Below are positions 1-64,000 of a DNA stretch of 64,000 nucleotides, in pieces; the stretch's first letter is position 1, and every line of letters starts with the position of its first letter. Under the pieces are notes generated by a model, which did not search any database, had not been told where the DNA came from, and saw only the letters and a program-made list of their open reading frames with translations. The position numbers and the translations under genes were made by a program. Source of the stretch: Leeuwenhoekiella nanhaiensis (GTDB taxonomy: Bacteria > Bacteroidota > Bacteroidia > Flavobacteriales > Flavobacteriaceae); NCBI RefSeq assembly GCF_002744755.1, contig NZ_KZ319296.1:1-64000 (forward strand), read 5' to 3'.

Positions 1-52
1 TTTATGATTTACCAATATGTCAACAATATTAGCGCGAAACGCGCAGTTATTA

Positions 53-115
53 GTTAAAGGTTAAAAGTTATAGGTTTTAAAAACTCATAACTCAACACTT
101 AAGACTCCTAACTAA
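53..115. repeat. 23S-5S spacer with latent 7-bp period
   Basis: Nine consecutive diverged heptamers can be read here in one unbroken register, beginning GTTAAAG, GTTAAAA, GTTATAG, GTTTTAA and ending AGACTCC, TAACTAA. The tract fills the spacer just upstream of 5S rRNA. No gene is visible in bases 1-121. It belongs with the other heptamer tracts of the window. Confidence 0.6.
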
Positions 116-121
116 ATTTTT

Positions 122-229
122 AAGGTGGTTATAGCGACGGGGCTCACCTCTTACCATTCCGAACAGAGTAGTTAAGCCCGTTAGCGCCGATGGTACTGCA
201 TCTCGTGGGAGAGTAGGTCGCCGCCTTGT
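122..229 (+). rRNA. 5S ribosomal RNA
   Basis: The sequence has the Bacteroidota 5S pattern: a closing stem formed by AAGGTGGT at the 5' end and GCCGCCTT at the 3' end, the conserved loop A/B segment with CCATTCCGAACAGAG, and the GATGGTACTGC block followed by GTGGGAGAGTAGGTCG. At about 108 nt it fits the family length. It lies at the left edge and is followed at once by a terminator, so it is most likely the last gene of an rRNA operon whose 23S gene is outside the window. The exact ends are judged from stem pairing and may be off by a few bases. Confidence 0.95.
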
Positions 230-234
230 TTTAA

Positions 235-268
235 AGTCCGCATCAGTTTATGATGCGGACTTTTTTTA
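235..268 (+). terminator. rRNA operon terminator
   Basis: A perfect 11-bp stem (AGTCCGCATCA / TGATGCGGACT) with a 5-nt loop is followed by seven T residues. It starts 6 nt after the end of 5S rRNA and ends the rRNA operon. Confidence 0.93.
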
Positions 269-269
269 T

Positions 270-827
270 GCACTAAACTCAGAGTTTAGATATGAGATCT
301 GAGACATTAGATGTGAGACTAAAGACTGGAGATCTGACCTTGAATTTTAAACCTTCAACTTTGAATGAGATCTGCGTTAGGGATTGCAGTGGAAATCCTT
401 TTAAACACAACAGGTGTTTAAAAGATTGAAACGAAAAGCCTGCCTACCGGCAAAGGCAGGCCTGTCCCGAAGGGAACGCCCTGAAAAAATAAATACGAAA
501 TTAGTAATATAAAATCAGTTAGCAGTCGCAGTGTGCAGTTTACTGGTAAGAGGTAAGTGGTTAAAAGTAGAATGTAGCAAATACAAAATTAGAAGTACAA
601 AATCATTCTTATTTCTAAAGTCCGCATTCAGAGTTATCAAAGTCAGAGTCTTTCTGGTTGCAGGTTTTAGATGGGGTGAAAGTCAAAAAGTAACAGGTGA
701 AAAGTGTAAAAAACAAAATGCACTTTAAATAATATCTTAAAAACTCGATTGGAGTACGTGGGATGTTTGTCTTTTTTTACTAATTTATCCCTATAAGACC
801 TTCCCTACAGTCTGCAAGACCTATTAC
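270..827. other. Gene-free region of decayed heptamer repeats
   Basis: No credible gene is seen; the only longer frame (531-728) has neither family signature nor signal peptide. Bases 281-364 hold twelve consecutive diverged heptamers in register, most starting AGA or AC (AGAGTTT, AGATATG, AGATCTG, AGACATT and so on). Bases 511-541 carry a CAGT-rich tract nearly identical to one at 8232-8262. A GC-rich stretch around 438-480 contains an imperfect inverted repeat built on GCCTGCC/GGCAGGC. The promoter of the gene at 828 must lie in the right part of this region, but no clear consensus box was found. Confidence 0.6.
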
Positions 828-3635
828 ATGACTTATTTCAAATTTCTGCTTGGCCTGTTGTTTCTGTTGACAGCTAATGCCTATGCACAGGAGGCTGTGC
901 TCAAGGGAAAACTTTTAGACGATGAGGGTAATCCCCTGCCCGGTGCGGTCGTGCAGGTAAAAGGTACGCCCAGGGGAGTGCAAACTGATTTTGATGGTAT
1001 TTATACCATTACCTGCGAGATAGGAGATACTCTTGTAATTACCTATGTGGGTTACGCTACACGCGAAATACCAGTTACCGCAGCTATGTTTGATGCAGCA
1101 GATGTTACAATGCAACAGCTGAGAACGGCTGTAGCACCCATCCGCAATTCAGCCTATGAGCAGGCTATAAGGCAAAACAACCCGTCTTTTCATGGTATTC
1201 CTGATTTGAATTCCTCCACATTAACCTATACCGTTAACCGAAAGTATTTTGATGTAAATCGCATTAAAGCCATTAGCAAACAGGATAGTGTGGTGCGCCT
1301 ATTTACCTTTGCAGATGAGGCTTTTTTTGAAATTGGGGTGAGTCAACGCTCGGGATTGCAATATGTGTCTGATCGTAATCTGCATCAAACGCAAAACCGG
1401 TATGCTCAGGGGCGTCCGGTTGATGGTAGCCTGACCTACAGGGGGCCGGAGACGGGTGAGCTATTCAGCTACGGACCTTTACTCAGCAATCTGGAGTATG
1501 ATGGTACTACGTATCCCTACGATCGTAATGGCAAACCCGTGGCAGCAGGACAGGGCTCGGGAATGCCTGTAAAGCCCTATTCCAATTCAGTTTTCAATAC
1601 CGGATTTAATACGGCTACGTCTACTAAAGTGTCGGTTTATTACGATATCCACAAACTGGAACTCGATCTCGCAAATGGTACGCAACGGGATCTTTTCGAT
1701 CAGGACCGGAATGTCTATAACCGAATTAGTCTGGGATATCAAAAAAACTCCGGTACCTTTCCCTATACGTTTAAGGCCGGTTACAATACCTCCAAAACCG
1801 GAAATGCGAATCTCAACGCATTGCATAACCAGATTTACTATAGCAGTTTAATCACCCCGCCCAGCTTTTCAAACACGCAGGGTAATCGTTTTGATAACGG
1901 GATGCAGCGCAGTTTTAGCCCGGGCAATTTCAACAATCCCTATTGGTTACTTCAAACCAATCAAAACCAAATCACTCAGGATGCCTTTAGCCTGCAGGGA
2001 AATGCTGCGTATCAGGGTGAAAAATTCCATTTGAGATTGAAGGCGTATTATGATAAGTCGGGCGAGGAGCAGGAAGTAAATCTCCCCCCGGGTACTGCAG
2101 GTTTTGCCGCAGGTTTGCGTACTCAAAAAGATTTTGAAAGTCAAAACCTCAATACCGAAGCAAAGGTAGCGTGGAGCGATCTGTATATTACTGATTTTTT
2201 GAATTTTAATCCTTCGGCTAGCCTGCACTATGCTTATAGCGCCTTGGACTTTGATTTTCAAGAAACAGGCAGCATCTCTACCCAACGTATGGAAAACCCC
2301 TCAAAGTCAACCCTGCAAATGCTCAACACCCTAAGAGCCGATGCCGATTTCTACGACTTTAATTTTAGCCTTACCTTGCAGCAAAAGTTCTTTACCAGCT
2401 CCCTGCAGGGAAGCGCCTGGTGGCTTCCTGATTTTATTTTAAAAGCAAATCTGGGTGGTCTGTTCTACAGTGACTTTGTAAGGCAACTGAACTTTACAGC
2501 GGCCTACAGCAAAAATGTGGGCGATCTTTCACTCTATTATTCCAATTACGGGTACAACAGTCTTAACCTTCAGCTTGCAGAAAGTCAGCAGTACACCACT
2601 AATGCTGATTTATTTAACAATTCGGCCTTAAATCTGGAAGCTATTACCGATTTTGATCTCAGCCTGGAAGCGAATTTATGGTCACAGGTAGCGGTCAATC
2701 TGAATTATTACCGCACAACTACCGAAAACGCGATATTTCCTGTTTTTGAAGCCGGTAGCTGGCAACTTAAGAATATCGCCAGTCTGCGCGATGCGGGATT
2801 CGAAGCAACCATTGAACTGGATACGTACCACTACTCTGATAAAAGAAATTTTAGGTATAGCACCGCTTTTAGTTTTAGTACGCATAATCCAGTGGTACTT
2901 GGTTTAAAAAATGCTAATGCCGGAAGAATACCCCTTGCCGGATTTGAAGAGATTTCACAAAATTTAATTACAGGTCAACCCATTAGCGTTTTGTACGGCT
3001 CTGCTTATTTACGGGATGCGCAGGGCAATCTGCTTATAGCGGCCGACGGGTTCCCGTTTACAGCTGTTGAACCTCAAATTCTGGGAGATCCCATACCCGA
3101 TTTTAATCTGGGCTGGAGCAACACACTGCGTTATAAAAAGTTTTTGCTGCAGTTTAAGTTAGACTGGCAGCAGGGCGGTAAGGTGTGGAATGGTACGCAA
3201 CAGGTTTTAAACTATCTGGGCACCTCACAGGAGTCTGCCCGGGACCGAACCCTTACCAATTATATTTTTGACGGGATTGCACCAGATGGTACGCCCAATA
3301 CCCGACCTGTCGCTTTTGCACCGGTTGATGCACCAGTTACAAGCAATCGTTGGGTGCGCTATGGCTATGCAGGGGTTGCCGAAGCGGCTATTGCCGACGG
3401 GAGTTTTCTTAATCTGCAAAACCTAAGTCTTACTTACGAACTCAAACAGGAGCAGACCGATTTATTCAAAGAACTTAGTCTGAGTCTGTATGGTAACAAT
3501 TTATGGAATAGCGCCGGTTTTCAAGGAGCAAATCCGTACAGTAATTTATTCGGCACTACTGCCGGGAATGCGCTCCATTACTTCAATATGCCGCTGGCTG
3601 CGGAAGTGGGTATTCATTTAAATTTTAAAATCTAA
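828..3635 (+). CDS. SusC-like outer-membrane barrel lacking a plug domain
   Basis: A 935-residue protein with a Sec signal peptide (residues 1-20, cut after NAYA) and a carboxypeptidase-regulatory-like beta domain at about 22-108 (EGNPLPGAVVQVKGT, TDFDGIY). In SusC proteins the plug domain comes next, with its EVVVVGYG start and NVLxGRxAGV motif; none of this is visible here. The rest looks like the SusC barrel, including a typical C-terminal part (QPISVLYGSAY, GDPIPDFNLGW, DWQQGGKVWNGT, LNFLGT-type) and a terminal beta strand ending NFKI. Its TAA overlaps the next gene's ATG by one base (TAATG), so the two are translationally coupled. The next protein carries a complete plug. No SusD gene is adjacent. 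Role inferred: outer-membrane pore paired with the A2M. Confidence 0.85.
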   Translation: MTYFKFLLGLLFLLTANAYAQEAVLKGKLLDDEGNPLPGAVVQVKGTPRGVQTDFDGIYTITCEIGDTLVITYVGYATREIPVTAAMFDAADVTMQQLRTAVAPIRNSAYEQAIRQNNPSFHGIPDLNSSTLTYTVNRKYFDVNRIKAISKQDSVVRLFTFADEAFFEIGVSQRSGLQYVSDRNLHQTQNRYAQGRPVDGSLTYRGPETGELFSYGPLLSNLEYDGTTYPYDRNGKPVAAGQGSGMPVKPYSNSVFNTGFNTATSTKVSVYYDIHKLELDLANGTQRDLFDQDRNVYNRISLGYQKNSGTFPYTFKAGYNTSKTGNANLNALHNQIYYSSLITPPSFSNTQGNRFDNGMQRSFSPGNFNNPYWLLQTNQNQITQDAFSLQGNAAYQGEKFHLRLKAYYDKSGEEQEVNLPPGTAGFAAGLRTQKDFESQNLNTEAKVAWSDLYITDFLNFNPSASLHYAYSALDFDFQETGSISTQRMENPSKSTLQMLNTLRADADFYDFNFSLTLQQKFFTSSLQGSAWWLPDFILKANLGGLFYSDFVRQLNFTAAYSKNVGDLSLYYSNYGYNSLNLQLAESQQYTTNADLFNNSALNLEAITDFDLSLEANLWSQVAVNLNYYRTTTENAIFPVFEAGSWQLKNIASLRDAGFEATIELDTYHYSDKRNFRYSTAFSFSTHNPVVLGLKNANAGRIPLAGFEEISQNLITGQPISVLYGSAYLRDAQGNLLIAADGFPFTAVEPQILGDPIPDFNLGWSNTLRYKKFLLQFKLDWQQGGKVWNGTQQVLNYLGTSQESARDRTLTNYIFDGIAPDGTPNTRPVAFAPVDAPVTSNRWVRYGYAGVAEAAIADGSFLNLQNLSLTYELKQEQTDLFKELSLSLYGNNLWNSAGFQGANPYSNLFGTTAGNALHYFNMPLAAEVGIHLNFKI

Positions 3636-6600
3636 TGCGTCAGTATAGTTCTTTTTACAGATGGGTTGTTTTACTGCTTATTTGCGGTATATCGGGTAGC
3701 ATAGCCGCTCAGGAGTTTCATGCGGTTGAAAAAATGTACACGCATACAGACCGGCCCTTTTATTTTCCGGGAGAGATCATTTGGTTTAAAACCTATGCGG
3801 TTGATGAAACCAATATGCCTTCGGCTATAAGTGATGTATTGGTTACCGAACTGATCTCACCGGCGGGAGATGTGGTGCAAACCAAACGCTACTATCTCAA
3901 TCTGGGATACGCCTATGGCGAGTTTCAGTTAAAAAAAGAGTGGGTAGGGGGTATTTATACGCTACGCAGTTACAGCCAGTATATGCGTAATCAGGGCGAA
4001 GAATCTTTTTTTACAAAAGAAATAACCGTGCAAAAAGTCGTGGTGCCACAATTGCTGGTTGAGTTTGAGTTTGACCGGGAAGCCTATGGTAAAGGCAGTA
4101 TGGTAAGTGCTGATTATGCGCTCGAAGATCTTAACAATAAGCCCTTAGCCGGTGCTGATCTAATAGCCTCTTTATACCTGAACGGTCAGGTTGTAGCTGA
4201 GCAAAACCTAAAAACTCAGGCAGACGGGAAACAAAAAATAGGTTTCCGGCTTCCCGATGATTTAAATACCCTGGATGCCGTGGTGGTGGTACAGGCTTCA
4301 TATCAGGGTGTTGCAGAATCAATCTCTCGTAGTATCCCGGTACTTTTAGATAAGCTGGACCTCCAATTTATGCCGGAGGGCGGGAAACTGATATTAGGAA
4401 ATCTTAACCGGGTGGCTTTTAAAGCCCTTGATCCCTTTGGAAGACCTGCAGATGTGAGCGGCAGTATTGTAGATGAAACCGGAAAATCCATTGTACCCTT
4501 TAGCAGTTACCATGATGGTATGGGAAGTGTGCTTTTAAATCCTGCAACAGGAAAGCGCTATTTCGCGCAGATTAAAAAGCCTTTTGAGTCTGATTTTCTT
4601 TATGAGTTGCCCAAAACGGTTCTTATGGGAGCTAAATTGAGTATGGTAAAGCAGGAACAGGGTGACCTGACCTTTGAAGTATTTACAACTGCTAAACTCA
4701 AAGGAAAACTCGTTTTAACAACAGCAGCGCAACAGCATCTGGAAACCCGGGAACTATCGGTTGAAGCGGGAACAACCAGCCTGCGTATTCCTGTAACCCG
4801 ATATGCCCGAGGGATGGTTAAACTGCAATTAAAGGATCGCGTAGGCATCATCCTAAGCGAACGACTTGTATTTATCAATTCTGAAAAAGGTCTGCAGATT
4901 CATTTAAAACCTGATCAGGAACGCTATTTACCCAGAGAGCCGGTTAATCTCGAGATCAGCACAACAGATGCTGAAGGCAATCCACTGAGCAGTAACCTGT
5001 CTATTGCGATGGTAGACAATGCCTTACTTACTTTAGCCGATGATAAGCAAGATCGAATAGACAGCTATCTGTTAATGAGCAGTGAACTTCACGGTGACAT
5101 TCACGAGCCTGCATTTTATTTTGATACGAAAGAACCCAAACAATCTGAAGCTCTTGATTTAATAATGCTTACCCACGGCTGGCGCGATTATTTACAAAAT
5201 CCCGTATCAAAAGCCAAGGGACTAAAATACAATCCCGAGCGTAAAGATATCGTATACGGTCGCATTGAAAACAGGGAGGGAGAACCTGTAGCGGCAAACG
5301 TACTGGTACTGGATCGTAATGGGAAAAAAATACTCACGTTTAAAACAGATGCTCAGGGGAACTTTCAATTTAAGCCGGGTGCCGTTAACTACTACGTAGT
5401 CGCTGCGTATACTGATGACAGGCAGGTATTGCGTATCAATCTGGATGAAACGCTTGAACAAAAATACGGGAATACTGATTTTATTTTCAACAGAAATCAA
5501 CCCGAGAAAAAGACTCCCGAAGTAAAACTAAATGAGCCTGTATCTCCTTTAGCCCAACCTTTACGCGAGCGCGCCCTGGACTTAAGTCTGTCTGCTGATC
5601 AAGCCGCACTTGATGAAGTTGTGGTCGTGGGTTATGGGGTGTCTGAACGAGCCAGTGCAGTGGGAGCTGTTCGCGTTATTACCAGTGAAGAGCTTAACGG
5701 GGCAACCGGCAGTGCTGCTCAGGTATTGCAAGGCCGTGCTGCCGGTGTACAGATTACAGGGGCTAACGGTGCTGCAAATACTCAGATCAGCATTCGCGGT
5801 ACAGCCAGTATACGAGGAGATAACAACCCCCTGATTATTTTAGATGGTTCACCGGTAAGTACGGGTGCCGGGTCAAATGATTTTAACCTATCCCAACTTG
5901 ATGCGGCACAAATTGAAAGCGTAAGCGTGGTTAAAGGGGCAGCAGCTACCGCGCTCTACGGTACCCGTGGTGCAAACGGGGTGATTTTGATAACCACCAA
6001 AAACAGAAATTACGGTAATAACAAAACCCTGTTTTCCCAGAAATATAAAAATTATTCAGTTACTGAAGTCTATGATAGCAACACTACCGTTGAGCTTGAT
6101 CAGCCTATGCGGTTTTATATGCCGGTATATGATGTGAAGAATCAACCCGAAGCGCGTACTGATTTTAGAAAAACCCTGTATTGGAATCCGGTAGTTCAAA
6201 CTGATGCAGCAGGTAAGGCCAGTCTTCGCTTTTACAATTCAGACGCACTGACTTCGTTTAAGATTATTGCCGAAGGTGTCGCAGCCACGGGTAGATTAGG
6301 ACATGCTGAACAGGCGTACAGCGTCTCCAAAGTCCTGCGGATGGATGTTAAGTTGCCGGCATACGCCAGTATAGGCGATACCTTGCAGATTCCATTGCGT
6401 ATTAGTAATGAAAGTTCTAAAGCTAAAAGCTTGAGCCTGGACCTTCAGTTTACTGAAGAATTAGCACTTCTTAATGCTTCTGAGGTGCCTGATAATCTTG
6501 TGCTTCCGGCAAATTCTTTCAAGGTAATCGAACTCCGTTTCGTTCCTCTTAAAGCAGGTTCATCGGTACAATTGAGCGCGTCGGTCAAGGGGGAAACCGG

Positions 6601-8224
6601 TTCAGATTCCTTTAGAGAAACCCTTAGTGTGGTAAGTCCGTTTTTCCCGGTAGAAACCAGTATTAGTGATGCTAAAACCGGAAACTACAGCTTTGATATT
6701 GTAAATGCGGTACCCGGCAGCCTTGAAGGGGATTTTACGCTTTATGTGGATGTGGTGGGAGAAGCGATGAATGGGGTTGCCGGTATGATCAGTAAGCCTT
6801 ACGGTTGTTTTGAACAAACCTCTTCAGCCACCTATCCCAATGTGATGGTACTTCAATATTTAAAAGCCACAGGAAAATCCAGTCCCTCAATTGAAAAACA
6901 GGCGCTAGATTATATTGAGGAAGGTTATAAAAGACTTATAAGTTTTGAAACCAAGGAAGGTGGTTTTGAATGGTTTGGTAAAACACCCCCACACCAGACC
7001 TTAACCGCTTTTGGTGTTCTGGAGTTTACCGAGATGAAAGCGGTATATCCCGGTGTAAACCAGGAAATGTTAGATCGTACGCTTAAATGGTTATTAAATC
7101 AGCGGGATGGTAAAGGTGGTTTTCACAAAAGCAAAAAAGGCTATGACAGTTTTGCAAGTTCGCCTCCATTAGTCGCCAACGCCTATATTGTTTATGCCCT
7201 GAGTGAAATAGGAGTGACTACAGAAATCACCGCGGAATATCAGCAAGCACTAAAAATGGCTTTAAGTTCTAAAGATGCGTATCAAATGGCTTTAATGGCA
7301 CTGGCAGCGCATAATTTTAAAGATACTGAAAGCTACAACCAGCTATTAGAATTACTGGTTGAACAATACGAAAGCACAGGATTTGAGTGGAAAACCGATG
7401 CGACCATCACGCGCTCTTACGGCGATGCCAAATACTTAGAGACCACGGCTTTTGTAATACTCGCTTTGTTGCGAGAAAATCAGAAAATCGATCTGGTTAC
7501 TCAAGGGGTAAAATATCTTGTTAGGAACAGAAAGCGTGGAACCTTTGGTAATACCCAAACCACGGTAATGTGTTTAAAGGCGCTACTGCATTACAATCAG
7601 GTACAAAGCGCTAAGGCTTTGGAGTCTGATTCCTATATCACCCTTAAGCTTAACGAACGTGAACTCGATTTAAAACAGGTAGCCCTAAAAGACGGAATAC
7701 TTAGATTAGATAGTATTGAAAAGTACCTTAAGCCCGGAAGCAACACGTTTAGCGTGCTGTTTTCAGATGCCGGTCTTACCTATCCCTTTACATTCAATTG
7801 CTCGTGGAAAAGTAGTTTGCCAGAGAATGCTAACGAAACTCCTGTACTACTTAAAACCACGATGGCAGAACTGATGGTCAGGAAAGGAGATTTGGCTCGT
7901 ATGGAGGTAGCGGTACAAAATACAGATACATTCGGTAAAGGTATGATTACGGCAATAGTGGGTATCCCTTCAGGAGCTTCGGTACAAGCCTATCAGCTGA
8001 AAGAACTGATGGAAGAGGAACAAATCGCTTATTACGAAGTGGTTGATAATTATGTGGTTTTGTACTGGCGCTCAATAGAAGCTTCTGAAATAAAACGCAT
8101 TAATCTCGACCTTAAAACCGATGTGGCGGGTACCTATACTGCTCCGGCGAGTACGGTTTATCCGTATTACGGGGAGGACTTTAAGTTTTGGACCAAAGGT
8201 GTTGAACTCAACATTGAAAATTAG
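3635..8224 (+). CDS. Alpha-2-macroglobulin with inserted TonB plug domain
   Basis: A 1529-residue exported protein (signal peptide 1-25, SIAA/QEF). It has macroglobulin-type beta domains from about residue 35 (YTHTDRPFYFPGEIIWFK, the MG2 signature), a carboxypeptidase-regulatory-like domain at about 533-610, then a full TonB receptor plug at about 659-785 (DEVVVVGYG, QVLQGRAAGVQI, IRGTASIRGDNNPLIILDG, ATALYGTRGANGVILITT). The A2M core follows (ARTDFRKTLYWNP, the thioester region PYGCFEQ with Cys1058 and Gln1061, and an alpha-toroid), so the thioester residues are kept, with Phe replacing the usual Gly. A2Ms trap proteases in a covalent cage. It is coupled to the plugless barrel upstream; I infer that the plug docks the A2M into that barrel. 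Confidence 0.9.
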   Translation: MRQYSSFYRWVVLLLICGISGSIAAQEFHAVEKMYTHTDRPFYFPGEIIWFKTYAVDETNMPSAISDVLVTELISPAGDVVQTKRYYLNLGYAYGEFQLKKEWVGGIYTLRSYSQYMRNQGEESFFTKEITVQKVVVPQLLVEFEFDREAYGKGSMVSADYALEDLNNKPLAGADLIASLYLNGQVVAEQNLKTQADGKQKIGFRLPDDLNTLDAVVVVQASYQGVAESISRSIPVLLDKLDLQFMPEGGKLILGNLNRVAFKALDPFGRPADVSGSIVDETGKSIVPFSSYHDGMGSVLLNPATGKRYFAQIKKPFESDFLYELPKTVLMGAKLSMVKQEQGDLTFEVFTTAKLKGKLVLTTAAQQHLETRELSVEAGTTSLRIPVTRYARGMVKLQLKDRVGIILSERLVFINSEKGLQIHLKPDQERYLPREPVNLEISTTDAEGNPLSSNLSIAMVDNALLTLADDKQDRIDSYLLMSSELHGDIHEPAFYFDTKEPKQSEALDLIMLTHGWRDYLQNPVSKAKGLKYNPERKDIVYGRIENREGEPVAANVLVLDRNGKKILTFKTDAQGNFQFKPGAVNYYVVAAYTDDRQVLRINLDETLEQKYGNTDFIFNRNQPEKKTPEVKLNEPVSPLAQPLRERALDLSLSADQAALDEVVVVGYGVSERASAVGAVRVITSEELNGATGSAAQVLQGRAAGVQITGANGAANTQISIRGTASIRGDNNPLIILDGSPVSTGAGSNDFNLSQLDAAQIESVSVVKGAAATALYGTRGANGVILITTKNRNYGNNKTLFSQKYKNYSVTEVYDSNTTVELDQPMRFYMPVYDVKNQPEARTDFRKTLYWNPVVQTDAAGKASLRFYNSDALTSFKIIAEGVAATGRLGHAEQAYSVSKVLRMDVKLPAYASIGDTLQIPLRISNESSKAKSLSLDLQFTEELALLNASEVPDNLVLPANSFKVIELRFVPLKAGSSVQLSASVKGETGSDSFRETLSVVSPFFPVETSISDAKTGNYSFDIVNAVPGSLEGDFTLYVDVVGEAMNGVAGMISKPYGCFEQTSSATYPNVMVLQYLKATGKSSPSIEKQALDYIEEGYKRLISFETKEGGFEWFGKTPPHQTLTAFGVLEFTEMKAVYPGVNQEMLDRTLKWLLNQRDGKGGFHKSKKGYDSFASSPPLVANAYIVYALSEIGVTTEITAEYQQALKMALSSKDAYQMALMALAAHNFKDTESYNQLLELLVEQYESTGFEWKTDATITRSYGDAKYLETTAFVILALLRENQKIDLVTQGVKYLVRNRKRGTFGNTQTTVMCLKALLHYNQVQSAKALESDSYITLKLNERELDLKQVALKDGILRLDSIEKYLKPGSNTFSVLFSDAGLTYPFTFNCSWKSSLPENANETPVLLKTTMAELMVRKGDLARMEVAVQNTDTFGKGMITAIVGIPSGASVQAYQLKELMEEEQIAYYEVVDNYVVLYWRSIEASEIKRINLDLKTDVAGTYTAPASTVYPYYGEDFKFWTKGVELNIEN

Positions 8225-8389
8225 AAATACAAGATCAGTTAGCAGTCGCAGCGGGCAGTTTATATAAGGTAGAGTGAGGAGTGCAGAGTGCAGGGTGTGG
8301 ATGTTGAACAAAGAACAAGGAATATACGTGTAAAGTATTTATAAATAAACGATTACACAGTTCAATGATTAAACACTTTTACACCTTAA

Positions 8390-8451
<62 letters not shown>

Positions 8452-8457
8452 TCCTTC

Positions 8458-10347
8458 TTATAAACGCTCCAGTTTGCCGGAGTTCCAATCTATTTTAAAA
8501 TGATCTGAAGGTTGGCCGTTATTAAAGCGGTGAAGGATGTGCATCAGGAGTTGAAGCTGTTGGCGGAGTTCAGAATTTGGATACTTATTCCGATTTTGAC
8601 TAAAGCTTTTATAGAGGTGCTCATACAGCGCCAACTGGTTTGCCGTAATGAAGGGTTTAGCCAGGTCGTCACCACCTCGCAGACGGTAGAAATCGTAGAT
8701 AAGGTCTGCGCCGGTACGGTTCTTTAAGATGCTCCGTTTCAGGGGAGTGTTGCGTAGGGGTTGGAGGCGTTTCCATTCTTTTTTGGCAAAGCCGGGCTGA
8801 TTTTGCAAGCGTCTGAGATAGGTTTCGGGCTCTTCCTGAGTCTCGTATGCGAGCAGGAGCAGGTGTTCTAAGCTCATTTCGGGCAGGAAATTAAGCAGGG
8901 TCTGGGGAAAGTCCCCGGGCAGAAAGCGCAGGCGAATGAGTTCGCGTAAATGCCAGGCCGTATATTCGTTATAATCAGATACCTTTAAAATAGCGGCATT
9001 CCAGGCTTCGGATTCCCGGGTTTGTTTAAGATGCCGGTATTCAGTTTTATAGAGTGGAAAGAGGGTCTTAAAACCGGTTACCTTGTTCAGCTTTACGGTT
9101 TCTACTTCAATGCCTGTGGCGCCAATATGTAAAATTTTATAAGCCGGAAAGTAAGCCGCAGGAGATGGAGTCTGAATGTTAATCAGTGTATTTCCGGCTG
9201 CGGTGGTTCGTCTTCCGGTATCGTTGATATGCATATGCCCTCCAACGTGAATTTTTAGTCCGGCATCAGCAAAAGCCTCAGCTACTGCCTCATCAGGCAC
9301 ACGATACAACTGAAACTTACCTGCTCCCATTAGGGCTTCGATTTCGCCTGAAGCATCATCATTAAAATCAATCATCGGGAAATGACTAAAGGCAATCAGC
9401 TTTTTACCCAGCGCATCGGCCTGCTTACTGAGTTTTTCAACCCAGGCAATCAGGTGTTTTTTATGACTCAGTACCCGGTTGTATCCGGTTCCCGCGCCTT
9501 CAAAACCTTCCTTTCCGTCAGGTACAAAAACATCTCCGTCCAGAGCCAATAACCAGATGTCTTTGTTCAGTTCAATCAAATAGCTCAGATCAGGCAGGAG
9601 GGTGTCTGGAGTTACGGGGTATTGACGCTCTTCGAGATTTGCGGCCTGCAGGGCTTTGGCATAGGTATATTCCTGCGGAGTATAGCTGCTAAAAGGTGTA
9701 GCCCAGTAGGCATATTCCGGTCGCGGCATAAAGCCAAAACTTCCCAGAGCATCAAGAACACCCGAATAGCCCATTTTGGCCATATCCGGGCTTACAACCA
9801 CCGGATGCTCATCTGCTTTAGGTGTGTACATGTCTTCGGTACTGAAAATAGGTTGGGGTTTTCCGTTTTCACCTAGAAAATCGGTTTTACCTGCAGGGGT
9901 CTCAAAAGGAACAGCCGGATCGTGGTTTCCGGTGGTAATAAAAAACCGCAGGTCGTATTGGGTTTCAAACGTTCTGAGCAGGCGGTGTAAGCCTTTTAGA
10001 TTTAACGGCTGCCCATCATCTGTATAATCACCTGGAAGCGCCACCCAGTGTACACCCCGCGCGGCAATATCTTCAAGGGCCGTGATAAAGGCAAAGTAAT
10101 TTTCATTAAACAGACGTGTAGAGTGCAATTGGGCTTCCATCGTACGCATCAGGACGTGATTTGTCGTCCCCGGTAAAAGCGGTCCTCGATAGTCAGTATC
10201 TGCAAGTTTACCAAACACATCCTGCAGATGTACATCAGCCAGAAATGCAATGCTTGTGGTTTCTTCCTGCGCCTGGAGCTGTGTTACCGGACAAATAAGA
10301 AGAAGAATTAAAACGGACTTATAAAAATTGAGGAAGAAGCTATTCAT
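8458..10347 (-). CDS. Exported calcineurin-like metallophosphoesterase
   Basis: A 629-residue protein with a signal peptide (about 1-26, ending QLQAQ). The N-terminal half has the motifs of the calcineurin-like phosphoesterase fold in order: FLADVHLQD (DxH), GDYTDDG (GDxxDxG), TTGNHDP (GNHD), FSHFPM and VGGHMH (GHxH), which together hold a two-metal centre. The C-terminal 200 residues are helical and have no domain I recognise. The substrate cannot be read from sequence; exported members cleave phosphomonoesters, phosphodiesters or sphingomyelin-type lipids. It is a single gene, divergent from the protease operon at 10564. The start is supported by the signal peptide. Confidence 0.9.
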   Translation of the reverse strand: MNSFFLNFYKSVLILLLICPVTQLQAQEETTSIAFLADVHLQDVFGKLADTDYRGPLLPGTTNHVLMRTMEAQLHSTRLFNENYFAFITALEDIAARGVHWVALPGDYTDDGQPLNLKGLHRLLRTFETQYDLRFFITTGNHDPAVPFETPAGKTDFLGENGKPQPIFSTEDMYTPKADEHPVVVSPDMAKMGYSGVLDALGSFGFMPRPEYAYWATPFSSYTPQEYTYAKALQAANLEERQYPVTPDTLLPDLSYLIELNKDIWLLALDGDVFVPDGKEGFEGAGTGYNRVLSHKKHLIAWVEKLSKQADALGKKLIAFSHFPMIDFNDDASGEIEALMGAGKFQLYRVPDEAVAEAFADAGLKIHVGGHMHINDTGRRTTAAGNTLINIQTPSPAAYFPAYKILHIGATGIEVETVKLNKVTGFKTLFPLYKTEYRHLKQTRESEAWNAAILKVSDYNEYTAWHLRELIRLRFLPGDFPQTLLNFLPEMSLEHLLLLAYETQEEPETYLRRLQNQPGFAKKEWKRLQPLRNTPLKRSILKNRTGADLIYDFYRLRGGDDLAKPFITANQLALYEHLYKSFSQNRNKYPNSELRQQLQLLMHILHRFNNGQPSDHFKIDWNSGKLERL

Positions 10348-10563
10348 ACGCGATCAGGGTATGCTTTGTTTAACAGGGCCTAATTGGATAATAGCGAAAT
10401 TAGGTATTCCTGGAAGTAAAATAGCCTTGCGCAGCGCTTAATCCTTTCAGAAGTCTTTCATATGTCAATTAATCACATTGGGAGCGAATTAGATTTATAG
10501 AAAGGATTCGGTATTTGTACAAAATCATGTATTTTAACATTTTAGTAACTAAATGGAAATCCT

Positions 10564-11478
10564 ATGCAGAAAATTACCCTTCTACTTCTTATTGCACTCC
10601 TGTTCAATTCCTGTGGTGTTCACAAACGCGCTGCAATCAAAGCCCAGGAAGAATTTGTTGTAGAACTGCGTAAACCCGCAAGCCGGGGTGGGCTGGTAGA
10701 AGTTGCTCTGCAGGGTTTGTTCTTTGGGGCCGATTACCTGGCCGAAAAGACGGCAAAGTCCCTGACCAGCAGCTATTCACAATCTTTGTCTGTTAACGAT
10801 TATTACAATACCGATCTCGGCGCGGTTGAGAAAACCTATTCGGAGATTCGTATCAAAAAATACGCGGCTCCGCAAGCTGAAGCTGATGAACAGCGGCTTA
10901 AGGGCTATATCGAAAGCGATTTGCAAACGATGCCCAAATCGCGGGGTGCTGCCGGCGCAATGACGATGAATGATGTTATCAGGGTGCAGGACAGTAAGGA
11001 AGATCTGCTCAATTTTGAGGCCGTTATCGCTATTGAAAGCGATCCCGAAAACCCCGGCGTCTCCCGGCTGAGTTTTAATGAATTGCGCATTCTGTTTTCG
11101 CGTACCAAGATTTATGAAGATGAAAACCTAAACGCGCGGTTATCGGTATCTATAACCGGGCAGTGGCGCAGTGCAGACAATACCCCGATGGAAGCAGTCC
11201 TGATTGAGCAGGAATACGATTTAAAAAATCTGAAGTACGGCACCGAAAATCAAATCGAAACGCCTATTCTGTCGCCCTGGTATTACGACATTCCGTATCG
11301 GGCTGAAGATGCTGATTTTGGAAAATACGGGGTAGTGAAGGTCAATGTACAGCTTCAGGAGTATGAAGGAGGTAAAAGCAAATACATCAATCAGTTGCCC
11401 AGTATACTTTCAGACAATAAGAATGCGATCATTAAAAACGGTTCGAGCACCATTCAAAAAATCTTAGGTAAGGACTAA
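10564..11478 (+). CDS. Hypothetical lipoprotein, first gene of the protease operon
   Basis: A 304-residue protein with a short lipoprotein signal: a hydrophobic run from residue 4 and LFNSC, so Cys17 is the likely lipidated residue. I do not recognise a family. The body is mixed alpha/beta, with predicted beta strands in the second half (SITGQWRS, VLIEQEYDLKN, GVVKVNVQLQEYEGG). It is the first gene of a five-gene run with spacings of 2, -25, 24 and 19 bp, and the CHASE2 gene starts 2 bp after its stop. Context suggests an outer- or inner-membrane anchored partner of the CHASE2/caspase module. A short palindrome, TTTGTACAAA (10514-10523), lies 40 bp upstream and may be part of the control region. 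Confidence 0.7.
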   Translation: MQKITLLLLIALLFNSCGVHKRAAIKAQEEFVVELRKPASRGGLVEVALQGLFFGADYLAEKTAKSLTSSYSQSLSVNDYYNTDLGAVEKTYSEIRIKKYAAPQAEADEQRLKGYIESDLQTMPKSRGAAGAMTMNDVIRVQDSKEDLLNFEAVIAIESDPENPGVSRLSFNELRILFSRTKIYEDENLNARLSVSITGQWRSADNTPMEAVLIEQEYDLKNLKYGTENQIETPILSPWYYDIPYRAEDADFGKYGVVKVNVQLQEYEGGKSKYINQLPSILSDNKNAIIKNGSSTIQKILGKD

Positions 11479-11480
11479 CT

Positions 11481-12656
11481 GTGAAAAAAAGACACCCCAA
11501 AATCCTCTTTTCCGATGCGTTGCTATGTACCCTGTTTACCTGCATCGTTAGCGGTTTGCTGTATGTTTTGGTGCTCAATATTTCAATACTTGACCCCTTC
11601 TCAAGAGCCTTTGAGGATTTTGAATTTACCGATCTCTATTTTTCTAAAAATTTTTACAGCAAGCAGGCAGATCCTGAAATCATCGTGGTCAATGTAGGGC
11701 AGGCCGATCGTTTTGCTATTGCGCAGGCCCTCCAAAAAATCAATAAATTTAAACCTAAAGCCGTAGGTATAGATCTCATTTTTAAAGAACGCAAAGCCGA
11801 TTTTCCCGATGAACAGTTGCGGTTGGCGCTGTCAGAAACTGAAAACCGGATACATGCCGTGTATCTGGAGAATGGGAGCCTGAAGGAGTCTCATCCTTTT
11901 TTTGAACTCGATCAGGAGCAGGGCGGTTTTATCAACTTCAATCTGGATGGGAATTCGCGTGTGGTACGCGAGTTTACCGGAGTTTTAAAAGAAGATTCGG
12001 TCACGCGATATGCGTTTGCCGGGAAGCTGGCCGTTAAAGCAGGTTACCTGAATGAAACTGCATTAAAGCAACATTACGATACCGAAATTCCCATAAGGTA
12101 TTCGGGAGGTGCGGCTTCTTTTTTAACGCTCACACTAGAAGAAATCAACGAGCGGGAAGATCTTCAGGTTTTAACTAATGCGGTGGTTTTGCTGGGCTAC
12201 GCCGGAACTCCTACCGGAAACCCTTACGATATTGAAGACCGGCATTTCACGCCTTTAAATCCCAATTTTACAGGCCGAAGTATTCCCGATACCTATGGGG
12301 TTTACATTCACGCCACGATTTTACAAAATCTAAAAACGGGAGTGGGATTTTATAAAGTGCCAAAGCCCCTGTCGCTAAGCATCGCGGTTTTATTTTGTTT
12401 TCTGGCCATTTTGGCGGGTATGCGCATCCATAAAAAAAGCGATGTGGTATTTGACCTGAGTATTAAAATCCTGCAACTGCTTATTCCCGTGCTGTTGCTG
12501 TATGGGGCCCTGATTCTGATGGACTGGGGCATTTATATCGCGGTTTTACCCGCGGTGGTTCTGGTTATTCTAGGCTTAGAATGCATTGATTTTTACGTTT
12601 ATTTTCAACGAGTTATACGGAAAGGATACCCATGGAAAAGCTACTTATTGGATTGA
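11481..12656 (+). CDS. CHASE2-domain membrane sensor without an output domain
   Basis: A 391-residue protein that starts at GTG, 2 bp after the preceding stop. One N-terminal membrane segment (about 13-33) is followed by an extracytoplasmic CHASE2 domain (about 60-295; IIVVNVGQ, KPKAVGIDLIF, RDEQ-type helix, VLLGYAGTPTG, GVYIHATILQN) and then two or three membrane segments (about 300-320, 335-355, 358-378). This is the usual CHASE2 topology, but the kinase, cyclase or other cytoplasmic output found in most CHASE2 receptors is absent, leaving about 18 residues. CHASE2 domains sense unknown extracellular cues. In cyanobacteria CHASE2 occurs together with FecR and CHAT proteins, a grouping repeated here. 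It overlaps the next gene by 25 bp, implying coupled translation. Confidence 0.88.
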   Translation: MKKRHPKILFSDALLCTLFTCIVSGLLYVLVLNISILDPFSRAFEDFEFTDLYFSKNFYSKQADPEIIVVNVGQADRFAIAQALQKINKFKPKAVGIDLIFKERKADFPDEQLRLALSETENRIHAVYLENGSLKESHPFFELDQEQGGFINFNLDGNSRVVREFTGVLKEDSVTRYAFAGKLAVKAGYLNETALKQHYDTEIPIRYSGGAASFLTLTLEEINEREDLQVLTNAVVLLGYAGTPTGNPYDIEDRHFTPLNPNFTGRSIPDTYGVYIHATILQNLKTGVGFYKVPKPLSLSIAVLFCFLAILAGMRIHKKSDVVFDLSIKILQLLIPVLLLYGALILMDWGIYIAVLPAVVLVILGLECIDFYVYFQRVIRKGYPWKSYLLD

Positions 12657-13402
12657 TTTGTTTTTTGGCTTCCTATGCACAGGCGCAAGACAGCCTGTAT
12701 GTGTATCAAACGGAAGGCATTGTGCTAAAGGGTAAGCTGAATGCTAAAACCCGGGTACAAAAGGGAGCTTTGCTTACCCCTCAGGTAAAGGTAGAACTAC
12801 AACCTCAGGCCAGTCTTACCGCGATTAGTAAAGACGGGTTGCTTTATACCGCAAACGATCCCGGTTTGTACACGCACGCTATGTTATTAAAACGTAAGAC
12901 GCAGGTTTATCCTAAAAATCTATCGGCTAATTATTTCAAATACATCTGGTCTGAATTGTTGGGAAATAGCACCAAACCCACACAAATAGGCGGCGTCTTC
13001 AGGGGTGAAAGCCTGATGTTGTTTCCGGCAGACCGTTCACATATTGCCGGTTCGCGTCTGGAATTTCGATGGTTACAGGATGCTCCGGAAGCTTCAGGCT
13101 ATTTATTTATTCGCGAAGCGGAAGGTGAGGCCGTCTTAAAACTGGAAAGCAACGGTAGCAGTCTGGCGTTTTACGACAATCCCTTTTTTGAAGAAGGAAA
13201 ATCCTATGAATGGGCGGTTACCACGGAAGCTTTTCCCAATTTAAGCAATCTGCGTTTTTTCAGTTTTAAACATATTACTAAAGCGGAGTACGAAGTCTTG
13301 CGCGAAGCGTTCATATCCGAATTGAATAACCCTCTGCTGGCAGGACTTTCCAAACAAGAGCTGGAAAAGCTGTTGTGTGAAGAATATGGGCTTTGCAAAT
13401 AG
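12632..13402 (+). CDS. Exported FecR-like beta protein
   Basis: A 256-residue protein with a signal peptide (1-18, YAQAQ). The N-terminal half resembles FecR/SH3-like beta domains (VLKGKLNAKTRVQKGALL, VKVELQPQASLTAIS, DGLLYTANDPGLYT); the match is weak and is offered as a likeness, not a firm assignment. Residues about 130-225 look like a fibronectin/Ig-type beta sandwich (RLEFRWLQDAPEASGYLFIR, SYEWAVTTE). A short helical tail ends in two cysteines. It starts inside the CHASE2 gene and is followed 24 bp later by the propeller-caspase. FecR domains pass signals in other systems; here it could be a periplasmic link between CHASE2 and the caspase. Confidence 0.65.
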   Translation: MEKLLIGLICFLASYAQAQDSLYVYQTEGIVLKGKLNAKTRVQKGALLTPQVKVELQPQASLTAISKDGLLYTANDPGLYTHAMLLKRKTQVYPKNLSANYFKYIWSELLGNSTKPTQIGGVFRGESLMLFPADRSHIAGSRLEFRWLQDAPEASGYLFIREAEGEAVLKLESNGSSLAFYDNPFFEEGKSYEWAVTTEAFPNLSNLRFFSFKHITKAEYEVLREAFISELNNPLLAGLSKQELEKLLCEEYGLCK

Positions 13403-13426
13403 CCCGATAACTCTAAAACAGGTTCT

Positions 13427-16400
13427 ATGCGATGTATCAAAATAATAAGTTGTTGGTGCCTTTTTTTACTGGCCACTACAGGTGTTTTTAGTCAAAAACA
13501 GGACATTGCCTACACCCCTTCGGGTATTGAGTCGATTACCGCCTTTGATGCCAATGCAAAATCGGGTATGGTCGCAATGGCCGTCTACCCCAATACAGAG
13601 GTGTTGCTGTATGATATGTATACCGCCGATGTTGTTTTTAGAATTAGTGGAAACACCTACACGGCAACGGCGCTGAGTTTTGATGAAAGCGGCGAACAAC
13701 TCCTCATTCATTATCCCAACAAGACGGAGGTTTGGGATCTAATCGCTTTTGAAAAAAAAGTGAGTTATGCTACCGACCTGTATGCACCCCGGGCGTTCTC
13801 CTTTCCAAATCAATCATTTGTAAGCCAGGAAAGTCAAAACCTGGTTTTTAGGGATATCGATCAGGCTCTAACGCAACAAACCTCATTTGACGGGATTGTA
13901 AGCCGCCTGGAGTTTACTCCAGACGGCCGTCAACTGGTTGTTCAGGGTATAGGTTTTCTCAAAGCCCTTGCCGTTGCAGATCTCAACAGGCAGACTGATT
14001 ATAACCTGCAGCATGTAAACAATTTTGTGCTTGGAGAGCAGCAGTTTGTAGTACAGCAAAGAGCCCCGCAATCTTCGTCAGGTTCTGATGTGCGACTCAG
14101 TTTCTACAATTATCAGGGCCAAAAAACCAGCGAAAGCATTCAGCCTGAAAAGGCCTTTCAAACCTTCAATGCTGGGATGCAATTGCTTACAGACCAGCTT
14201 CTGTTGTACGAATCATTTGATAAGGTGTTTCTAATTAACCAGCAGGGTGGGGAAGAGGCTCTGGAATTTGACCCGGGCTTAGAAGATTTTAGGTTTATCA
14301 GAGGACTCGGTTTTGTGCTCAATTTTAAAAAGCGACTGGAGCTTCGGGATCTGGAAGGCAATCTGATCAACCGGTTTTATGCTAAAGACTTTTTGTCAAA
14401 GGGCAGTTTTATCAATCCCGAAAGCGGTGAAGTCGCTGTGATTATTGATAGTTCACTCGTTTTAGGGAACGACACTGCAAAAACTCCAAAGCAAATCAGT
14501 CTCAATTCCAGACTTGTAAATACGGTGACCGGCGACGGGGATGCCCTAGCCTTTGCAACCCACGACGGATACCTCAGGTATTGGAACTTAAAAAACCAAA
14601 AAGAACGCCTGGCTTTTGCGCATAAGCAGAAGACTGCTCCACAATTTTTAAGCCTCAATATTTCGGAACAGGTCATCGTCGCAGGATTTCCGAGAGCACA
14701 TCAGGTAATGGCCTATGATATCAAAACCGGTAAGGAACGTGCGGTACTTCAAATTCCACAGGATCAGCACATCACAGCCCTGGCTTTTGACGGAAAACAA
14801 CTCGTAATCGCCACACGCACCGGAAATTATGCCGTTTATGAACTGCAAACTCAGGCCTTTGCCCTTAAACGCGATTTTACTCCGGCGCTTTCTAACGCAA
14901 TAACAGGAATTAGTATCTCCCATAATAAAGCAGCCCTGAGCAGCCTGGGGCGTATTGTAAAAGTGATTTTAAACCGGGAGGATACCATTGAAAACAAAGA
15001 TGTAATCGTAGGACACTCCAGTTTTATTCACGGCATAGATTACGATAAAAGCGGGACCTATTTGGCAACCGCCGATGTTGCCGGAGACATGCATTTTTGG
15101 GATGCCGAAAAGGGTCGTCTGGTGCACAGCATTCATCTCGATTCTGCCTGGGTTAAAAACCTGAAGCTGCACGATAGCCTGTATGTGACTTCATCAGGCC
15201 CCGGTGTGCTTACTGCCAACTTTTACAATCCTGTGGTATATAAAAAAATCACTGATCCCAAACCTAAACTGCTGGTGCAAAGCGCAAATACCAGTGCCAT
15301 AAGACAGGTGGTCTTTAGCCGGGACGGTAAACTGCTCGCCAGTGATGACGGATCGGTTATTAAAGTCCGGGAGGTGCAAACCGGTTTTTTAATCAGTGAG
15401 TTCAGTACCCAAAATAACACCATTAACGATCTTGACTTTTTGCAGGATAGTGCGACTTTAGTAGTAGCCTCGGGCAAGGCTGTTGAATTTTTTGATGCCT
15501 ATACCGGAGAGTCGAGGAAATTTCTGGATTTTAAAACCCGTAACCGCAGCATTCATCAGGTGAAGGTTTTTCCCAATTTTAATACGGTAGTAGGGCTTAA
15601 TGTACACGGCTGGCATTATCCGCTTTTGATTCATAGCAATTCAGGACTTGTGGTGGGCACGCTTGATGTAAATCCGGAGGCTGAAAAAGACCGTCAAATC
15701 ATCAACCTGATCGTGTCCCGGGACGGTAAGCGTATCGCGACTTACGGCAACAGCTATATCAAGGTTTTCTCGGTAGATGAGCAATTAAAGCTGCAGCAAT
15801 TGACGGCGTATCCACGCAGTGCTCCTGATAAAAGCAATACGTATTGGAACGATCTAATGAGTTTTAATGCTTCCGGAAACCAGTTGTCTTTTGTAGAAAT
15901 GGACAGTCCCAACAAGCTGAAGGTTCTGGATGTGGAAACAGGCAGAATTACTTACGAAACCCGTGGCAAACTTTCGGTTTATGGGTTGAATGACGAGTTG
16001 GTGGGTATGGTGCCCGGTGATGTAAGCCTTTCGTATCTGGAGCCCGGTACCACATCGTGGAAATTTATGTTTGCTGAGCAGGAGCATATAAATCTGATTT
16101 CCAGTTTGGATTACGATCCGGTAAACCAGCTGTATGCCAGTGCAGATAGCTGGGGAAATCTTATCACCTGGGATGCGGAAACTAAAACTCCCCTGTGGCA
16201 GATAGATCGTTTTGAAAATGATATCTACAACGCAGAGCTGAATGCCACGGGCGATCAGATGGCATTTAATACCAAGAGCGGCATTTTTATTTTCGATTTC
16301 AAGCAGTTTAAGATGCGCAAGCTGGAAGGAAACAACTATCCGTACTTTGGTAAATTTTCTAAAGATGGACAGCTTTTCTATTACCGCCAGGCTAACGATT

Positions 16401-18577
16401 ACCGCGTATACCGGGCTGCAAATGAGGCTGATGCCTTGCTGTTTACAACTCCGGTTTCTAAAGACGATGCTTCCGGCAGTTTACTATCTGATGATGGCAG
16501 CGTGCTGAGTTTTAAAAATAAGGCTACCAGTGTTTTGCATTCGTACGATTTAAAAACCAAAGCAGCCCTGCCTGTAGTGAATCTGAATGAAGTACCGGGA
16601 TATTTTTCCCTTACCCCAAAATCTACGACGCTTGACGCTTCCGGAAAACTTCTATTAACAGGTACAGGTATAAAGCGCACAGCAGACTCCCTGATCGTGT
16701 TTAATAAAATCACCTATGTGCCCGCCACCCGAAAGCTTTCGGTGCAATCTGGAGATCACAGTATAGACCTTAAAGAACAGAAAGGCTTTCTGGACTACCG
16801 AATCAAATATCATTCGGCACTGGACGCGTATTCTCAAGACGGTCGCTATTATGCCTATCTGGAAGATTTTCATCTTAAAATTGAAGACCTGGAAGCCGGT
16901 GAAGTGGTATACGACCGCTATGTAAAGGGATTGGATATCGTAAACGGTTTGTTTGCTGAAGACAGTAAAAGTTTGATTTTAGGCTATGAAAACGGCTCTG
17001 TCGAAGTATTGGCCGTACCAGATATGAAGACCGTCTATTCTTTTGCGGGGAGCACTTCGCATATAACAAACCTGCAAGTTGCTAATCGCTATCTGATGGT
17101 TCTGGGTGACGATAACCTGATCAACGTGTTTGATAGTCAGGAAGGTTTTAAGCTGTTGTATTCGGCTACGTTTTTGAAAGACGGGGAGTTTATACTCTCC
17201 AATCCCGATGGGTATTATTATGCTTCTAAAGAGGCCCGAGAGGCTGTGGCGTTTAAGAAGGGTGATGCGGTATATCCTTTTGAGCAATTTGACCTGTTTT
17301 ACAATCGCCCCGATAAAGCTATTGACAATCTGGTACATCTGGGAATTACTGATTCCCTGTTGCAGCAGGGCTATGAGATGGCCTATGAAAAGCGGCTGTT
17401 TAAAATGGGTTTTAAGGAAGAAGGACTTTCAGGGGACTTTGAGCTTCCGGTTTTGGAATTACTTACCAAAGATCTACCAGCCACCACATCGGAAGCTAAC
17501 CTGAGTTTTGACGTACGCGCAACCGATAAAAATCATGATCTGGATCGTATTCTGGTCTGGATTAATGATGTGCCCGTCTACGGCTCAAAAGGGCGCAGTG
17601 TGCGTGCTCAAAATACGCGAAGCCTGTCTGAAAACATTAATCTAAATCTGGCAAGCGGAAGCAATAAAGTACAGGTGGCAGTGGTCAATACTTCGGGAGT
17701 TGAAAGTTTAAAGAAAACCTTTGTAATTAACTCTACTGCTCCCACACCGAAGCCTGATTTGTATGTGGTAAGTATTGGCGTTTCTACCTATCAGGATTCG
17801 GGTTATAGTCTGAAGTATGCAGCAAAAGATTCGCGGGATTTGATTGCCTATGCCCTTGAAAATACTGCCGGTTACGGAAAAATTCATCAGCATAACCTGA
17901 CGGATGAGCAGGTGACTAAGGTCGGTATAACCAAACTCAAAGACAGCCTTAGTCAATCGCGCATCAACGATGTGGTGATCGTGTTTTTTGCCGGGCACGG
18001 GGTGCTTGATGCGGAGATGAATTATTATCTGGGTACTTACGATATGGATTTTGAAAACCCCCAGGAAAAGGGACTGGCCTACGATGGACTTGAGAACCTG
18101 CTGGATGGTATTCCGGCACTTAATAAACTGCTCATCATTGATGCCTGTCATAGTGGGGAAGTAGATCAGGAAGAAACCGCTCTGGCAGAACAGGAGCTGA
18201 CAAACTCTAAAGTTAAAGCCGGAAAACGGGGTTCTATTGTGGTAAAATCAAAAAGCAAGCAACTGGGACTTGAAAATTCTTTTGAACTGATGCAGCTGCT
18301 GTTTTCCGATTTAAGGCGGGGCACCGGTGCCACGGTGATCAGCTCGGCAAGTGGTCTGGAATATGCCTATGAGGGAGAAGCCTGGGAAAACGGCGTTTTT
18401 ACCTATGCCATGCTTGAGGGGCTCAAATCAGGTAACTGTGACCTCAATGAAGATGGAGCTGTGCAGGTATCTGAACTGAAAAGCTACGTGTTTGATAAGG
18501 TTTCTGAACTCACTAACGGCAAGCAGAATCCTACCTCACGAAAAGAAAACCTGGAATATGATTTTACGGTGTGGTAA
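13427..18577 (+). CDS. Exported WD40-type propeller and caspase (peptidase C14) protein
   Basis: A 1716-residue protein with a signal peptide (1-22, ending VFSQ). About 1,300 residues of WD40-like propeller repeats fill the N-terminal part (ATADVAGDMHFWDAEKG, FATHDGYLRYWNLKN, ASADSWGNLITWDAET). An Ig-like domain (about 1340-1435) comes next, then a caspase-fold peptidase from about 1441 (DLYVVSIGVSTYQDSG, LKYAAKDSRDL). The catalytic pair is present: His1524 in FFAGHG and Cys1574 in IIDACHSGE. The protein is closely related in its last 400 residues to the one at 21222-25238. It acts outside the cytoplasm; the propellers probably bind partners or substrate and keep the caspase inactive until triggered. 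Orthocaspases usually cut after Arg/Lys; specificity here is unknown. Confidence 0.92.
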   Translation: MRCIKIISCWCLFLLATTGVFSQKQDIAYTPSGIESITAFDANAKSGMVAMAVYPNTEVLLYDMYTADVVFRISGNTYTATALSFDESGEQLLIHYPNKTEVWDLIAFEKKVSYATDLYAPRAFSFPNQSFVSQESQNLVFRDIDQALTQQTSFDGIVSRLEFTPDGRQLVVQGIGFLKALAVADLNRQTDYNLQHVNNFVLGEQQFVVQQRAPQSSSGSDVRLSFYNYQGQKTSESIQPEKAFQTFNAGMQLLTDQLLLYESFDKVFLINQQGGEEALEFDPGLEDFRFIRGLGFVLNFKKRLELRDLEGNLINRFYAKDFLSKGSFINPESGEVAVIIDSSLVLGNDTAKTPKQISLNSRLVNTVTGDGDALAFATHDGYLRYWNLKNQKERLAFAHKQKTAPQFLSLNISEQVIVAGFPRAHQVMAYDIKTGKERAVLQIPQDQHITALAFDGKQLVIATRTGNYAVYELQTQAFALKRDFTPALSNAITGISISHNKAALSSLGRIVKVILNREDTIENKDVIVGHSSFIHGIDYDKSGTYLATADVAGDMHFWDAEKGRLVHSIHLDSAWVKNLKLHDSLYVTSSGPGVLTANFYNPVVYKKITDPKPKLLVQSANTSAIRQVVFSRDGKLLASDDGSVIKVREVQTGFLISEFSTQNNTINDLDFLQDSATLVVASGKAVEFFDAYTGESRKFLDFKTRNRSIHQVKVFPNFNTVVGLNVHGWHYPLLIHSNSGLVVGTLDVNPEAEKDRQIINLIVSRDGKRIATYGNSYIKVFSVDEQLKLQQLTAYPRSAPDKSNTYWNDLMSFNASGNQLSFVEMDSPNKLKVLDVETGRITYETRGKLSVYGLNDELVGMVPGDVSLSYLEPGTTSWKFMFAEQEHINLISSLDYDPVNQLYASADSWGNLITWDAETKTPLWQIDRFENDIYNAELNATGDQMAFNTKSGIFIFDFKQFKMRKLEGNNYPYFGKFSKDGQLFYYRQANDYRVYRAANEADALLFTTPVSKDDASGSLLSDDGSVLSFKNKATSVLHSYDLKTKAALPVVNLNEVPGYFSLTPKSTTLDASGKLLLTGTGIKRTADSLIVFNKITYVPATRKLSVQSGDHSIDLKEQKGFLDYRIKYHSALDAYSQDGRYYAYLEDFHLKIEDLEAGEVVYDRYVKGLDIVNGLFAEDSKSLILGYENGSVEVLAVPDMKTVYSFAGSTSHITNLQVANRYLMVLGDDNLINVFDSQEGFKLLYSATFLKDGEFILSNPDGYYYASKEAREAVAFKKGDAVYPFEQFDLFYNRPDKAIDNLVHLGITDSLLQQGYEMAYEKRLFKMGFKEEGLSGDFELPVLELLTKDLPATTSEANLSFDVRATDKNHDLDRILVWINDVPVYGSKGRSVRAQNTRSLSENINLNLASGSNKVQVAVVNTSGVESLKKTFVINSTAPTPKPDLYVVSIGVSTYQDSGYSLKYAAKDSRDLIAYALENTAGYGKIHQHNLTDEQVTKVGITKLKDSLSQSRINDVVIVFFAGHGVLDAEMNYYLGTYDMDFENPQEKGLAYDGLENLLDGIPALNKLLIIDACHSGEVDQEETALAEQELTNSKVKAGKRGSIVVKSKSKQLGLENSFELMQLLFSDLRRGTGATVISSASGLEYAYEGEAWENGVFTYAMLEGLKSGNCDLNEDGAVQVSELKSYVFDKVSELTNGKQNPTSRKENLEYDFTVW

Positions 18578-18596
18578 TGAATAAAGAGACGACATA

Positions 18597-21208
18597 ATGC
18601 AAAAAACCTTCTACCTGCTAATTGCTTTAGTAATTTTTGGAAATGCCTTATGCTTTTCACAAGTTCGGGAAGGTTCAAAAGAGCGCTTGGAACAAGCGGT
18701 TGATTATGTATATACAGAAAATTACAAGGAAGCACTTGCACTATTAAAAACCCTTTTAGAATTAAGTACTCCGCAGGAACAGGAAACGGTTTTCTTCACT
18801 CAGGTCCTTTCTGAATGGATTAAAGTATATACAGCATTAAATAATTCTCAAGCGGCATTGCCAGCTTTAAAGAAAGCGCAAAATTATGTAAAAGAGCATC
18901 TGAGAGATCAGTATCTATTATTGGCCCGCTATAAAAATTTAGAAGAGGAAGTATGGATGGGCAGTATTAGTGCAAAGAGTTTACAACTGGCAGTTAGCTA
19001 TTTTAAGGAAGCTGAAGCTTTAATAGTAAAATCAAACTTCAAAGATCCTGAGCTTAACCAGCACATTATGATTAATATCGTGAATACCGATACAAGGCTT
19101 GGTGATTACGATAATGCCGAAAACTACATTCAAAAAGCATTTGATCAGGTACAGGCACAAAATGGCACTCCTTTAGATATTGTTCCCTTTGCACTTCCCT
19201 ATGTTCGAATTTTAGAATTGAAGAACATGTATGCTGAGGCTTTGGAAATGTTGATAACTATACGATCTATCCTGGATTCAAATCGCACACACAGCTATTA
19301 CAATAGCTATTTTTTACAGTATTAGACCAGTTTACAAATCTTTATACCAGTACCGGTGATTATAAAAAAGCAATTCAAAGTCTTGAGTCTCAAATTGCTC
19401 TAATCGAAGAATCAGTTGGGAAGGATACTCAAATATATCTTGTGAAATTACGTGCATTGGGCAAGCTTTATTTAAAAGAGCAGGATTATGAAAATGCGGT
19501 TGCTATCTACCTGAAATCAAATGTGGGTTTATTGAAGCAAATTGAACAAATATTTCAGTTTACTGGCGAAAGCCAAAAGCAAAAGTACCTTCAAAGTTTA
19601 ACGGAGTATTTCAATGAAATTTTAAGTTTATCTGATGAATTGACCATTGAACATCCGGAGTTAATTATTAGCGCTCTTAATTGCATTTTAACGATTAAAG
19701 GCCTGGTTTTAAATTCTTCGAAAGCGGTTATACGATCGCTTGAATACTCCAAAGAGCCAGAAGTTTTAAATCAGCTTGAATTATTTAAAACCTACAATGA
19801 TTCCATTGCCAGACTACACGAGTTACCCTACGGGGCTTACACCTTTCTGATTCAGGATTTAGAAAAAGAACGAGATGCTATTGGGGCAGCTCTTAACCGC
19901 CTCTATTACGATGGGAAAGCAAATGAACCAAAATTTCTAAAGGATTGGAAAGTCATTCAGCGGAAATTAAATACATCAGAAATCGCAATCGAGTTTGCCC
20001 GATCCCCTGTGTTAGACGACGAAACAGGTCAAACTATAGATGAGCAATACGTTGCTTTTCTTATTAAAAGGGAATGGACTAATCCCAGAAGGATAAATGT
20101 TTTTCGGTTGGAAGATTTTAAAACCTTGTTTAACACATCACCTCAGGAATTATTTGCAAGCCGTGGTTCTAGAGTTGCTATAAATAAAACAAAAGCGCTT
20201 AATTATGAGCGGGCCTATGATCTAATTTGGGGTAACATCGCTCCATTTCTTGAGGGTATTAACCACATTTACTATGCACCTGATGGTATTTTACATCAGG
20301 TCCCCTTTGCAGCATTAACCACAAGAGTTGATTCTTCTTTATCGCATAAGTATGATTTGACTCAACTTGTAAACACCTCAGATATAAAAAGTGCCAAAGG
20401 CCTAATCACGATAGAATCTGCCATTTTGTATGGGGGAATCAATTATAACTATCCTTTGGAAGCTGATCAGTCAGGTAATTATACCTATTTAAGGAGACAA
20501 ACCAATACTGAATTTGACTATACTAAAAACGAAGATCTTGTGGTTTCTAAATGGAACTTTTTACCGGGAACCAGAACAGAGCTTGATTCTATAATCAGGA
20601 TTCTCAAAAATGAAGGTCTTCAATTTAAAAGCCTTACTGATGAGAACGGTACAGAAGCTGCATTTAAGCATTTAAATGGAGATAGCCCTCACTTGATACA
20701 TCTTGCCACCCATGGTTTTTTTTATAACAGAGCACTGCCGCGAGTGGTTATTCAGGAACGTCATAACAATCCATATCTCTATTCGGATAATAAATTGATG
20801 CATTCTGGTTTGTTGTTCGCCGGTGCGAATTTTTCGTGGGAATATGGTTCGAATCCTTTTGAAGTTGAAAATGGAATACTTTCGGCTTTAGAAATTTCCC
20901 ATCTTGATTTATCGAATACTAAAATTGCAATCCTGAGCGCCTGTGAAACCGGGCTGGGTTTTATTGAAGGGAGCGAAGGAGTTTATGGCTTAAAAAGGGC
21001 TTTTAAAATGGCAGGGGTAGATACCTTAATCTTAAGTCTATGGCAAGTTCCCGATAAAGAAACAGCCGAATTCATGCAGTTGTTTTATAGGTTTTGGATC
21101 ACTGATAAAACTACAGTTCATAAAGCATTTCGAAAAGCCCAGCAGCAGATGAGGGTCGTTTATGAAAAGGAGCCTTACAAGTGGGCCGCTTTTGTTTTAA
21201 TAGAATAA
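18597..21208 (+). CDS. Exported TPR-CHAT protease, joined by a -1 frameshift
   Basis: Two frames form one gene. Bases 18597-19325 encode a signal peptide (about 1-21) and TPR-like helices. The -1 frame from about 19316 continues the TPR pattern with no stop (VLDQFTNLYTSTGDYKKAI) into the CHAT domain. The CHAT catalytic residues are intact: His706 in HLATHGFF and Cys783 in LSACETGLG, numbered on the 870-residue fusion. CHAT proteases belong to the caspase/separase clan; TPR-CHAT proteins cut partner proteins when activated, as in CRISPR-linked Craspase. The change of frame falls on T TTTTTA (19310-19316), so it is either programmed, a contingency site, a fresh mutation or a sequencing error. 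The gene is visibly more AT-rich than its operon neighbour. The second frame alone would start with GTG at 19442, which would lack a signal peptide. Confidence 0.82.
19293..19325 (+). promoter_or_regulatory. Candidate -1 frameshift site: hairpin, slippery heptamer, early stop
   Basis: The zero frame reads TAT TTT TTA, which places the heptamer T TTT TTA in the exact X XXY YYZ register of known -1 slippery sites. The zero frame stops at TAG 19323-19325, two codons later. A 6-bp hairpin (AGCTAT-TACA-ATAGCT, 19293-19308) lies directly upstream. No strong downstream stem was found, only a weak pairing around ACCAGT/ACCGGT (about 19325-19357). Confidence 0.5.
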
Positions 21209-21221
21209 GGTGCTCCCAAAG

Positions 21222-24200
21222 TTACCACAAGCGGTAATTGAGCGCGATGTTTTGCGATCGGAAAGCCGGGGTTTGCCTGCCGTCTGAAAGTCGTTTTACT
21301 TCGTGAGAGACGTATTCCTGCAGTTCGTTTAGCATAATGGTCGTATCTGCATTAAGATCGGCCTTACGGGTTTTGATGCCATTTATAAAACTGTAGGTAA
21401 ACAAGCCGTTATTCCACTGGTCTCCCTCGTAGGCAAACTCAGCACCTCCGGCTGAAGAAAGCACAAAAGCTCCCGAGCCGCGTCTGAGATCGGTAAAAAT
21501 ATCCAGATTGAGCCGCTCGTACTCATCGAGTTTTGATGCTTTGGTCGTAACAACAATAGCGCCACGCGATTTAATCACTCCGTCTTTATCTGCGTTATCA
21601 GCTGTGCTCAGGCTGGTAAATTCCGGTTCGAGTTCGCCGCTGTGGCAGGCGTCGAGAATGAGGATTTTAGAAAGCGCCGGGATTCCGTCAAGACTGGCAT
21701 CCAGGGCTTCGTATGAAATCCCACCCTGAGCGGGATTGTCAAAGTTAGTCTGATTGCCAGCGAGGTAATACTCAAAATCTGACGTTAAAAGACCGTGACT
21801 GGCCAGAAAAACCATCACCACATCATCCCGCCCGGCCTTACTTACAAAGTTGCGTATTTTAGGAAGCACAGCAGGCGTAACTTCTTCATTTAGGAGCTGA
21901 AGCACGTGAACCTGATTAAATAGCTCATTGGTTTTTACTAATTGGGTGATATCACGGGCATCTTTAGCCGCATATTTTAAGTTGTATCCTGAATTTTTAA
22001 AACTGCTAACCCCTAAACTCACCAGATAGAGATCCTTTTCCTTTTGATCTTTAAAGCAATCTACAATAAGTGTTTCCTTAATGCTTTCAATACCTTCGGT
22101 ATTCCGTACACTCACCTGAATGGTGTTTGAGCCGTTGGCTAAATCAATACGCAGTTCCTTTGCAAGTTTCTTCTTTTCCGCGTCAGCAATTTTAATGCCT
22201 TCAACGCCGTAAATAGGCACATTATTAATCCATATATGCAGGCTCTCAAGCTCACCGCCATTTGCACCGGCACTCAGGGTAAGTTGTAGTGTTCCAGTTG
22301 TGTTGGTCCCGCTGATGTTGTTCTGGTTTACAATGCGTACCTCCGGCAGCGTAGACTTAATCAGGGATTTGGAATTAAACCCCATTTTTTTAAGACGATT
22401 CTCGTAGAGTTTTTTATATGCCGCCAGCGTGGTGCTGTCAGCATAGCCCAGGCGTTCTAAAACAATATCAGGCCGGTTGTAGCGCAGATCAAATTGTTCG
22501 GGTTGGTAAATCTTTTCACCCTCGGCATACCAGGTGTATTTAAAGATATTCCGTGTACCCATAAAGTAATTGTCAGGATAGGCAATGATAAAATCGCCCT
22601 CGGGAAGCATCAATACAGAAGGCTGTAAACTGTCTTCTTTTGCGGTTTTGACAGCTACCAGATTGTCGTTTTCGCTGTAGGTAAATTTTGTTTTTTGTGG
22701 CGCATCCGGTTTATATTGGAGATAGGTTTCCAACGGGGTAATTCTGGAGGTTATTTTTGCAGGCGTAGCCTCAAAATCCATTCGGTGTAGGTGATTGGTA
22801 AGGCTGTCGTTAAAAAATACCTGATCGCCCAGACGTAAGAAAAGCTTTTGAGGCGGAGTGCCGATCCAGCGGTCATCAAGCACCAGATCGCTTTGTGTTT
22901 GAGTTTCCACGTCAATAAAGCTAAAGCTTAGATTTTTGGTTAAATCAGCTTCCACGTAGATATCGGGCATTTCCGGGTCCTGGGTGAGAACCTGGGGTAA
23001 ATCGGTTTCAGAATTTATCGAAAAAATCTGGCCCTGACCTACGCGTCGGGTAGCAATATAGCGGTCAGAAAGGTATTCAAAATCATAAAAGAGGGAAGCG
23101 TTTTTTACTTCCAGAAACCTATAGTCTTTGGCATCAGGCGATGAGGTGTAGCGTATAGATGGTCCGTAGGTGTATTCTTCATCCTCAAAGCGAAAAGTAT
23201 TTTCGTTTTCCTGAATGTCTTGCAAATAGATACTTCCGGTATCGGTTTGAAGGTGAGGCAGGAGACTGGTATTTTTAGCCTCGAGGAGTTTGCCTTTTTT
23301 GAGATCAACCGTAAACAGGATGTTGCCGTTCCGTTTAAAATGAACCTGTTGTTTTTCATGAATCAGGTCGTAGAAAAAGGTGTTTCGGATTTCTAAATCT
23401 GCAAGCCGGTCTGCTGAAGGAGTAAGGCTAATCGTTTTCTTTGCAGTGTGTAAACGCAAACCTGCGGGGCGTATAACCGTAACCGTGTCGGTTTTAAAAA
23501 ACTCCTCACAGTCCCAGCAATCTGTTATACGTTCTTCCTGAATGCTGTCTTTTAGGACTTCCAGAAAATAGACCTTGCCGGCCTCTTTAAAATAGAGTTG
23601 ATTGGGGTAATTTTTTAGCAGCCTAAAGCTTTCTGCTGCATATACCGAGCTTCCTCTGCCGGCCTTGTAGCCTACAACTTCGGTACCGGAATTGGTATAA
23701 TAGAGCACATCGTAAAGCTGATCTTCAAACCGGCTTATGGGCAGGACTTTAAAGCTGTTGAGGTCAATTACCACATCTTTGCGACCTTTAGAGCCAAAGG
23801 TCCATCCTCCTGATTCTACATACGAATTGATCTGCAAGACTACCTTATGTTCTTCCGGAATAATGGTAAAGGCATCGCAGGCATTGGTTTCGGGCAGGGT
23901 GAGTTGTTGCGTAAACTCCAGTTTCTCCAGATCAAAGGCAATGAGTTCTATTTTATTTGATGATGTGATAAAAACCATCAGCAGATGATTTTTGAAAAAG
24001 GCAATATGTGAAATTTGTGAATAGGCCGGTTTAAGCGAATCGAGTGCATTAAAGCGGCTTTGTTTACCGGTTTTAGCATCAAAAACAAGGAGGCTGCCAT
24101 CGTCGTAGACCGTTACCCATTTAGAATCATTAGCTCCAAATACATAATTCTTAGCCTGAAGGCTAAGCGCCCGTTGTTGAAATCGCAATTGCAACAGGCT

Positions 24201-25238
24201 GCGATTTAAATTGAAATCATGTTCTTGCAGTAGGGGGTGGGTCAGCGTATTGTAAACGGTTTGAGAGTTGGCGTCCAGTAATCCCAGAATGCTGCTTTTT
24301 TGATTAGCCAGGTTATACAGGTAAAGCGTAAGTTTTTTTTCTGCATTTTCCCGCGTATAGAGCATGAAGTCGCCGTCAGGATTGAGGGTTCCGTTGAGGT
24401 CAAAATGATCCTGTACCGCAGAGGGAAACGAGTCAAGCAGCAAGGTCCCGGTAGCGGAATCTAATACTGACACGGCGGAAGTGTGTTTGAAAATCAGGGT
24501 GTTGCCAGGGCCAAAGAAGACATCGGTTGCATACGTCTCCTGCGGGTTGAATGCGGCAGGTTTCTGCAGATCTATGCGCTTTTGGGTTCGATAGTCGTAT
24601 AGAAAAAGATCTTCGCGGTCTAAAAAAACCTCTTTGCGTACGCTGCCTGTATCTAGACTTGTCAGGCTTTCGGTATAACTGAGCTCAGCACGTGCTTTGA
24701 ATTCGTGAAAATCGAGTTTTTGTGTTTTAAGGTCGTAGCTCTGAATGCGCAGTTGCTCGCAATAGTTTATACAGCTCCTGATGATAATACGGTTTTCTGA
24801 ATCAAAGTACGCAGCTTGCACAGGCTCTTCGAGCGTAAAACGTTGAATCTCATTCCCAGTATCCAAATCAATCAGCAGGTAAAAGGCATCAGGCTGCTTC
24901 TCGTCTTCGGTATTTATAATTTGTTGATAGCCCAGAATTTTACCTGATGGACTGATACTAACCCCCTGAATGCGATAGTCCTGAGCATCTGAACCTGAGG
25001 CGTTTTTGATTCGGCCCTCAAGACTTATATTTTTCAACACCACAAAATGCTCGAGATCCCATACGCTAAGTTCCTTAAAATTGTGTAGCACCAGACGGTT
25101 TTGGTTGGCATTTAGCGTACTTGCAGATCCCAGGTGGTAATCCCAGGTATTGAGACCAAAATTGGTGCGCAGGCTTGCCTGTTGAGCCAAGCAGGTGCAG
25201 GCTGTAAGCAAAATAAGGTATTTAATATATCTGAGCAT
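21222..25238 (-). CDS. Exported beta-propeller and caspase (peptidase C14) protein
   Basis: A 1338-residue paralogue of the 1716-residue caspase. The N terminus is a signal sequence that can be read two ways: SPase I after CLAQ, or a lipobox LTAC with lipidated Cys14. About 900 residues of propeller-like strands follow, then an Ig-like segment and the caspase from about residue 1065 (DLYLVSLGVSSFKNSGYN, LKYAAKDARDI). Catalytic His1148 (LASHG) and Cys1198 (ILDACHSGE) are present. It is the last gene of the minus operon and ends 13 bp from the stop of the TPR-CHAT gene, tail to tail, with no clear terminator between them. Likely a second effector or receptor protease of the same pathway. Confidence 0.9.
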   Translation of the reverse strand: MLRYIKYLILLTACTCLAQQASLRTNFGLNTWDYHLGSASTLNANQNRLVLHNFKELSVWDLEHFVVLKNISLEGRIKNASGSDAQDYRIQGVSISPSGKILGYQQIINTEDEKQPDAFYLLIDLDTGNEIQRFTLEEPVQAAYFDSENRIIIRSCINYCEQLRIQSYDLKTQKLDFHEFKARAELSYTESLTSLDTGSVRKEVFLDREDLFLYDYRTQKRIDLQKPAAFNPQETYATDVFFGPGNTLIFKHTSAVSVLDSATGTLLLDSFPSAVQDHFDLNGTLNPDGDFMLYTRENAEKKLTLYLYNLANQKSSILGLLDANSQTVYNTLTHPLLQEHDFNLNRSLLQLRFQQRALSLQAKNYVFGANDSKWVTVYDDGSLLVFDAKTGKQSRFNALDSLKPAYSQISHIAFFKNHLLMVFITSSNKIELIAFDLEKLEFTQQLTLPETNACDAFTIIPEEHKVVLQINSYVESGGWTFGSKGRKDVVIDLNSFKVLPISRFEDQLYDVLYYTNSGTEVVGYKAGRGSSVYAAESFRLLKNYPNQLYFKEAGKVYFLEVLKDSIQEERITDCWDCEEFFKTDTVTVIRPAGLRLHTAKKTISLTPSADRLADLEIRNTFFYDLIHEKQQVHFKRNGNILFTVDLKKGKLLEAKNTSLLPHLQTDTGSIYLQDIQENENTFRFEDEEYTYGPSIRYTSSPDAKDYRFLEVKNASLFYDFEYLSDRYIATRRVGQGQIFSINSETDLPQVLTQDPEMPDIYVEADLTKNLSFSFIDVETQTQSDLVLDDRWIGTPPQKLFLRLGDQVFFNDSLTNHLHRMDFEATPAKITSRITPLETYLQYKPDAPQKTKFTYSENDNLVAVKTAKEDSLQPSVLMLPEGDFIIAYPDNYFMGTRNIFKYTWYAEGEKIYQPEQFDLRYNRPDIVLERLGYADSTTLAAYKKLYENRLKKMGFNSKSLIKSTLPEVRIVNQNNISGTNTTGTLQLTLSAGANGGELESLHIWINNVPIYGVEGIKIADAEKKKLAKELRIDLANGSNTIQVSVRNTEGIESIKETLIVDCFKDQKEKDLYLVSLGVSSFKNSGYNLKYAAKDARDITQLVKTNELFNQVHVLQLLNEEVTPAVLPKIRNFVSKAGRDDVVMVFLASHGLLTSDFEYYLAGNQTNFDNPAQGGISYEALDASLDGIPALSKILILDACHSGELEPEFTSLSTADNADKDGVIKSRGAIVVTTKASKLDEYERLNLDIFTDLRRGSGAFVLSSAGGAEFAYEGDQWNNGLFTYSFINGIKTRKADLNADTTIMLNELQEYVSHEVKRLSDGRQTPAFRSQNIALNYRLW

Positions 25239-25262
25239 ACAGGCTTAGGGGTCTGATTTAAT

Positions 25263-26795
25263 TTAGCCTTTACGCAGTTTTTTTAAGTATTTAAAGAGTG
25301 ATTTGTTACGTTTATCTTTTGCAATGTTTTCAGGAAAATTACCTTTAGAATTAGACTCTTTAGCAAACGAGCGATTCATATTTAGCAAAAAATCAACGCT
25401 CTGCAAATTGCCTGTGGTAACAGCCAGATGCAGCAGATTGTTCTGTTCTTTATCTTTTATACTAGTATCTGCGCCGGCATCTATGAGCCTTTTTGCCCAG
25501 GTAAGATTAGCATTTATTATGGCTTCCTGAAGTGCAGTGTATGGCTTATCTGCCCCGGCATCGGGATAGAGATCGCGCTCCATCAGGATTTGATACAGAC
25601 GCTCATCGTTTTGTTTAATCGCGTAATCTAGCAGTTCGCGGTGTTGCGCATCGGTGTAGGTTTCAAAAGTATAATCAAGTATGGCATCATACATCTCGTA
25701 GTTGCCATTACTTAAAGCCAGTACTTCCAGACGGCCACGGTCTAAGGTATAAGAACGATTAAAAATCCATTTGTAGGTTGCCCAGTCGTTAAAACGCTGG
25801 GTATTATTTGTTTCTATAGCATAGGCGATATTCTCATAGATACTGCGTATTAACAAATCGGTTGGTACCGAAGTTATCTTGTGTGCCTGGCAACCCGCGG
25901 TATAAACCGCACTGTCAAAAGTTACTGTTTTTACACAATCACATTCTTCATCATAGTAGTAATCACCGCTGTAATCCCCATTGAGGTAGGTTACAGCACC
26001 CCTAACCAGAATGCCCTCAATCCAGCCATAATCGTCAAAAACCGGTCCACCAGAGTTACCCGGGAAGGAGTCTATATCACTCTTAAACCAATTGGATGGC
26101 GATGCATCAACAACCTCCGCGTTTTCTGCAAATTTGAGCGGTAAACCTGTAGGCGAACCAATGGTATTTACACCGGTTCCTACAGCTATACTGCCGCTGG
26201 TTCTAAAGCGATACGGACGGCGGTCTGATTTTCGCTTCAGGCGTAAAATTGCATAATCATCATCGGTAGCATCATCAAGTTTAGCGCTTAATACTTCGGC
26301 TACCTCATAAATGTTATTAGGATCTAAAGGGATAGCGTGTGTGGTGGTATTGAATTGCTTGTCGCTGGTGTAATCAAAAACCCAAACATAAGGCTCAGCA
26401 TCTTCCATCGTTTGTATGCAATGGCCGGCAGTTACCAGAATGTCTGGCGCGATAAGAAAACCGGTACAGTTAGCCAGCGCAGGCTGATCTAAAAACTGCA
26501 CATTATCATCAAACTTTTCGGTTTCAAACATATAACTTAAGCGCTCTTCGAGTGAATAGGAATAAGCGATGTTGTTCTGTATACTGCGCTTATCGACCAT
26601 CACGGCAGTAGCTCGCACAAAATCCTGATAACCTACTGCATCCTGTGCCTCTTTGCGATCATCGGGACCAAATACACCACGGGAGGTACTTCCGGGTTCA
26701 CCAAAAGGATATTCAATAGCAGGTTCGGTATCCTGTGCGTATACAGCAGCAGACACAAGCAAAACAAAAATACTGAGAAGGGTAATTTTATTCAT
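25263..26795 (-). CDS. Exported trypsin-like serine protease with ankyrin repeats
   Basis: A 510-residue protein with a signal peptide (1-20, AVYAQ). The S1-family catalytic triad is visible: His125 in VTAGHC, Asp180 in DDDYAILRL and Ser248 in FPGNSGGPVF, a pattern close to glutamyl-endopeptidase-type members. The C-terminal half contains ankyrin repeats, the clearest at about 410-490 (ALQEAIINANLTWAKRLIDAGADT, NLLHLAVTTGNLQSVDFLLN). A Cys pair near 270 (EECDCV) could form a disulfide. It is 21 bp downstream of caspase-DUF4384 and 24 bp upstream of the propeller-caspase. Inference: it either activates or is activated by the caspases, with the ankyrin part docking a partner. Confidence 0.9.
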   Translation of the reverse strand: MNKITLLSIFVLLVSAAVYAQDTEPAIEYPFGEPGSTSRGVFGPDDRKEAQDAVGYQDFVRATAVMVDKRSIQNNIAYSYSLEERLSYMFETEKFDDNVQFLDQPALANCTGFLIAPDILVTAGHCIQTMEDAEPYVWVFDYTSDKQFNTTTHAIPLDPNNIYEVAEVLSAKLDDATDDDYAILRLKRKSDRRPYRFRTSGSIAVGTGVNTIGSPTGLPLKFAENAEVVDASPSNWFKSDIDSFPGNSGGPVFDDYGWIEGILVRGAVTYLNGDYSGDYYYDEECDCVKTVTFDSAVYTAGCQAHKITSVPTDLLIRSIYENIAYAIETNNTQRFNDWATYKWIFNRSYTLDRGRLEVLALSNGNYEMYDAILDYTFETYTDAQHRELLDYAIKQNDERLYQILMERDLYPDAGADKPYTALQEAIINANLTWAKRLIDAGADTSIKDKEQNNLLHLAVTTGNLQSVDFLLNMNRSFAKESNSKGNFPENIAKDKRNKSLFKYLKKLRKG

Positions 26796-26816
26796 AAAGA
26801 CTAGGGTTATAGAATG

Positions 26817-28787
26817 TTATTCTTTGGTTTCAACGATTTGATACAAAAACTCAGTCGCATAGCCATCTACTTTACCAGAAGTAGCAGCACCGGTGCCTCC
26901 ACGGGTTTTTACATAGGTGTTAGCCAAAAACGACTCCAGCGGATTGGCGGTTCCTGCAGTAACACCACCGCGGGTTTGTACAGTTGACTTAAAGTTGATA
27001 GGGGACGGCGAGGCAAAACCTTTCAGCATCAGCTTTTCAAAAGGAGGGCCGAATGAGAAAATACAATCTTTAAACACCATAGTTTGTCCCGGAGCCAGTT
27101 TGCGCTCGTTGTCGTTTAGTGTACATTGATCATTGGGCATAAAGGGATTGATTTCTCCCTTACTATTGATTTCAATAATGCTGAAATACAGTTCGCGATC
27201 ACTTTCATTGGTGACTTCAAGCACGACGTGATCCTCACCGGGAAGTACACTAAAAGTTCCGTTTGCATCAGCAAAAGCTGAAGGTTCCATCAGTTCGCCA
27301 AAGGTTTCCATCACGGGGTCGTAGCTAACCGGTAACAGACGGAAACTAAACTCGTAATCGGGATTTTGCATTTGCAGGTCTTTGAGGTATTGCCCCTGTG
27401 CGTAGTTAAAGAGTTTTTGCTTCAGATCGTCAAGAGCCGCAGTACCGCGGGACGCTTCAACCGCATCAACTTTCAGTTGACCGTTGGTCGCATTTAACGT
27501 ATAGCCATTTTGATCACCGGTAATGATGACGGATGATTGCAACGAATCACTAACCAGGCTTCCCAGGCTGTTTTCAGTTAAAAATTGCTCGAGATCTTTG
27601 GATATGCTTTTTTCGGCTACGGAAGCATCCAGATATACCTGTAGGTTGATATCTCCATAGGTTTTTTCGTCAACAAAAACCCAGTATTCCTTTTCATTAG
27701 AGCCGGGTAAAGCTTTATCTAAAACAATATTGGCTTCATTGAATTTTGCCAGTTTTACCGTTCCCGTTGCCAGAATTTTGGAGCGGTCTAAACCGGTAGT
27801 TCCTGCTGGGAGAACAGCAACTGTAGTGCCTTCAAAAATACCCTGAAGTTTACCTGCCTGTATTTTAATCACATCGGGACGTAGCAGGGAGAGTATTTCG
27901 TGATAAGGCTCCTGTTTCACATATTCACCTTTAAAAATCTTATAATCAGGATTACCTTCCAGGGTTGGGGTTTGGTTGGGCGAAATCACGTTCATGGTAG
28001 CCGCCATTTTATTGTATAACTGGCGGTAGGTAAAATCACTTCCCAGTTCGGTCATAGCCTTATTGAAGGCATAGCTTAGTGAACCCACACCTTCATATTC
28101 ATAATTGAGTTCGTTTGCCGATGCCCCGCTGAACAGTACAAAAGGAGCCGCATCCGGTTTGATTTGTGCGGTTTCGAGCATATCGCTGCCGGCTTTGGTT
28201 TTCTTTTCGTTTGGCTCCCAGCCTTCTGGTGCAAAAGTAGCGGCGCCGCCACGAGCTTTTCCGCCACGGGTTGCAGAGCCTGAGTGGCAGCTGTCAAGCA
28301 GCATTACCAGCTGGCCGTCTTTGCCCAGTTTATTTCTAAAGTTGGTAATGAGTTTCCCGAGTTCATCGTCACGTATATGATTTTGCCCGCTGTAGTTATA
28401 GCTCGGCCTTACAAAAGCATCATAAGGAACAAGGGCTTCGTCTTTATCGTCTATCTCTTCGCCATTGTCATCAGCAATTTGCTGACCGTGACCCGAATAG
28501 TGAATGACCACAATATCTCCGGGCTCAATGGTTTCATTTAAGCGCTCAAGAGCATTGATGATACCGTCGCGCGTGGCCTGGCTATTCAGAAGAATGGTGA
28601 TATCTTCTTCAGTAAAACCCTGTTTGATAAGGGCTGATTTGATCAGCGGCACATCATTAGCCGAACTTATAGGGCTCCAACCGGTACTTGCCGGGTAATC
28701 GCCTACTGCAATAATCAGGGCTATTTTTTTAGCCTGAAGCGAAAATGAAAGAAAGAAGAGTAAGGATAAGAGTAGTATTTTTTGCAT
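26817..28787 (-). CDS. Exported caspase with C-terminal DUF4384-like domain
   Basis: A 656-residue protein. An upstream in-frame ATG exists, but MQKILLL at 28787 starts a proper signal peptide (about 1-19, LQA/KK) and lies 10 bp after the preceding stop. The caspase domain comes first (KKIALIIAVGDYPASTGW) with His100 in HYSGHGQQ and Cys167 in LLDSCHSG. The middle is a beta-rich region, and residues about 500-600 match DUF4384 (VLEVTNESDRELYFSIIEINSKGEINPF, LAPGQTMVF), which in other Bacteroidota is also joined to caspases. The C-terminal tail has two TRGG motifs, and further RGG triplets fall just after Cys167 (RGGKARGG). These could be autocleavage sites, since orthocaspases prefer Arg; this is inference. 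Confidence 0.9.
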   Translation of the reverse strand: MQKILLLSLLFFLSFSLQAKKIALIIAVGDYPASTGWSPISSANDVPLIKSALIKQGFTEEDITILLNSQATRDGIINALERLNETIEPGDIVVIHYSGHGQQIADDNGEEIDDKDEALVPYDAFVRPSYNYSGQNHIRDDELGKLITNFRNKLGKDGQLVMLLDSCHSGSATRGGKARGGAATFAPEGWEPNEKKTKAGSDMLETAQIKPDAAPFVLFSGASANELNYEYEGVGSLSYAFNKAMTELGSDFTYRQLYNKMAATMNVISPNQTPTLEGNPDYKIFKGEYVKQEPYHEILSLLRPDVIKIQAGKLQGIFEGTTVAVLPAGTTGLDRSKILATGTVKLAKFNEANIVLDKALPGSNEKEYWVFVDEKTYGDINLQVYLDASVAEKSISKDLEQFLTENSLGSLVSDSLQSSVIITGDQNGYTLNATNGQLKVDAVEASRGTAALDDLKQKLFNYAQGQYLKDLQMQNPDYEFSFRLLPVSYDPVMETFGELMEPSAFADANGTFSVLPGEDHVVLEVTNESDRELYFSIIEINSKGEINPFMPNDQCTLNDNERKLAPGQTMVFKDCIFSFGPPFEKLMLKGFASPSPINFKSTVQTRGGVTAGTANPLESFLANTYVKTRGGTGAATSGKVDGYATEFLYQIVETKE

Positions 28788-28797
28788 ACGCTTGATT

Positions 28798-30216
28798 TTA
28801 ATTAATATCAAATAAGCTGAAGGAGATCCCGAAGAAATACCCGAAATCATAGACTTTCTTGGTAAAATTATCCAGACTGCTCAGGCTGGTGGTCTGACCT
28901 GCTTCGAGACCGTCTGTAAGCCGGTCAACGGGACCATATGCCACACCTCCCGAAAGGGAAAGTCTGCTTTTACTACCTAAGAAAATGGAAGGCCCTAGTA
29001 AAAAGTTGACCCCGGTGATATCATCAGCCAGAGGAATTGAAAGTCCAAAGCTTCCGCCTACATTAAAGTTATCGCCTATTACGGGATAAAAATTGATCAT
29101 GGTGCTGAGGTTTGGGATGAAGTAATCATTAGCGGTAGCACCAATGACTCCCTCCTCACTGATGAAAAAATCTTTGGATTTATCTCCAAAATTGTTCAGG
29201 GTAAGGGCCACACTGCTGTTTATCTTAAAGCCTCCTGTGGCAAAAAGTTTTAGGCTTCGTGTTTTGATGGTGGTAACCTCTGCATCGGTATCCTGACTTT
29301 CAGAAAAGCTACTTTGAACAAATTTAAGATTGATATTTACCTCGTCTCCATCCATCTGGTAATCGTAGGTGCGTTCAAATGACGCGGCCTCGAGCTGGGT
29401 GTAGAGGGATCGTATTTCATCAATAGATAAATGAGCCAGCTCTGCCGTATTGCTTAAGGTAGCCTTTAGTGCTTCCAGATTACTTATGGTTCGGTTTCGT
29501 TCTACCAGTTCTCCGCGCGATATATTGGCACTTGATTCCGTTGCCGCTTCAACCTGCGTGGCCATAGTTTCCAGATCTCCTGCAAGTTGCTGTTTGTCAG
29601 CATTTATAATTTTGTCCAGATTAGAGAGGTATAAATAGAAGTTTGCATCAGGGTCACTAAGACGTGCATCTGCCTGTTGGCGTGCCAGGGCTTTTACATT
29701 TTGTAAAATTGCTTCTTTATCGAGATTAGGATTGAGTAAGTTGGCCTTCAGCGTATTTTCTAAAGCACGTACTGCGGTCATTTTATCGGATAGTTCTGTA
29801 AAAGCATTGCTTAGGCTTGTGCCGCGGGAGGCCGAATCAAAAAAATTAGAATTGTTAAGGGAGGACTGACTCACATTAAGTCCCAGATTATCACCCCCCA
29901 TCCCGCTTATACCACCCAGCAGGGAAGTGAAATTAAACCCCGAACCCGATGGGACTATGTCCTCCTCTTTAATATCAGCAATAACATCTACAGCAAAAGG
30001 ATTAACATTAACAAGCTTAATCTCTACCAAACTGTTACGCTTGAGACGCGGTTTTGTAAGCGTATCAATTACTGCATTGGTATTATCTAAAGCGAGATAG
30101 GTTGCTGCTTCGGTATTGTAATCGTAAAGAATACGGTATTTTTCCTGGGCTTGAAGAGCAGACTGTGAAATAAGACAAAAAAAACAAATAATTCCAGACG
30201 TAAGTAGTTTGGTCAT
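28798..30216 (-). CDS. Exported coiled-coil protein with outer-membrane barrel tail
   Basis: A 472-residue protein with a signal peptide (about 1-23, ALQAQ). A short beta domain (about 25-85) comes first, then a helical, coiled-coil-like stretch (about 135-275), then about 180 residues of alternating beta strands that look like a small outer-membrane barrel (SLKLFATGGFKINSSVALTL, FLLGPSIFLGSKSRLSLSGGVAYG, DFGYFFGISFSLFDIN). I do not recognise a named family. It is the first gene of the four-gene minus operon and ends 10 bp before the caspase start. Context suggests it anchors or secretes the protease module at the outer membrane. Confidence 0.7.
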   Translation of the reverse strand: MTKLLTSGIICFFCLISQSALQAQEKYRILYDYNTEAATYLALDNTNAVIDTLTKPRLKRNSLVEIKLVNVNPFAVDVIADIKEEDIVPSGSGFNFTSLLGGISGMGGDNLGLNVSQSSLNNSNFFDSASRGTSLSNAFTELSDKMTAVRALENTLKANLLNPNLDKEAILQNVKALARQQADARLSDPDANFYLYLSNLDKIINADKQQLAGDLETMATQVEAATESSANISRGELVERNRTISNLEALKATLSNTAELAHLSIDEIRSLYTQLEAASFERTYDYQMDGDEVNINLKFVQSSFSESQDTDAEVTTIKTRSLKLFATGGFKINSSVALTLNNFGDKSKDFFISEEGVIGATANDYFIPNLSTMINFYPVIGDNFNVGGSFGLSIPLADDITGVNFLLGPSIFLGSKSRLSLSGGVAYGPVDRLTDGLEAGQTTSLSSLDNFTKKVYDFGYFFGISFSLFDIN

Positions 30217-30466
30217 AAGGTTTAAGGTTAACTCAGGATTTGGTGCGATTTTATAGTGTTAAATATATTAACAATTTTCAAAGTATGCTATTTTAAAAAA
30301 GCATGAGTATTTAAAGGCAATGAGCTGCAGGATGTAGAAGTAAAAAGGTGGTTTGCAATGCGGTGCACTTGATCGTGGAGTTGGGCGGGCTAGCTTCACT
30401 TCACCGCAGTGACTCCAGTCCTGCAAGTATAACTGCCTGTCCTTGTAGTCCAGATGTCTTAAAACA

Positions 30467-30499
30467 AAAAGCCCATTCAAATAGATTTGATGGGCTTTT
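30467..30499. terminator. Orphan bidirectional hairpin terminator
   Basis: A perfect 10-bp stem (AAAAGCCCAT / ATGGGCTTTT) with a 13-nt loop, T-rich on both strands. It lies between the two degenerate ssrA 3'-end copies and follows no intact gene on the minus strand, so it may be a leftover of a deleted gene or element. Confidence 0.75.
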
Positions 30500-30617
30500 C
30501 TTATTTTAATCCATAACGCAGTTATGGGTGATCGTGAAGTCGGGCGGGTTTCCTTCAACTCGTTCCTCGTTCTCGATAAACTTCTCACCCGCCTACATTT
30601 AACTGATAACCTTTAAC

Positions 30618-30651
30618 AAAAAATCCCCAAGCCGTTAGGCTCAGGGATTTT
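30618..30651 (-). terminator. ssrA terminator
   Basis: On the minus strand a stem with AATCCC...GAGCC and GGCT...GGGGATT arms and a TAAC loop is followed by a T run. It begins about 9 nt after the mature tmRNA 3' end. Confidence 0.85.
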
Positions 30652-30659
30652 AAAGATCG

Positions 30660-31058
30660 TGGAGTCGGGCGGGTTCGAACCGCCGTCCAAACGGGCAACT
30701 CAATAGCTTTCTACACGTTTATTTGCCAATTGATTTTTGTGCAACAGCCGGTCGGCAACTACCAACTGCTACCTTATTCCCAATCAAATTTCGTAATGGC
30801 ATCAGGACCCTGCCAAAACTAGGTCTACTTTTTCGGTACCCCTTGACGAAACGCCGTAAACCAGGGCTTTTCAGGGGTATCTTGGTGCCGTACCTCGTAC
30901 GGCATTAAGCATATCCTACTGTGATTCGGATTACGCAGCCAAGGCGTAGTTAGACTCGCCGTTTAAAAAAGTGTGAAACCTGAGATTAACGAGCTGTGTC
31001 CCAGCGCTCGACGTGCTTACTATTCAATTAGACCCGCTGTCAAAACCAAATCGACCCC
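30660..31058 (-). ncRNA. ssrA: Transfer-messenger RNA (tmRNA)
   Basis: The 5' end begins GGGGTCGATTTGG followed by TTTGACAGCGGG, and its first seven bases pair with CGACTCC at the 3' end. The T arm carries GGTTCGAACC. The tag frame is read from 30960 to 30931 and gives GESNYALAA then TAA, probably preceded by the resume codon for Ala or Gly just upstream. CCA is not encoded. The RNA is about 399 nt. It tags stalled nascent proteins for degradation and frees ribosomes. It has its own terminator. Confidence 0.96.
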
Positions 31059-31070
31059 GAGTGAATTTAA

Positions 31071-31126
31071 AGTTCAAAGTTCAAAGTTCAAAGTTCAAAA
31101 CTGTAAACTGTAAACTGTAAACTAAA
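31071..31126. repeat. Two different heptamer arrays joined in register
   Basis: Four exact copies of AGTTCAA (31071-31098) are followed without a gap by three copies of AACTGTA and one AACTAAA (31099-31126). The change of unit keeps the 7-bp phase. The tract lies just upstream of the ssrA 5' end and downstream of the GIN-domain lipoprotein gene. Confidence 0.95.
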
Positions 31127-31185
31127 ATTGAGCCTGCAAAGATACTAAACTTCTGCAGGCCGTAAAGGTATTTAGTGATTTAGAA

Positions 31186-32007
31186 TTATTTCTTCTCGAT
31201 GGCCGCGTCGTCCTTGAGCGCGTTGATAGCGATTTCTCCCTTACCATACGACTCTATCGAAGCTTTATCCTGTGCAAAAACGGTAAGATTGTCTGTTGTA
31301 TTAATGGCAGTTGCAGTACGCCCGCTGAGGGTGACACTGGCGTCTTCGGCTTCAAATTTTCGGCCTTTATAATCGCCGCGGTCAGAGCTGGTAAGGTTAA
31401 GCGTTTCCGTTTTACCTTCGGCCTCAAACTCAGCATTATCTTTCAATGTAAACAGACTTTCAGCAGCATCAAAATCTCCTTTTAAATCGGTACGGCCACT
31501 CATTTTGACATCAAGCTTCGCGGTAGAAACTGTTACATCGCCTTTGGCATTTCCGCTTAAATTAAAACGAGCCTGCTCACTTCTCAGTTTAAATTCGAAA
31601 TCAGAATCTTCGCGTGCGGTAAGTGAAAAATCGGGGACATTAATCATTCCCGGAGATTCAAATTTCGTATCATCATTAAGTATGATATGCTGCGGATTTT
31701 GAAGTTTTAGATAGACGTGCAATTCTTTTGAGCGCGTAATGCGCATAGAAGGAAGAATACGCAAAACACTGTCACGCACTTCAAACTGAATAACGCTGGT
31801 CAGGTTTCGGTCAGTGGTAAGTACATAATTGTTGATGTTAGACTGCGCCAGTTCGAGCTCAATACCTTCGCCTACTTCGACGGTATTGATGCCTGTGGTC
31901 AGATTTCCGTTGACCGAAATCACGTCCTTATCTCCTTTGATTTTTTTCTGTGCACTGCAGGAAGTTAAAACACCCAGTGCAAGTGCAAGTACTATATGTA
32001 GTTTCAT
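31186..32007 (-). CDS. GIN-domain (DUF2807) lipoprotein
   Basis: A 273-residue protein with a lipoprotein signal (LGVLTSC, Cys17). The rest is a repetitive beta structure of the auto-transporter adhesin head GIN / DUF2807 type: an N-terminal INTVEVGEGIELELAQ strand pair, then repeats with the FDLSxSG-like pattern (ARFNLSGNAKGDV, KLDVKMSGRTDLKG, ASVTLSGRTATAIN). Such proteins sit at the outer membrane of Bacteroidota; the function is not established, adhesion or surface folding being the usual suggestions. It is a single gene, downstream of a divergent gene at 32147. Confidence 0.88.
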   Translation of the reverse strand: MKLHIVLALALGVLTSCSAQKKIKGDKDVISVNGNLTTGINTVEVGEGIELELAQSNINNYVLTTDRNLTSVIQFEVRDSVLRILPSMRITRSKELHVYLKLQNPQHIILNDDTKFESPGMINVPDFSLTAREDSDFEFKLRSEQARFNLSGNAKGDVTVSTAKLDVKMSGRTDLKGDFDAAESLFTLKDNAEFEAEGKTETLNLTSSDRGDYKGRKFEAEDASVTLSGRTATAINTTDNLTVFAQDKASIESYGKGEIAINALKDDAAIEKK

Positions 32008-32146
32008 AGTTATGTTTTACTAGTAATATAAGGCGAAACTAAAGGCTTTTGTGTCAATAAACTATTAAAAGTTTGGTAAGAATGCCCTAAAATCAAGGAG
32101 TTTAAAAATCCCGAAAATTGTATCTTCCGCCTAAATTTTGAAATTT

Positions 32147-33361
32147 ATGCATCCCATTACTTTTGCGCTTTTAAAAGAACGAAAAAACCCACCGGACCGT
32201 AGGGCTGTTTTATCTCCCACTTCGATGCTTGAGGCTCAGGAACGTTTTCCCAAAGCCCGTTTTATAGTTGAAACTTCCAATATTAGGGTGTTTCCCGATG
32301 TGGCTTATGAAAAGGCAGAGTTTGATGTGGTAACCGATGTGAGCGCGGCGGATGTAATGCTGGGGGTTAAAGAAGTACCGGCAGATGCACTTATTCCTGA
32401 TAAAAAGTATTTTTTCTTCAGTCATACCATTAAAAAACAACCCTATAACCGCGACTTGCTGCGCGCTGTTTTGGCAAAAAATGTTGAACTCTACGATCAC
32501 GAGGTGATTACCAAAGCCAGCGGATTACGCTTAATCGGTTTCGGCCGCTATGCAGGGATTGTTGGCGCATACAATGGGTTTAGAGCTTTGGGTAAGAAAT
32601 ACAAAAGCTTTGATCTGCCGCCTGCAAACAGTCTGACGGGGATTGAAGCGCTTCACGCGCAATTAGCTAAAGTCGAAGTGCCCGCGATTAAAATTCTACT
32701 TACCGGCACCGGAAAAGTGGCCGGCGGTGCGCAGGAAATTTTAGATGCTATGGGTATCAAGAAGGTTTCGGTGGCAGATTATCTGAACAAAAGTTTTAAA
32801 ACGGCGGTGTATTGTAAAATCGGCGTTACCGATTATAACCGAAGAAAAGACGGGCAAAAACCAAATGCTAAAGAATTTTTTAGTGACCCCAGTGGTTACG
32901 AGTCTGATTTTATGCGCTTCGGGAAAGTGACTCAGTATTTTATTGCCGGGCATTTTTACGGGCAGGGCGCTCCGTATCTATTTACCCGCGAAGACGCCAA
33001 ACATGAGGATTTTAATATTGAAGTCATTGCCGATGTCTCTTGCGATATAGACGGCCCCGTGGCTTCTACCTTGCGCGCTTCGACTATTGAAGATCCGTTT
33101 TACGGTTATGATGCGCAAAGCGAAAGCGAAGTCGCGATGGATGCTCCCGGAGCCATAACCGTGATGGCGGTTGATAATTTGCCCTGCGAATTGCCGAAGG
33201 ATGCCAGTGAAGGTTTTGGCCAGATGTTTATTGAGCACGTGTTTCCGGCATTTTTTAACGGCGATAAAGACGGCATCCTGCAACGCGCCCGAATGACTCA
33301 AAACGGAAAACTCACCAAACGCTTTAGCTACCTTCAGGATTATGTAGATGGGAAGGAGTAG
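32147..33361 (+). CDS. NAD(P)-dependent saccharopine/alanine dehydrogenase-like oxidoreductase
   Basis: A 404-residue protein of the Ala-DH/PNT superfamily in its LYS1-like branch. Signatures are KERKNPPDRRAVLSP at the N terminus, VMLGVKEVP, KKYFFFSHTIKKQPYN, ELYDHEVI, and a nucleotide-binding loop at about 185-192 (LLTGTGKVAGGAQE). The C-terminal block ADVSCDIDGPVASTLR is shared with saccharopine dehydrogenases (lysine-forming). A TTG nine bases upstream could extend it by three residues; ATG at 32147 is preferred. Related flavobacterial proteins are annotated as alanine or saccharopine dehydrogenase without much direct evidence, so the substrate is open. It stands alone with no pathway neighbours. 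Confidence 0.85.
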   Translation: MHPITFALLKERKNPPDRRAVLSPTSMLEAQERFPKARFIVETSNIRVFPDVAYEKAEFDVVTDVSAADVMLGVKEVPADALIPDKKYFFFSHTIKKQPYNRDLLRAVLAKNVELYDHEVITKASGLRLIGFGRYAGIVGAYNGFRALGKKYKSFDLPPANSLTGIEALHAQLAKVEVPAIKILLTGTGKVAGGAQEILDAMGIKKVSVADYLNKSFKTAVYCKIGVTDYNRRKDGQKPNAKEFFSDPSGYESDFMRFGKVTQYFIAGHFYGQGAPYLFTREDAKHEDFNIEVIADVSCDIDGPVASTLRASTIEDPFYGYDAQSESEVAMDAPGAITVMAVDNLPCELPKDASEGFGQMFIEHVFPAFFNGDKDGILQRARMTQNGKLTKRFSYLQDYVDGKE

Positions 33362-33682
33362 GGTTTTTGTTTGAAGGTTAATAGCTAAATGTTAATTGGA
33401 TGAGGTAAGAGGTGGTGTGTAGAAAAGTCTCAGTTGGCAGTCTCAGCAGGCAGTCATCCGCGTTCAAAATCTAAGATTGAAAATGGAAAACCAGCAATAA
33501 CTCTTAATTCTGCATTCTAAATTCTGAATTTTCAAGCAGTCTCAGTAGGCAGTAATCCGCATTCAAAATCTATGATATGAAGTATTGTAAAATTTTTCTT
33601 CTTTCTTAAACGCTTCCACTTTTTTTAGAAAACCGAAAACCGAAAACCGAAAACTTTTTTCAATAATAATAACAATAACAAT
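33362..33682. other. Gene-free region of decayed and intact heptamers
   Basis: No gene is seen. Bases 33504-33531 hold four diverged heptamers in register (TTAATTC, TGCATTC, TAAATTC, TGAATTT). CAGT-rich tracts at about 33429-33455 and 33538-33556 resemble those at 511 and 8232. Bases 33628-33654 are an exact array of GAAAACC (3.9 copies), the same unit as at 8390. A short (AATAAC)-like run precedes the end of the next gene. Confidence 0.7.
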
Positions 33683-34054
33683 TCACCCTTTCACCCGTTC
33701 CAGCCCATAAACCACCAACATCCCCAACGCGTACATCAATAAGTCGAGCCAGGAGAAATGACTGCCAAAAACCAAAGTGGCTACCTGTTTGTAAGTGCCT
33801 TCAAAAAACTGAGTGAGATCTATAAGCTGAAGGAGTTCGACCAGTAAAGCGATTGAGGCTGTGAGAACCAGCCCAGTTTTAACGGAAAGCCGCGAACAGC
33901 TCATAATCAAGGTGTAGATCAGAATGACCGCCAGTAAATCACCTAAGTAACTGCGAATGAATCCACCTTTCAAATGCATAGCAATTGCCGCTTCAACACC
34001 AAAAAGGATCACAAAACCAATCACGTAATACAACCGCTTAGCACGTGGAATCAT
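33683..34054 (-). CDS. DUF2809-family membrane protein
   Basis: A 123-residue integral membrane protein with four hydrophobic segments (about 8-26, 35-53, 60-75, 95-118). The pattern FIRSYLGDLLAVILIY and the AIALLVELLQ stretch match DUF2809, a small family of unknown function. Its start overlaps the end of the DUF1361 gene by 17 bp, so the two are co-translated. This pairing of two uncharacterised membrane families is common in flavobacteria. No catalytic residues can be named. Confidence 0.8.
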   Translation of the reverse strand: MIPRAKRLYYVIGFVILFGVEAAIAMHLKGGFIRSYLGDLLAVILIYTLIMSCSRLSVKTGLVLTASIALLVELLQLIDLTQFFEGTYKQVATLVFGSHFSWLDLLMYALGMLVVYGLERVKG

Positions 34055-34715
34055 GGTTTTGTTTTTTGGTTAACCAAAACTGAAAACTAAAGTAGCCCGC
34101 ATTAAGCAATAGCCCAAAACTTAGGGTAAAAATCCATACCCTGTGGTTTTGAATGGGATTGATCAGATACTGCGCAATGGTATATAGAAGCTCCAGCGGA
34201 TTGATCACCACATCCCACGAATTAAAACGTATAAATCTACCCAAATAGATGCCAAAGCCGCATAGGATGAGCACTGCAACAGTCGCTAAATTGACCCATT
34301 TAGCCGCGATTTGTTTTACAAACAATTTGCGCCAGACGCGTATAGATTCAAAACCAAAATAAAGGCTCAGCAGGGCAAAAACACTAATGGTCATCATATC
34401 ATACCAGAACCAATCCTCCGGACTATACGACAGGTGAATCAAGTCGGTAATGACATAGGGCGCATTGGGCAGAAACAGCAGCCAAATGGCTAATAATGCA
34501 ATAATTCGTGGATTGTTATTGATAACCTGTGTTTGCGCCTCCGCATACCATGCAATTCCCAGAGGAATAAACGCCAGAAAGAGATTCCACACCAGGAATA
34601 AACCGAAATAGTCGTGTGTGGTTTTGATTCGAAATACTAAAAGGAAAAAGCAAAGCATCAGTGCGGCAAAGAGGTATTTTAATGTCGGGTATTTTTTGAG
34701 AATGAAATCTTTCAT
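34038..34715 (-). CDS. DUF1361-family membrane protein
   Basis: A 225-residue protein with about seven membrane segments. Family signatures are FLVWNLFLAFIPLGIAW, LLFLPNAPYVITDLIHL and GFGIYLGRFIRFNSWDVV, all typical of DUF1361, an uncharacterised integral membrane family. It is the first gene of a two-gene unit with the DUF2809 protein. The heptamer array 34782-34844 lies directly upstream, so promoter elements must share the 66 bp between the array and the start codon. Confidence 0.88.
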   Translation of the reverse strand: MKDFILKKYPTLKYLFAALMLCFFLLVFRIKTTHDYFGLFLVWNLFLAFIPLGIAWYAEAQTQVINNNPRIIALLAIWLLFLPNAPYVITDLIHLSYSPEDWFWYDMMTISVFALLSLYFGFESIRVWRKLFVKQIAAKWVNLATVAVLILCGFGIYLGRFIRFNSWDVVINPLELLYTIAQYLINPIQNHRVWIFTLSFGLLLNAGYFSFQFWLTKKQNHDSTC

Positions 34716-34781
34716 AGTTGTTTAATGTTCATTATTACTGATTTGTTATTCCTAATTGAGTTATTGAGTTGTTTTAGTTTT

Positions 34782-34844
34782 AAACCGCAAACCGCAAACC
34801 GCAAACCGCAAACCGCAAACCGCAAACCGCAAACCGCAAACCGC
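34782..34844. repeat. Heptamer array AAACCGC, 9 exact copies
   Basis: Nine perfect copies of the 7-bp unit AAACCGC (63 bp). The array ends 3 bp from the stop codon of the DoxX-like gene on the minus strand. Confidence 0.97.
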
Positions 34845-34847
34845 AAT

Positions 34848-35645
34848 TCAATTTTTGGTTTTTAAAGCCTCAAACTCTTCTAAACAAGTATCCAGTGTTT
34901 TGCCATGATTGTGAATGCAATTGCAGAAATCGAAACCGGCTTTTTCAGGAGTTCGTTTCTCCAGTCGGCTTACGCAATCATAATAATTGTTACGCGGCAT
35001 CAGTTCAAAAAGGCGGTTAGAAGCAAATACCGTAATTACAAAAGTTGCGATTATTACCATCAAAAATCCCCACGGAAACTTTTTGGAAACCAACGGTGAT
35101 TTTATGCTGGCCAGATTCAGGTTAAACCGGAACCGAATATGATCTCTTCCTGAGTGTTGTGATTCCGCTTCTTTCAGCGGGATGCGCGGTATATAGCTCA
35201 GATTTTTTTCGCCGAATGGCAGAATAAATTTGAGACGGTCATAATTGTAGAGCAGAATATACAGATTAGCCAAAACCATGAGGGTCGATGTGACCAGCGA
35301 ACCTTCAAAACGTACCGCCCAGGAGAGCACCCAAATATTGACTATTATCGGAAAATAGAGCAGAGCTCCCAGCAGCGCTGTGCGTCTGATGACCAGCAGA
35401 ATCCCGGCAAGAATTTGGGCTACACCAATAAAGGGATAGTAAAATTGCGTATGGTGCAAAGCCTCGAGATATGCACCCATAGGATGCCTGATGTCCAGGC
35501 CGCTGGCAAAACGTTCGCCTATAATCTTAACGTAGCCGGCAACTATAAAACCCAGAGCCAGGGTGCATCTGCAAAAGAGGTAAAAGAGGGCGTGCCAAAA
35601 ATTGACACGCACCTTTTTGTAAAAACGAAGGAATGAATTACTCAT
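34848..35645 (-). CDS. DoxX-like membrane protein
   Basis: A 265-residue protein. Residues about 20-145 form a four-helix DoxX/MauE-like membrane domain (CRCTLALGFIVAGYVKI, FIGVAQILAGILLVIRRTALLGALLYFPIIVNI). A linker follows, then a fifth membrane segment (about 190-208) and a C-terminal tail with four cysteines (YYDCVSRLE, FDFCNCIHNHGKTLDTCLEE), which may bind metal or form disulfides. It starts 27 bp after creD and is probably the last gene of the creD operon. DoxX-type proteins are linked to redox or quinone-related membrane functions, but no specific role can be assigned. Confidence 0.7.
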   Translation of the reverse strand: MSNSFLRFYKKVRVNFWHALFYLFCRCTLALGFIVAGYVKIIGERFASGLDIRHPMGAYLEALHHTQFYYPFIGVAQILAGILLVIRRTALLGALLYFPIIVNIWVLSWAVRFEGSLVTSTLMVLANLYILLYNYDRLKFILPFGEKNLSYIPRIPLKEAESQHSGRDHIRFRFNLNLASIKSPLVSKKFPWGFLMVIIATFVITVFASNRLFELMPRNNYYDCVSRLEKRTPEKAGFDFCNCIHNHGKTLDTCLEEFEALKTKN

Positions 35646-35672
35646 AATCGGTTTGGTTTCTTTGGAATTAAA

Positions 35673-37049
35673 TTAAGAATTCCAGTCAATTTTGCGCGAG
35701 ACATACATCACAAGCGCCAGGATGATAAACAGGCCGATGCTTCCTACCAGTAGTGCATAATTTTCAAGCTGAATGATGACGTAAATGAAACTGTACAGGA
35801 GCGTAAGCGATAGCCCAATAAAAACCGGAAACTTGATATTCTTGAGAATACTTCGGGCGTAAAGGGAAATCAAGAGTACGACGGCCACACTCGCAACCAG
35901 ATAGGCGTTAAGGTAATTGCTGTGTTCAGATACTGAAATGAGTAGCGTATAAAACATAATAAGCGCCAGCCCAATCATCAGGTATTGGAACGGGTGAATC
36001 CCTATTTTGCTCAGCGTCTGGATGAGGAAGAAAATCAGAAAGGTCAGCCCTATGACCAGAAACCCGTACTTAGCCGTACGCTCACTTTTTTGGTATTCAT
36101 CTACCGGAATCATAAAGTTCACCCCAAAAGCATAGGCGTTTAATCGAGGTAGGCTGGTAAAAAATTCCTGCGGAAACGGGCGGTTGATATCAAGCACGCG
36201 CCATTTGGCATCAAAGCCTTTACCATTTAGCTTATCCTGATTGTAGGGCAAAAAGTTTCCGGTAAAATTATTGGTTTCCCAGTCTGAAGTGATTTGCGCT
36301 TCGGTGGTTTTGCCAATGGGAATGAATTGTATTTGCTGGCTTCCGTTGATGTGGAGGTCCATTGTAAAACTCACTTTTGATTCCTGCGGAAGACTTTCGG
36401 GTTTGATCGCCGTGCTTTCCATCATAAAGAGTTCAACCGCATCCAGACTTTTTGTATTGCGCTGTTCAAATTTCGATGTAAATAAATAGGATGTTCCGTT
36501 GAGGTTAATCTTTACCTGTTTGTTGACGCCTTTTAAATTTGAAGTCTGAAAAAGCACCCGTGCCTTTTCCCATAGAATTTGTACTGGCTCTCCGGGTGCG
36601 TTGCTAAAATCGGGCACGGCAAAACTGCCTTCAAAATGCGTCTCAGAATTGTAAACTGTGGTCTTGTAAATACTACGGGATTTAATTTCCGGATTTACCT
36701 GCGCTGTCAGATTGAGTTGATCGGGAAAGAAATAAGCGATATGCTCTTCTTCGGTCACAAGTGTTTCAAAGGTTTTGGTTCCGGGATTTTGTACCGTTTT
36801 CTTGACCGGTAAGGTATATGGAATTTTAAGGACGGGGCCGTAAACCAATACTTCCTCGCCCCATTTTTCATTGATTTCTTCAACCACCTCCTGCTGCCGC
36901 TGGGCGCGTTCTTCGATCAGGTTCTGAACAAAAAATAGCGGAATGAGTAAGATAAGCGTGAGAAAACCCACCATAAACATACGGGCGGTGATTGAGCTTT
37001 TGATCCATTGGATGAATTTGTTGGGCGGCTGTGGATTTGACGTGTTCAT
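35673..37049 (-). CDS. creD: CreD-like inner-membrane protein
   Basis: A 458-residue protein with one N-terminal membrane segment (about 22-43), a large extracytoplasmic domain beginning with the CreD pattern (FFVQNLIEERAQRQQEVVEEINEKWGEEVLVYGPVLKIPY), and about five C-terminal membrane segments (from about 325). CreD belongs to the CreBC regulon in enterobacteria, where it affects envelope stress and colicin tolerance. Here it is not near a CreBC-type pair but sits in an operon with a winged-helix regulator, a frequent flavobacterial arrangement. It is 10 bp downstream of the Coq4-like gene. The molecular function remains unknown. Confidence 0.9.
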   Translation of the reverse strand: MNTSNPQPPNKFIQWIKSSITARMFMVGFLTLILLIPLFFVQNLIEERAQRQQEVVEEINEKWGEEVLVYGPVLKIPYTLPVKKTVQNPGTKTFETLVTEEEHIAYFFPDQLNLTAQVNPEIKSRSIYKTTVYNSETHFEGSFAVPDFSNAPGEPVQILWEKARVLFQTSNLKGVNKQVKINLNGTSYLFTSKFEQRNTKSLDAVELFMMESTAIKPESLPQESKVSFTMDLHINGSQQIQFIPIGKTTEAQITSDWETNNFTGNFLPYNQDKLNGKGFDAKWRVLDINRPFPQEFFTSLPRLNAYAFGVNFMIPVDEYQKSERTAKYGFLVIGLTFLIFFLIQTLSKIGIHPFQYLMIGLALIMFYTLLISVSEHSNYLNAYLVASVAVVLLISLYARSILKNIKFPVFIGLSLTLLYSFIYVIIQLENYALLVGSIGLFIILALVMYVSRKIDWNS

Positions 37050-37059
37050 AAGATGATTT

Positions 37060-37569
37060 TTAAGTGTTGAGGTATTGTTTTTTAAGTGAAATAAAGGAAT
37101 GGGTTAAAAGCGGTTTGTAGTCCAGATCAAACAGGCTTTTGGCTTGTGCACCTTTGTGATAGGCTTCGCGAAAAAGCGCATACTGATCGGGAAAAAGGAT
37201 GATGCCGGCAAACATGGCCAGATGCAAAAACGGACTGCGTTTGCCGTTACCGTACAGGAAAAACTGAAGCGCGATCTCCTGAGCCGTATCGGTCTCATAA
37301 CCCGTGAGTATGTGGAAAATGTCGTGGTTTTCACAATGCGGCTGAGGTTCAAAATGCTGTTTGAGCAAAAAACATCCCAGATGAAAACCCAGACTTTCCG
37401 GAGGATACAGGAGGAGTTCGCTTCGCGAAATACCCCAGGGTTCATTACGCTTAAACAGCATGTAAACCCGACTGGTAAGATCGAAAGAGGCTCCAACTAC
37501 AAGTTCTCTTATGATTAATAAAGTACTTTGAAATTCAAAGTAAATGGATAAAAAAATAGATTTATTCAT
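37060..37569 (-). CDS. Coq4-family protein
   Basis: A 169-residue reading. It contains the Coq4 signature HDxxHx11E exactly (HDIFHILTGYETDTAQE), followed by family-like ALQFFLYGNGKRSP. In eukaryotes Coq4 acts in ubiquinone synthesis, and the motif binds a metal (Zn). Bacteroidota use menaquinone, so a different role is likely. The first ATG overlaps the regulator's stop by 8 bp, but a perfect operator-like palindrome (37524-37542) lies within the first 16 codons and the Coq4-like part begins near residue 37 (MLFKRNEPWG, ATG at 37461). The true start may therefore be downstream and driven by its own promoter. Confidence 0.75.
   Translation of the reverse strand: MNKSIFLSIYFEFQSTLLIIRELVVGASFDLTSRVYMLFKRNEPWGISRSELLLYPPESLGFHLGCFLLKQHFEPQPHCENHDIFHILTGYETDTAQEIALQFFLYGNGKRSPFLHLAMFAGIILFPDQYALFREAYHKGAQAKSLFDLDYKPLLTHSFISLKKQYLNT
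37524..37542. promoter_or_regulatory. Operator, site 1: TACTTTG-N5-CAAAGTA
   Basis: A 19-bp palindrome, TACTTTGAA-A-TTCAAAGTA, with perfect 9-bp arms. It has the same arms and spacing as the site at 38547-38565 and lies between the end of the wHTH gene and the conserved part of the Coq4-like gene. It is probably bound by the wHTH protein. Confidence 0.72.
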
Positions 37570-37861
37570 TTGGGTTGATCAGTTTTTCTAAAGCTTCAAT
37601 ATGTTTTGTAAAGGCTTCGCGACCCGCAGGGGTGGCGATGTAGCGCGTATTGGGCTTTCGATTAATAAATGATTTTTCGACCTTGATGTAGGCTTCTTTT
37701 TCAAGGGCTTTGGTATGGCTTGCGATGTTGCCGTCTGTGGCGCCAAGCAATTCCTTCAGCATATTAAAATCAGCAAAATCATTTACCATCAGAACGCTCA
37801 TAATACCCAGGCGTATGCGATGGTCAAAAGCTTTGTTGATATGTTGAATGATGTTTTTCAA
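37562..37861 (-). CDS. Winged-helix transcriptional regulator
   Basis: A 99-residue winged-helix protein of the small MarR/PadR-like, HTH_34 type: DHRIRLGIMSVLMVNDFADFNMLKELLGATDGNIASHTKALEKEAYIKVEKSFINRKPNTRYIATPAGR contains the recognition helix (TDGNIASHTKALE) and the wing ending in YIATPAGREAF. It is encoded between the membrane protein (27 bp upstream) and the Coq4-like gene (8-bp overlap). It probably acts as a local repressor at the two matching palindromes and thereby controls its own operon. No ligand domain is present beyond the wHTH. Confidence 0.88.
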   Translation of the reverse strand: MKNIIQHINKAFDHRIRLGIMSVLMVNDFADFNMLKELLGATDGNIASHTKALEKEAYIKVEKSFINRKPNTRYIATPAGREAFTKHIEALEKLINPNE

Positions 37862-37888
37862 GGTGTTTTGATCCGGTTTTTGAGTTTA

Positions 37889-38539
37889 CTATTTCCCATT
37901 TTTAGGAGAGGGGCGGTCGTATTTGTGATACATAATAGCCCCGTAAATGATGTGAAACACGCCAAAACCCAGCGCCCAAAAGTACAAACCATATCCCACA
38001 AATTGGGTTGCCACGAGACCGATTAGCACATTGGCCAGCCCAAGATATTTGATGTCACCCACGGTAAATTTACTGGCATTTATGAGTGCCAGGCCGTAAA
38101 AAATAAGGGTAGCCGGAGCAACAAGACCTAGAATACCGTACTGCAGCAACACCAGGCAAAAGAGTCCGCCTGTGATTAACGGAACCGCGAAATTGGCCAG
38201 AAGCCGTTTCGAAACCGGGTTCCAGATATCTTCGTTGAGCTTTTTAGCTTTTCGGTAGGTGAGGATGGCACTGGTAACCAGCGCTGCGGCTAGAACTAAG
38301 ATGGCAATGCCCAGGAATTGTGAAAAAAGATCAGTCCCCAAATCATCTGTCAGGATTGTGCGATCGTAGTAGTCATATTGCGGATAGGTGTTCAAGAGCA
38401 AATAGGCGAGGGCTGCGCCCACCAGCGCATAGATTCCGGCAAGAATTCCGGAAAGACCACTGATAGACATAAAACGGGATGAGCGGCTCATCATGGTTTT
38501 GATGTGAGCTATATCCTGAAGGTAGTTTTTGGTTTCCAT
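37889..38539 (-). CDS. Conserved six-helix membrane protein
   Basis: A 216-residue integral membrane protein with about six hydrophobic segments, beginning METKNYLQDIAHIKTMMSRSSRFMSISGLSG. The frame stays open for another 270 codons upstream only because the heptamer array has no stop; ATG at 38539 is the real start because it gives a normal protein and is preceded by an operator. Homologues with this N terminus are found next to small wHTH regulators in other Bacteroidota. The function is unknown. It is the first gene of the creD operon. Confidence 0.8.
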   Translation of the reverse strand: METKNYLQDIAHIKTMMSRSSRFMSISGLSGILAGIYALVGAALAYLLLNTYPQYDYYDRTILTDDLGTDLFSQFLGIAILVLAAALVTSAILTYRKAKKLNEDIWNPVSKRLLANFAVPLITGGLFCLVLLQYGILGLVAPATLIFYGLALINASKFTVGDIKYLGLANVLIGLVATQFVGYGLYFWALGFGVFHIIYGAIMYHKYDRPSPKNGK

Positions 38540-38546
38540 ACAAAAG

Positions 38547-38565
38547 TACTTTGAATTGCAAAGTA
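38547..38565. promoter_or_regulatory. Operator, site 2: TACTTTG-N5-CAAAGTA
   Basis: TACTTTG-AATTG-CAAAGTA: 7-bp arms and a 5-bp centre, the same 19-bp architecture as site 1. It is 8 bp upstream of the start codon of the first creD-operon gene, so a bound protein would block transcription or translation start. Confidence 0.72.
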
Positions 38566-38578
38566 AAATAAAAAAGTT

Positions 38579-39292
38579 GAAATACGAAATACGAAATACG
38601 AAATACGAAATACGAAATACGAAATACGAAATACGAAATACGAAATACGAAATACGAAATACGAAATACGAAATACGAAATACGAAATACGAAATACGAA
38701 ATACGAAATACGAAATACGAAATACGAAATACGAAATACGAAATACGAAATACGAAATACGAAATACGAAATACGAAATACGAAATACGAAATACGAAAT
38801 ACGAAATACGAAATACGAAATACGAAATACGAAATACGAAATACGAAATACGAAATACGAAATACGAAATACGAAATACGAAATACGAAATACGAAATAC
38901 GAAATACGAAATACGAAATACGAAATACGAAATACGAAATACGAAATACGAAATACGAAATACGAAATACGAAATACGAAATACGAAATACGAAATACGA
39001 AATACGAAATACGAAATACGAAATACGAAATACGAAATACGAAATACGAAATACGAAATACGAAATACGAAATACGAAATACGAAATACGAAATACGAAA
39101 TACGAAATACGAAATACGAAATACGAAATACGAAATACGAAATACGAAATACGAAATACGAAATACGAAATACGAAATACGAAATACGAAATACGAAATA
39201 CGAAATACGAAATACGAAATACGAAATACGAAATACGAAATACGAAATACGAAATACGAAATACGAAATACGAAATACGAAATACGAAATAC
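38579..39292. repeat. Perfect heptamer array GAAATAC, 102 copies
   Basis: An uninterrupted array of 714 bp, exactly 102 copies of GAAATAC with no substitution or indel seen in any line. Because 7 is not a multiple of 3, each strand encodes one and the same 7-residue cycle in all three frames (KYEIRNT forward, FRISYFV reverse), with no stop, which creates long artificial ORFs on both strands. It separates the creD operon from the ohr gene and starts 14 bp from the operator. Degenerate heptamers (AGAACAG, AGAACAG, AGAACCG) follow at 39302-39322. Confidence 0.99.
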
Positions 39293-39452
39293 TTGATTTA
39301 TAGAACAGAGAACAGAGAACCGAAATTGAATAACAATAACAATAGTAATAACAATCACCTTCCCACTTTTGTGAAATGTTTAAGAATCTAAGATTGATTG
39401 CTCCCGGCAGTATTGGTATCTTAACTCTCTAATCATAGAAAAAATTAGGAAT

Positions 39453-39881
39453 ATGAAAGCTTTATATAAAGCCAAAGCAACAGCGACCGGAGGTCGTAAC
39501 GGCAGCGTTTCAACCGAAGATGGCACAATTGATTTTGATTTGAGCATCCCAAAAGAACTGGGAGGTTCGGGTGGTGACGGGGCTAACCCCGAGCAGTTTT
39601 TTGCTGCAGGTTACTCGGCCTGTTTCGGCAGTGCTCTGGAGCACGTTGCCCGAAGTAAAAAAGTAGATCTCGGCGATTACACCGTAACTGCAACCGTAAA
39701 AATCGGCAAGAACAAAGAAGATTTGTTTCAGCTGGCTGTAGTACTCGACTGTTATTTGCCTACCGTAGACATTAAGCAGGGTGAAAAACTCGTAAACGAA
39801 GCACACGAAGTATGCCCGTACTCCCGTGCAACGATGGATAATATTGATGTTACCTTAAATCTGCTCATCGACGAAGATTAA
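39453..39881 (+). CDS. ohr: Organic hydroperoxide resistance protein, Ohr/OsmC family
   Basis: A 142-residue cytoplasmic thiol peroxidase. The two redox cysteines are in place: Cys57 (YSACFGSALEH) and Cys121 (EVCPYSRA). The active-site Arg15 (ATGGRNGSV) and Glu48 (NPEQFFAAGYS) of the Ohr subgroup are also visible. It reduces organic and fatty-acid hydroperoxides using lipoyl-type thiols. It is a single gene between the heptamer array and a terminator. No OhrR regulator is next to it. Control may come from a box resembling TTG...TATCTT around 39395-39421, which is weak. Confidence 0.96.
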   Translation: MKALYKAKATATGGRNGSVSTEDGTIDFDLSIPKELGGSGGDGANPEQFFAAGYSACFGSALEHVARSKKVDLGDYTVTATVKIGKNKEDLFQLAVVLDCYLPTVDIKQGEKLVNEAHEVCPYSRATMDNIDVTLNLLIDED

Positions 39882-39901
39882 TTTTAAGTATAACAGATCT
39901 C

Positions 39902-39933
39902 AAAAACCGCCTGAATCTTCAGGCGGTTTTTTT
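39902..39933. terminator. Terminator after ohr
   Basis: A 13-bp stem (AAAACCGCCTGAA / TTCAGGCGGTTTT) with a 2-nt gap and flanking A and T runs. It can serve both ohr and the convergent lipoprotein gene, whose stop codon it touches. Confidence 0.92.
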
Positions 39934-40600
39934 ATGCCTTACTCATTTTAAATGGCGGGGGAGGAGGAGCAGGCAAAAATGTCGTGTCTAAATTCAGGTA
40001 ATAGCGCAGGTCAAACGGGTAATCTTCTGAAAGATTAGATAGAACCCTGGTAATATATAACAAGGTGTTTTTTACATGTTCTGTTGAAGTTGAGCGGTGT
40101 GGTTTGGTATAGTTTATACCGATAAGGATAGCTGGAGGTTTTATGTAGGATGAATTCTGCCTAAGGTAGTGATCAAGATCTGCGATTAACTGTTGTTCAA
40201 AACGAGTTCGATCAACTCGCATATTATTGAGCAGGGCCAGAGAGTCATTTTGAAAATCGTATATAATAGCATTGAAGTAGCAGCCTACACCAGCGTCTTT
40301 AGAGCAGCTCTTTAACACACTGATTTTCATCTGCTGTTCTTGATTATTGAAGCTTATAACGTTAGACCGGTCTGCACAGGCATTGGTATCGAGTACCGCA
40401 ATTAGCTCGTTATAGTTTTTTAGCGAGTCCAGATCAACTTCACGTTTGCTGTGCCCCACAGCATTGATTGCTCGCTCGCTTGGGTAATAAAGTATTTTTT
40501 CTTCAATTGATTCTTCCGGTGTACGCGACTCCGGTGTGCAGGAAATGCTCAGCACTACACTGGCAAGAACACTAAAAATAATATTGTACTTGTACTTCAT
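39932..40600 (-). CDS. Hypothetical lipoprotein
   Basis: A 222-residue protein with a lipobox (VLSISC, Cys21). No family is recognised. The mature part is mixed alpha/beta with four further cysteines (DTNACAD, LKSCSKDAGVGC), which may form disulfides, and it ends in a run of prolines followed by FKMSKA. Base composition is more AT-rich than in flanking genes. It is convergent with ohr and divergent from the sigma-factor operon, so it is a single-gene unit. Confidence 0.65.
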   Translation of the reverse strand: MKYKYNIIFSVLASVVLSISCTPESRTPEESIEEKILYYPSERAINAVGHSKREVDLDSLKNYNELIAVLDTNACADRSNVISFNNQEQQMKISVLKSCSKDAGVGCYFNAIIYDFQNDSLALLNNMRVDRTRFEQQLIADLDHYLRQNSSYIKPPAILIGINYTKPHRSTSTEHVKNTLLYITRVLSNLSEDYPFDLRYYLNLDTTFLPAPPPPPFKMSKA

Positions 40601-40736
40601 TCAAATGGCCTTTGCGATTCATTTACCAAATAACCTGCCAGAAAAAAATTATTCAGAAATAATAATTCCAATTTTGCAACACAGGCGAAATCATTTCGTC
40701 TTTAAAAAAGGAATTAGCAACTAACCATTTACCATT

Positions 40737-41282
40737 TTGCAAATTACCGAAATACTTGAGCGATGTAAGCAAAACGACCGGCGCGCACAGATGCAGTTAT
40801 ATAAAAAATATAGCGAAGGCATGTACTATGTGGCGTTTCGGTTTTTAAAAAACTCATTTGAAGCCGAAGAAGCGATGCAGGAGGGTTTTGTAAAAGCGTT
40901 TACTAAAATGCACCAGTATAACGGGGAAGTTACTTTTGGGGCCTGGCTTAAACGTATTGTGATCAATAAAAGCATTGACATGCTGAAGGCTAAAAAGCTT
41001 GAACTGGTCGCTATGAATGAGCAGGTGCTGGGTACGGTAGATGAACAAAATGACTGGTCTGTAGATGATGGGATTACGATAGATCAAATCAAACAGGCTA
41101 TTGAAGAGTTGCCCGAACGGTACCGCTATGCCGTGATGCTCTTTTTAATAGAAGGCTACGACCATCAGGAAATATCAGAAATATTAGAAATCACCGAGGT
41201 GGCTTCGCGTACGCTGGTACACCGCGGTAAAAAGAAATTGCAGGAAAAACTTAAAACACAGTACAATGGCACAGGATATTAG
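40737..41282 (+). CDS. ECF RNA polymerase sigma factor
   Basis: A 181-residue ECF sigma factor. Region 2 spans about residues 15-85 (RRAQMQLYKKYSEGMYYVAFRFLKNSFEAEEAMQEGFVKAF and the AWLKRIVINKSID stretch) and region 4 about 115-165 (IEELPERYRYAVMLFLIEGYDHQEISEIL, ASRTLVHRGKKKL). The start is most likely TTG at 40737, since no upstream ATG or GTG is in frame and LQITEILERCKQND fits the family's N terminus. It overlaps the next gene by 17 bp. It should direct polymerase to an envelope-response regulon, likely including its own operon. Confidence 0.93.
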   Translation: MQITEILERCKQNDRRAQMQLYKKYSEGMYYVAFRFLKNSFEAEEAMQEGFVKAFTKMHQYNGEVTFGAWLKRIVINKSIDMLKAKKLELVAMNEQVLGTVDEQNDWSVDDGITIDQIKQAIEELPERYRYAVMLFLIEGYDHQEISEILEITEVASRTLVHRGKKKLQEKLKTQYNGTGY

Positions 41283-41865
41283 AGAAATGCTCCAGAACGA
41301 CATGAGCATTCCGGCCGAAGGGCTAAAGAAAGGTCATGAAGCCCGCTTCAATGCGCGGCTTGATGCTCATTTTGGCACTCAAAATAAAGCTAAGGCAGAA
41401 GGTTACCTCTGGATGAAAATTGCAGCCGTGCTGGTGGTGCTTATCGCAGTCGCGGGTCTGTTGCTCAACAATCCGTTAGGCAGTGGTGCAGAGGCACCAC
41501 AACCTACCGAAGCCAATCAGGTGGCGGCTGTCGATGATCAGAAAGTTCAGTTTAGTGACTTTTCGCCCGAATACAAGGAAATAGAAGACCGCTATCTGGC
41601 AAGTATTCACATTGAACTTGCGCAGCTCAATGTTACCGAAGATAACAAAGCCGTAGTTGACGCCTTTATGGGGCAGCTTGAAGAACTCAATAAAGAGTAC
41701 GATCGTCTTAATGCCGATTTGATTGAAACCGGAGTCAACGATCAGAACATTCAGTCATTGATTAACAACCTGCAACTGCGTCTTGATTTACTTTTTAAAC
41801 TTAAAGAAAAATTGAATGAATTACAGCAATCTCAAAACAATGAGATTCAAATTAATACCCTATAA
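41266..41865 (+). CDS. Putative anti-sigma factor
   Basis: A 199-residue protein with a short cytoplasmic N-terminal helical region (about 1-50), one membrane segment (about 50-70, MKIAAVLVVLIAVAGLLL) and a periplasmic part rich in heptad-type helices (about 95-190). This layout, the 17-bp overlap with the ECF sigma gene and the same operon order in other flavobacteria indicate an anti-sigma factor that holds the sigma factor at the membrane. It lacks the zinc-binding HxxxCxxC motif of ZAS-type anti-sigmas, so binding is inferred from context. Confidence 0.72.
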   Translation: MAQDIREMLQNDMSIPAEGLKKGHEARFNARLDAHFGTQNKAKAEGYLWMKIAAVLVVLIAVAGLLLNNPLGSGAEAPQPTEANQVAAVDDQKVQFSDFSPEYKEIEDRYLASIHIELAQLNVTEDNKAVVDAFMGQLEELNKEYDRLNADLIETGVNDQNIQSLINNLQLRLDLLFKLKEKLNELQQSQNNEIQINTL

Positions 41866-41866
41866 C

Positions 41867-43591
41867 ATGAAGTCTTATTTAAATGGTTTTGCGCTTGCTT
41901 TTACGGTTTTAGCCGGTTTGCCGAATCTTTTGGCACAGACTAAAGACCAAAAGTTTGATGAGCGTTTCACAACAGACCCCAATGTAACCATACTGGCAGA
42001 TACCCAGTATGCCGATGTGGTTTTTGAAGACTGGAATAAAAATGAAGTGGCTGTTGAAGCCTATGTAGAGTCTGAAAATCTTTCGGATCAGGAAATAGAT
42101 CAACTGCTTAAGAACTGGCAGGTAAGTGTGCAGGGCAATAGCAAGGTGATACGTATAATCAGCAGCGGTGCCCCGGCAGCAGTCAATGTGGCTATGGGAG
42201 ATCTGCAGGTGAGAGGTATCAACGAACTAATCTCTTCATCGATGCAAATGATGCAACCGGTGATGCAAAATGTGTTTAGCCCAATGCTTGAGCAGTTTGC
42301 TTCGGTACAGTTACCGGCAGACCAGTATAAGGCGATGAAAAATATTTCTTTTGACTACGAAGCCTACAAGCGCGATGGAGCCAAATATCTGGAGCAGTAT
42401 AAAAAGAAAATCGAGCAAAATCTGGGAGACGATTTTGATGCGGTGATGAAAAAATGGGAGCGCGATAACAAAAAGAAAATGGAAGCCGGCCAGGGGCTTG
42501 CCGGAAGCAGCTTGCTGGATATGCCTAAATCCCCTTTTGGCAAAAACATGAGTTTTGATGGAAGCGCTTATGCCAAAGATAAAAAGGCCTATGTGGCCGC
42601 AATGAATAAGAAATTCGGTACCAGTGCCAGCGTGACCGATGTTGAAAAATGGCGAAAAGATATGGATTCCTGGGGCGCAGACTTCAGCAGAGACATGCAG
42701 GCCTGGGGAGAGCGTTACGGAAAGCAGTTTGGCAGCTCCATGGAAAGCCTGGGAGCCCGTTTTGGTAAGGCTTTAGAGAGTGATATGATGGCGCTGGGTG
42801 GTAATATTGACAAAGCCATGCAGGGTTGGAGTGAAGATTTCGCGAAGAAACTGGAGCAAATGGCCGAGCAGCAGGGCGGTAATCTTCAGAAAACCGTAAC
42901 CCGCGATGCGAACGGTAATGTGAGTACCCAAATGATCTACAGTTTCAGCAGAAATGCCGGTCCTGTAGCCGGTAACTCAAAACCTCGCGGTACCTATAAG
43001 CGTAAAATCGTGATTCGTATGCCTAAAGAAGCGAAACTCGATCTTAATGTACGTCACGGAAACATCAAAATTGCTGAAGCTAAAAATGCCAGGGTAAACC
43101 TTTCACACGGTGATTTTATGGCTGAGACCATTTCAGGAGATAAAACCCTGATCAATGTGGCGTATAGTCCGGTAGATGTGGCGAGCTGGGATTATGGTAC
43201 GCTGCAGGCAACCTATCTTAAAAATTGTGTAATTGACAAAGCCAAAAATATCACCGTAAACTCACGCGCCAGCAGTATTGTAATCAATGAACTGGAAGAT
43301 GCAGCTGTGATTTCAGGAAGTTTCAGTGAGCTGTCAATCCCTAAACTGGGTAAGAATTTCAAGACCTTAAACATCAATGTAGAGAACAGCGATGTTGTGC
43401 TTAATCTGCCTGATTCGCCGTTTCATTTCAACTTTAACGGCGTGCGTAGCAGGCTTAATTATCCTACGCGCATAGACGCTAAAGTGATGGAAGGCTACAA
43501 CAGTAATATGGTAAACGGCTTTTACAAATCCCGCAATACCGATAGTATGATTGCGATCTCGTCTAAGTTTAGCGATATCGTACTGAATTAG
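41867..43591 (+). CDS. Exported DUF4097-like adhesin-type effector of the sigma operon
   Basis: A 574-residue protein that starts 1 bp after the anti-sigma stop. The ATG at 41867 gives a signal peptide (MKSYLNGFALAFTVLAGLPNLLAQ); the longer upstream reading does not. A DUF4097-like beta start (VTILADTQYADVVFEDWNKNEVAVEAYVE) is interrupted by about 250 residues of charged helix, then the beta part resumes (RKIVIRMPKEAKLDLNVRHGNIKIAEAKNARVNLSHGDF) as a right-handed repeat to the end. The split of the beta domain by a helical insert is unusual. It is probably the periplasmic or surface component that senses or relieves envelope stress. Confidence 0.78.
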   Translation: MKSYLNGFALAFTVLAGLPNLLAQTKDQKFDERFTTDPNVTILADTQYADVVFEDWNKNEVAVEAYVESENLSDQEIDQLLKNWQVSVQGNSKVIRIISSGAPAAVNVAMGDLQVRGINELISSSMQMMQPVMQNVFSPMLEQFASVQLPADQYKAMKNISFDYEAYKRDGAKYLEQYKKKIEQNLGDDFDAVMKKWERDNKKKMEAGQGLAGSSLLDMPKSPFGKNMSFDGSAYAKDKKAYVAAMNKKFGTSASVTDVEKWRKDMDSWGADFSRDMQAWGERYGKQFGSSMESLGARFGKALESDMMALGGNIDKAMQGWSEDFAKKLEQMAEQQGGNLQKTVTRDANGNVSTQMIYSFSRNAGPVAGNSKPRGTYKRKIVIRMPKEAKLDLNVRHGNIKIAEAKNARVNLSHGDFMAETISGDKTLINVAYSPVDVASWDYGTLQATYLKNCVIDKAKNITVNSRASSIVINELEDAAVISGSFSELSIPKLGKNFKTLNINVENSDVVLNLPDSPFHFNFNGVRSRLNYPTRIDAKVMEGYNSNMVNGFYKSRNTDSMIAISSKFSDIVLN

Positions 43592-43642
43592 AAGAACGTT
43601 TGAAGTTTAGTTTTTAATAGATTAGTTGGTTTTAATCGAATT

Positions 43643-43671
43643 AACCCGTTCCTGCCAGAACGGGTTTTTTT
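43643..43671 (+). terminator. Terminator of the sigma operon
   Basis: A perfect 9-bp stem (AACCCGTTC / GAACGGGTT) with a 6-nt loop followed by a T run, about 50 bp past the last gene of the operon. Confidence 0.9.
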
Positions 43672-43703
43672 GTGCGCAGAACAGGACGAGAATTGTATTT
43701 TTG
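43670..43703 (+). promoter_or_regulatory. Bacteroidota-type promoter of the M23 gene
   Basis: TTG at 43670-43672, a 23-bp spacer and TATTTTTG at 43696-43703 match the TTG-N17-23-TAnnTTTG consensus. The -7 box ends 5 bp before the ATG at 43709, which predicts a leaderless or nearly leaderless transcript. Confidence 0.55.
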
Positions 43704-43708
43704 CGCTG

Positions 43709-44425
43709 ATGATAAACCTTGATTTTAACCGGAAACTAAGTGCGCTCACCAAAGGATTCACGCCTGTGATTGATGCCGAATATGAGGCAGGCGATTATCG
43801 TTTTCTGGATCTTTCGGTAGACAATATTGTTTTAAAGGAGGTAGATACCGCATCCGCGGAAGCGATACAGCAATACATAGACACTTTTCTTTCTAAAACA
43901 GGTGGCCGCGTGGCTTACGGTGGGTATTTGGAAAAGCGCAGCATCTACGACCGAAGCATTTACTTTAATAATGAAGATCCGCAGTTGCGGCGCAACATTC
44001 ATCTGGGCCTGGACATCTGGTGTCCTGCAGGTACGGCAATTTTGGCTCCGGTAGCCGGAAAGGTACACAGTTTTAAAAACAATAAAAATTATGGAGACTA
44101 CGGGCCATGCATCATTCTGGAGCATCAGTTTGAAGATTTACAGTTCTACACGCTTTATGGGCATTTGTCTCTTGAATCTTTAGCGAATCTTAGAACCGGT
44201 CAGTTTTTTGAAGCCGGGGAACGCATTGCCTTTTTAGGCGACACACACGAAAACGGAGATTACGCCCCGCATTTGCATTTTCAAATCGTAAAGGAAATGC
44301 AGGGCAACGAAGGGGATTATCCCGGAGTTTCCACTCAAAATAATCTTCCGTTTTATTTGGAAAACTGCCCCGATCCGGAGTTGTTGTTGAAAATAAACGA
44401 GCAGCACAACTCGCCAAAGCTGTAA
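43709..44425 (+). CDS. M23-family (LytM) metallopeptidase-like protein
   Basis: A 238-residue protein without a signal peptide. The C-terminal half is an M23/LytM domain: HLGLDIWCPAGTAILAPVAGKVHSF contains the HxxxD zinc motif, and the later GHLS and HLHFQI supply the remaining ligands. Such enzymes cut peptidoglycan cross-links, but the absence of an export signal is notable and is shared by flavobacterial homologues usually annotated as peptidoglycan DD-metallopeptidases. The start at ATG 43709 is chosen over one 39 bp upstream because a promoter box overlaps the longer frame. It is a single gene. Confidence 0.85.
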   Translation: MINLDFNRKLSALTKGFTPVIDAEYEAGDYRFLDLSVDNIVLKEVDTASAEAIQQYIDTFLSKTGGRVAYGGYLEKRSIYDRSIYFNNEDPQLRRNIHLGLDIWCPAGTAILAPVAGKVHSFKNNKNYGDYGPCIILEHQFEDLQFYTLYGHLSLESLANLRTGQFFEAGERIAFLGDTHENGDYAPHLHFQIVKEMQGNEGDYPGVSTQNNLPFYLENCPDPELLLKINEQHNSPKL

Positions 44426-44483
44426 AAGATTTTTTTAGGCTAATACTGCCAGGGCTGAAGGTTCAGGAGTGTTCTGAAAGGAC

Positions 44484-47400
44484 TTATTCTAACGAAACAT
44501 CCAGATAAACGGAGTGCCGCCCATACGTGTCGTAAAAAGGTTTAAATGGAACCCCGTCAATTTCAAACTCCAGTTTTTTTGGGTTACCAGTAATGGTTTT
44601 CCCCAGATCACGGGCATCCAGCTTAATTTTTCGGAACTCGGTTATAGGTTCAGTTTCCTGGGCCGCCAGAAGTACCGGACCGTAAAACAGACTGGCGATA
44701 TTGGCTTGGTCCATAATAGGCTTGAGGTGAAAGGTGAATGGCATTTTTATCCTGATGCGATCCCCGTTTTTCCACTTGCGCGAGATGCTTACATAGCTTC
44801 CGGGAGTTGCTTGTAATTTTTCCGTTTTTCCGTTAATCGTTACGAAGAACCCTTGAGTTGCCCATTCGGGTACCCGCAATCTGAGATCAAATTTGGCCTT
44901 GCCTTTTATAATTAAAGAGGTCTCATCTTCTCGAGGAAAACTGGTTTCCTGCTCTATGCTAATTCCTATGGATTCCCAATTCAGCGTAGAAGGAACATAT
45001 AGATTTACATAAAGTGCCTGTTCATCTTTAGTTTTAAAATAGATCGAATTTTGCAGCTTGGTACTGCTTTCTAATGCCGTACCGTTGCAACAGGTAAAGC
45101 CGGTCATGTCCGCATTTGAAAAGTGTTTCGAAGATCCCGGTCTCAGCGAAATATGATAGGTGTTTGCCGGGCTATCTTTAGCAACAGATGCCAGAATCTG
45201 GTTGTATAGTCCCTGCTCATAATAGTCCATAAACTCGGTACGGGGATCTATCATAAAGAGTCCGCGGGTGAGCTTGAGCATATTGTAGGTACCGCAGGTT
45301 TCATTTTGCCCTCCTGCAGAAAGACCATTCTCATAAAGTGTAGCCGGCTGACTCACAAAGCATTCGGCGTTTGCAGGATTTCGAGCTCCTGCAACTCCAC
45401 CTATGCTGTACATATAATCGTTTTTGACCTTATACCAGAAGTTGTCCGCTATTTTTAGATATTCCGGAGTCTGCGTATCCCGATAAATTTCGAGCGCCCC
45501 CACAATTTGGGGAATGTGTTGATTGGCATGGAGCCCTCTAAAGGTATCTACGTTTTTAGCGAGACCATGACTGTGCTGTGCATCTCCATAAAATACCTTA
45601 ATGTTGTCAAATAGTTTTGCGGTTTCGAGATACCGTTCCTCACCGGTTAAATTGTATAAATGTGCCATTGACTCATTCATTCCTCCAAATTCACCAGCGA
45701 TATAGGTATTCCACATACTTATTAGCGTATCTGTAGGGAGTTTGCTTAATCGTGCGTGTACCCAGTCACCCATACCTGTTGCGATTTCTAAAGCTTTGGC
45801 ATCACCACTCGCTTCATAAATATCCATTAGGCCGGCCAAGATTTTGTGCAGGGTGTAATAGGGCGCCCAGATCTGATTTTCCTGTCCGCCATATTTTGCT
45901 CCACTTTCGAGCATAATAAATTGATCTGGTGGGTACGCACTTATGAATCCTTTACCCCAATTCCAGTAATCTGTACGTATGCTTTCAGCACTTAAATCTG
46001 AATTGTAAGTAGCTTTACCGGGGCCAACAGGTACCAATGTTGGATCAGAAACGGATGGCCCGTCAGGAGTTTTAGGTCGTCCTGAAAGCCGGGCCAATTT
46101 ATAGAGTTCATTAACCATATACTGCATCTTATCTCTAAAGATGTTTTGCTGAGCGGGATCGTAAGCAGTGCTGGCGTAAGCCTGCGCCAGTGCAGTCAGA
46201 TAATGACCGGTTGCGTGACCTCTTAATTTGGTTTCCTGAGAGTCCCATACACCTAAAGCAAAAGCTCCTTCAGGTTGAGGTTGTCCAAAAGCATCCCTGA
46301 ACATATAAAGAAAAGAATCAGGATTTGTGCCGGCTAGCGTAGATAGGAATTTATCCCGGTTTTCGGTAAACTTAGTGGCTTCCCCTGAAGAATTAGGATT
46401 TAAAAAAACCTGGTTCAGTTTAAAGGCTTCCAGCTTTTGTGAAGGTGCTTGATGCCCAAGGTTTTCTGAAACTACAACGGTTGCTTTTGGCTTAAAATCA
46501 GTACCGGGCACAGTCCCAGTAATGGTGTAAGAGCCTGCACGAGCCACAGCAGCGTTATCTGTTGGTGCTGGCCAGATGACGCGAACTTTTGGGCCGTTTT
46601 CAATACCGTTACGATAATTTCCTTTTAAATATCGGGGTAGTCTGGGTAATTCACCCACTGCAGTATTTACGGTAATATCTGTAACAGCGGTAAGAAAGCT
46701 GTTATAAAGTTGAGGCACATCTTTATCAAATTGGGGTAAACCGGCATTTTCTTCTTTACGCTCATTTACTACCTGCGTATTGTTAAGCGCGTTGCTGTAG
46801 ATGCGTTTAATTTGATTTTCAGTTAAGGGTGTTCTATAAATTCTAAAATCGTGAAGTTTCCCTGTAAGAGCAGGAGCTTTGGCATCTACAGATTGACCAA
46901 TGACCAATTGATTTTCTGAACCCGTAAATGTATTTGAAAGATCAAAATGTATCATTTCTTCGGCAGCTTCTTCACCATTAATATAGGTGCGTATGGCCTG
47001 AGCCGGGAAGTCGAGCACTACTGCGATATGTACCCATTTTCCGTTTTCAATCGTCTGGGCCCCACTTGCAGGTTGCAGATTTAAATCGGTTTCAAGACCG
47101 GCAACAAAACCGGCAATTTCGTTAAAGCTATCAGGTACGGCAAAAAAATGATTTCCTTCTTTTCTGCTAAAGTCAAAAAGGAAAGCACCTTGATTTTCTT
47201 CCTCCAAATAAAGCCAGGTACTTACGCTAAGGGATTCCGCTCCATTAAGAACTTGGGGAGGTAGACTCATAAATTCATTGGGCTTGCCGCTAAGGCGAAG
47301 CACTTTTTTGAATACTAAATCACTCACAAATTCCGGATTTTCGCTATTGAATTGCGCGTGCAGATTATTTCTCGACAAGTCTTTAGTATCATTTTCCAGA

Positions 47401-47537
47401 GCATAACGTGCGATAAGATCGGTCTCTCCAATACCATCAAGAATTTGGTCACCTTCCTGGGCTTGAAAACTGGTGCAGTAAGCAAAAAATGCAATAAGAG
47501 TCTGATAAAATGAAAATTGAAAGGTGTTTAAGTTCAT
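44484..47537 (-). CDS. Exported GH127 beta-L-arabinofuranosidase-like enzyme with LamG domain
   Basis: A 1017-residue protein with a signal peptide from ATG 47537 (about 1-26, TSFQAQE). Domains in order: LamG/concanavalin-like lectin (about 35-235), a short Ig-like Big_4 domain (about 305-365, PAPTDNAAVARAGSYTITG) and a GH127 catalytic module (from about 385). The Cys-Zn catalytic set of GH127 is present: Glu746 and Cys748 in NETCGTYN, and Cys816-Cys817 in GFTCCNG. Known members release beta-L-arabinofuranose using a cysteine nucleophile. No sorting domain for type 9 secretion is seen at the C terminus. It diverges from the DUF5695-like gene, so both may answer the same sugar signal. Confidence 0.88.
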   Translation of the reverse strand: MNLNTFQFSFYQTLIAFFAYCTSFQAQEGDQILDGIGETDLIARYALENDTKDLSRNNLHAQFNSENPEFVSDLVFKKVLRLSGKPNEFMSLPPQVLNGAESLSVSTWLYLEEENQGAFLFDFSRKEGNHFFAVPDSFNEIAGFVAGLETDLNLQPASGAQTIENGKWVHIAVVLDFPAQAIRTYINGEEAAEEMIHFDLSNTFTGSENQLVIGQSVDAKAPALTGKLHDFRIYRTPLTENQIKRIYSNALNNTQVVNERKEENAGLPQFDKDVPQLYNSFLTAVTDITVNTAVGELPRLPRYLKGNYRNGIENGPKVRVIWPAPTDNAAVARAGSYTITGTVPGTDFKPKATVVVSENLGHQAPSQKLEAFKLNQVFLNPNSSGEATKFTENRDKFLSTLAGTNPDSFLYMFRDAFGQPQPEGAFALGVWDSQETKLRGHATGHYLTALAQAYASTAYDPAQQNIFRDKMQYMVNELYKLARLSGRPKTPDGPSVSDPTLVPVGPGKATYNSDLSAESIRTDYWNWGKGFISAYPPDQFIMLESGAKYGGQENQIWAPYYTLHKILAGLMDIYEASGDAKALEIATGMGDWVHARLSKLPTDTLISMWNTYIAGEFGGMNESMAHLYNLTGEERYLETAKLFDNIKVFYGDAQHSHGLAKNVDTFRGLHANQHIPQIVGALEIYRDTQTPEYLKIADNFWYKVKNDYMYSIGGVAGARNPANAECFVSQPATLYENGLSAGGQNETCGTYNMLKLTRGLFMIDPRTEFMDYYEQGLYNQILASVAKDSPANTYHISLRPGSSKHFSNADMTGFTCCNGTALESSTKLQNSIYFKTKDEQALYVNLYVPSTLNWESIGISIEQETSFPREDETSLIIKGKAKFDLRLRVPEWATQGFFVTINGKTEKLQATPGSYVSISRKWKNGDRIRIKMPFTFHLKPIMDQANIASLFYGPVLLAAQETEPITEFRKIKLDARDLGKTITGNPKKLEFEIDGVPFKPFYDTYGRHSVYLDVSLE

Positions 47538-47655
47538 AACTTCATTAAAATAGGTAAATACAAAGCGCAAATGGTACATCGTTTTTAATGGAAAAAACCT
47601 AATGTTTGCTGGATTTTAAAGTTACAATTCAACCAGCAGGATGTTTGACGGATAT

Positions 47656-47670
47656 TAGCAGATACTGCTA
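47656..47670. promoter_or_regulatory. Candidate operator in the divergent sugar-gene promoter
   Basis: The palindrome TAGCAG-ATA-CTGCTA with perfect 6-bp arms lies in the 268-bp region between the divergent GH127 and DUF5695-like genes. It could bind a dimeric regulator; no regulator gene is next to it. Nothing else stands out in this gap. Confidence 0.35.
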
Positions 47671-47805
47671 CAATTTTAATAGACCCGGTGCAGTTTAAGC
47701 TAAAATAGTATCACTAATCGCTAATTTCTCCAAATCTCAAAACCAGGATTAGTTCTAAATTCCTCAATTATTTAGAAATCGAAAACACCATAACAATCTT
47801 CTAAA

Positions 47806-50499
47806 ATGTATACGTATAAATCACAACTTCTTCTGGTATTTCTGTTTTTAGGATTTTCTCAATTTACAAAAGCACAGGGTTACTGGGAAAACCTGGCATC
47901 AAAACCGGCCACCCTGAGTCTCGAAGAGGGAATTGATACCTATAAAACGAAGCATTTTATTCTTAAACTGGTCAAAGCTTCCCAAACCGTGGCGGGCCTG
48001 TCTCCGGCAGATGAACCGGGCTTTGACTTTACACCGGGTGATCGCCTCGAAATACGGGGAAAAGATGGTCTCTACTGGTTGGGCGATCTTAATTTCCGAA
48101 TCAAAAATGCTTCGGGCGAGTGGGTATCGTACAGCACGGCATCAGCGCGTAAACCGGTGACTCCGCTCAAAGCTTCGGAACCTGTACTTGCTGCTGCAGA
48201 TCTGAGTGCGACCTTGCCAGATGATTTGCCTATACAAGTAACCCGTTTTTACGAAGATGTTGAGGGCGATCTGGTTTTACGTTTTCGTCTTAAAAATACC
48301 TCGGCAGCTAGCGTTGAACTGGGAGCATTGGGTATCCCTATGACATTCAATAATATTTTAGAAGGAAAATCACTCGATGAAACCCACGCTCAAAATGTAT
48401 TTTTTGATCCATATATAGGCGAAGATGCCGGCTATCTTGAGGTTAAAAGGCTCAGCGGTGTGGGCAGCGGTTTGCTTGTGCTTCCTGCCGAAAACATGCC
48501 ATTTGAAGCCTACAGACCCTTGAATGACGATCCTTCACCGCGAAGTGTGGTTTTTGAGGGCTTCCATGAGTGGATGGCTCACAGTGAGGCTTACGCCGAA
48601 CAGGAGTGGAAAGGAGTAGAGCAGTGGAATGAACCCACTTCAACCACCCTAAAACCGGGAGAGAGCAAAGATTTTGCCTTGAAATTGGTCCCTACTATCG
48701 GGGTAAAAGGTACTCAGCAAAAGTTAATCGAAGAAAAACGTCCGGTGGCCATCGGTATTCCGGGCTATGTCTTGCCTCAGGATGTTAAGGCCCAGTTATT
48801 CTTGAAATATTCTAAAAAAGTAACCTCTATGCGTGTAGAGCCGGAAGAAGCACTGACAATTACAGAAGAAGAACCTGCTAAAAACGGCTATGTAAAATAC
48901 AACGTTCAGGGTAAAACCTGGGGTCGCGCACGCCTCACTATTGTTTATGAAGATGGGCTGAAGCAAACCGTAAATTATAAAGTCATCAAGCCTGAAACGG
49001 AAGTGGTAAAAGACTTTGGGCATTTTTTGACTACCGAACAATGGTTTGATGAGGAAGGAGATCTTTTTAAACGAAACCCTTCAGTAATCTCCTATGATTA
49101 TGAGACCAAAAGGCAAATTACTCAGGACAGTCGTGCCTGGGTTGCCGGTTTGAGTGATGAAGGTGGAGCCGGGAGTTATCTGGGAGCGATGATGAAGCAG
49201 TTCATTCAGCCCGATGCTGAAGAAGTACAAAAAATGGAAGCTTTTATAGACGGAACGCTTTGGGGCGTGATTCAGGATGCAGAGGGCGACCGTAAATATG
49301 CCGTAAAGAAAAGTATTTTTTACTATGAACCCGATACGATGCCTGAAGGTACCTACAGCGACACCATAAACTGGAAAACCTGGGCAGCGTGGAACAAGGA
49401 GCACGCAGATGATCGCGGTCGTTCTTACAACTATCCGCACGTGGCAGCTACCCACTGGGTTATGTACAGGCTGGGTAGGTATCATAAAGATTTGGTTACC
49501 AATCACAGTTGGGACTGGTACCTGAAAAGTGCATACGGTACTGCAGTAGCCATGATTAAAGACGCTCCCTATTACGCCCAGTTTGGCCAGATGGAGGGAA
49601 GTGTGTTTCTGTTTATTTTGAAAGATTTACAGAAAGAAGGCTACACCGTAATGGCCGAGAATCTCGAAACCCGAATGAAAGCCCGTGCAGATCATTGGAA
49701 GTCTCTTAATTATCCCTTTGGTAGTGAGATGCCCTGGGATTCAACCGGGCAGGAAGAAGTGTTTATGTGGTCTGATTATTTTGGATACGATGCGAAAGCC
49801 CAAATAACACTTGATGCGATATTGGCTTATATGCCTACGATTCCGCATTGGGGATATAATGGGAATGCCCGCCGATATTGGGATTTTTTATACGGAGGTA
49901 AGTTATCACGCGTAGAGCGCCAGATTCATCATTATGGCTCGGGCTTAAATGCGATTCCGGTCTTAACCGCGTACCGCGAAAACCCTGATTTGTATTTGTT
50001 GCGTGTAGGATACGGAGGTACGCTGGGGGCGATTTCTAACATTACTCAGGATGGTTTTGGGCCGTCTGCGTTTCACTCCTATCCTTCAACGCTGCGAATA
50101 GACTATCACTCCGGCGATTACGGGCCTAATTTTTACGGTTATGCGATCAACACTGCAACTTATCTTACCGAAGATGCAGATTTGGGTTGGTTAGCCTTCG
50201 GAGGAAATTTAAACGAAACGAAGAAGGAAATTTCAGTAGAAGTTACTACTGCTGCTAAAAATCGTATTTATATTCAGCCGGAAGAATTGTGGATCACATT
50301 GCAGTCAGGTAAAGTTTCGGAAGCTTCTTACGATAAAAAGAATGGGGAAGTCTTCTTGACCCTGATGCCCAAAGATGCGTATACACCCTTTGCGTACGTT
50401 AGTATCACCGAAGGTTTTAAAATGGATTACCCGGTTGAGCGCGGGATGTATAAAATAAAATTGGATGATAAACCGGTTAAAGTGAAAATCAAGGAATGA
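47806..50499 (+). CDS. Exported DUF5695-like glycoside-active protein
   Basis: An 897-residue protein with a signal peptide (about 1-23, TKAQG). The N-terminal half is beta-rich; the C-terminal half from about residue 480 is helical with many aromatic residues (RSYNYPHVAATHWVMYRLGRYHKDL, PYYAQFGQMEGSVFLFILKDL, PFGSEMPWDSTGQEEVFMWSDYFGYD), which resembles an (alpha/alpha)6 toroid of glycoside hydrolases or lyases. I match it to DUF5695 from its motifs, with moderate certainty. The conserved acidic residues in PWDSTGQEEVF are plausible catalytic candidates. A terminator follows it, so it is transcribed separately from the DUF1080 gene. Confidence 0.68.
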   Translation: MYTYKSQLLLVFLFLGFSQFTKAQGYWENLASKPATLSLEEGIDTYKTKHFILKLVKASQTVAGLSPADEPGFDFTPGDRLEIRGKDGLYWLGDLNFRIKNASGEWVSYSTASARKPVTPLKASEPVLAAADLSATLPDDLPIQVTRFYEDVEGDLVLRFRLKNTSAASVELGALGIPMTFNNILEGKSLDETHAQNVFFDPYIGEDAGYLEVKRLSGVGSGLLVLPAENMPFEAYRPLNDDPSPRSVVFEGFHEWMAHSEAYAEQEWKGVEQWNEPTSTTLKPGESKDFALKLVPTIGVKGTQQKLIEEKRPVAIGIPGYVLPQDVKAQLFLKYSKKVTSMRVEPEEALTITEEEPAKNGYVKYNVQGKTWGRARLTIVYEDGLKQTVNYKVIKPETEVVKDFGHFLTTEQWFDEEGDLFKRNPSVISYDYETKRQITQDSRAWVAGLSDEGGAGSYLGAMMKQFIQPDAEEVQKMEAFIDGTLWGVIQDAEGDRKYAVKKSIFYYEPDTMPEGTYSDTINWKTWAAWNKEHADDRGRSYNYPHVAATHWVMYRLGRYHKDLVTNHSWDWYLKSAYGTAVAMIKDAPYYAQFGQMEGSVFLFILKDLQKEGYTVMAENLETRMKARADHWKSLNYPFGSEMPWDSTGQEEVFMWSDYFGYDAKAQITLDAILAYMPTIPHWGYNGNARRYWDFLYGGKLSRVERQIHHYGSGLNAIPVLTAYRENPDLYLLRVGYGGTLGAISNITQDGFGPSAFHSYPSTLRIDYHSGDYGPNFYGYAINTATYLTEDADLGWLAFGGNLNETKKEISVEVTTAAKNRIYIQPEELWITLQSGKVSEASYDKKNGEVFLTLMPKDAYTPFAYVSITEGFKMDYPVERGMYKIKLDDKPVKVKIKE

Positions 50500-50528
50500 T
50501 TGCAATTAATTCGGTTAAACTTTGACTT

Positions 50529-50565
50529 AAAAGCTCATTCGATATTAGAATGGGCTTTTATTTTT
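50529..50565 (+). terminator. Terminator after the DUF5695-like gene
   Basis: A 12-bp stem with one G-T pair (AAAAGCTCATTC / GAATGGGCTTTT), a 7-nt loop and a T run. Confidence 0.9.
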
Positions 50566-50662
50566 AATAATACTGTAGATTTTGTAGTTTTTCTACTTGT
50601 TTTTGAGAACATGGCGAAATCGATTGCGTATATTTCTAAAGTCAATAAAATGTATTCTTCTA

Positions 50663-52039
50663 ATGAAAACTAAACTTACCCAAATAACACTATTAGTATT
50701 GATAGGACTACTGTTTATAACTTCCTGTAAAGATCAGGATAAAGAAGCTGAAGAACCCTGGAAAGCTTTATTTGACGGGCAATCCCTTAACGGCTGGGAG
50801 CAGCTTAATGGTGATGCCGAATATCGAATAGAGGGAGATGAAATTGTTGGAACCACAGTAGCAAATACTCCAAACTCCTTCTTGGCCACCACTCAGAATT
50901 ACGGAGATTTCATACTCGAGCTTGATTATAAGGTAGATTCCACAATGAATTCAGGTATTCAAATACGCAGTTTGAGCAATCCCAATTTCCGGGAAGGACG
51001 TGTTCACGGGTATCAGGTTGAGATTGATCCATCAGAACGTGCTTGGAGTGCCGGGATTTATGATGAAGCCCGCAAAGGTTGGTTATATCCGCTTAGCGAA
51101 AATAAAAAGGCACAAAAGGCTTTTAAGCAGGGCGAATGGAATCATTACCGTATTGAAGCCATTGGAGATACTTTGCGAACCTGGATCAATGGTGTGGAAG
51201 CTGCCCATTTAATTGATGACCAGACCCCATCTGGTTTTATAGCTTTACAGGTTCATGCAATCGGCAATGAAGAAGAAGCTGGTAAAGAAATCCGCTGGAA
51301 AAATATCAACATCATTACTAAAAATGTTCAGGAGTATGTAAAACCAATGAGTCTGTCAGCATTTAATACTAAAAATAATCTTACCCAGGCAGAAGTGAAG
51401 GATGGCTGGAACTTGCTTTGGGACGGAAAAACCACCGAAGGCTGGCGTGGAGCAAAATTAGATTCGTTTCCCGATAAAGGTTGGGTCATAGAAGATGGAA
51501 ATTTAATTGTGCTCGCTACCGGTGGAGCTGAGTCTGCTGCAGGAGGTGACCTAGTTACTACAAAGCAATACCGGGATTTTGAACTTAAAGTAGATTTTAA
51601 AATTACTGAAGGTGCGAATAGTGGTATAAAGTATTATGTGGATACCGATTTAAATAAAGGCGAAGGATCTTCTATAGGTCTCGAGTATCAGATTCTCGAC
51701 GACGCCCGTCACCCGGATGCCAAATTAGGAAATCATGAAGGAAGCCGTACGCTGGCTTCTTTGTACGACTTGATTCAGGCAGATCCGGAAAAGCCTGTAA
51801 ATCCCATTGGCGAATGGAACACGGCACGTATCGTTAGTGAAGATAATCATGTGGAGCATTGGCTTAATGACGTAAAGGTACTGGAGTACGAGAGAAATAC
51901 CGATGCATTTTTGCAATTGGTAAAAGAGAGTAAGTACAAAGACTGGCCGGGTTTCGGGACATTTGAGAAAGGAAACATACTGCTTCAGGATCACGGGGAT
52001 CGGGTTGCTTTTAAAAATATTAAGATCAAAGAACTTTAA
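50663..52039 (+). CDS. Lipoprotein with two DUF1080 (3-keto-disaccharide hydrolase-type) domains
   Basis: A 458-residue lipoprotein; ATG 50663 gives a signal with lipobox LFITSC (Cys22), while the longer frame does not. Two DUF1080 domains follow in tandem: about 32-222 ([53 protein letters not shown]) and about 250-456 ([51 protein letters not shown]). DUF1080 proteins act on 3-keto-glycosides made by exported oxidoreductases and open the glycosidic bond. The next two genes are such oxidoreductases, 9 and 5 bp apart. A candidate promoter, TTG 50603, 23-bp spacer, TATATTTC 50629, lies upstream. Confidence 0.88.
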
Positions 52040-52048
52040 ACCGAAACT

Positions 52049-53386
52049 ATGACTACACGGAGATCGTTTATCAATAAATCGCTTTTAGGAGGCACAGCCC
52101 TTGCCCTTAGCAATACCACAATGGGAATGGCCGCCAGCAGTTACCGCAATATTATAGGAGCCAATGACAGACTTAATGTAGCTATTGCCGGACTCGGCCG
52201 CAGATTGGGTGCCTATTACGAGCCTATTGCCCGTAAGGAGTCTAATGTAAAATTGCTGTACCTCTGTGATGTGATGGAAAAAAGCCGCCTCAATGCGCTC
52301 AAAAACTTTAAAGAACATATAGATTATAATCCTGCTTTAGAAAATGACATCCGTAAAGTTATTGATGACAAAGACGTAGATGTCTTAATAAATGCCACAC
52401 CAGATCACTGGCATACCCCGGGATCTATAATGGCTCTAAAAGCTGGTAAGCACGTGTATGTCGAAAAACCAAGCAGCCACAATATGCAGGAAAACGAACT
52501 TCTGGTGGCTGCCGCTAAAAAGTACGATAAAAAGGTGCAAATGGGTAATCAGCAGCGGTCTTCATTGCATACTATAGATATCATTGACCAAATTCATAAC
52601 GGTGTGATAGGAGAGGTGTATAATGCGGTAGCCTTTTATTCGAATTCCCGTGGTGAAACACCCCTGCAGCAACAAGCATCTGTTCCGGAGGGCCTTGATT
52701 GGGAACTTTGGCAGGGTCCGGCACCCAGAAGAGCCTATACCAGTGAAACATGGGATTACAACTGGCACTGGTACGGTTGGGATTATGGTACTGCAGAAAC
52801 CGGAAACAACGCCACCCATGAACTCGACATCGCACGCTGGGCCTTAGGTGTTGATTTTCCAAATTTTGCAGAGGTTGAGGCTGAAAAGCATCATTTTAAA
52901 AACGATGGCTGGGAAATGTATGATACGATGTACGCCACCTTCCGTTTTGACGATGATAAAATCATCAATTGGGACGGAAAAAGTCGTAATGGCTACAACA
53001 CTTATGGACGTGGTCGCGGTACCTTGATTTTTGGTACTGAAGGCAGTGTATTGGTAGATCGCTCTAACTACCTCCTAATGGACCTTGGAGGCAAAGTAAT
53101 TAAACAAAGTGAAGAAACTGCTGAAAGCGGCCTGGCTCTTGGCGGGGGCGGGGATTCCTCAACAGCGCATATGGTTAACCTGTTTGAAAGCATCCGCGGA
53201 AGGGAAAATCTGAAAGCTCCCATAGATGATGCTGCAGTGAGTATGGCAATGGTTCACTATGCGAATATGGCCTATCGTATTGGCCACGGTTTCGATATTG
53301 ACACTCAAAGTGGTCGCATCTTTGACCGCGAGGCTATGCAGTTATGGGGCAGAAATTACGAACCGGGTTGGGAACCCGAAATTTAG
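52049..53386 (+). CDS. Tat-exported Gfo/Idh/MocA oxidoreductase, first copy
   Basis: A 445-residue protein with a twin-arginine signal (TTRRSFINKS then a hydrophobic run to about 30). The Rossmann part has the dinucleotide loop AGLGRRLG, LLYLCDVM, ATPDHWHTPGSIMALKAGKHVYVEKP with the conserved EKP motif, and the C-terminal beta domain has NATHELDIARWALGVDFP with catalytic-type His. Tat export with NAD(P) bound is typical of periplasmic glycoside 3-oxidoreductases. It stands between DUF1080 and a second family member, suggesting a pathway in which one enzyme oxidises C3 of a sugar and the other reduces the product. Confidence 0.93.
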   Translation: MTTRRSFINKSLLGGTALALSNTTMGMAASSYRNIIGANDRLNVAIAGLGRRLGAYYEPIARKESNVKLLYLCDVMEKSRLNALKNFKEHIDYNPALENDIRKVIDDKDVDVLINATPDHWHTPGSIMALKAGKHVYVEKPSSHNMQENELLVAAAKKYDKKVQMGNQQRSSLHTIDIIDQIHNGVIGEVYNAVAFYSNSRGETPLQQQASVPEGLDWELWQGPAPRRAYTSETWDYNWHWYGWDYGTAETGNNATHELDIARWALGVDFPNFAEVEAEKHHFKNDGWEMYDTMYATFRFDDDKIINWDGKSRNGYNTYGRGRGTLIFGTEGSVLVDRSNYLLMDLGGKVIKQSEETAESGLALGGGGDSSTAHMVNLFESIRGRENLKAPIDDAAVSMAMVHYANMAYRIGHGFDIDTQSGRIFDREAMQLWGRNYEPGWEPEI

Positions 53387-53391
53387 AGATT

Positions 53392-54579
53392 ATGAAACGC
53401 AGGGATTTTGTAGTCAAAAGCGGTCTCGCTGCAGCGGCAGTAACTTCAGTGAGTCCCGGGTTTGCTTACATCAATAAATACATAAATAACCAGGCTCCGG
53501 TTAGACTGGGAGTTATTGGAACGGGTGCGCGTGGTAGCGGTTTAATTTCAGTAATCAATGATATTGAAGGCCTTGATGTGGTTGCTTGTTGCGATATCCT
53601 TTCCTTTAGACTTAAAGAGGGACTGAAACGAGCTAAGGGAACTCCCAAAGCCTATACCGATTATCGAAAGTTGTTGGAAGATAAGGAAGTTGATGCCGTC
53701 CTGGTCGCTACACCTTTCAGCACACACGGACCAATAGAATTAGAAGCCCTTGCCGCCGGAAAACATATTTATGGCGAAAAAACCTTGGCAAAGGGTTACG
53801 AAGATGTACTTAAACTTGCCGAGGGAACACGTGACGATTTGGTATTTCAAACAGGGCATCAGTACCACAGTTCGCGTTTGTATACTCAGGTGGTTGATTT
53901 AATTAAAGACGGAAAAGTTGGTAAAATTACTTCTTTTGAATGCCAATGGAACCGAAGCGGAAACTGGCGACGCTCAGTTCCTGAACCTGAATTGGAACGA
54001 CTTATAAATTGGCGTATGTACCGGGAATATTCTGGAGGTTTAACGGCAGAATTGTGTTCACACCAAATTGATTTTGTCAATTGGGTATTGGGAGAAACAC
54101 CTGCACAGGTTTTTGGAACCGGGGGCATTGATTACTGGAAAGACGGGCGGGAAACCTTTGATAATGTACATCATCTTTTTTCCTATCCGAGTGGGGTGGA
54201 AGCTACTTTCACATGCCTAACCACAAATGCCAAAGATGATTATCAGATTAAGGTAATGGGCGATAAAGGCACAATCATTTTAGACTATGTAAACGGCTGG
54301 TTTTATCCGGAAGGAAATTATACCAAACAGCACACCGATGTTGATGGGGTAGCAGGAGCTACTATCCCTTGGGAAGCCGGTAAAGGAATTCCTTTTGAGT
54401 TTAACCACACCGACCCAAGCAAGCAGGCTTTAATGGATTTTAGCGATGCCATAAGAAACGGAAACAGACCTTTATCAGATTTTAAAACCGGAGCCGATAC
54501 TGCGATTTGTGTACAAATGGCAATTGACTCCATGCTAAAAAATGAGATTGTTAAATGGAATCCGCTTCATAGTTTATAG
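53392..54579 (+). CDS. Tat-exported Gfo/Idh/MocA oxidoreductase, second copy
   Basis: A 395-residue protein starting 5 bp after the first copy; ATG 53392 begins a Tat signal (MKRRDFVVKSGLAAAAV), the longer frame does not. Motifs: GVIGTGARGSGL, VVACCDI, VLVATPFSTHGPIELEALAAGKHIYGEKTLAKG, where the EKP triad reads EKT, and ELCSHQIDFVNWVLGETP near the substrate site. The altered proline position and different fold details suggest a role distinct from the first copy, perhaps the reductive step. A gap to the convergent DUF1684 gene (95 bp) holds no clear terminator. Confidence 0.92.
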   Translation: MKRRDFVVKSGLAAAAVTSVSPGFAYINKYINNQAPVRLGVIGTGARGSGLISVINDIEGLDVVACCDILSFRLKEGLKRAKGTPKAYTDYRKLLEDKEVDAVLVATPFSTHGPIELEALAAGKHIYGEKTLAKGYEDVLKLAEGTRDDLVFQTGHQYHSSRLYTQVVDLIKDGKVGKITSFECQWNRSGNWRRSVPEPELERLINWRMYREYSGGLTAELCSHQIDFVNWVLGETPAQVFGTGGIDYWKDGRETFDNVHHLFSYPSGVEATFTCLTTNAKDDYQIKVMGDKGTIILDYVNGWFYPEGNYTKQHTDVDGVAGATIPWEAGKGIPFEFNHTDPSKQALMDFSDAIRNGNRPLSDFKTGADTAICVQMAIDSMLKNEIVKWNPLHSL

Positions 54580-54674
54580 GGCTGAATTAAAAATGCCTGA
54601 GAAATCATTTCCATAATTCCGCTTTATGGATTTATAAGATAACACAATTAACAGCCCTAAAATTGAGCGTCCAT

Positions 54675-55280
54675 TTAATGATCCTGAGGGCCTCTGATTC
54701 CCGCCTTGATTTCTATTTTTAAATCATTGGCCTCCGGCGGAATGGGGCAGGAGTAGTTGGGACTATACGCGCAAAACGGATTGTAGGCTTTATTGAAGTC
54801 TATTACAATAGTATCGCCTTCCGGAATGCTCAAATCGATGTAGCGCCCCGCGCCATAAGTTTCCACGCCACTCGTAAAATCGGTAAACGGAAGGAAAAGA
54901 TAATCCTTATACTCTTTAGTTTCCCGAAGTGTATGACTTTGATAGATAGGAAGTTTAAACGTTTTTCCGTTTAACTCAAATTCGGCAATAGCATACTTGT
55001 CGTACTTTCTCAGGTGTCCTGACGAAGTTGCAAATTCAATGGTTTTCGGTTTTTTGAACCGCTTAAAATCAGCCACCACCCGGTATGTCGAATCAATGGG
55101 ATAAAACTTATGCCCTTCAAAAGCAGCCTGCTCTTCTTCGGTAAGCGGTGACTCTTCCGGATTTTTATATTCCGCATTCAGGTCTTCCTGAAATTGGATA
55201 ATCTCTTGTTCGTAATTGGTTTGAGCTATTAGCTGAAAGCTAAAAAGAAAAATTGCTAGAGGTAGAAAATAGGTTTTCAT
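54675..55280 (-). CDS. DUF1684-family exported protein
   Basis: A 201-residue protein with a signal peptide (1-19, LIAQ). The DUF1684 signature is in the second half: LFLPFTDFTSGVETYGAGRYIDLSIPEGDTIVIDFNKAYNPFCAYSPNYSCPIPPEANDLKIEIKAG, with the conserved YNPFCAY and CPIPP motifs and two cysteines. The family is widespread and its function unknown, though a ligand-binding beta fold is likely. It is separated from the upstream tricorn gene by an inverted repeat and has its own control region. Confidence 0.9.
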   Translation of the reverse strand: MKTYFLPLAIFLFSFQLIAQTNYEQEIIQFQEDLNAEYKNPEESPLTEEEQAAFEGHKFYPIDSTYRVVADFKRFKKPKTIEFATSSGHLRKYDKYAIAEFELNGKTFKLPIYQSHTLRETKEYKDYLFLPFTDFTSGVETYGAGRYIDLSIPEGDTIVIDFNKAYNPFCAYSPNYSCPIPPEANDLKIEIKAGIRGPQDH

Positions 55281-55290
55281 AAGTAAATAA

Positions 55291-55328
55291 CTGCCTGAAA
55301 GTTGAGCCTTAAGTATGCTTTCAGGCAG
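55291..55328 (-). terminator. Inverted repeat after the tricorn-like gene
   Basis: A perfect 11-bp inverted repeat (CTGCCTGAAAG / CTTTCAGGCAG) with a 16-nt loop. The T run downstream on the minus strand is weak (TTATTTACTT), so it may be a terminator or a barrier between the two genes. Confidence 0.6.
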
Positions 55329-55341
55329 CTTTGTTGTTTAA

Positions 55342-58300
55342 TTAATTTCTGGTTTTATCCGGATATTCCGGCGTAGTCAGGGTTTTTGGCGGATTTTCCT
55401 TCAGCTCCTGCATAATGATTTGAATGGCTTTTTCAAGCTGCGGATCTTTTCCGGCAATCACGTCTTTAGGTGTTTGCTCAACTTCCACATCTGGCGGAGT
55501 TCCTACGTTTTCAATCCCAAAACCTTCCTCGTTATAAAAGGCCACATTGGGAGCGGTGACGATTCCACCATCAATAAATTCAGGATAACCCAAAACGCCT
55601 ACGAGTCCACCCCAGGTGCGTTTACCCACGAGCGTTCCCAGATTATTTCTTCGGAATAAATAAGGCAAATAATCCCCTCCCGAACCTGCAGTCTCGTCAA
55701 TAAGCATCACTTTCGGCCCCTGAATGGAGGCGCTGGGTGCTTTCATATCTTTCCCATAGCGGAAATTCCAATAACTCTGCATCGGCTTATTAAGCAGGTC
55801 TATGACGTAGTCGGCCAACTGACCTCCACCGTTAAAACGTTCGTCAACAATGATCGCTTTTTTGTCTGCCTGCGGATAGAAATAGCGCTTAAAATACTCG
55901 TGACCGCCGGTAGCGGTGTTGGGTACATACACATAAGCGACCTGCCCGTTTGTGGCCTCATCCACCTTTTTAATGTTACCCTCAACCCAGTCGCGGTTGC
56001 GTAAAGCCCATTCCGAATCGATCGCAGTGACCTGCTCTTCGTGCGCGTTGCTTCCGTTTGCATTTGCAGAAAGTGTAAGGTTTATGATTTGCCCGGCTTT
56101 GTTTTCAAAAAAGGAATACAAATTGTCTGAAGCGGTGACTTCTTTTCCATCTACTTTGATGATGTATTCACCCACTTTGGCCTGTACTCCGGGTTCAGTT
56201 AAGGGAGACTTCATATCGGGATTCCAATTTAAGCCACCGTAGATTTTGGTGATTTGATAACGCCCGTTATTCGTAGTGTAATCAGCACCCAGTAGTCCGC
56301 CGTTAATGGTTTCTTTTTCCACACGGTTATCGCCGCGATAGTCAAAACGATGATGGCCTACCGAAAGTTCGGCAAACATCCAGCCCATCACCCGATACAG
56401 ATCTGCTTTGGTAGGAACATCGGGGAGGAAGACTTCGTATTTTTTCTTCATCGCGTCCCAGTCTACACCGTGCATTCCCGGATCGTAGAAATAATCACGG
56501 TTTACGCGCCAGGCTTCATTAAAAATATTTGCCCACTCCTTCGGTGGATCTATTTTCACCTGAATGGCATCCATATTTACAGGGCCGTTATCCGACTTTT
56601 TACCCGTGTCTGATACAAACCAGTTGCCGCCGGTGTAGTAATACATTTTCTTACCGTTTGCGCTTATTTCGTAGTGATTGACATCCATAAGCTCCTCGTC
56701 TTTCTGCTCGGCCAGATCGTATTTGTGAAGGCTCACCGCGCCGCTATGCGCAGGATACGACAGGTAATAGAGCACCCCTTCTTCAGGTGCGGAAAGGGTA
56801 CCATAATTGCCCGTGCCCAAAGGTATCGAAACCATGCGGTTCATAATGCCGTCCCAGTCAATTTTGAGAGCCGGTGTTTCCTCCTTTTTGTCGTCTTTTT
56901 GCTCTTCTTTTTCAGCTTCGGCTTTTGCCAAAACTTCGACATCATTTTCTTTAGCAAACGGAGATTTTACGTCTTTTTGCAGTGTGATCAGGTAAAGCGC
57001 ATTGGTAGATTCCATATCCTGATTAGACTGATCAAACCAGTTTACCACCGGCCCGGCGTCAGTCGAAGCTGTTAAGTAAAGATACTTACCGCTGGGATCA
57101 AAAGTGGGGCTGGTCACATTTGCAAGTCCGTCTGAAATGGGATAGGATTTACTTTCGCCAAGCGAAAAGATATAAGCCTGTTGAAAGTTGGTATTGGTAA
57201 TCAGGGTATACGCCAGCCAATTAGAGTCTGCCGACCAGCTGCCGAATAAATCTCTGTAAACTCCGGGCTGATACAAGACATCCTGAGCTACTTTTTCAAC
57301 CTTGCCCGAAGCAAGCGTCGCGATATACAGGTTGCGCCCGTTATCTACAAAGGCGATTTTCTTACTGTCAGGCGACCAGTGGATGTACGCATAAAATCCG
57401 GTGCCGTTGAGTTTGATTGCTTTTGCGGGGTCATTGCTGTTTTGGTCTTTGATGTGCAATGCATACTCACCACTGGCATCCGAAAAATAAGCGATACTTT
57501 TGCCGTCAGGCGACCACTCGGGATAGGTCTCGTGAACTCCGGGGGTCTGCGTGAGGTAGGTGATATCGCCTTTTTCTGACGGAATAGTCACAATATCTCC
57601 TCTAAAATCGGAAACCAAACGTGCCCCGGAAGGGGAGATTCCACCACTTCGGATGTGTTCTTTTCCACTGACGAAGCGGGGACGCAACTCCAAAAGATCA
57701 GTAGCGATGCCTATTTTAAGTTTGTTAAGGCTTTTAGTTGCAGGATCGAAGCTGTGCAGGTATCCGGCTTGCTCTAAAATGAGTTTTCCTTCGTTATTTA
57801 CCGCCAGATTGATGAGGCCAAAATCCTTGAAATCGGTTTGTTTTGTGACTTGTTTTGAGGCCAGATCGTAGCTGTACAGATTGAATTCGCCATCGCGGTC
57901 ACTTTTGAAATAGACGGTGTTTCCGTCAAAAACGGGGCGTGAATCGTTACTTCCGTCAGCGGGTTTCGGGATTTCGACGGTTTCGTAAGTATCGGTGTCA
58001 AAAATGAAAATACGCGATTGAGTACCACCACGATAGTGTTTCCACTGGTTAAAACGATCGGGAATGGGAGTGTAAGCAATGTGTTTGCCATCTGCCGAAT
58101 AACTCGCCCAGAAGGCATTGGGAATCTTGAGTTGGGTAACATTACCGCCCGATAGTGGGATGGTAAACAACTGCGCATAGCGATTGGTAAACATCGCGCG
58201 CTGGGAGGTAAAAAGCACATTTTTACCGTCTGGCGTAAAGCCTTGCACCCAGTCGGTATAGGTATGATAGGTTAATCGTGTGGGGATACCGCCGGTTACC

Positions 58301-58593
58301 GGAATGGTAAATACATCGGTATTGCCATCGTACTCCGCGCTAAAAGCAATGGTCTGGCCATCAGGCGAAAAGACGGGGTTTTGCTCGATGCCCTCATCTA
58401 TAGTAAGACGCCGTGGATTCTTACCGTCGCTGTCTGCCACCCAAAGGTCATCGGCATATATAAAGGCGATGTGATTGGTACTTAAAGCCGGCTCACGGAG
58501 CAGGCGTGTGTCTGTTGTGTTGATTGATTGAGCAAGGACCGAAAAGCTTAAGGCACATAACCCGATTGAGAATAATTGATTGATGATTTTCAT
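55342..58593 (-). CDS. Tricorn-type exported S41 protease
   Basis: A 1083-residue protein with a signal peptide (1-21, VLAQ). Two TolB/tricorn-like beta propellers come first (LSTNHIAFIYADDLWVADSDGKNPRRLT, FSPDGQTIAFSAEYDGNTDVF, WSPDGKSIAYFSDASGEYALHI), then a low-complexity Lys/Glu stretch (about 555-575), a tricorn C1 helical domain (about 680-760), a PDZ domain (about 760-850) and an S41 catalytic domain with Ser971 in AGSGGDYLPYLFRR. Tricorn proteases degrade peptides made by other proteases. This one is exported and may finish the work of the envelope proteases, but it is encoded away from the caspase locus. Confidence 0.93.
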   Translation of the reverse strand: MKIINQLFSIGLCALSFSVLAQSINTTDTRLLREPALSTNHIAFIYADDLWVADSDGKNPRRLTIDEGIEQNPVFSPDGQTIAFSAEYDGNTDVFTIPVTGGIPTRLTYHTYTDWVQGFTPDGKNVLFTSQRAMFTNRYAQLFTIPLSGGNVTQLKIPNAFWASYSADGKHIAYTPIPDRFNQWKHYRGGTQSRIFIFDTDTYETVEIPKPADGSNDSRPVFDGNTVYFKSDRDGEFNLYSYDLASKQVTKQTDFKDFGLINLAVNNEGKLILEQAGYLHSFDPATKSLNKLKIGIATDLLELRPRFVSGKEHIRSGGISPSGARLVSDFRGDIVTIPSEKGDITYLTQTPGVHETYPEWSPDGKSIAYFSDASGEYALHIKDQNSNDPAKAIKLNGTGFYAYIHWSPDSKKIAFVDNGRNLYIATLASGKVEKVAQDVLYQPGVYRDLFGSWSADSNWLAYTLITNTNFQQAYIFSLGESKSYPISDGLANVTSPTFDPSGKYLYLTASTDAGPVVNWFDQSNQDMESTNALYLITLQKDVKSPFAKENDVEVLAKAEAEKEEQKDDKKEETPALKIDWDGIMNRMVSIPLGTGNYGTLSAPEEGVLYYLSYPAHSGAVSLHKYDLAEQKDEELMDVNHYEISANGKKMYYYTGGNWFVSDTGKKSDNGPVNMDAIQVKIDPPKEWANIFNEAWRVNRDYFYDPGMHGVDWDAMKKKYEVFLPDVPTKADLYRVMGWMFAELSVGHHRFDYRGDNRVEKETINGGLLGADYTTNNGRYQITKIYGGLNWNPDMKSPLTEPGVQAKVGEYIIKVDGKEVTASDNLYSFFENKAGQIINLTLSANANGSNAHEEQVTAIDSEWALRNRDWVEGNIKKVDEATNGQVAYVYVPNTATGGHEYFKRYFYPQADKKAIIVDERFNGGGQLADYVIDLLNKPMQSYWNFRYGKDMKAPSASIQGPKVMLIDETAGSGGDYLPYLFRRNNLGTLVGKRTWGGLVGVLGYPEFIDGGIVTAPNVAFYNEEGFGIENVGTPPDVEVEQTPKDVIAGKDPQLEKAIQIIMQELKENPPKTLTTPEYPDKTRN

Positions 58594-58682
58594 AATTTGA
58601 CTTTTAAATGCTAAAAGGCATTTGAATTAAGGATTCTCAATTTACCAAAAAAAGCCGTTTACGGACTGTCCAGAAATAAAAA

Positions 58683-58709
58683 ACCTCTGTCAAAATCATT
58701 TGCAGAGGT
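58683..58709 (-). terminator. Terminator of the coiled-coil lipoprotein gene
   Basis: On the minus strand a 7-bp stem (ACCTCTG / CAGAGGT) with a 13-nt loop is followed by a T run. Confidence 0.8.
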
Positions 58710-58735
58710 AAGCTATTAAATAGATTTTTTGGGAT

Positions 58736-59218
58736 TTACTCCGACTTTAGCGGATTCATCGAGTCCTGCTGATCTTCGATTTTTACCAGTTCGGCTTTAA
58801 TCTCCGAAAGCCGTGAAGCAATGTCTTCATTATTGGCTTCCATTTCCAGCAAGCGAGCTTCCATAGTTTCAATACTGATGCTGTCTGACATAAAATAGGC
58901 CTTCATCTCGCCGTGGCTGTTGATGATTTCTTTTAGTTTAGCAAGCATCTGATTTTGCTCCTTTAGCAAGGCCTGGTGTTTAGCCAGATCGAGCAAAGCC
59001 AAAGAATCTGTATCCTCAAGATCCTGTAAGCGTTGTTTTAACGTGCGGGTATCTGACTTTAATGCTTCATTGTGCACGGTCATAGCATCGTGTACCACTT
59101 CCAGGCTATCTGTGTGCATTACAAACTCCAGGTATTTCTCGTGCAGGTTTTTACGGGTGTCATCACAGCCTGTCAATAAAAGAACTGAAAAGGCAGTGAG
59201 AAAAAGTAGTTTTTTCAT
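58736..59218 (-). CDS. Coiled-coil lipoprotein
   Basis: A 160-residue protein with a clear lipobox (LLLTGC, Cys18). The mature part is almost wholly helical and charged, with heptad-like Leu spacing (about 55-155), so a coiled coil in the periplasm is likely. It is not recognised as Lpp or another named family. Own promoter and terminator, single gene. Confidence 0.75.
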   Translation of the reverse strand: MKKLLFLTAFSVLLLTGCDDTRKNLHEKYLEFVMHTDSLEVVHDAMTVHNEALKSDTRTLKQRLQDLEDTDSLALLDLAKHQALLKEQNQMLAKLKEIINSHGEMKAYFMSDSISIETMEARLLEMEANNEDIASRLSEIKAELVKIEDQQDSMNPLKSE

Positions 59219-59355
59219 CTTAGTTACATGTTGTTTTAACAGATTAAATATAGAAAAGAAACCTAAACGCAGAGCGCTTGGTACGTTTAAATGCTGTTAA
59301 AATAATGGTGATGTGCGGAATCCTTTTTTTTGTTTCGATATTGATCAAAAAAAAA

Positions 59356-59384
59356 AATCTGCTACAGAGCGTCTGCAGCAGATT
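59356..59384 (-). terminator. Terminator of the helicase gene
   Basis: On the minus strand an 8-bp stem (AATCTGCT / AGCAGATT) with further inner pairing is followed by ten T residues. Confidence 0.85.
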
Positions 59385-59404
59385 GTATTTTAAACTACAC
59401 GGGT

Positions 59405-60715
59405 TTATTGCGACTTGGGTTTGCTGTTGAAGCGTTTTTTAGGATTACCGGCAGTACGTTTTTTAGGTCCGTTATTGCGATTGCGATTCGCATTGCCCCG
59501 GGAGCGCTTATTGTTATTACGATTACCGTTGTTACGAGGTGGTCGTTGATCCTGCTGTTCTGAAGGATCGTCAGGACCGTCAATTAAGAACGGATGCTCA
59601 GTAACCACGTGTATGTTCTGCTTGATCAACTTCTCAATATCCTTAAGATAGGGACGTTCGTCTTCGGCACAAAAACCCAGAGCAACGCCGCTAGCTTTTG
59701 CTCTTCCGGTACGACCGATGCGGTGTACGTAAGTTTCTGGGACATTGGGCAGGTCGTACTGAATCACCATCTCCAGTTCTGAAACGTCAATACCGCGTGC
59801 CGCGATGTCTGTAGCTACCAGAACCTGAGTTTTTCCATCTTTGAAAGCACCTAAGGCTTTCTGGCGTGCAGCCTGTGATTTATTTCCGTGGATGGCAGCC
59901 GAGTTAATTCCGGCTTTGTCGAGGATTTTTACAATCTTATTGGCACCGTGTTTGGTACGCGAAAACACCAAAGCAGTCTCAGGTTTTTCGGTCTCAATAA
60001 GATGCTTGAGTAATTTGGCCTTGCTTTTTTTACTTACAAAATAAACCGCCTGGTCTACACGCTCTGCGGTAGGTTTTTCCGGAGCGATACTTACTTTTTC
60101 AAAGTCGCCCAGAATGAGTTTTGACAGATCTACAATGGCCTTTGGCATCGTAGCCGAAAAGAACAGGGACTGCCGGTCGTGCGGAACCAGTTTGAGAACT
60201 TTTTTAATATCGTGAATAAAGCCCATGTCGAGCATCTGGTCTGCCTCATCAAGTACCAGGTATTCGATGTCTTTTAGGCTGATAAAACCCTGCTTGACCA
60301 AATCGAGCAAGCGCCCGGGGGTCGCGGTAAGGATGTCAACGCCTTTGCGCATTGCCGTAACCTGTGAAGCCTGCTTTACGCCGCCAAAAATCACGGTACT
60401 TTTAATACCGGTGTATTTGCCGTATTCGTTTATGTTATCGTCTATCTGTATGGCGAGTTCGCGGGTAGGGGTAATAATTAGCGCTTTGAGCTTACGGCTA
60501 CCCTTGCCCGAACCTACCTTGTTGTAGATTTGTTGCAAAATGGGAATCGTAAACGCAGCGGTTTTACCGGTACCGGTTTGTGCCGAACCTAATAAGTCTT
60601 TTCCTTTTAAAAGTACCGGGATGGCTTGTTGTTGAATGGGAGTAGGGTGGGTGTATCCTTTATCGGCGAGCGCCTTCAGGATCGGGTCGATTAGACCTAA
60701 ATCTTTAAATGTCAT
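59405..60715 (-). CDS. rhlE: DEAD-box RNA helicase, RhlE type
   Basis: A 436-residue cytoplasmic helicase with all core motifs in order: Q motif (GYTHPTPIQQQAIP), motif I AQTGTGKT, PTRELA, TPGRLLDL, DEAD, SAT (FFSATMP), TDIAARGIDV and HRIGRTGR. The last 55 residues are a basic, Asn/Arg-rich tail (NNGNRNNNKRSRGN) typical of RhlE, which helps to bind RNA. RhlE proteins remodel ribosomal and messenger RNA during ribosome assembly and cold growth. It is a single gene with a good promoter 17 bp upstream. Confidence 0.94.
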   Translation of the reverse strand: MTFKDLGLIDPILKALADKGYTHPTPIQQQAIPVLLKGKDLLGSAQTGTGKTAAFTIPILQQIYNKVGSGKGSRKLKALIITPTRELAIQIDDNINEYGKYTGIKSTVIFGGVKQASQVTAMRKGVDILTATPGRLLDLVKQGFISLKDIEYLVLDEADQMLDMGFIHDIKKVLKLVPHDRQSLFFSATMPKAIVDLSKLILGDFEKVSIAPEKPTAERVDQAVYFVSKKSKAKLLKHLIETEKPETALVFSRTKHGANKIVKILDKAGINSAAIHGNKSQAARQKALGAFKDGKTQVLVATDIAARGIDVSELEMVIQYDLPNVPETYVHRIGRTGRAKASGVALGFCAEDERPYLKDIEKLIKQNIHVVTEHPFLIDGPDDPSEQQDQRPPRNNGNRNNNKRSRGNANRNRNNGPKKRTAGNPKKRFNSKPKSQ

Positions 60716-60731
60716 AAATTCTAATAAGCGG

Positions 60732-60764
60732 CAAAGATAAGCCTAATTAAGCTGGTATTTGCAA
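60732..60764 (-). promoter_or_regulatory. Promoter of the rhlE-type gene
   Basis: On the minus strand TTG (60764-60762), a 22-bp spacer and TATCTTTG (60739-60732) match TTG-N17-23-TAnnTTTG fully. The box is 16 bp from the ATG. Confidence 0.7.
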
Positions 60765-60965
60765 AAGCGGCTGAAAAGGTTGAAAATAAGTAAGTTGCAG
60801 TAATTTTTTCAGATTTTGGTTAACAAAGTTTATTTCTGCTCACGAATTCCCATAAACATGACTAGCATACGCTTTTTGTCTTGGGGCTAGTTGCCAATTA
60901 CTTATAACATTCTGTCAGAGCTTTGTCGTTTAATCTTTGAAATTGCCTTTGCATTGCTCGGTCAG

Positions 60966-60996
60966 GAATTCTGCTTACCAAGAGTAAGCAGAATTC
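60966..60996. promoter_or_regulatory. Perfect 12-bp inverted repeat upstream of the LytTR gene
   Basis: GAATTCTGCTTA and TAAGCAGAATTC flank a 7-nt loop (CCAAGAG), 60 bp before the regulator's start. The loop side has no T run, so a terminator is unlikely; it may be an operator or an RNA hairpin. Elsewhere in 60716-61055 (340 bp) only the helicase promoter is recognised. Confidence 0.55.
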
Positions 60997-61055
60997 TTCG
61001 AAAATGCTTTTAGGATTTAATAAGTTGGTAGATACGAACAAGAAACTGAAGATCC

Positions 61056-61802
61056 ATGCATTATAGATGTTCTATTATTACCAGAAACTTAGAAGTAATC
61101 AAGTTTTTTCAGTCATTTGATATTTGCGATTATAAGTTTGACTTTTATTCGTTTCGCTTAGAATCAGCTTATAATGCTTTATTAAAGACGCCCCCCTCTA
61201 TTCTCTTTGTAGACTTAGATCATCCTGATTACCGTCAATCAGACTGGAATTCTCTTGTGGAAGTGCTAAACTATATGGAGTGCCAACCGGTTTTGGTTGC
61301 TATTTCTTCAACCAAATCTTTTGCCTATCAGGCGTTAAAAACAGGATTTCAGGATTATTTATTGAATCCGCTATACGAACTTGATGTTCGGAAAAGTTTG
61401 GTGAAGAGCAGAAAATGTTTGCAAATGCGCACCTCGAGAGAACGGGATAACGTGATTTGTCTTAAGTCCTATTCTGATTATCGTTTTTTAAACGTGGAAG
61501 AGATTTTATATTTGAAGGCAGATAATAATACGACCGATTTGTTTTTAAACGGTCAGAAGCAGGTTACTGCATTTAAATCCCTAAAATATTTTGAAGATAC
61601 GCTTTCCGATGATTTTCTGCGTATACATAACAGTTATATCATAAACAAGCGTGCAGTAAAGCGCATAAACTACAGTAAGTCGCTTATTTTCTTTGATGCT
61701 GATTTAAATGGTCACTCCGTGCCTTTCTCCCGAAAATTTCGTGACCAGGTTGATGGCTTAAAGAAAACACTTTTAACTGATGAGCAGGTGCTTTTTGGTT
61801 AG
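61056..61802 (+). CDS. LytTR-type regulator with degenerate receiver
   Basis: A 248-residue protein. Residues 1-115 have the length and shape of a response-regulator receiver, and Asp53 (ILFVDLD) sits at the phosphorylation position, but the N-terminal acidic pair is missing (IITRN) and the conserved lysine is Asn104 (LLNPL in place of LxKP). Residues about 131-240 form a LytTR DNA-binding domain (ICLKSYSDYRFLNVEEILYLKADNNTT, FLRIHNSYIINKRAVKRI). It thus looks like an atypical regulator that may not be switched by phosphorylation. The TPR histidine kinase downstream is a possible partner, though that class usually pairs with LuxR-type regulators. Confidence 0.87.
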   Translation: MHYRCSIITRNLEVIKFFQSFDICDYKFDFYSFRLESAYNALLKTPPSILFVDLDHPDYRQSDWNSLVEVLNYMECQPVLVAISSTKSFAYQALKTGFQDYLLNPLYELDVRKSLVKSRKCLQMRTSRERDNVICLKSYSDYRFLNVEEILYLKADNNTTDLFLNGQKQVTAFKSLKYFEDTLSDDFLRIHNSYIINKRAVKRINYSKSLIFFDADLNGHSVPFSRKFRDQVDGLKKTLLTDEQVLFG

Positions 61803-61942
61803 TTACCCTTCAAATCGTTGCAGTGACCAGTAGTTTAGGGTTATCTGCAATATAAGTTCTTTTAAATTTCGAAGATTGCGAGGATTCCCTTAAAATTGTA
61901 CTGTTAACAAAAAGAAACCCCGATAATCGGGAGATTGGATCC

Positions 61943-61978
61943 AATTGAAGTTTCCCTTATTCATTAAAAACTTCAATT
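61943..61978 (+). promoter_or_regulatory. Hairpin ending at the start codon of the 52-aa lipoprotein
   Basis: AATTGAAGTTT (61943-61953) pairs perfectly with AAACTTCAATT (61968-61978), an 11-bp stem with a 14-nt loop. The stem ends on the base before the ATG, so it would mask the ribosome-binding region. A second small inverted repeat, CCCGA-TAA-TCGGG, lies at 61919-61931. Confidence 0.5.
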
Positions 61979-62137
61979 ATGAAATTAAAGAATTACGCCC
62001 TGTTAGTACTGTTTGCTGTTGTTGCTTTTGCAAATACAAGTTGTGAACCCGATCGCTTTTTAGAGGAAACCACTGTAGTAAGTGATTCCGGTTCAGAATC
62101 AAACCCACAGCAGCCAAGAGATCCGGATGAAGACTAA
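61979..62137 (+). CDS. Small lipoprotein, 52 residues
   Basis: A short gene of 52 codons. It has a typical lipoprotein signal (MKLKNYALLVLFAVVAFANTSC, Cys22) and an acidic tail of 30 residues rich in Glu, Asp, Ser and Pro ending RDPDED. A terminator follows 23 bp after the stop and a hairpin precedes the start, which supports a real transcription unit. No family is recognised. Position between a LytTR regulator and a histidine kinase suggests it may be a product or a partner of that system. Confidence 0.7.
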   Translation: MKLKNYALLVLFAVVAFANTSCEPDRFLEETTVVSDSGSESNPQQPRDPDED

Positions 62138-62159
62138 AACTTTAAAGCTTTATAAATTT

Positions 62160-62188
62160 AACCTCAAGAGAACATCTTGGGGTTTTTT
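62160..62188 (+). terminator. Terminator after the small lipoprotein gene
   Basis: A 10-bp stem with one G-T pair (AACCTCAAGA / TCTTGGGGTT) with a 5-nt loop, then a T run. Confidence 0.85.
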
Positions 62189-62262
62189 AGTTTATATTTC
62201 TTTTAATTAGAACTTCTGATACCATGCATTCCCGAATACCCAAAATCAATTGAAAACGTTTT

Positions 62263-64000
62263 ATGAGGGAATTTTTTTCATCTCGTTACATTAAGAGTTC
62301 ACTATTCTTCTTAGGAATCCTCTTGAGCCTGTTGAGTTGTTCATCGCCCTCGAAAAATAAACTAGATGAGCAGAATAGTAATCTTATAGATTCTGAAGTT
62401 TCGCTACAGAAAATAGAAAATCTAGATCAGATCATTCCAAATGACAGTCTGAGGCTTTCTATTCTTTCAAAACTTTCGCTTGAATATCTGAATAAAGATT
62501 CCACGCTATTTAGAAAAATCAATACAAAAACGTTAGAGCTTGCCAATCAACTATCTAATAAAACGGTAGAGGCTAATGCCTATTGGGATCTGGCCTATTT
62601 TCAAGGTAAATATTCTAGTCTGGATAGTTCTTATGCGTATTATTATAAAGCCTATCAAAAATTTAGCGAATTGAAGAATGACGCTAAAGCAGGTAAAATG
62701 ATGTTAATGATGGCAGTTTCTCAGGAAAATGCTAGGGATTATATAGGCAGTGAGAATTCCTCATTTAAAGCCCTCGAGCTTTTGCCGCAAACAAAGAAAA
62801 AGGATATTTATACCGTACATAATAACCTGGCCATTGTTTATAATGGTTTGGGAGATTTTGGTAAAGCTATTGAACATCATAAAAAAGCTTCAGCTATAGC
62901 CTCTTCAACGAAAGATGAAATTTTAATAGCAAGAAGTTCTAATAATCTTGCCGTTGTCTATTTAGAAAATGGTTTTTATGAGGATGCCTTGAGTTATGTT
63001 AAGCAGGCATTGGATGTTGAAGGCCTTAAACAAGCCGATACGGAACTTTATGCCATGGTTCTAGACAACTATGCGTATATTCAATTAAAAGCAGGGCAAT
63101 CTGAAGATTTTTTAAAAGCGTCCCGTGAGGCGTTGCATATACGCGATAGTATTGATCATAAGGCCGGGATGATGGTGAGTAGGATCAGACTTGGAGAGTA
63201 TTATTTAGATACGGAAGATACTGCCCGTGCGTTAGCTAATCTTCAGACGGCGCTTGCTTTGGCTGAGGAAGAGCAGAATGCCAAGTACGAGCTGGAAGCG
63301 CTATTAAAACTTCATAGTATTACCGGGAATCAGGAGTATCTGGACAGGTATCTGGTACTTAACGAAAAGCTTTTAAACGATGAGCGCGGAATACGCAGCA
63401 AATTTGCCCGTATACGTTATGAAACCGATCAATATATCAACAAAAACAGAAGCTTAAGCGAGCGTATCATCTGGATTAGCTTTACAGCTGTTGTGCTTCT
63501 TACGCTATTGGGCGTTTTTCTCTTTTTACAAAGGCAAAAAGCCAATCTTATTGAAGCCCGAATGCAGAATAGCCTCAAGGAATCAAATGCCGAAGTGTTT
63601 AAACTCCTGCTTGACCAACAGAAACAAGTTGAAATCGCCGCGGTTAAAGAGCGTGAGCGCATCGCCAGAGATTTACACGACGGGGTAATCAGCAGATTGT
63701 TTGGTACCCGAATGGCCCTGGGTTTTATGGAATCTGATAATCCGGCAACAGAAACACATCTCAAAGAACTTCAAAACATTGAGGCCGAAATACGAAACGT
63801 AAGCCATAATCTGGCTTCAAACAGTTTGACCTCAGAAGACGGTGTTGAAAAATTGATCAAGAAACTGATAGATACATTCAACGAGCATACGGCTACCTCC
63901 TTTGAGCTGCATGTTACCAAGTCTGTAGATTTTAATACCCTGGGAGATTCGGTAAAGATTTCGATATACTATATCTTACAGGAATGCCTGCAAAACGTAA
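62263..64000 (+). CDS. TPR histidine kinase with lipobox, cut by the window end
   Basis: The first 579 codons of a gene that continues past base 64000. ATG 62263 opens a signal with lipobox LLSC (Cys26). TPR repeats fill about residues 95-360 (NNLAIVYNGLGDFGKAIEHHKKASAIA, NNLAVVYLENGFYEDALSYVKQAL), then one membrane helix at about 403-424 (IIWISFTAVVLLTLLGVFLFL), a coiled linker and a HisKA_3 dimerisation domain with His472 in ERERIARDLHDGV. The last residues (YYILQECLQNV) begin the ATPase N box. It is a NarL-type sensor kinase; TPR sensors in the periplasm are common in Bacteroidota, but a lipobox together with a membrane helix is odd. Confidence 0.9.
   Translation, partial: MREFFSSRYIKSSLFFLGILLSLLSCSSPSKNKLDEQNSNLIDSEVSLQKIENLDQIIPNDSLRLSILSKLSLEYLNKDSTLFRKINTKTLELANQLSNKTVEANAYWDLAYFQGKYSSLDSSYAYYYKAYQKFSELKNDAKAGKMMLMMAVSQENARDYIGSENSSFKALELLPQTKKKDIYTVHNNLAIVYNGLGDFGKAIEHHKKASAIASSTKDEILIARSSNNLAVVYLENGFYEDALSYVKQALDVEGLKQADTELYAMVLDNYAYIQLKAGQSEDFLKASREALHIRDSIDHKAGMMVSRIRLGEYYLDTEDTARALANLQTALALAEEEQNAKYELEALLKLHSITGNQEYLDRYLVLNEKLLNDERGIRSKFARIRYETDQYINKNRSLSERIIWISFTAVVLLTLLGVFLFLQRQKANLIEARMQNSLKESNAEVFKLLLDQQKQVEIAAVKERERIARDLHDGVISRLFGTRMALGFMESDNPATETHLKELQNIEAEIRNVSHNLASNSLTSEDGVEKLIKKLIDTFNEHTATSFELHVTKSVDFNTLGDSVKISIYYILQECLQNV

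Follow-up and report, generated by a model that had tools for sequence, protein, structure and literature searches.

A recurrent gene set of caspase, CHAT and trypsin-like proteases beside the tmRNA gene of Leeuwenhoekiella nanhaiensis: a putative proteolytic relay outside the cytoplasm

Background

The best-known bacterial modules with caspase, CHAT or trypsin proteases are cytoplasmic systems such as Craspase, in which a TPR-CHAT protein is associated with gRAMP, and the gasdermin-linked proteases, where proteases of the caspase clan or of the trypsin type act on dedicated partners. To our knowledge, few substrates that bacterial caspases cut in nature have been identified.

Prokaryotic metacaspases and orthocaspases belong to peptidase family C14, and WD40 and TPR are described as being among their commonest accompanying domains (PMC3501461). 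CHASE2 is linked to a caspase in a Trichodesmium CHASE2-metacaspase fusion, the caspase of which is predicted to be cytoplasmic (PMC3501461), and is found with WD40 proteins in a CHASE2/WD40/DUF928 gene cluster of Nostoc (PMC5587647). A LysM-FecR gene has been described beside that of a CHASE2 histidine kinase in Burkholderia (PMC5192318) and MtxA beside a CHASE2 cyclase in Magnetospirillum (PMC4439547). The EACC1-type and TRADD-N caspase conflict systems are reported to be modular, with CHASE2 in one variable tail (PMC8195603).

The locus analysed here lies in a stretch of 64,000 nucleotides from L. nanhaiensis, hereafter referred to as the window. Its caspases have the same catalytic His/Cys domain as the metacaspases and orthocaspases, from which the module differs in grouping several members with signal-like N-termini at a single locus, together with a lipoprotein, a trypsin-like protease and putative substrates of its own. 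Unlike the Trichodesmium fusion, it encodes CHASE2 and the caspases in separate genes, and the caspases have signal-like N-termini. As in Burkholderia and Magnetospirillum, the CHASE2 gene adjoins that of an exported partner; however, the CHASE2 proteins of those pairs carry a cytoplasmic output domain, whereas the one in the module lacks it and has proteases as neighbours. Craspase and the gasdermin-linked proteases resemble the proposed module in joining a protease to a dedicated partner but are cytoplasmic, and no gasdermin was reported by Pfam or PADLOC among the ten module ORFs. The EACC1-associated caspase model NF047832, with a cut-off of 140 bits, scored 81.0, 81.1 and 36.5 bits with the three caspases of the module (D, F and H, respectively, below).

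Methods

Export was called with a crude signal-peptide script rather than a trained predictor. The searches for the B and the H families covered 397 genomes each, assumed to be the same set. Tripeptide motifs were counted in eight loci from six genera. The family counts left out L. parthenopeia (G004, a near copy of the window), genome G531 (a near copy of G718), the G protein of G718, which is cut by the end of its stretch, and the CHASE2/C pairs of loci L040 and L041; the H and D proteins of G472, cut by contig ends, were counted as they stand.

Results and discussion

Organisation of the locus and catalytic residues

The module consists of two tight operons that meet tail to tail, as the earlier note on this DNA had described, with the ORFs at the coordinates stated before and a gap of 13 bp (21209-21221) between the convergent ends. 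The forward-strand operon begins with A (10564..11478), a lipoprotein by its script-called lipobox FNSC (Cys17); it had no Pfam or NCBIfam match, and its AlphaFold model was unusable (mean pLDDT 38.8). B (11481..12656) follows after 2 bp and overlaps C (12632..13402) by 25 nt, and spacers of 24 and 19 bp precede D (13427..18577) and E, respectively. On the reverse strand I (28798..30216) is separated by 10 bp from H (26817..28787, the Met at 28787 being used), H by 21 bp from G (25263..26795) and G by 24 bp from F (21222..25238).

D is a WD40-propeller caspase (Peptidase_C14, E 1.1e-13, with WD40), F a caspase with a long, propeller-like N-terminal region (E 3.1e-14) and H a caspase with a metacaspase-like p20 and a DUF4384 match below the cut-off, which aligns with metacaspase-4 and metacaspase-1 across both catalytic motifs. 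All three match PF00656 above the cut-off and possess the catalytic His and Cys, which places them in peptidase family C14. The pairs His1524/Cys1574 in D, His1148/Cys1198 in F and His100/Cys167 in H (counted from the Met at 28787) are found at the positions claimed for them earlier, as is the S1 triad His125/Asp180/Ser248 of G, a trypsin-like protease with ankyrin repeats (Trypsin_2, E 3.1e-16; both families above the cut-off), in which the triad is invariant in six of six aligned proteins. A homologue of F in Lutibacter agarilyticus, aligned at 30% over 1422 columns, adjoins B-C-D.

The CHAT gene E, previously counted as one gene, is found in two ORFs in different frames. Its 5' part (18597..19325, forward strand) encodes a signal-like N-terminus and TPR and ends at an in-frame TAG (19323-19325), while its 3' part (19442..21208) encodes the CHAT domain (PF12770 above the cut-off, E 5.4e-53). 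A -1 frame change at a TTTTTTA run (19310..19316), which we take to resemble a slippery heptamer, puts the catalytic half out of frame with the signal peptide. The domain and the catalytic residues stand, as His424/Cys501 of the 3' ORF; the numbering His706/Cys783 presupposes reading through the break, and in this assembly the gene is frame-broken. In the region of the break, two CHAT proteins from another genus (locus L027) align with the second frame; the loci read contained no further copy of E. The break may represent a pseudogene, an assembly error or programmed frameshifting.

B (391 aa, aligned with seven relatives) has CHASE2 (PF05226, E 1e-20) as its sole Pfam family at E<=0.1, with no cytoplasmic output domain found at that threshold, in agreement with its description as a CHASE2 membrane protein lacking an output domain. 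A match to the family of C, its predicted exported partner, adjoins B in 25 of the 36 CHASE2 loci read. The proposal that C is FecR-like was dropped for want of a FecR match in Pfam: C of the window has no Pfam family at E<=0.1, and FecR is absent among the best 25 of 31 Pfam families for 19 C-family members (E<=1). A structure search with a model of C (mean pLDDT only 67) returned mainly fibronectin- and Ig-type matches besides a weak match to MtxA (Foldseek rank 8, E 3e-3), and Pfam MtxA_C was matched weakly (E 0.034) by one of the 19 members, MtxA having an Ig-like and a TPR C-terminal fold. MtxA may be regarded as the single specific, though weak, lead to the identity of C.

Predicted location of the proteins

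Signal-like N-termini in frame were recognised by the script in four of the five proteases, and not in all five as had been claimed, because the catalytic CHAT ORF has no signal peptide. No T9SS sorting domain (Por_Secre_tail or similar) occurs among the matches listed for the ten ORFs (for D, the best 25 of 29 Pfam families). Surface proteins as targets of the proteases are thus unsupported, and the periplasm or the outer membrane appears a likelier site of action. I is an exported, putative outer-membrane protein with no informative Pfam match; a barrel was not borne out, as a crude scan for strand alternation did not set its C-terminal part apart (14 of 163 scan windows vs 17 of 276).

Distribution and genomic setting

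H is rare, being present in 7 of 397 genomes of the family, the Flavobacteriaceae. A was detected in 5 of 269, all five H-positive (P about 2e-9, if the seven H genomes lie in the 269-genome draw). A, G, H and I are the recurring members of the ten H loci read, where they are combined with caspases or CHATs that can stand in for one another; each locus encodes at least two caspase-clan proteins, and I adjoins H in eight of the nine with that side visible. The D side and the H side lie tail to tail in six of the ten (the window, L. parthenopeia, L. blandensis, SAT51, G718 and G531); this arrangement is absent in G486, G494 and G473 and not visible in G472, and in Lutibacter B-C-D-F all run in one direction. 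The gene families are found together in other genera, and their co-occurrence is therefore more than chance, in line with what the earlier note had expected of a neighbourhood search. Because a search of 395 genomes from the phylum found A in the host alone, the module as a phylum-wide unit was rejected.

Of the ten H-bearing genomes, four (G718, G531, G494 and G473) gave no B match in the search of the family, and neither B nor C was seen in their loci, so that the CHASE2/C pair looks optional to the module. Of the CHASE2/FecR sensor suggested earlier, the FecR identity is not supported and the CHASE2/C pair is seen, yet not in every H locus.

The module abuts the tmRNA gene (ssrA, 30659..31058, reverse strand, predicted by ARAGORN), the 3' end of which faces it. 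An exact 19-bp repeat unit is found at 30655-30673, and two attachment-like repeats on the forward strand (30371..30389 and 30530..30548) each have one mismatch to the tmRNA 3' end; no such repeats arose in 100 shuffles. The locus probably lies at an insertion hot spot and the cluster looks mobile.

A shared (S/T)RG motif

The module ORFs of the window contain 12 (S/T)RG motifs against 1.96 expected, and its other ORFs 4 against 4.26. By family, the observed and expected numbers are 14/0.45 for A, 29/1.48 for H, 12/0.85 for I, 8/1.07 for CHAT and 5/0.82 for the other caspases, as compared with 13/15.6 in 138 flanking control ORFs; the motif was spotted first and tested afterwards, and orthologous rows in these counts are not independent. 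Each of seven A proteins has two motifs, H of the window has four, and I of the window has two, ahead of the conserved C-terminal part. At least two motifs are present in 21 of 21 A, H and I proteins (16 of 16 with one genome per genus) vs 2 of 165 controls crudely classed as exported and 9 of all 604 controls. WVF, GHG, CHS, SCH and GHC are further tripeptides with a high rank in the same lists.

Elsewhere in the module the excess is weak in G (3/0.83) and F (2/0.54) and absent in D (3/2.24), with none in B and C. It is small in genome G027 (4/0.75, P 0.007) and absent in Lutibacter (1/0.39, P 0.32). Among caspases outside the module, the two others encoded by the host have one motif apiece, as does one of three taken from relatives; none is present in the CHAT protein of a distant genome (L065) or in a CHAT fragment of 243 aa that adjoins B-C in G486 (L043). 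The neighbourhoods of papain-type CHASE2 loci show no clear excess (11 papain proteins, 1/1.68; four caspases, 2/0.94; four other clusters, none), and thus the motif goes with A, H and I and not with CHASE2 loci generally.

Flank conservation falls below the protein average at both sites of I, at the second site of A and at one or two sites of H. At the first A site (0.72 vs a mean of 0.75), two H sites (0.87 and 0.70 vs 0.69) and the G site (0.80 vs 0.68) it is close to or above that of the protein.

Proposed relay and alternative explanations

The favoured reading, given a probability of about 0.6, is that the module constitutes an accessory, horizontally moving proteolytic relay outside the cytoplasm, with its own parts as putative substrates. 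The proteases of the module, taken to be of the Arg/Lys type, would cut at R-G, and the motif shared by the partners lends support to the earlier suggestion of proteases acting on one another. A cue, received by CHASE2/C in genomes that have the pair or else by the propellers and ankyrins, would release a protease at the head of the relay (D, F or G), which would cut H in the loop after the catalytic cysteine and in the tail; A and I would be cut afterwards, and the N-terminal region of I would be parted from the conserved C-terminal part, changing the outer membrane. As it has no output domain, B would serve as a periplasm-facing platform and not as a transmembrane switch.

A rather unlikely alternative is that the R-G sites serve constitutive trimming during export, such as the removal of zymogen segments or propeptides, in a nutritional or envelope-housekeeping protease set. 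An RG near the N-terminus of G in five of five aligned proteins, as (S/T)RG in three and PRG in two, would suit such a role, as would the polymer degradation suggested for Bacteroidetes in a paper on Baltic metacaspases (PMC4933709). However, paired internal sites in A and I would be superfluous for simple maturation, the CHASE2, propeller and ankyrin parts suggest regulation, and the patchy presence at a probable insertion hot spot does not favour housekeeping.

It is more improbable still that (S/T)RG has nothing to do with proteolysis and serves for binding or modification, with the module forming an envelope assembly, although R-G cleavage is a prediction and the residue after RG is mainly G, E, A or S. 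Outside the caspases proper, the C14 proteases characterised so far are described as preferring Arg or Lys at P1 (PMC5756287), and this preference, together with the caspase-clan proteins in every H locus read, makes cleavage the simpler reading.

That separately acquired genes without a common function merely gathered at a hot spot is very improbable: the tmRNA-adjacent position with its attachment-like repeats and the gene content that differs between genomes would fit, but A is confined in the family draw to H-bearing genomes, much of the set is found again at different sites and in further genera, and unrelated families carry a common motif.

Among defence, competition and envelope stress as purposes of the relay, a conflict system appears to fit best in view of the patchy presence, the insertion hot spot and the swapping of parts. 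PADLOC returned weak matches, mostly to generic caspase, protease and ankyrin families, and thus gives no direct tie of the module to defence. More tentatively, and with considerable doubt, an Arg-type caspase/trypsin relay might recognise (S/T)R-G as its own cleavage code in the lipoprotein, the executioner caspase and the envelope protein of the module and, once activated, open or remodel the outer membrane; this would make it an envelope analogue of pyroptosis-like defence, borne by islands at the tmRNA site. If the relay exists, a recurrent set with signal-like N-termini and adjacent predicted substrates would extend the caspase/CHAT/trypsin logic to the envelope; here sequence alone points to candidate cut sites for bacterial caspases.

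Elsewhere in the Bacteroidota, CHASE2 genes lie close to papain-like or caspase genes far above chance, a statistical link that suggests a role for CHASE2 proteins devoid of output domains.

Organisation of the module and its split gene

The module is composed of two convergent operons lying 13 bp apart, in which genes for a lipoprotein (A), a CHASE2 membrane protein without an output domain (B), its exported partner (C), a WD40-propeller caspase (D) and a split TPR/CHAT gene (E) face those for an exported, proposed outer-membrane protein (I), a metacaspase-like caspase (H), a trypsin-ankyrin protein (G) and a caspase with a long N-terminal region (F). This layout had been proposed in an earlier note, which counted nine genes where ten ORFs are now reported. 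The catalytic motifs it had placed were recovered for all the genes except E, whose positions did not hold. Gene E occupies two frames, with the TPR part, which carries a signal-like N-terminus, stopping at 19325 and the CHAT part lying in the -1 frame; the frames meet at a T-run starting at 19310. Since two CHAT proteins from a different genus align across the break, covering the region in the second frame, the alignment suggests that the two ORFs were once a single gene. The split may reflect decay, mis-assembly or frameshifting. A 1529-aa protein encoded near the protease module (3635-8224 of the window) appears, by eye, alpha-2-macroglobulin-like with a TonB-plug-like segment.

No description of such a module was found in the titles and abstract openings of literature on CHASE2, caspase/metacaspase and CHAT modules, in a collection that excludes preprints and most subscription journals.

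Distribution of the module in other genomes

The module is real, but rare. H was detected in 7 of 397 family genomes (H profile search, E<=1e-30), and ten H loci were read, comprising the window, the six other genomes of the family search and three of the same genus. The gene order is G-A-D facing caspase997-H-I in G718 and A-D facing the same caspase997-H-I arrangement in G531, while G486 carries G-hydrolase-I-H-caspase-CHAT. In both G494 and G473 the genes A, G, I and H occur along with a CHAT. In G472, H is accompanied by a caspase, a CHAT and a second caspase, and A-B-C-D lies on a second contig. Within Leeuwenhoekiella, the host genus, L. parthenopeia has every module gene except E; in MAG SAT51, A-B-C-D meets H alone, tail to tail; and L. 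blandensis, at a different site, has I-H-G, a caspase-like protein without His/Cys motifs, a caspase-TPR protein and an RHS protein, convergent with D-C-B-A.

I adjoins H in eight of the nine loci with that side visible, the exception being SAT51, which lacks I. A shares the locus with H in 8/10 H genomes, G was seen in seven of the ten (it is missing from the stretch of SAT51 that was read, and its position is not visible in G531 or G472), and all ten have a caspase-clan protein besides H. Searched alone, A was found in 5/269 family genomes, all five H-positive, and in a single genome (the host) of the 395 in the phylum draw.

The 302-aa caspase-like protein of L. blandensis (L025:8923-9831) is similar by BLAST to D and F in their caspase tails, with no Pfam C14 match and no catalytic His or Cys motif, and immediately precedes the caspase-TPR protein, which keeps both motifs. 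The RHS-repeat protein of the same operon (L025:12840-14522) has a DUF6531 domain and two (S/T)RG motifs.

The (S/T)RG motif and a proposed proteolytic relay

The tripeptide (S/T)RG, a proposed cut site of the module's proteases, was counted 12 times in the module of the window, where the expectation is 1.96, and four times in the remaining window ORFs, where it is 4.26. In eight of ten locus sets, spanning six genera, 6-12 motifs were counted against 0.5-2 expected; the G027 set is weak (4 against 0.75), and the Lutibacter set, whose stretch as read contains none of A, H and I, is negative (1 against 0.39). In the locus sets counted, the excess is located in A, H, I, the CHATs and the extra caspases, with no motif in B or C and no excess in D. 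SRG and TRG rank near the top of the core-protein tripeptides, alongside conserved catalytic and structural triplets. At least two motifs are present in 21/21 A, H and I proteins (16/16 with one genome per genus) as against 2/165 crudely exported controls and 9/604 of all controls; two further caspases encoded by the host have one each.

Conservation of the flanks was compared with the protein means (A 0.75, I 0.71, H 0.69, G 0.68). The values are 0.72 and 0.46 at the A sites, 0.52 and 0.55 at the I sites, 0.87, 0.44, 0.70 and 0.61 at the H sites, 0.77 at a fifth H site found in 2/8 H proteins, and 0.80 at the G site. The motif thus outlasts its surroundings, the flanks being below the protein mean, at the second A site, both I sites and one or two H sites, and does not at the other A, H and G sites. 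The second A motif persists in SAT51, displaced by one residue. Among the sites of H are some directly behind the catalytic Cys and in the tail.

According to PMC5756287, the C14 proteases characterised to date, caspases excepted, favour Arg/Lys at P1; H aligns with metacaspases. The presence of several C14 proteases and a trypsin-like enzyme, together with R-G sites in the accompanying proteins, suggests from sequence that the module is a proteolytic relay whose proteins serve as one another's substrates. In such a relay, D and F could act upstream, and H, A and I downstream.

The CHASE2/C pair

B was detected in 12/397 family genomes and, at E<=0.001, in 70/395 phylum genomes, many of the latter being weak partial matches within longer proteins. 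Among 36 B loci read in 34 genomes, picked for strong B matches, a C-family match adjoins B in 25, no C was found in nine and B was missed by ORF picking in two. The neighbours of B include papain-like proteases (DUF4384 near the cut-off), caspases, CHATs and an M48 peptidase. A papain match lies within 10 kb of B in 11 of the 24 genomes searched (0.12 expected), and a caspase in 8/34 (0.27 expected), one of the eight being the module genome G472. Therefore, the CHASE2/C pair is a broader Bacteroidota theme, used by the module in some genomes.

C had been described as FecR-like; no match to FecR was reported. The structure model of C (mean pLDDT 67) has mostly fibronectin-type matches, with MtxA at rank 8; PMC4439547 places the MtxA gene beside a CHASE2 cyclase gene.

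The order CHASE2, C, papain-like protein, unknown protein of about 165 aa and caspase recurs in three loci (L052, L054, L055), each from a different Bacteroidota family. In two Flavobacteriaceae MAGs (L040:9217-11910 and L041:1006-3699) a similar 258-aa protein precedes the pair, and the surrounding stretches, as far as they were read, contain no caspase. A single 750-aa ORF (L061:9633-11885) matches both the CHASE2 and C profiles, as though the pair were fused.

The tmRNA site

I is separated from the conserved flank by the tmRNA (ssrA) gene, whose 3' end points to the module. A 19-bp tmRNA-end repeat is present in three copies at this site (window 30371-30673), where none is expected, and the degenerate repeat pattern has no match elsewhere in the assembly. 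These repeated ends suggest more than one insertion at the site. L. parthenopeia has a copy with two mismatches about 360 bp from I, separated from the tmRNA by 6.5 kb that contain other genes. In the relative G002, flank and tmRNA are present with different genes at the site, and the first large ORF past the tmRNA of G011 and of G003 is, by eye, putatively integrase-like.
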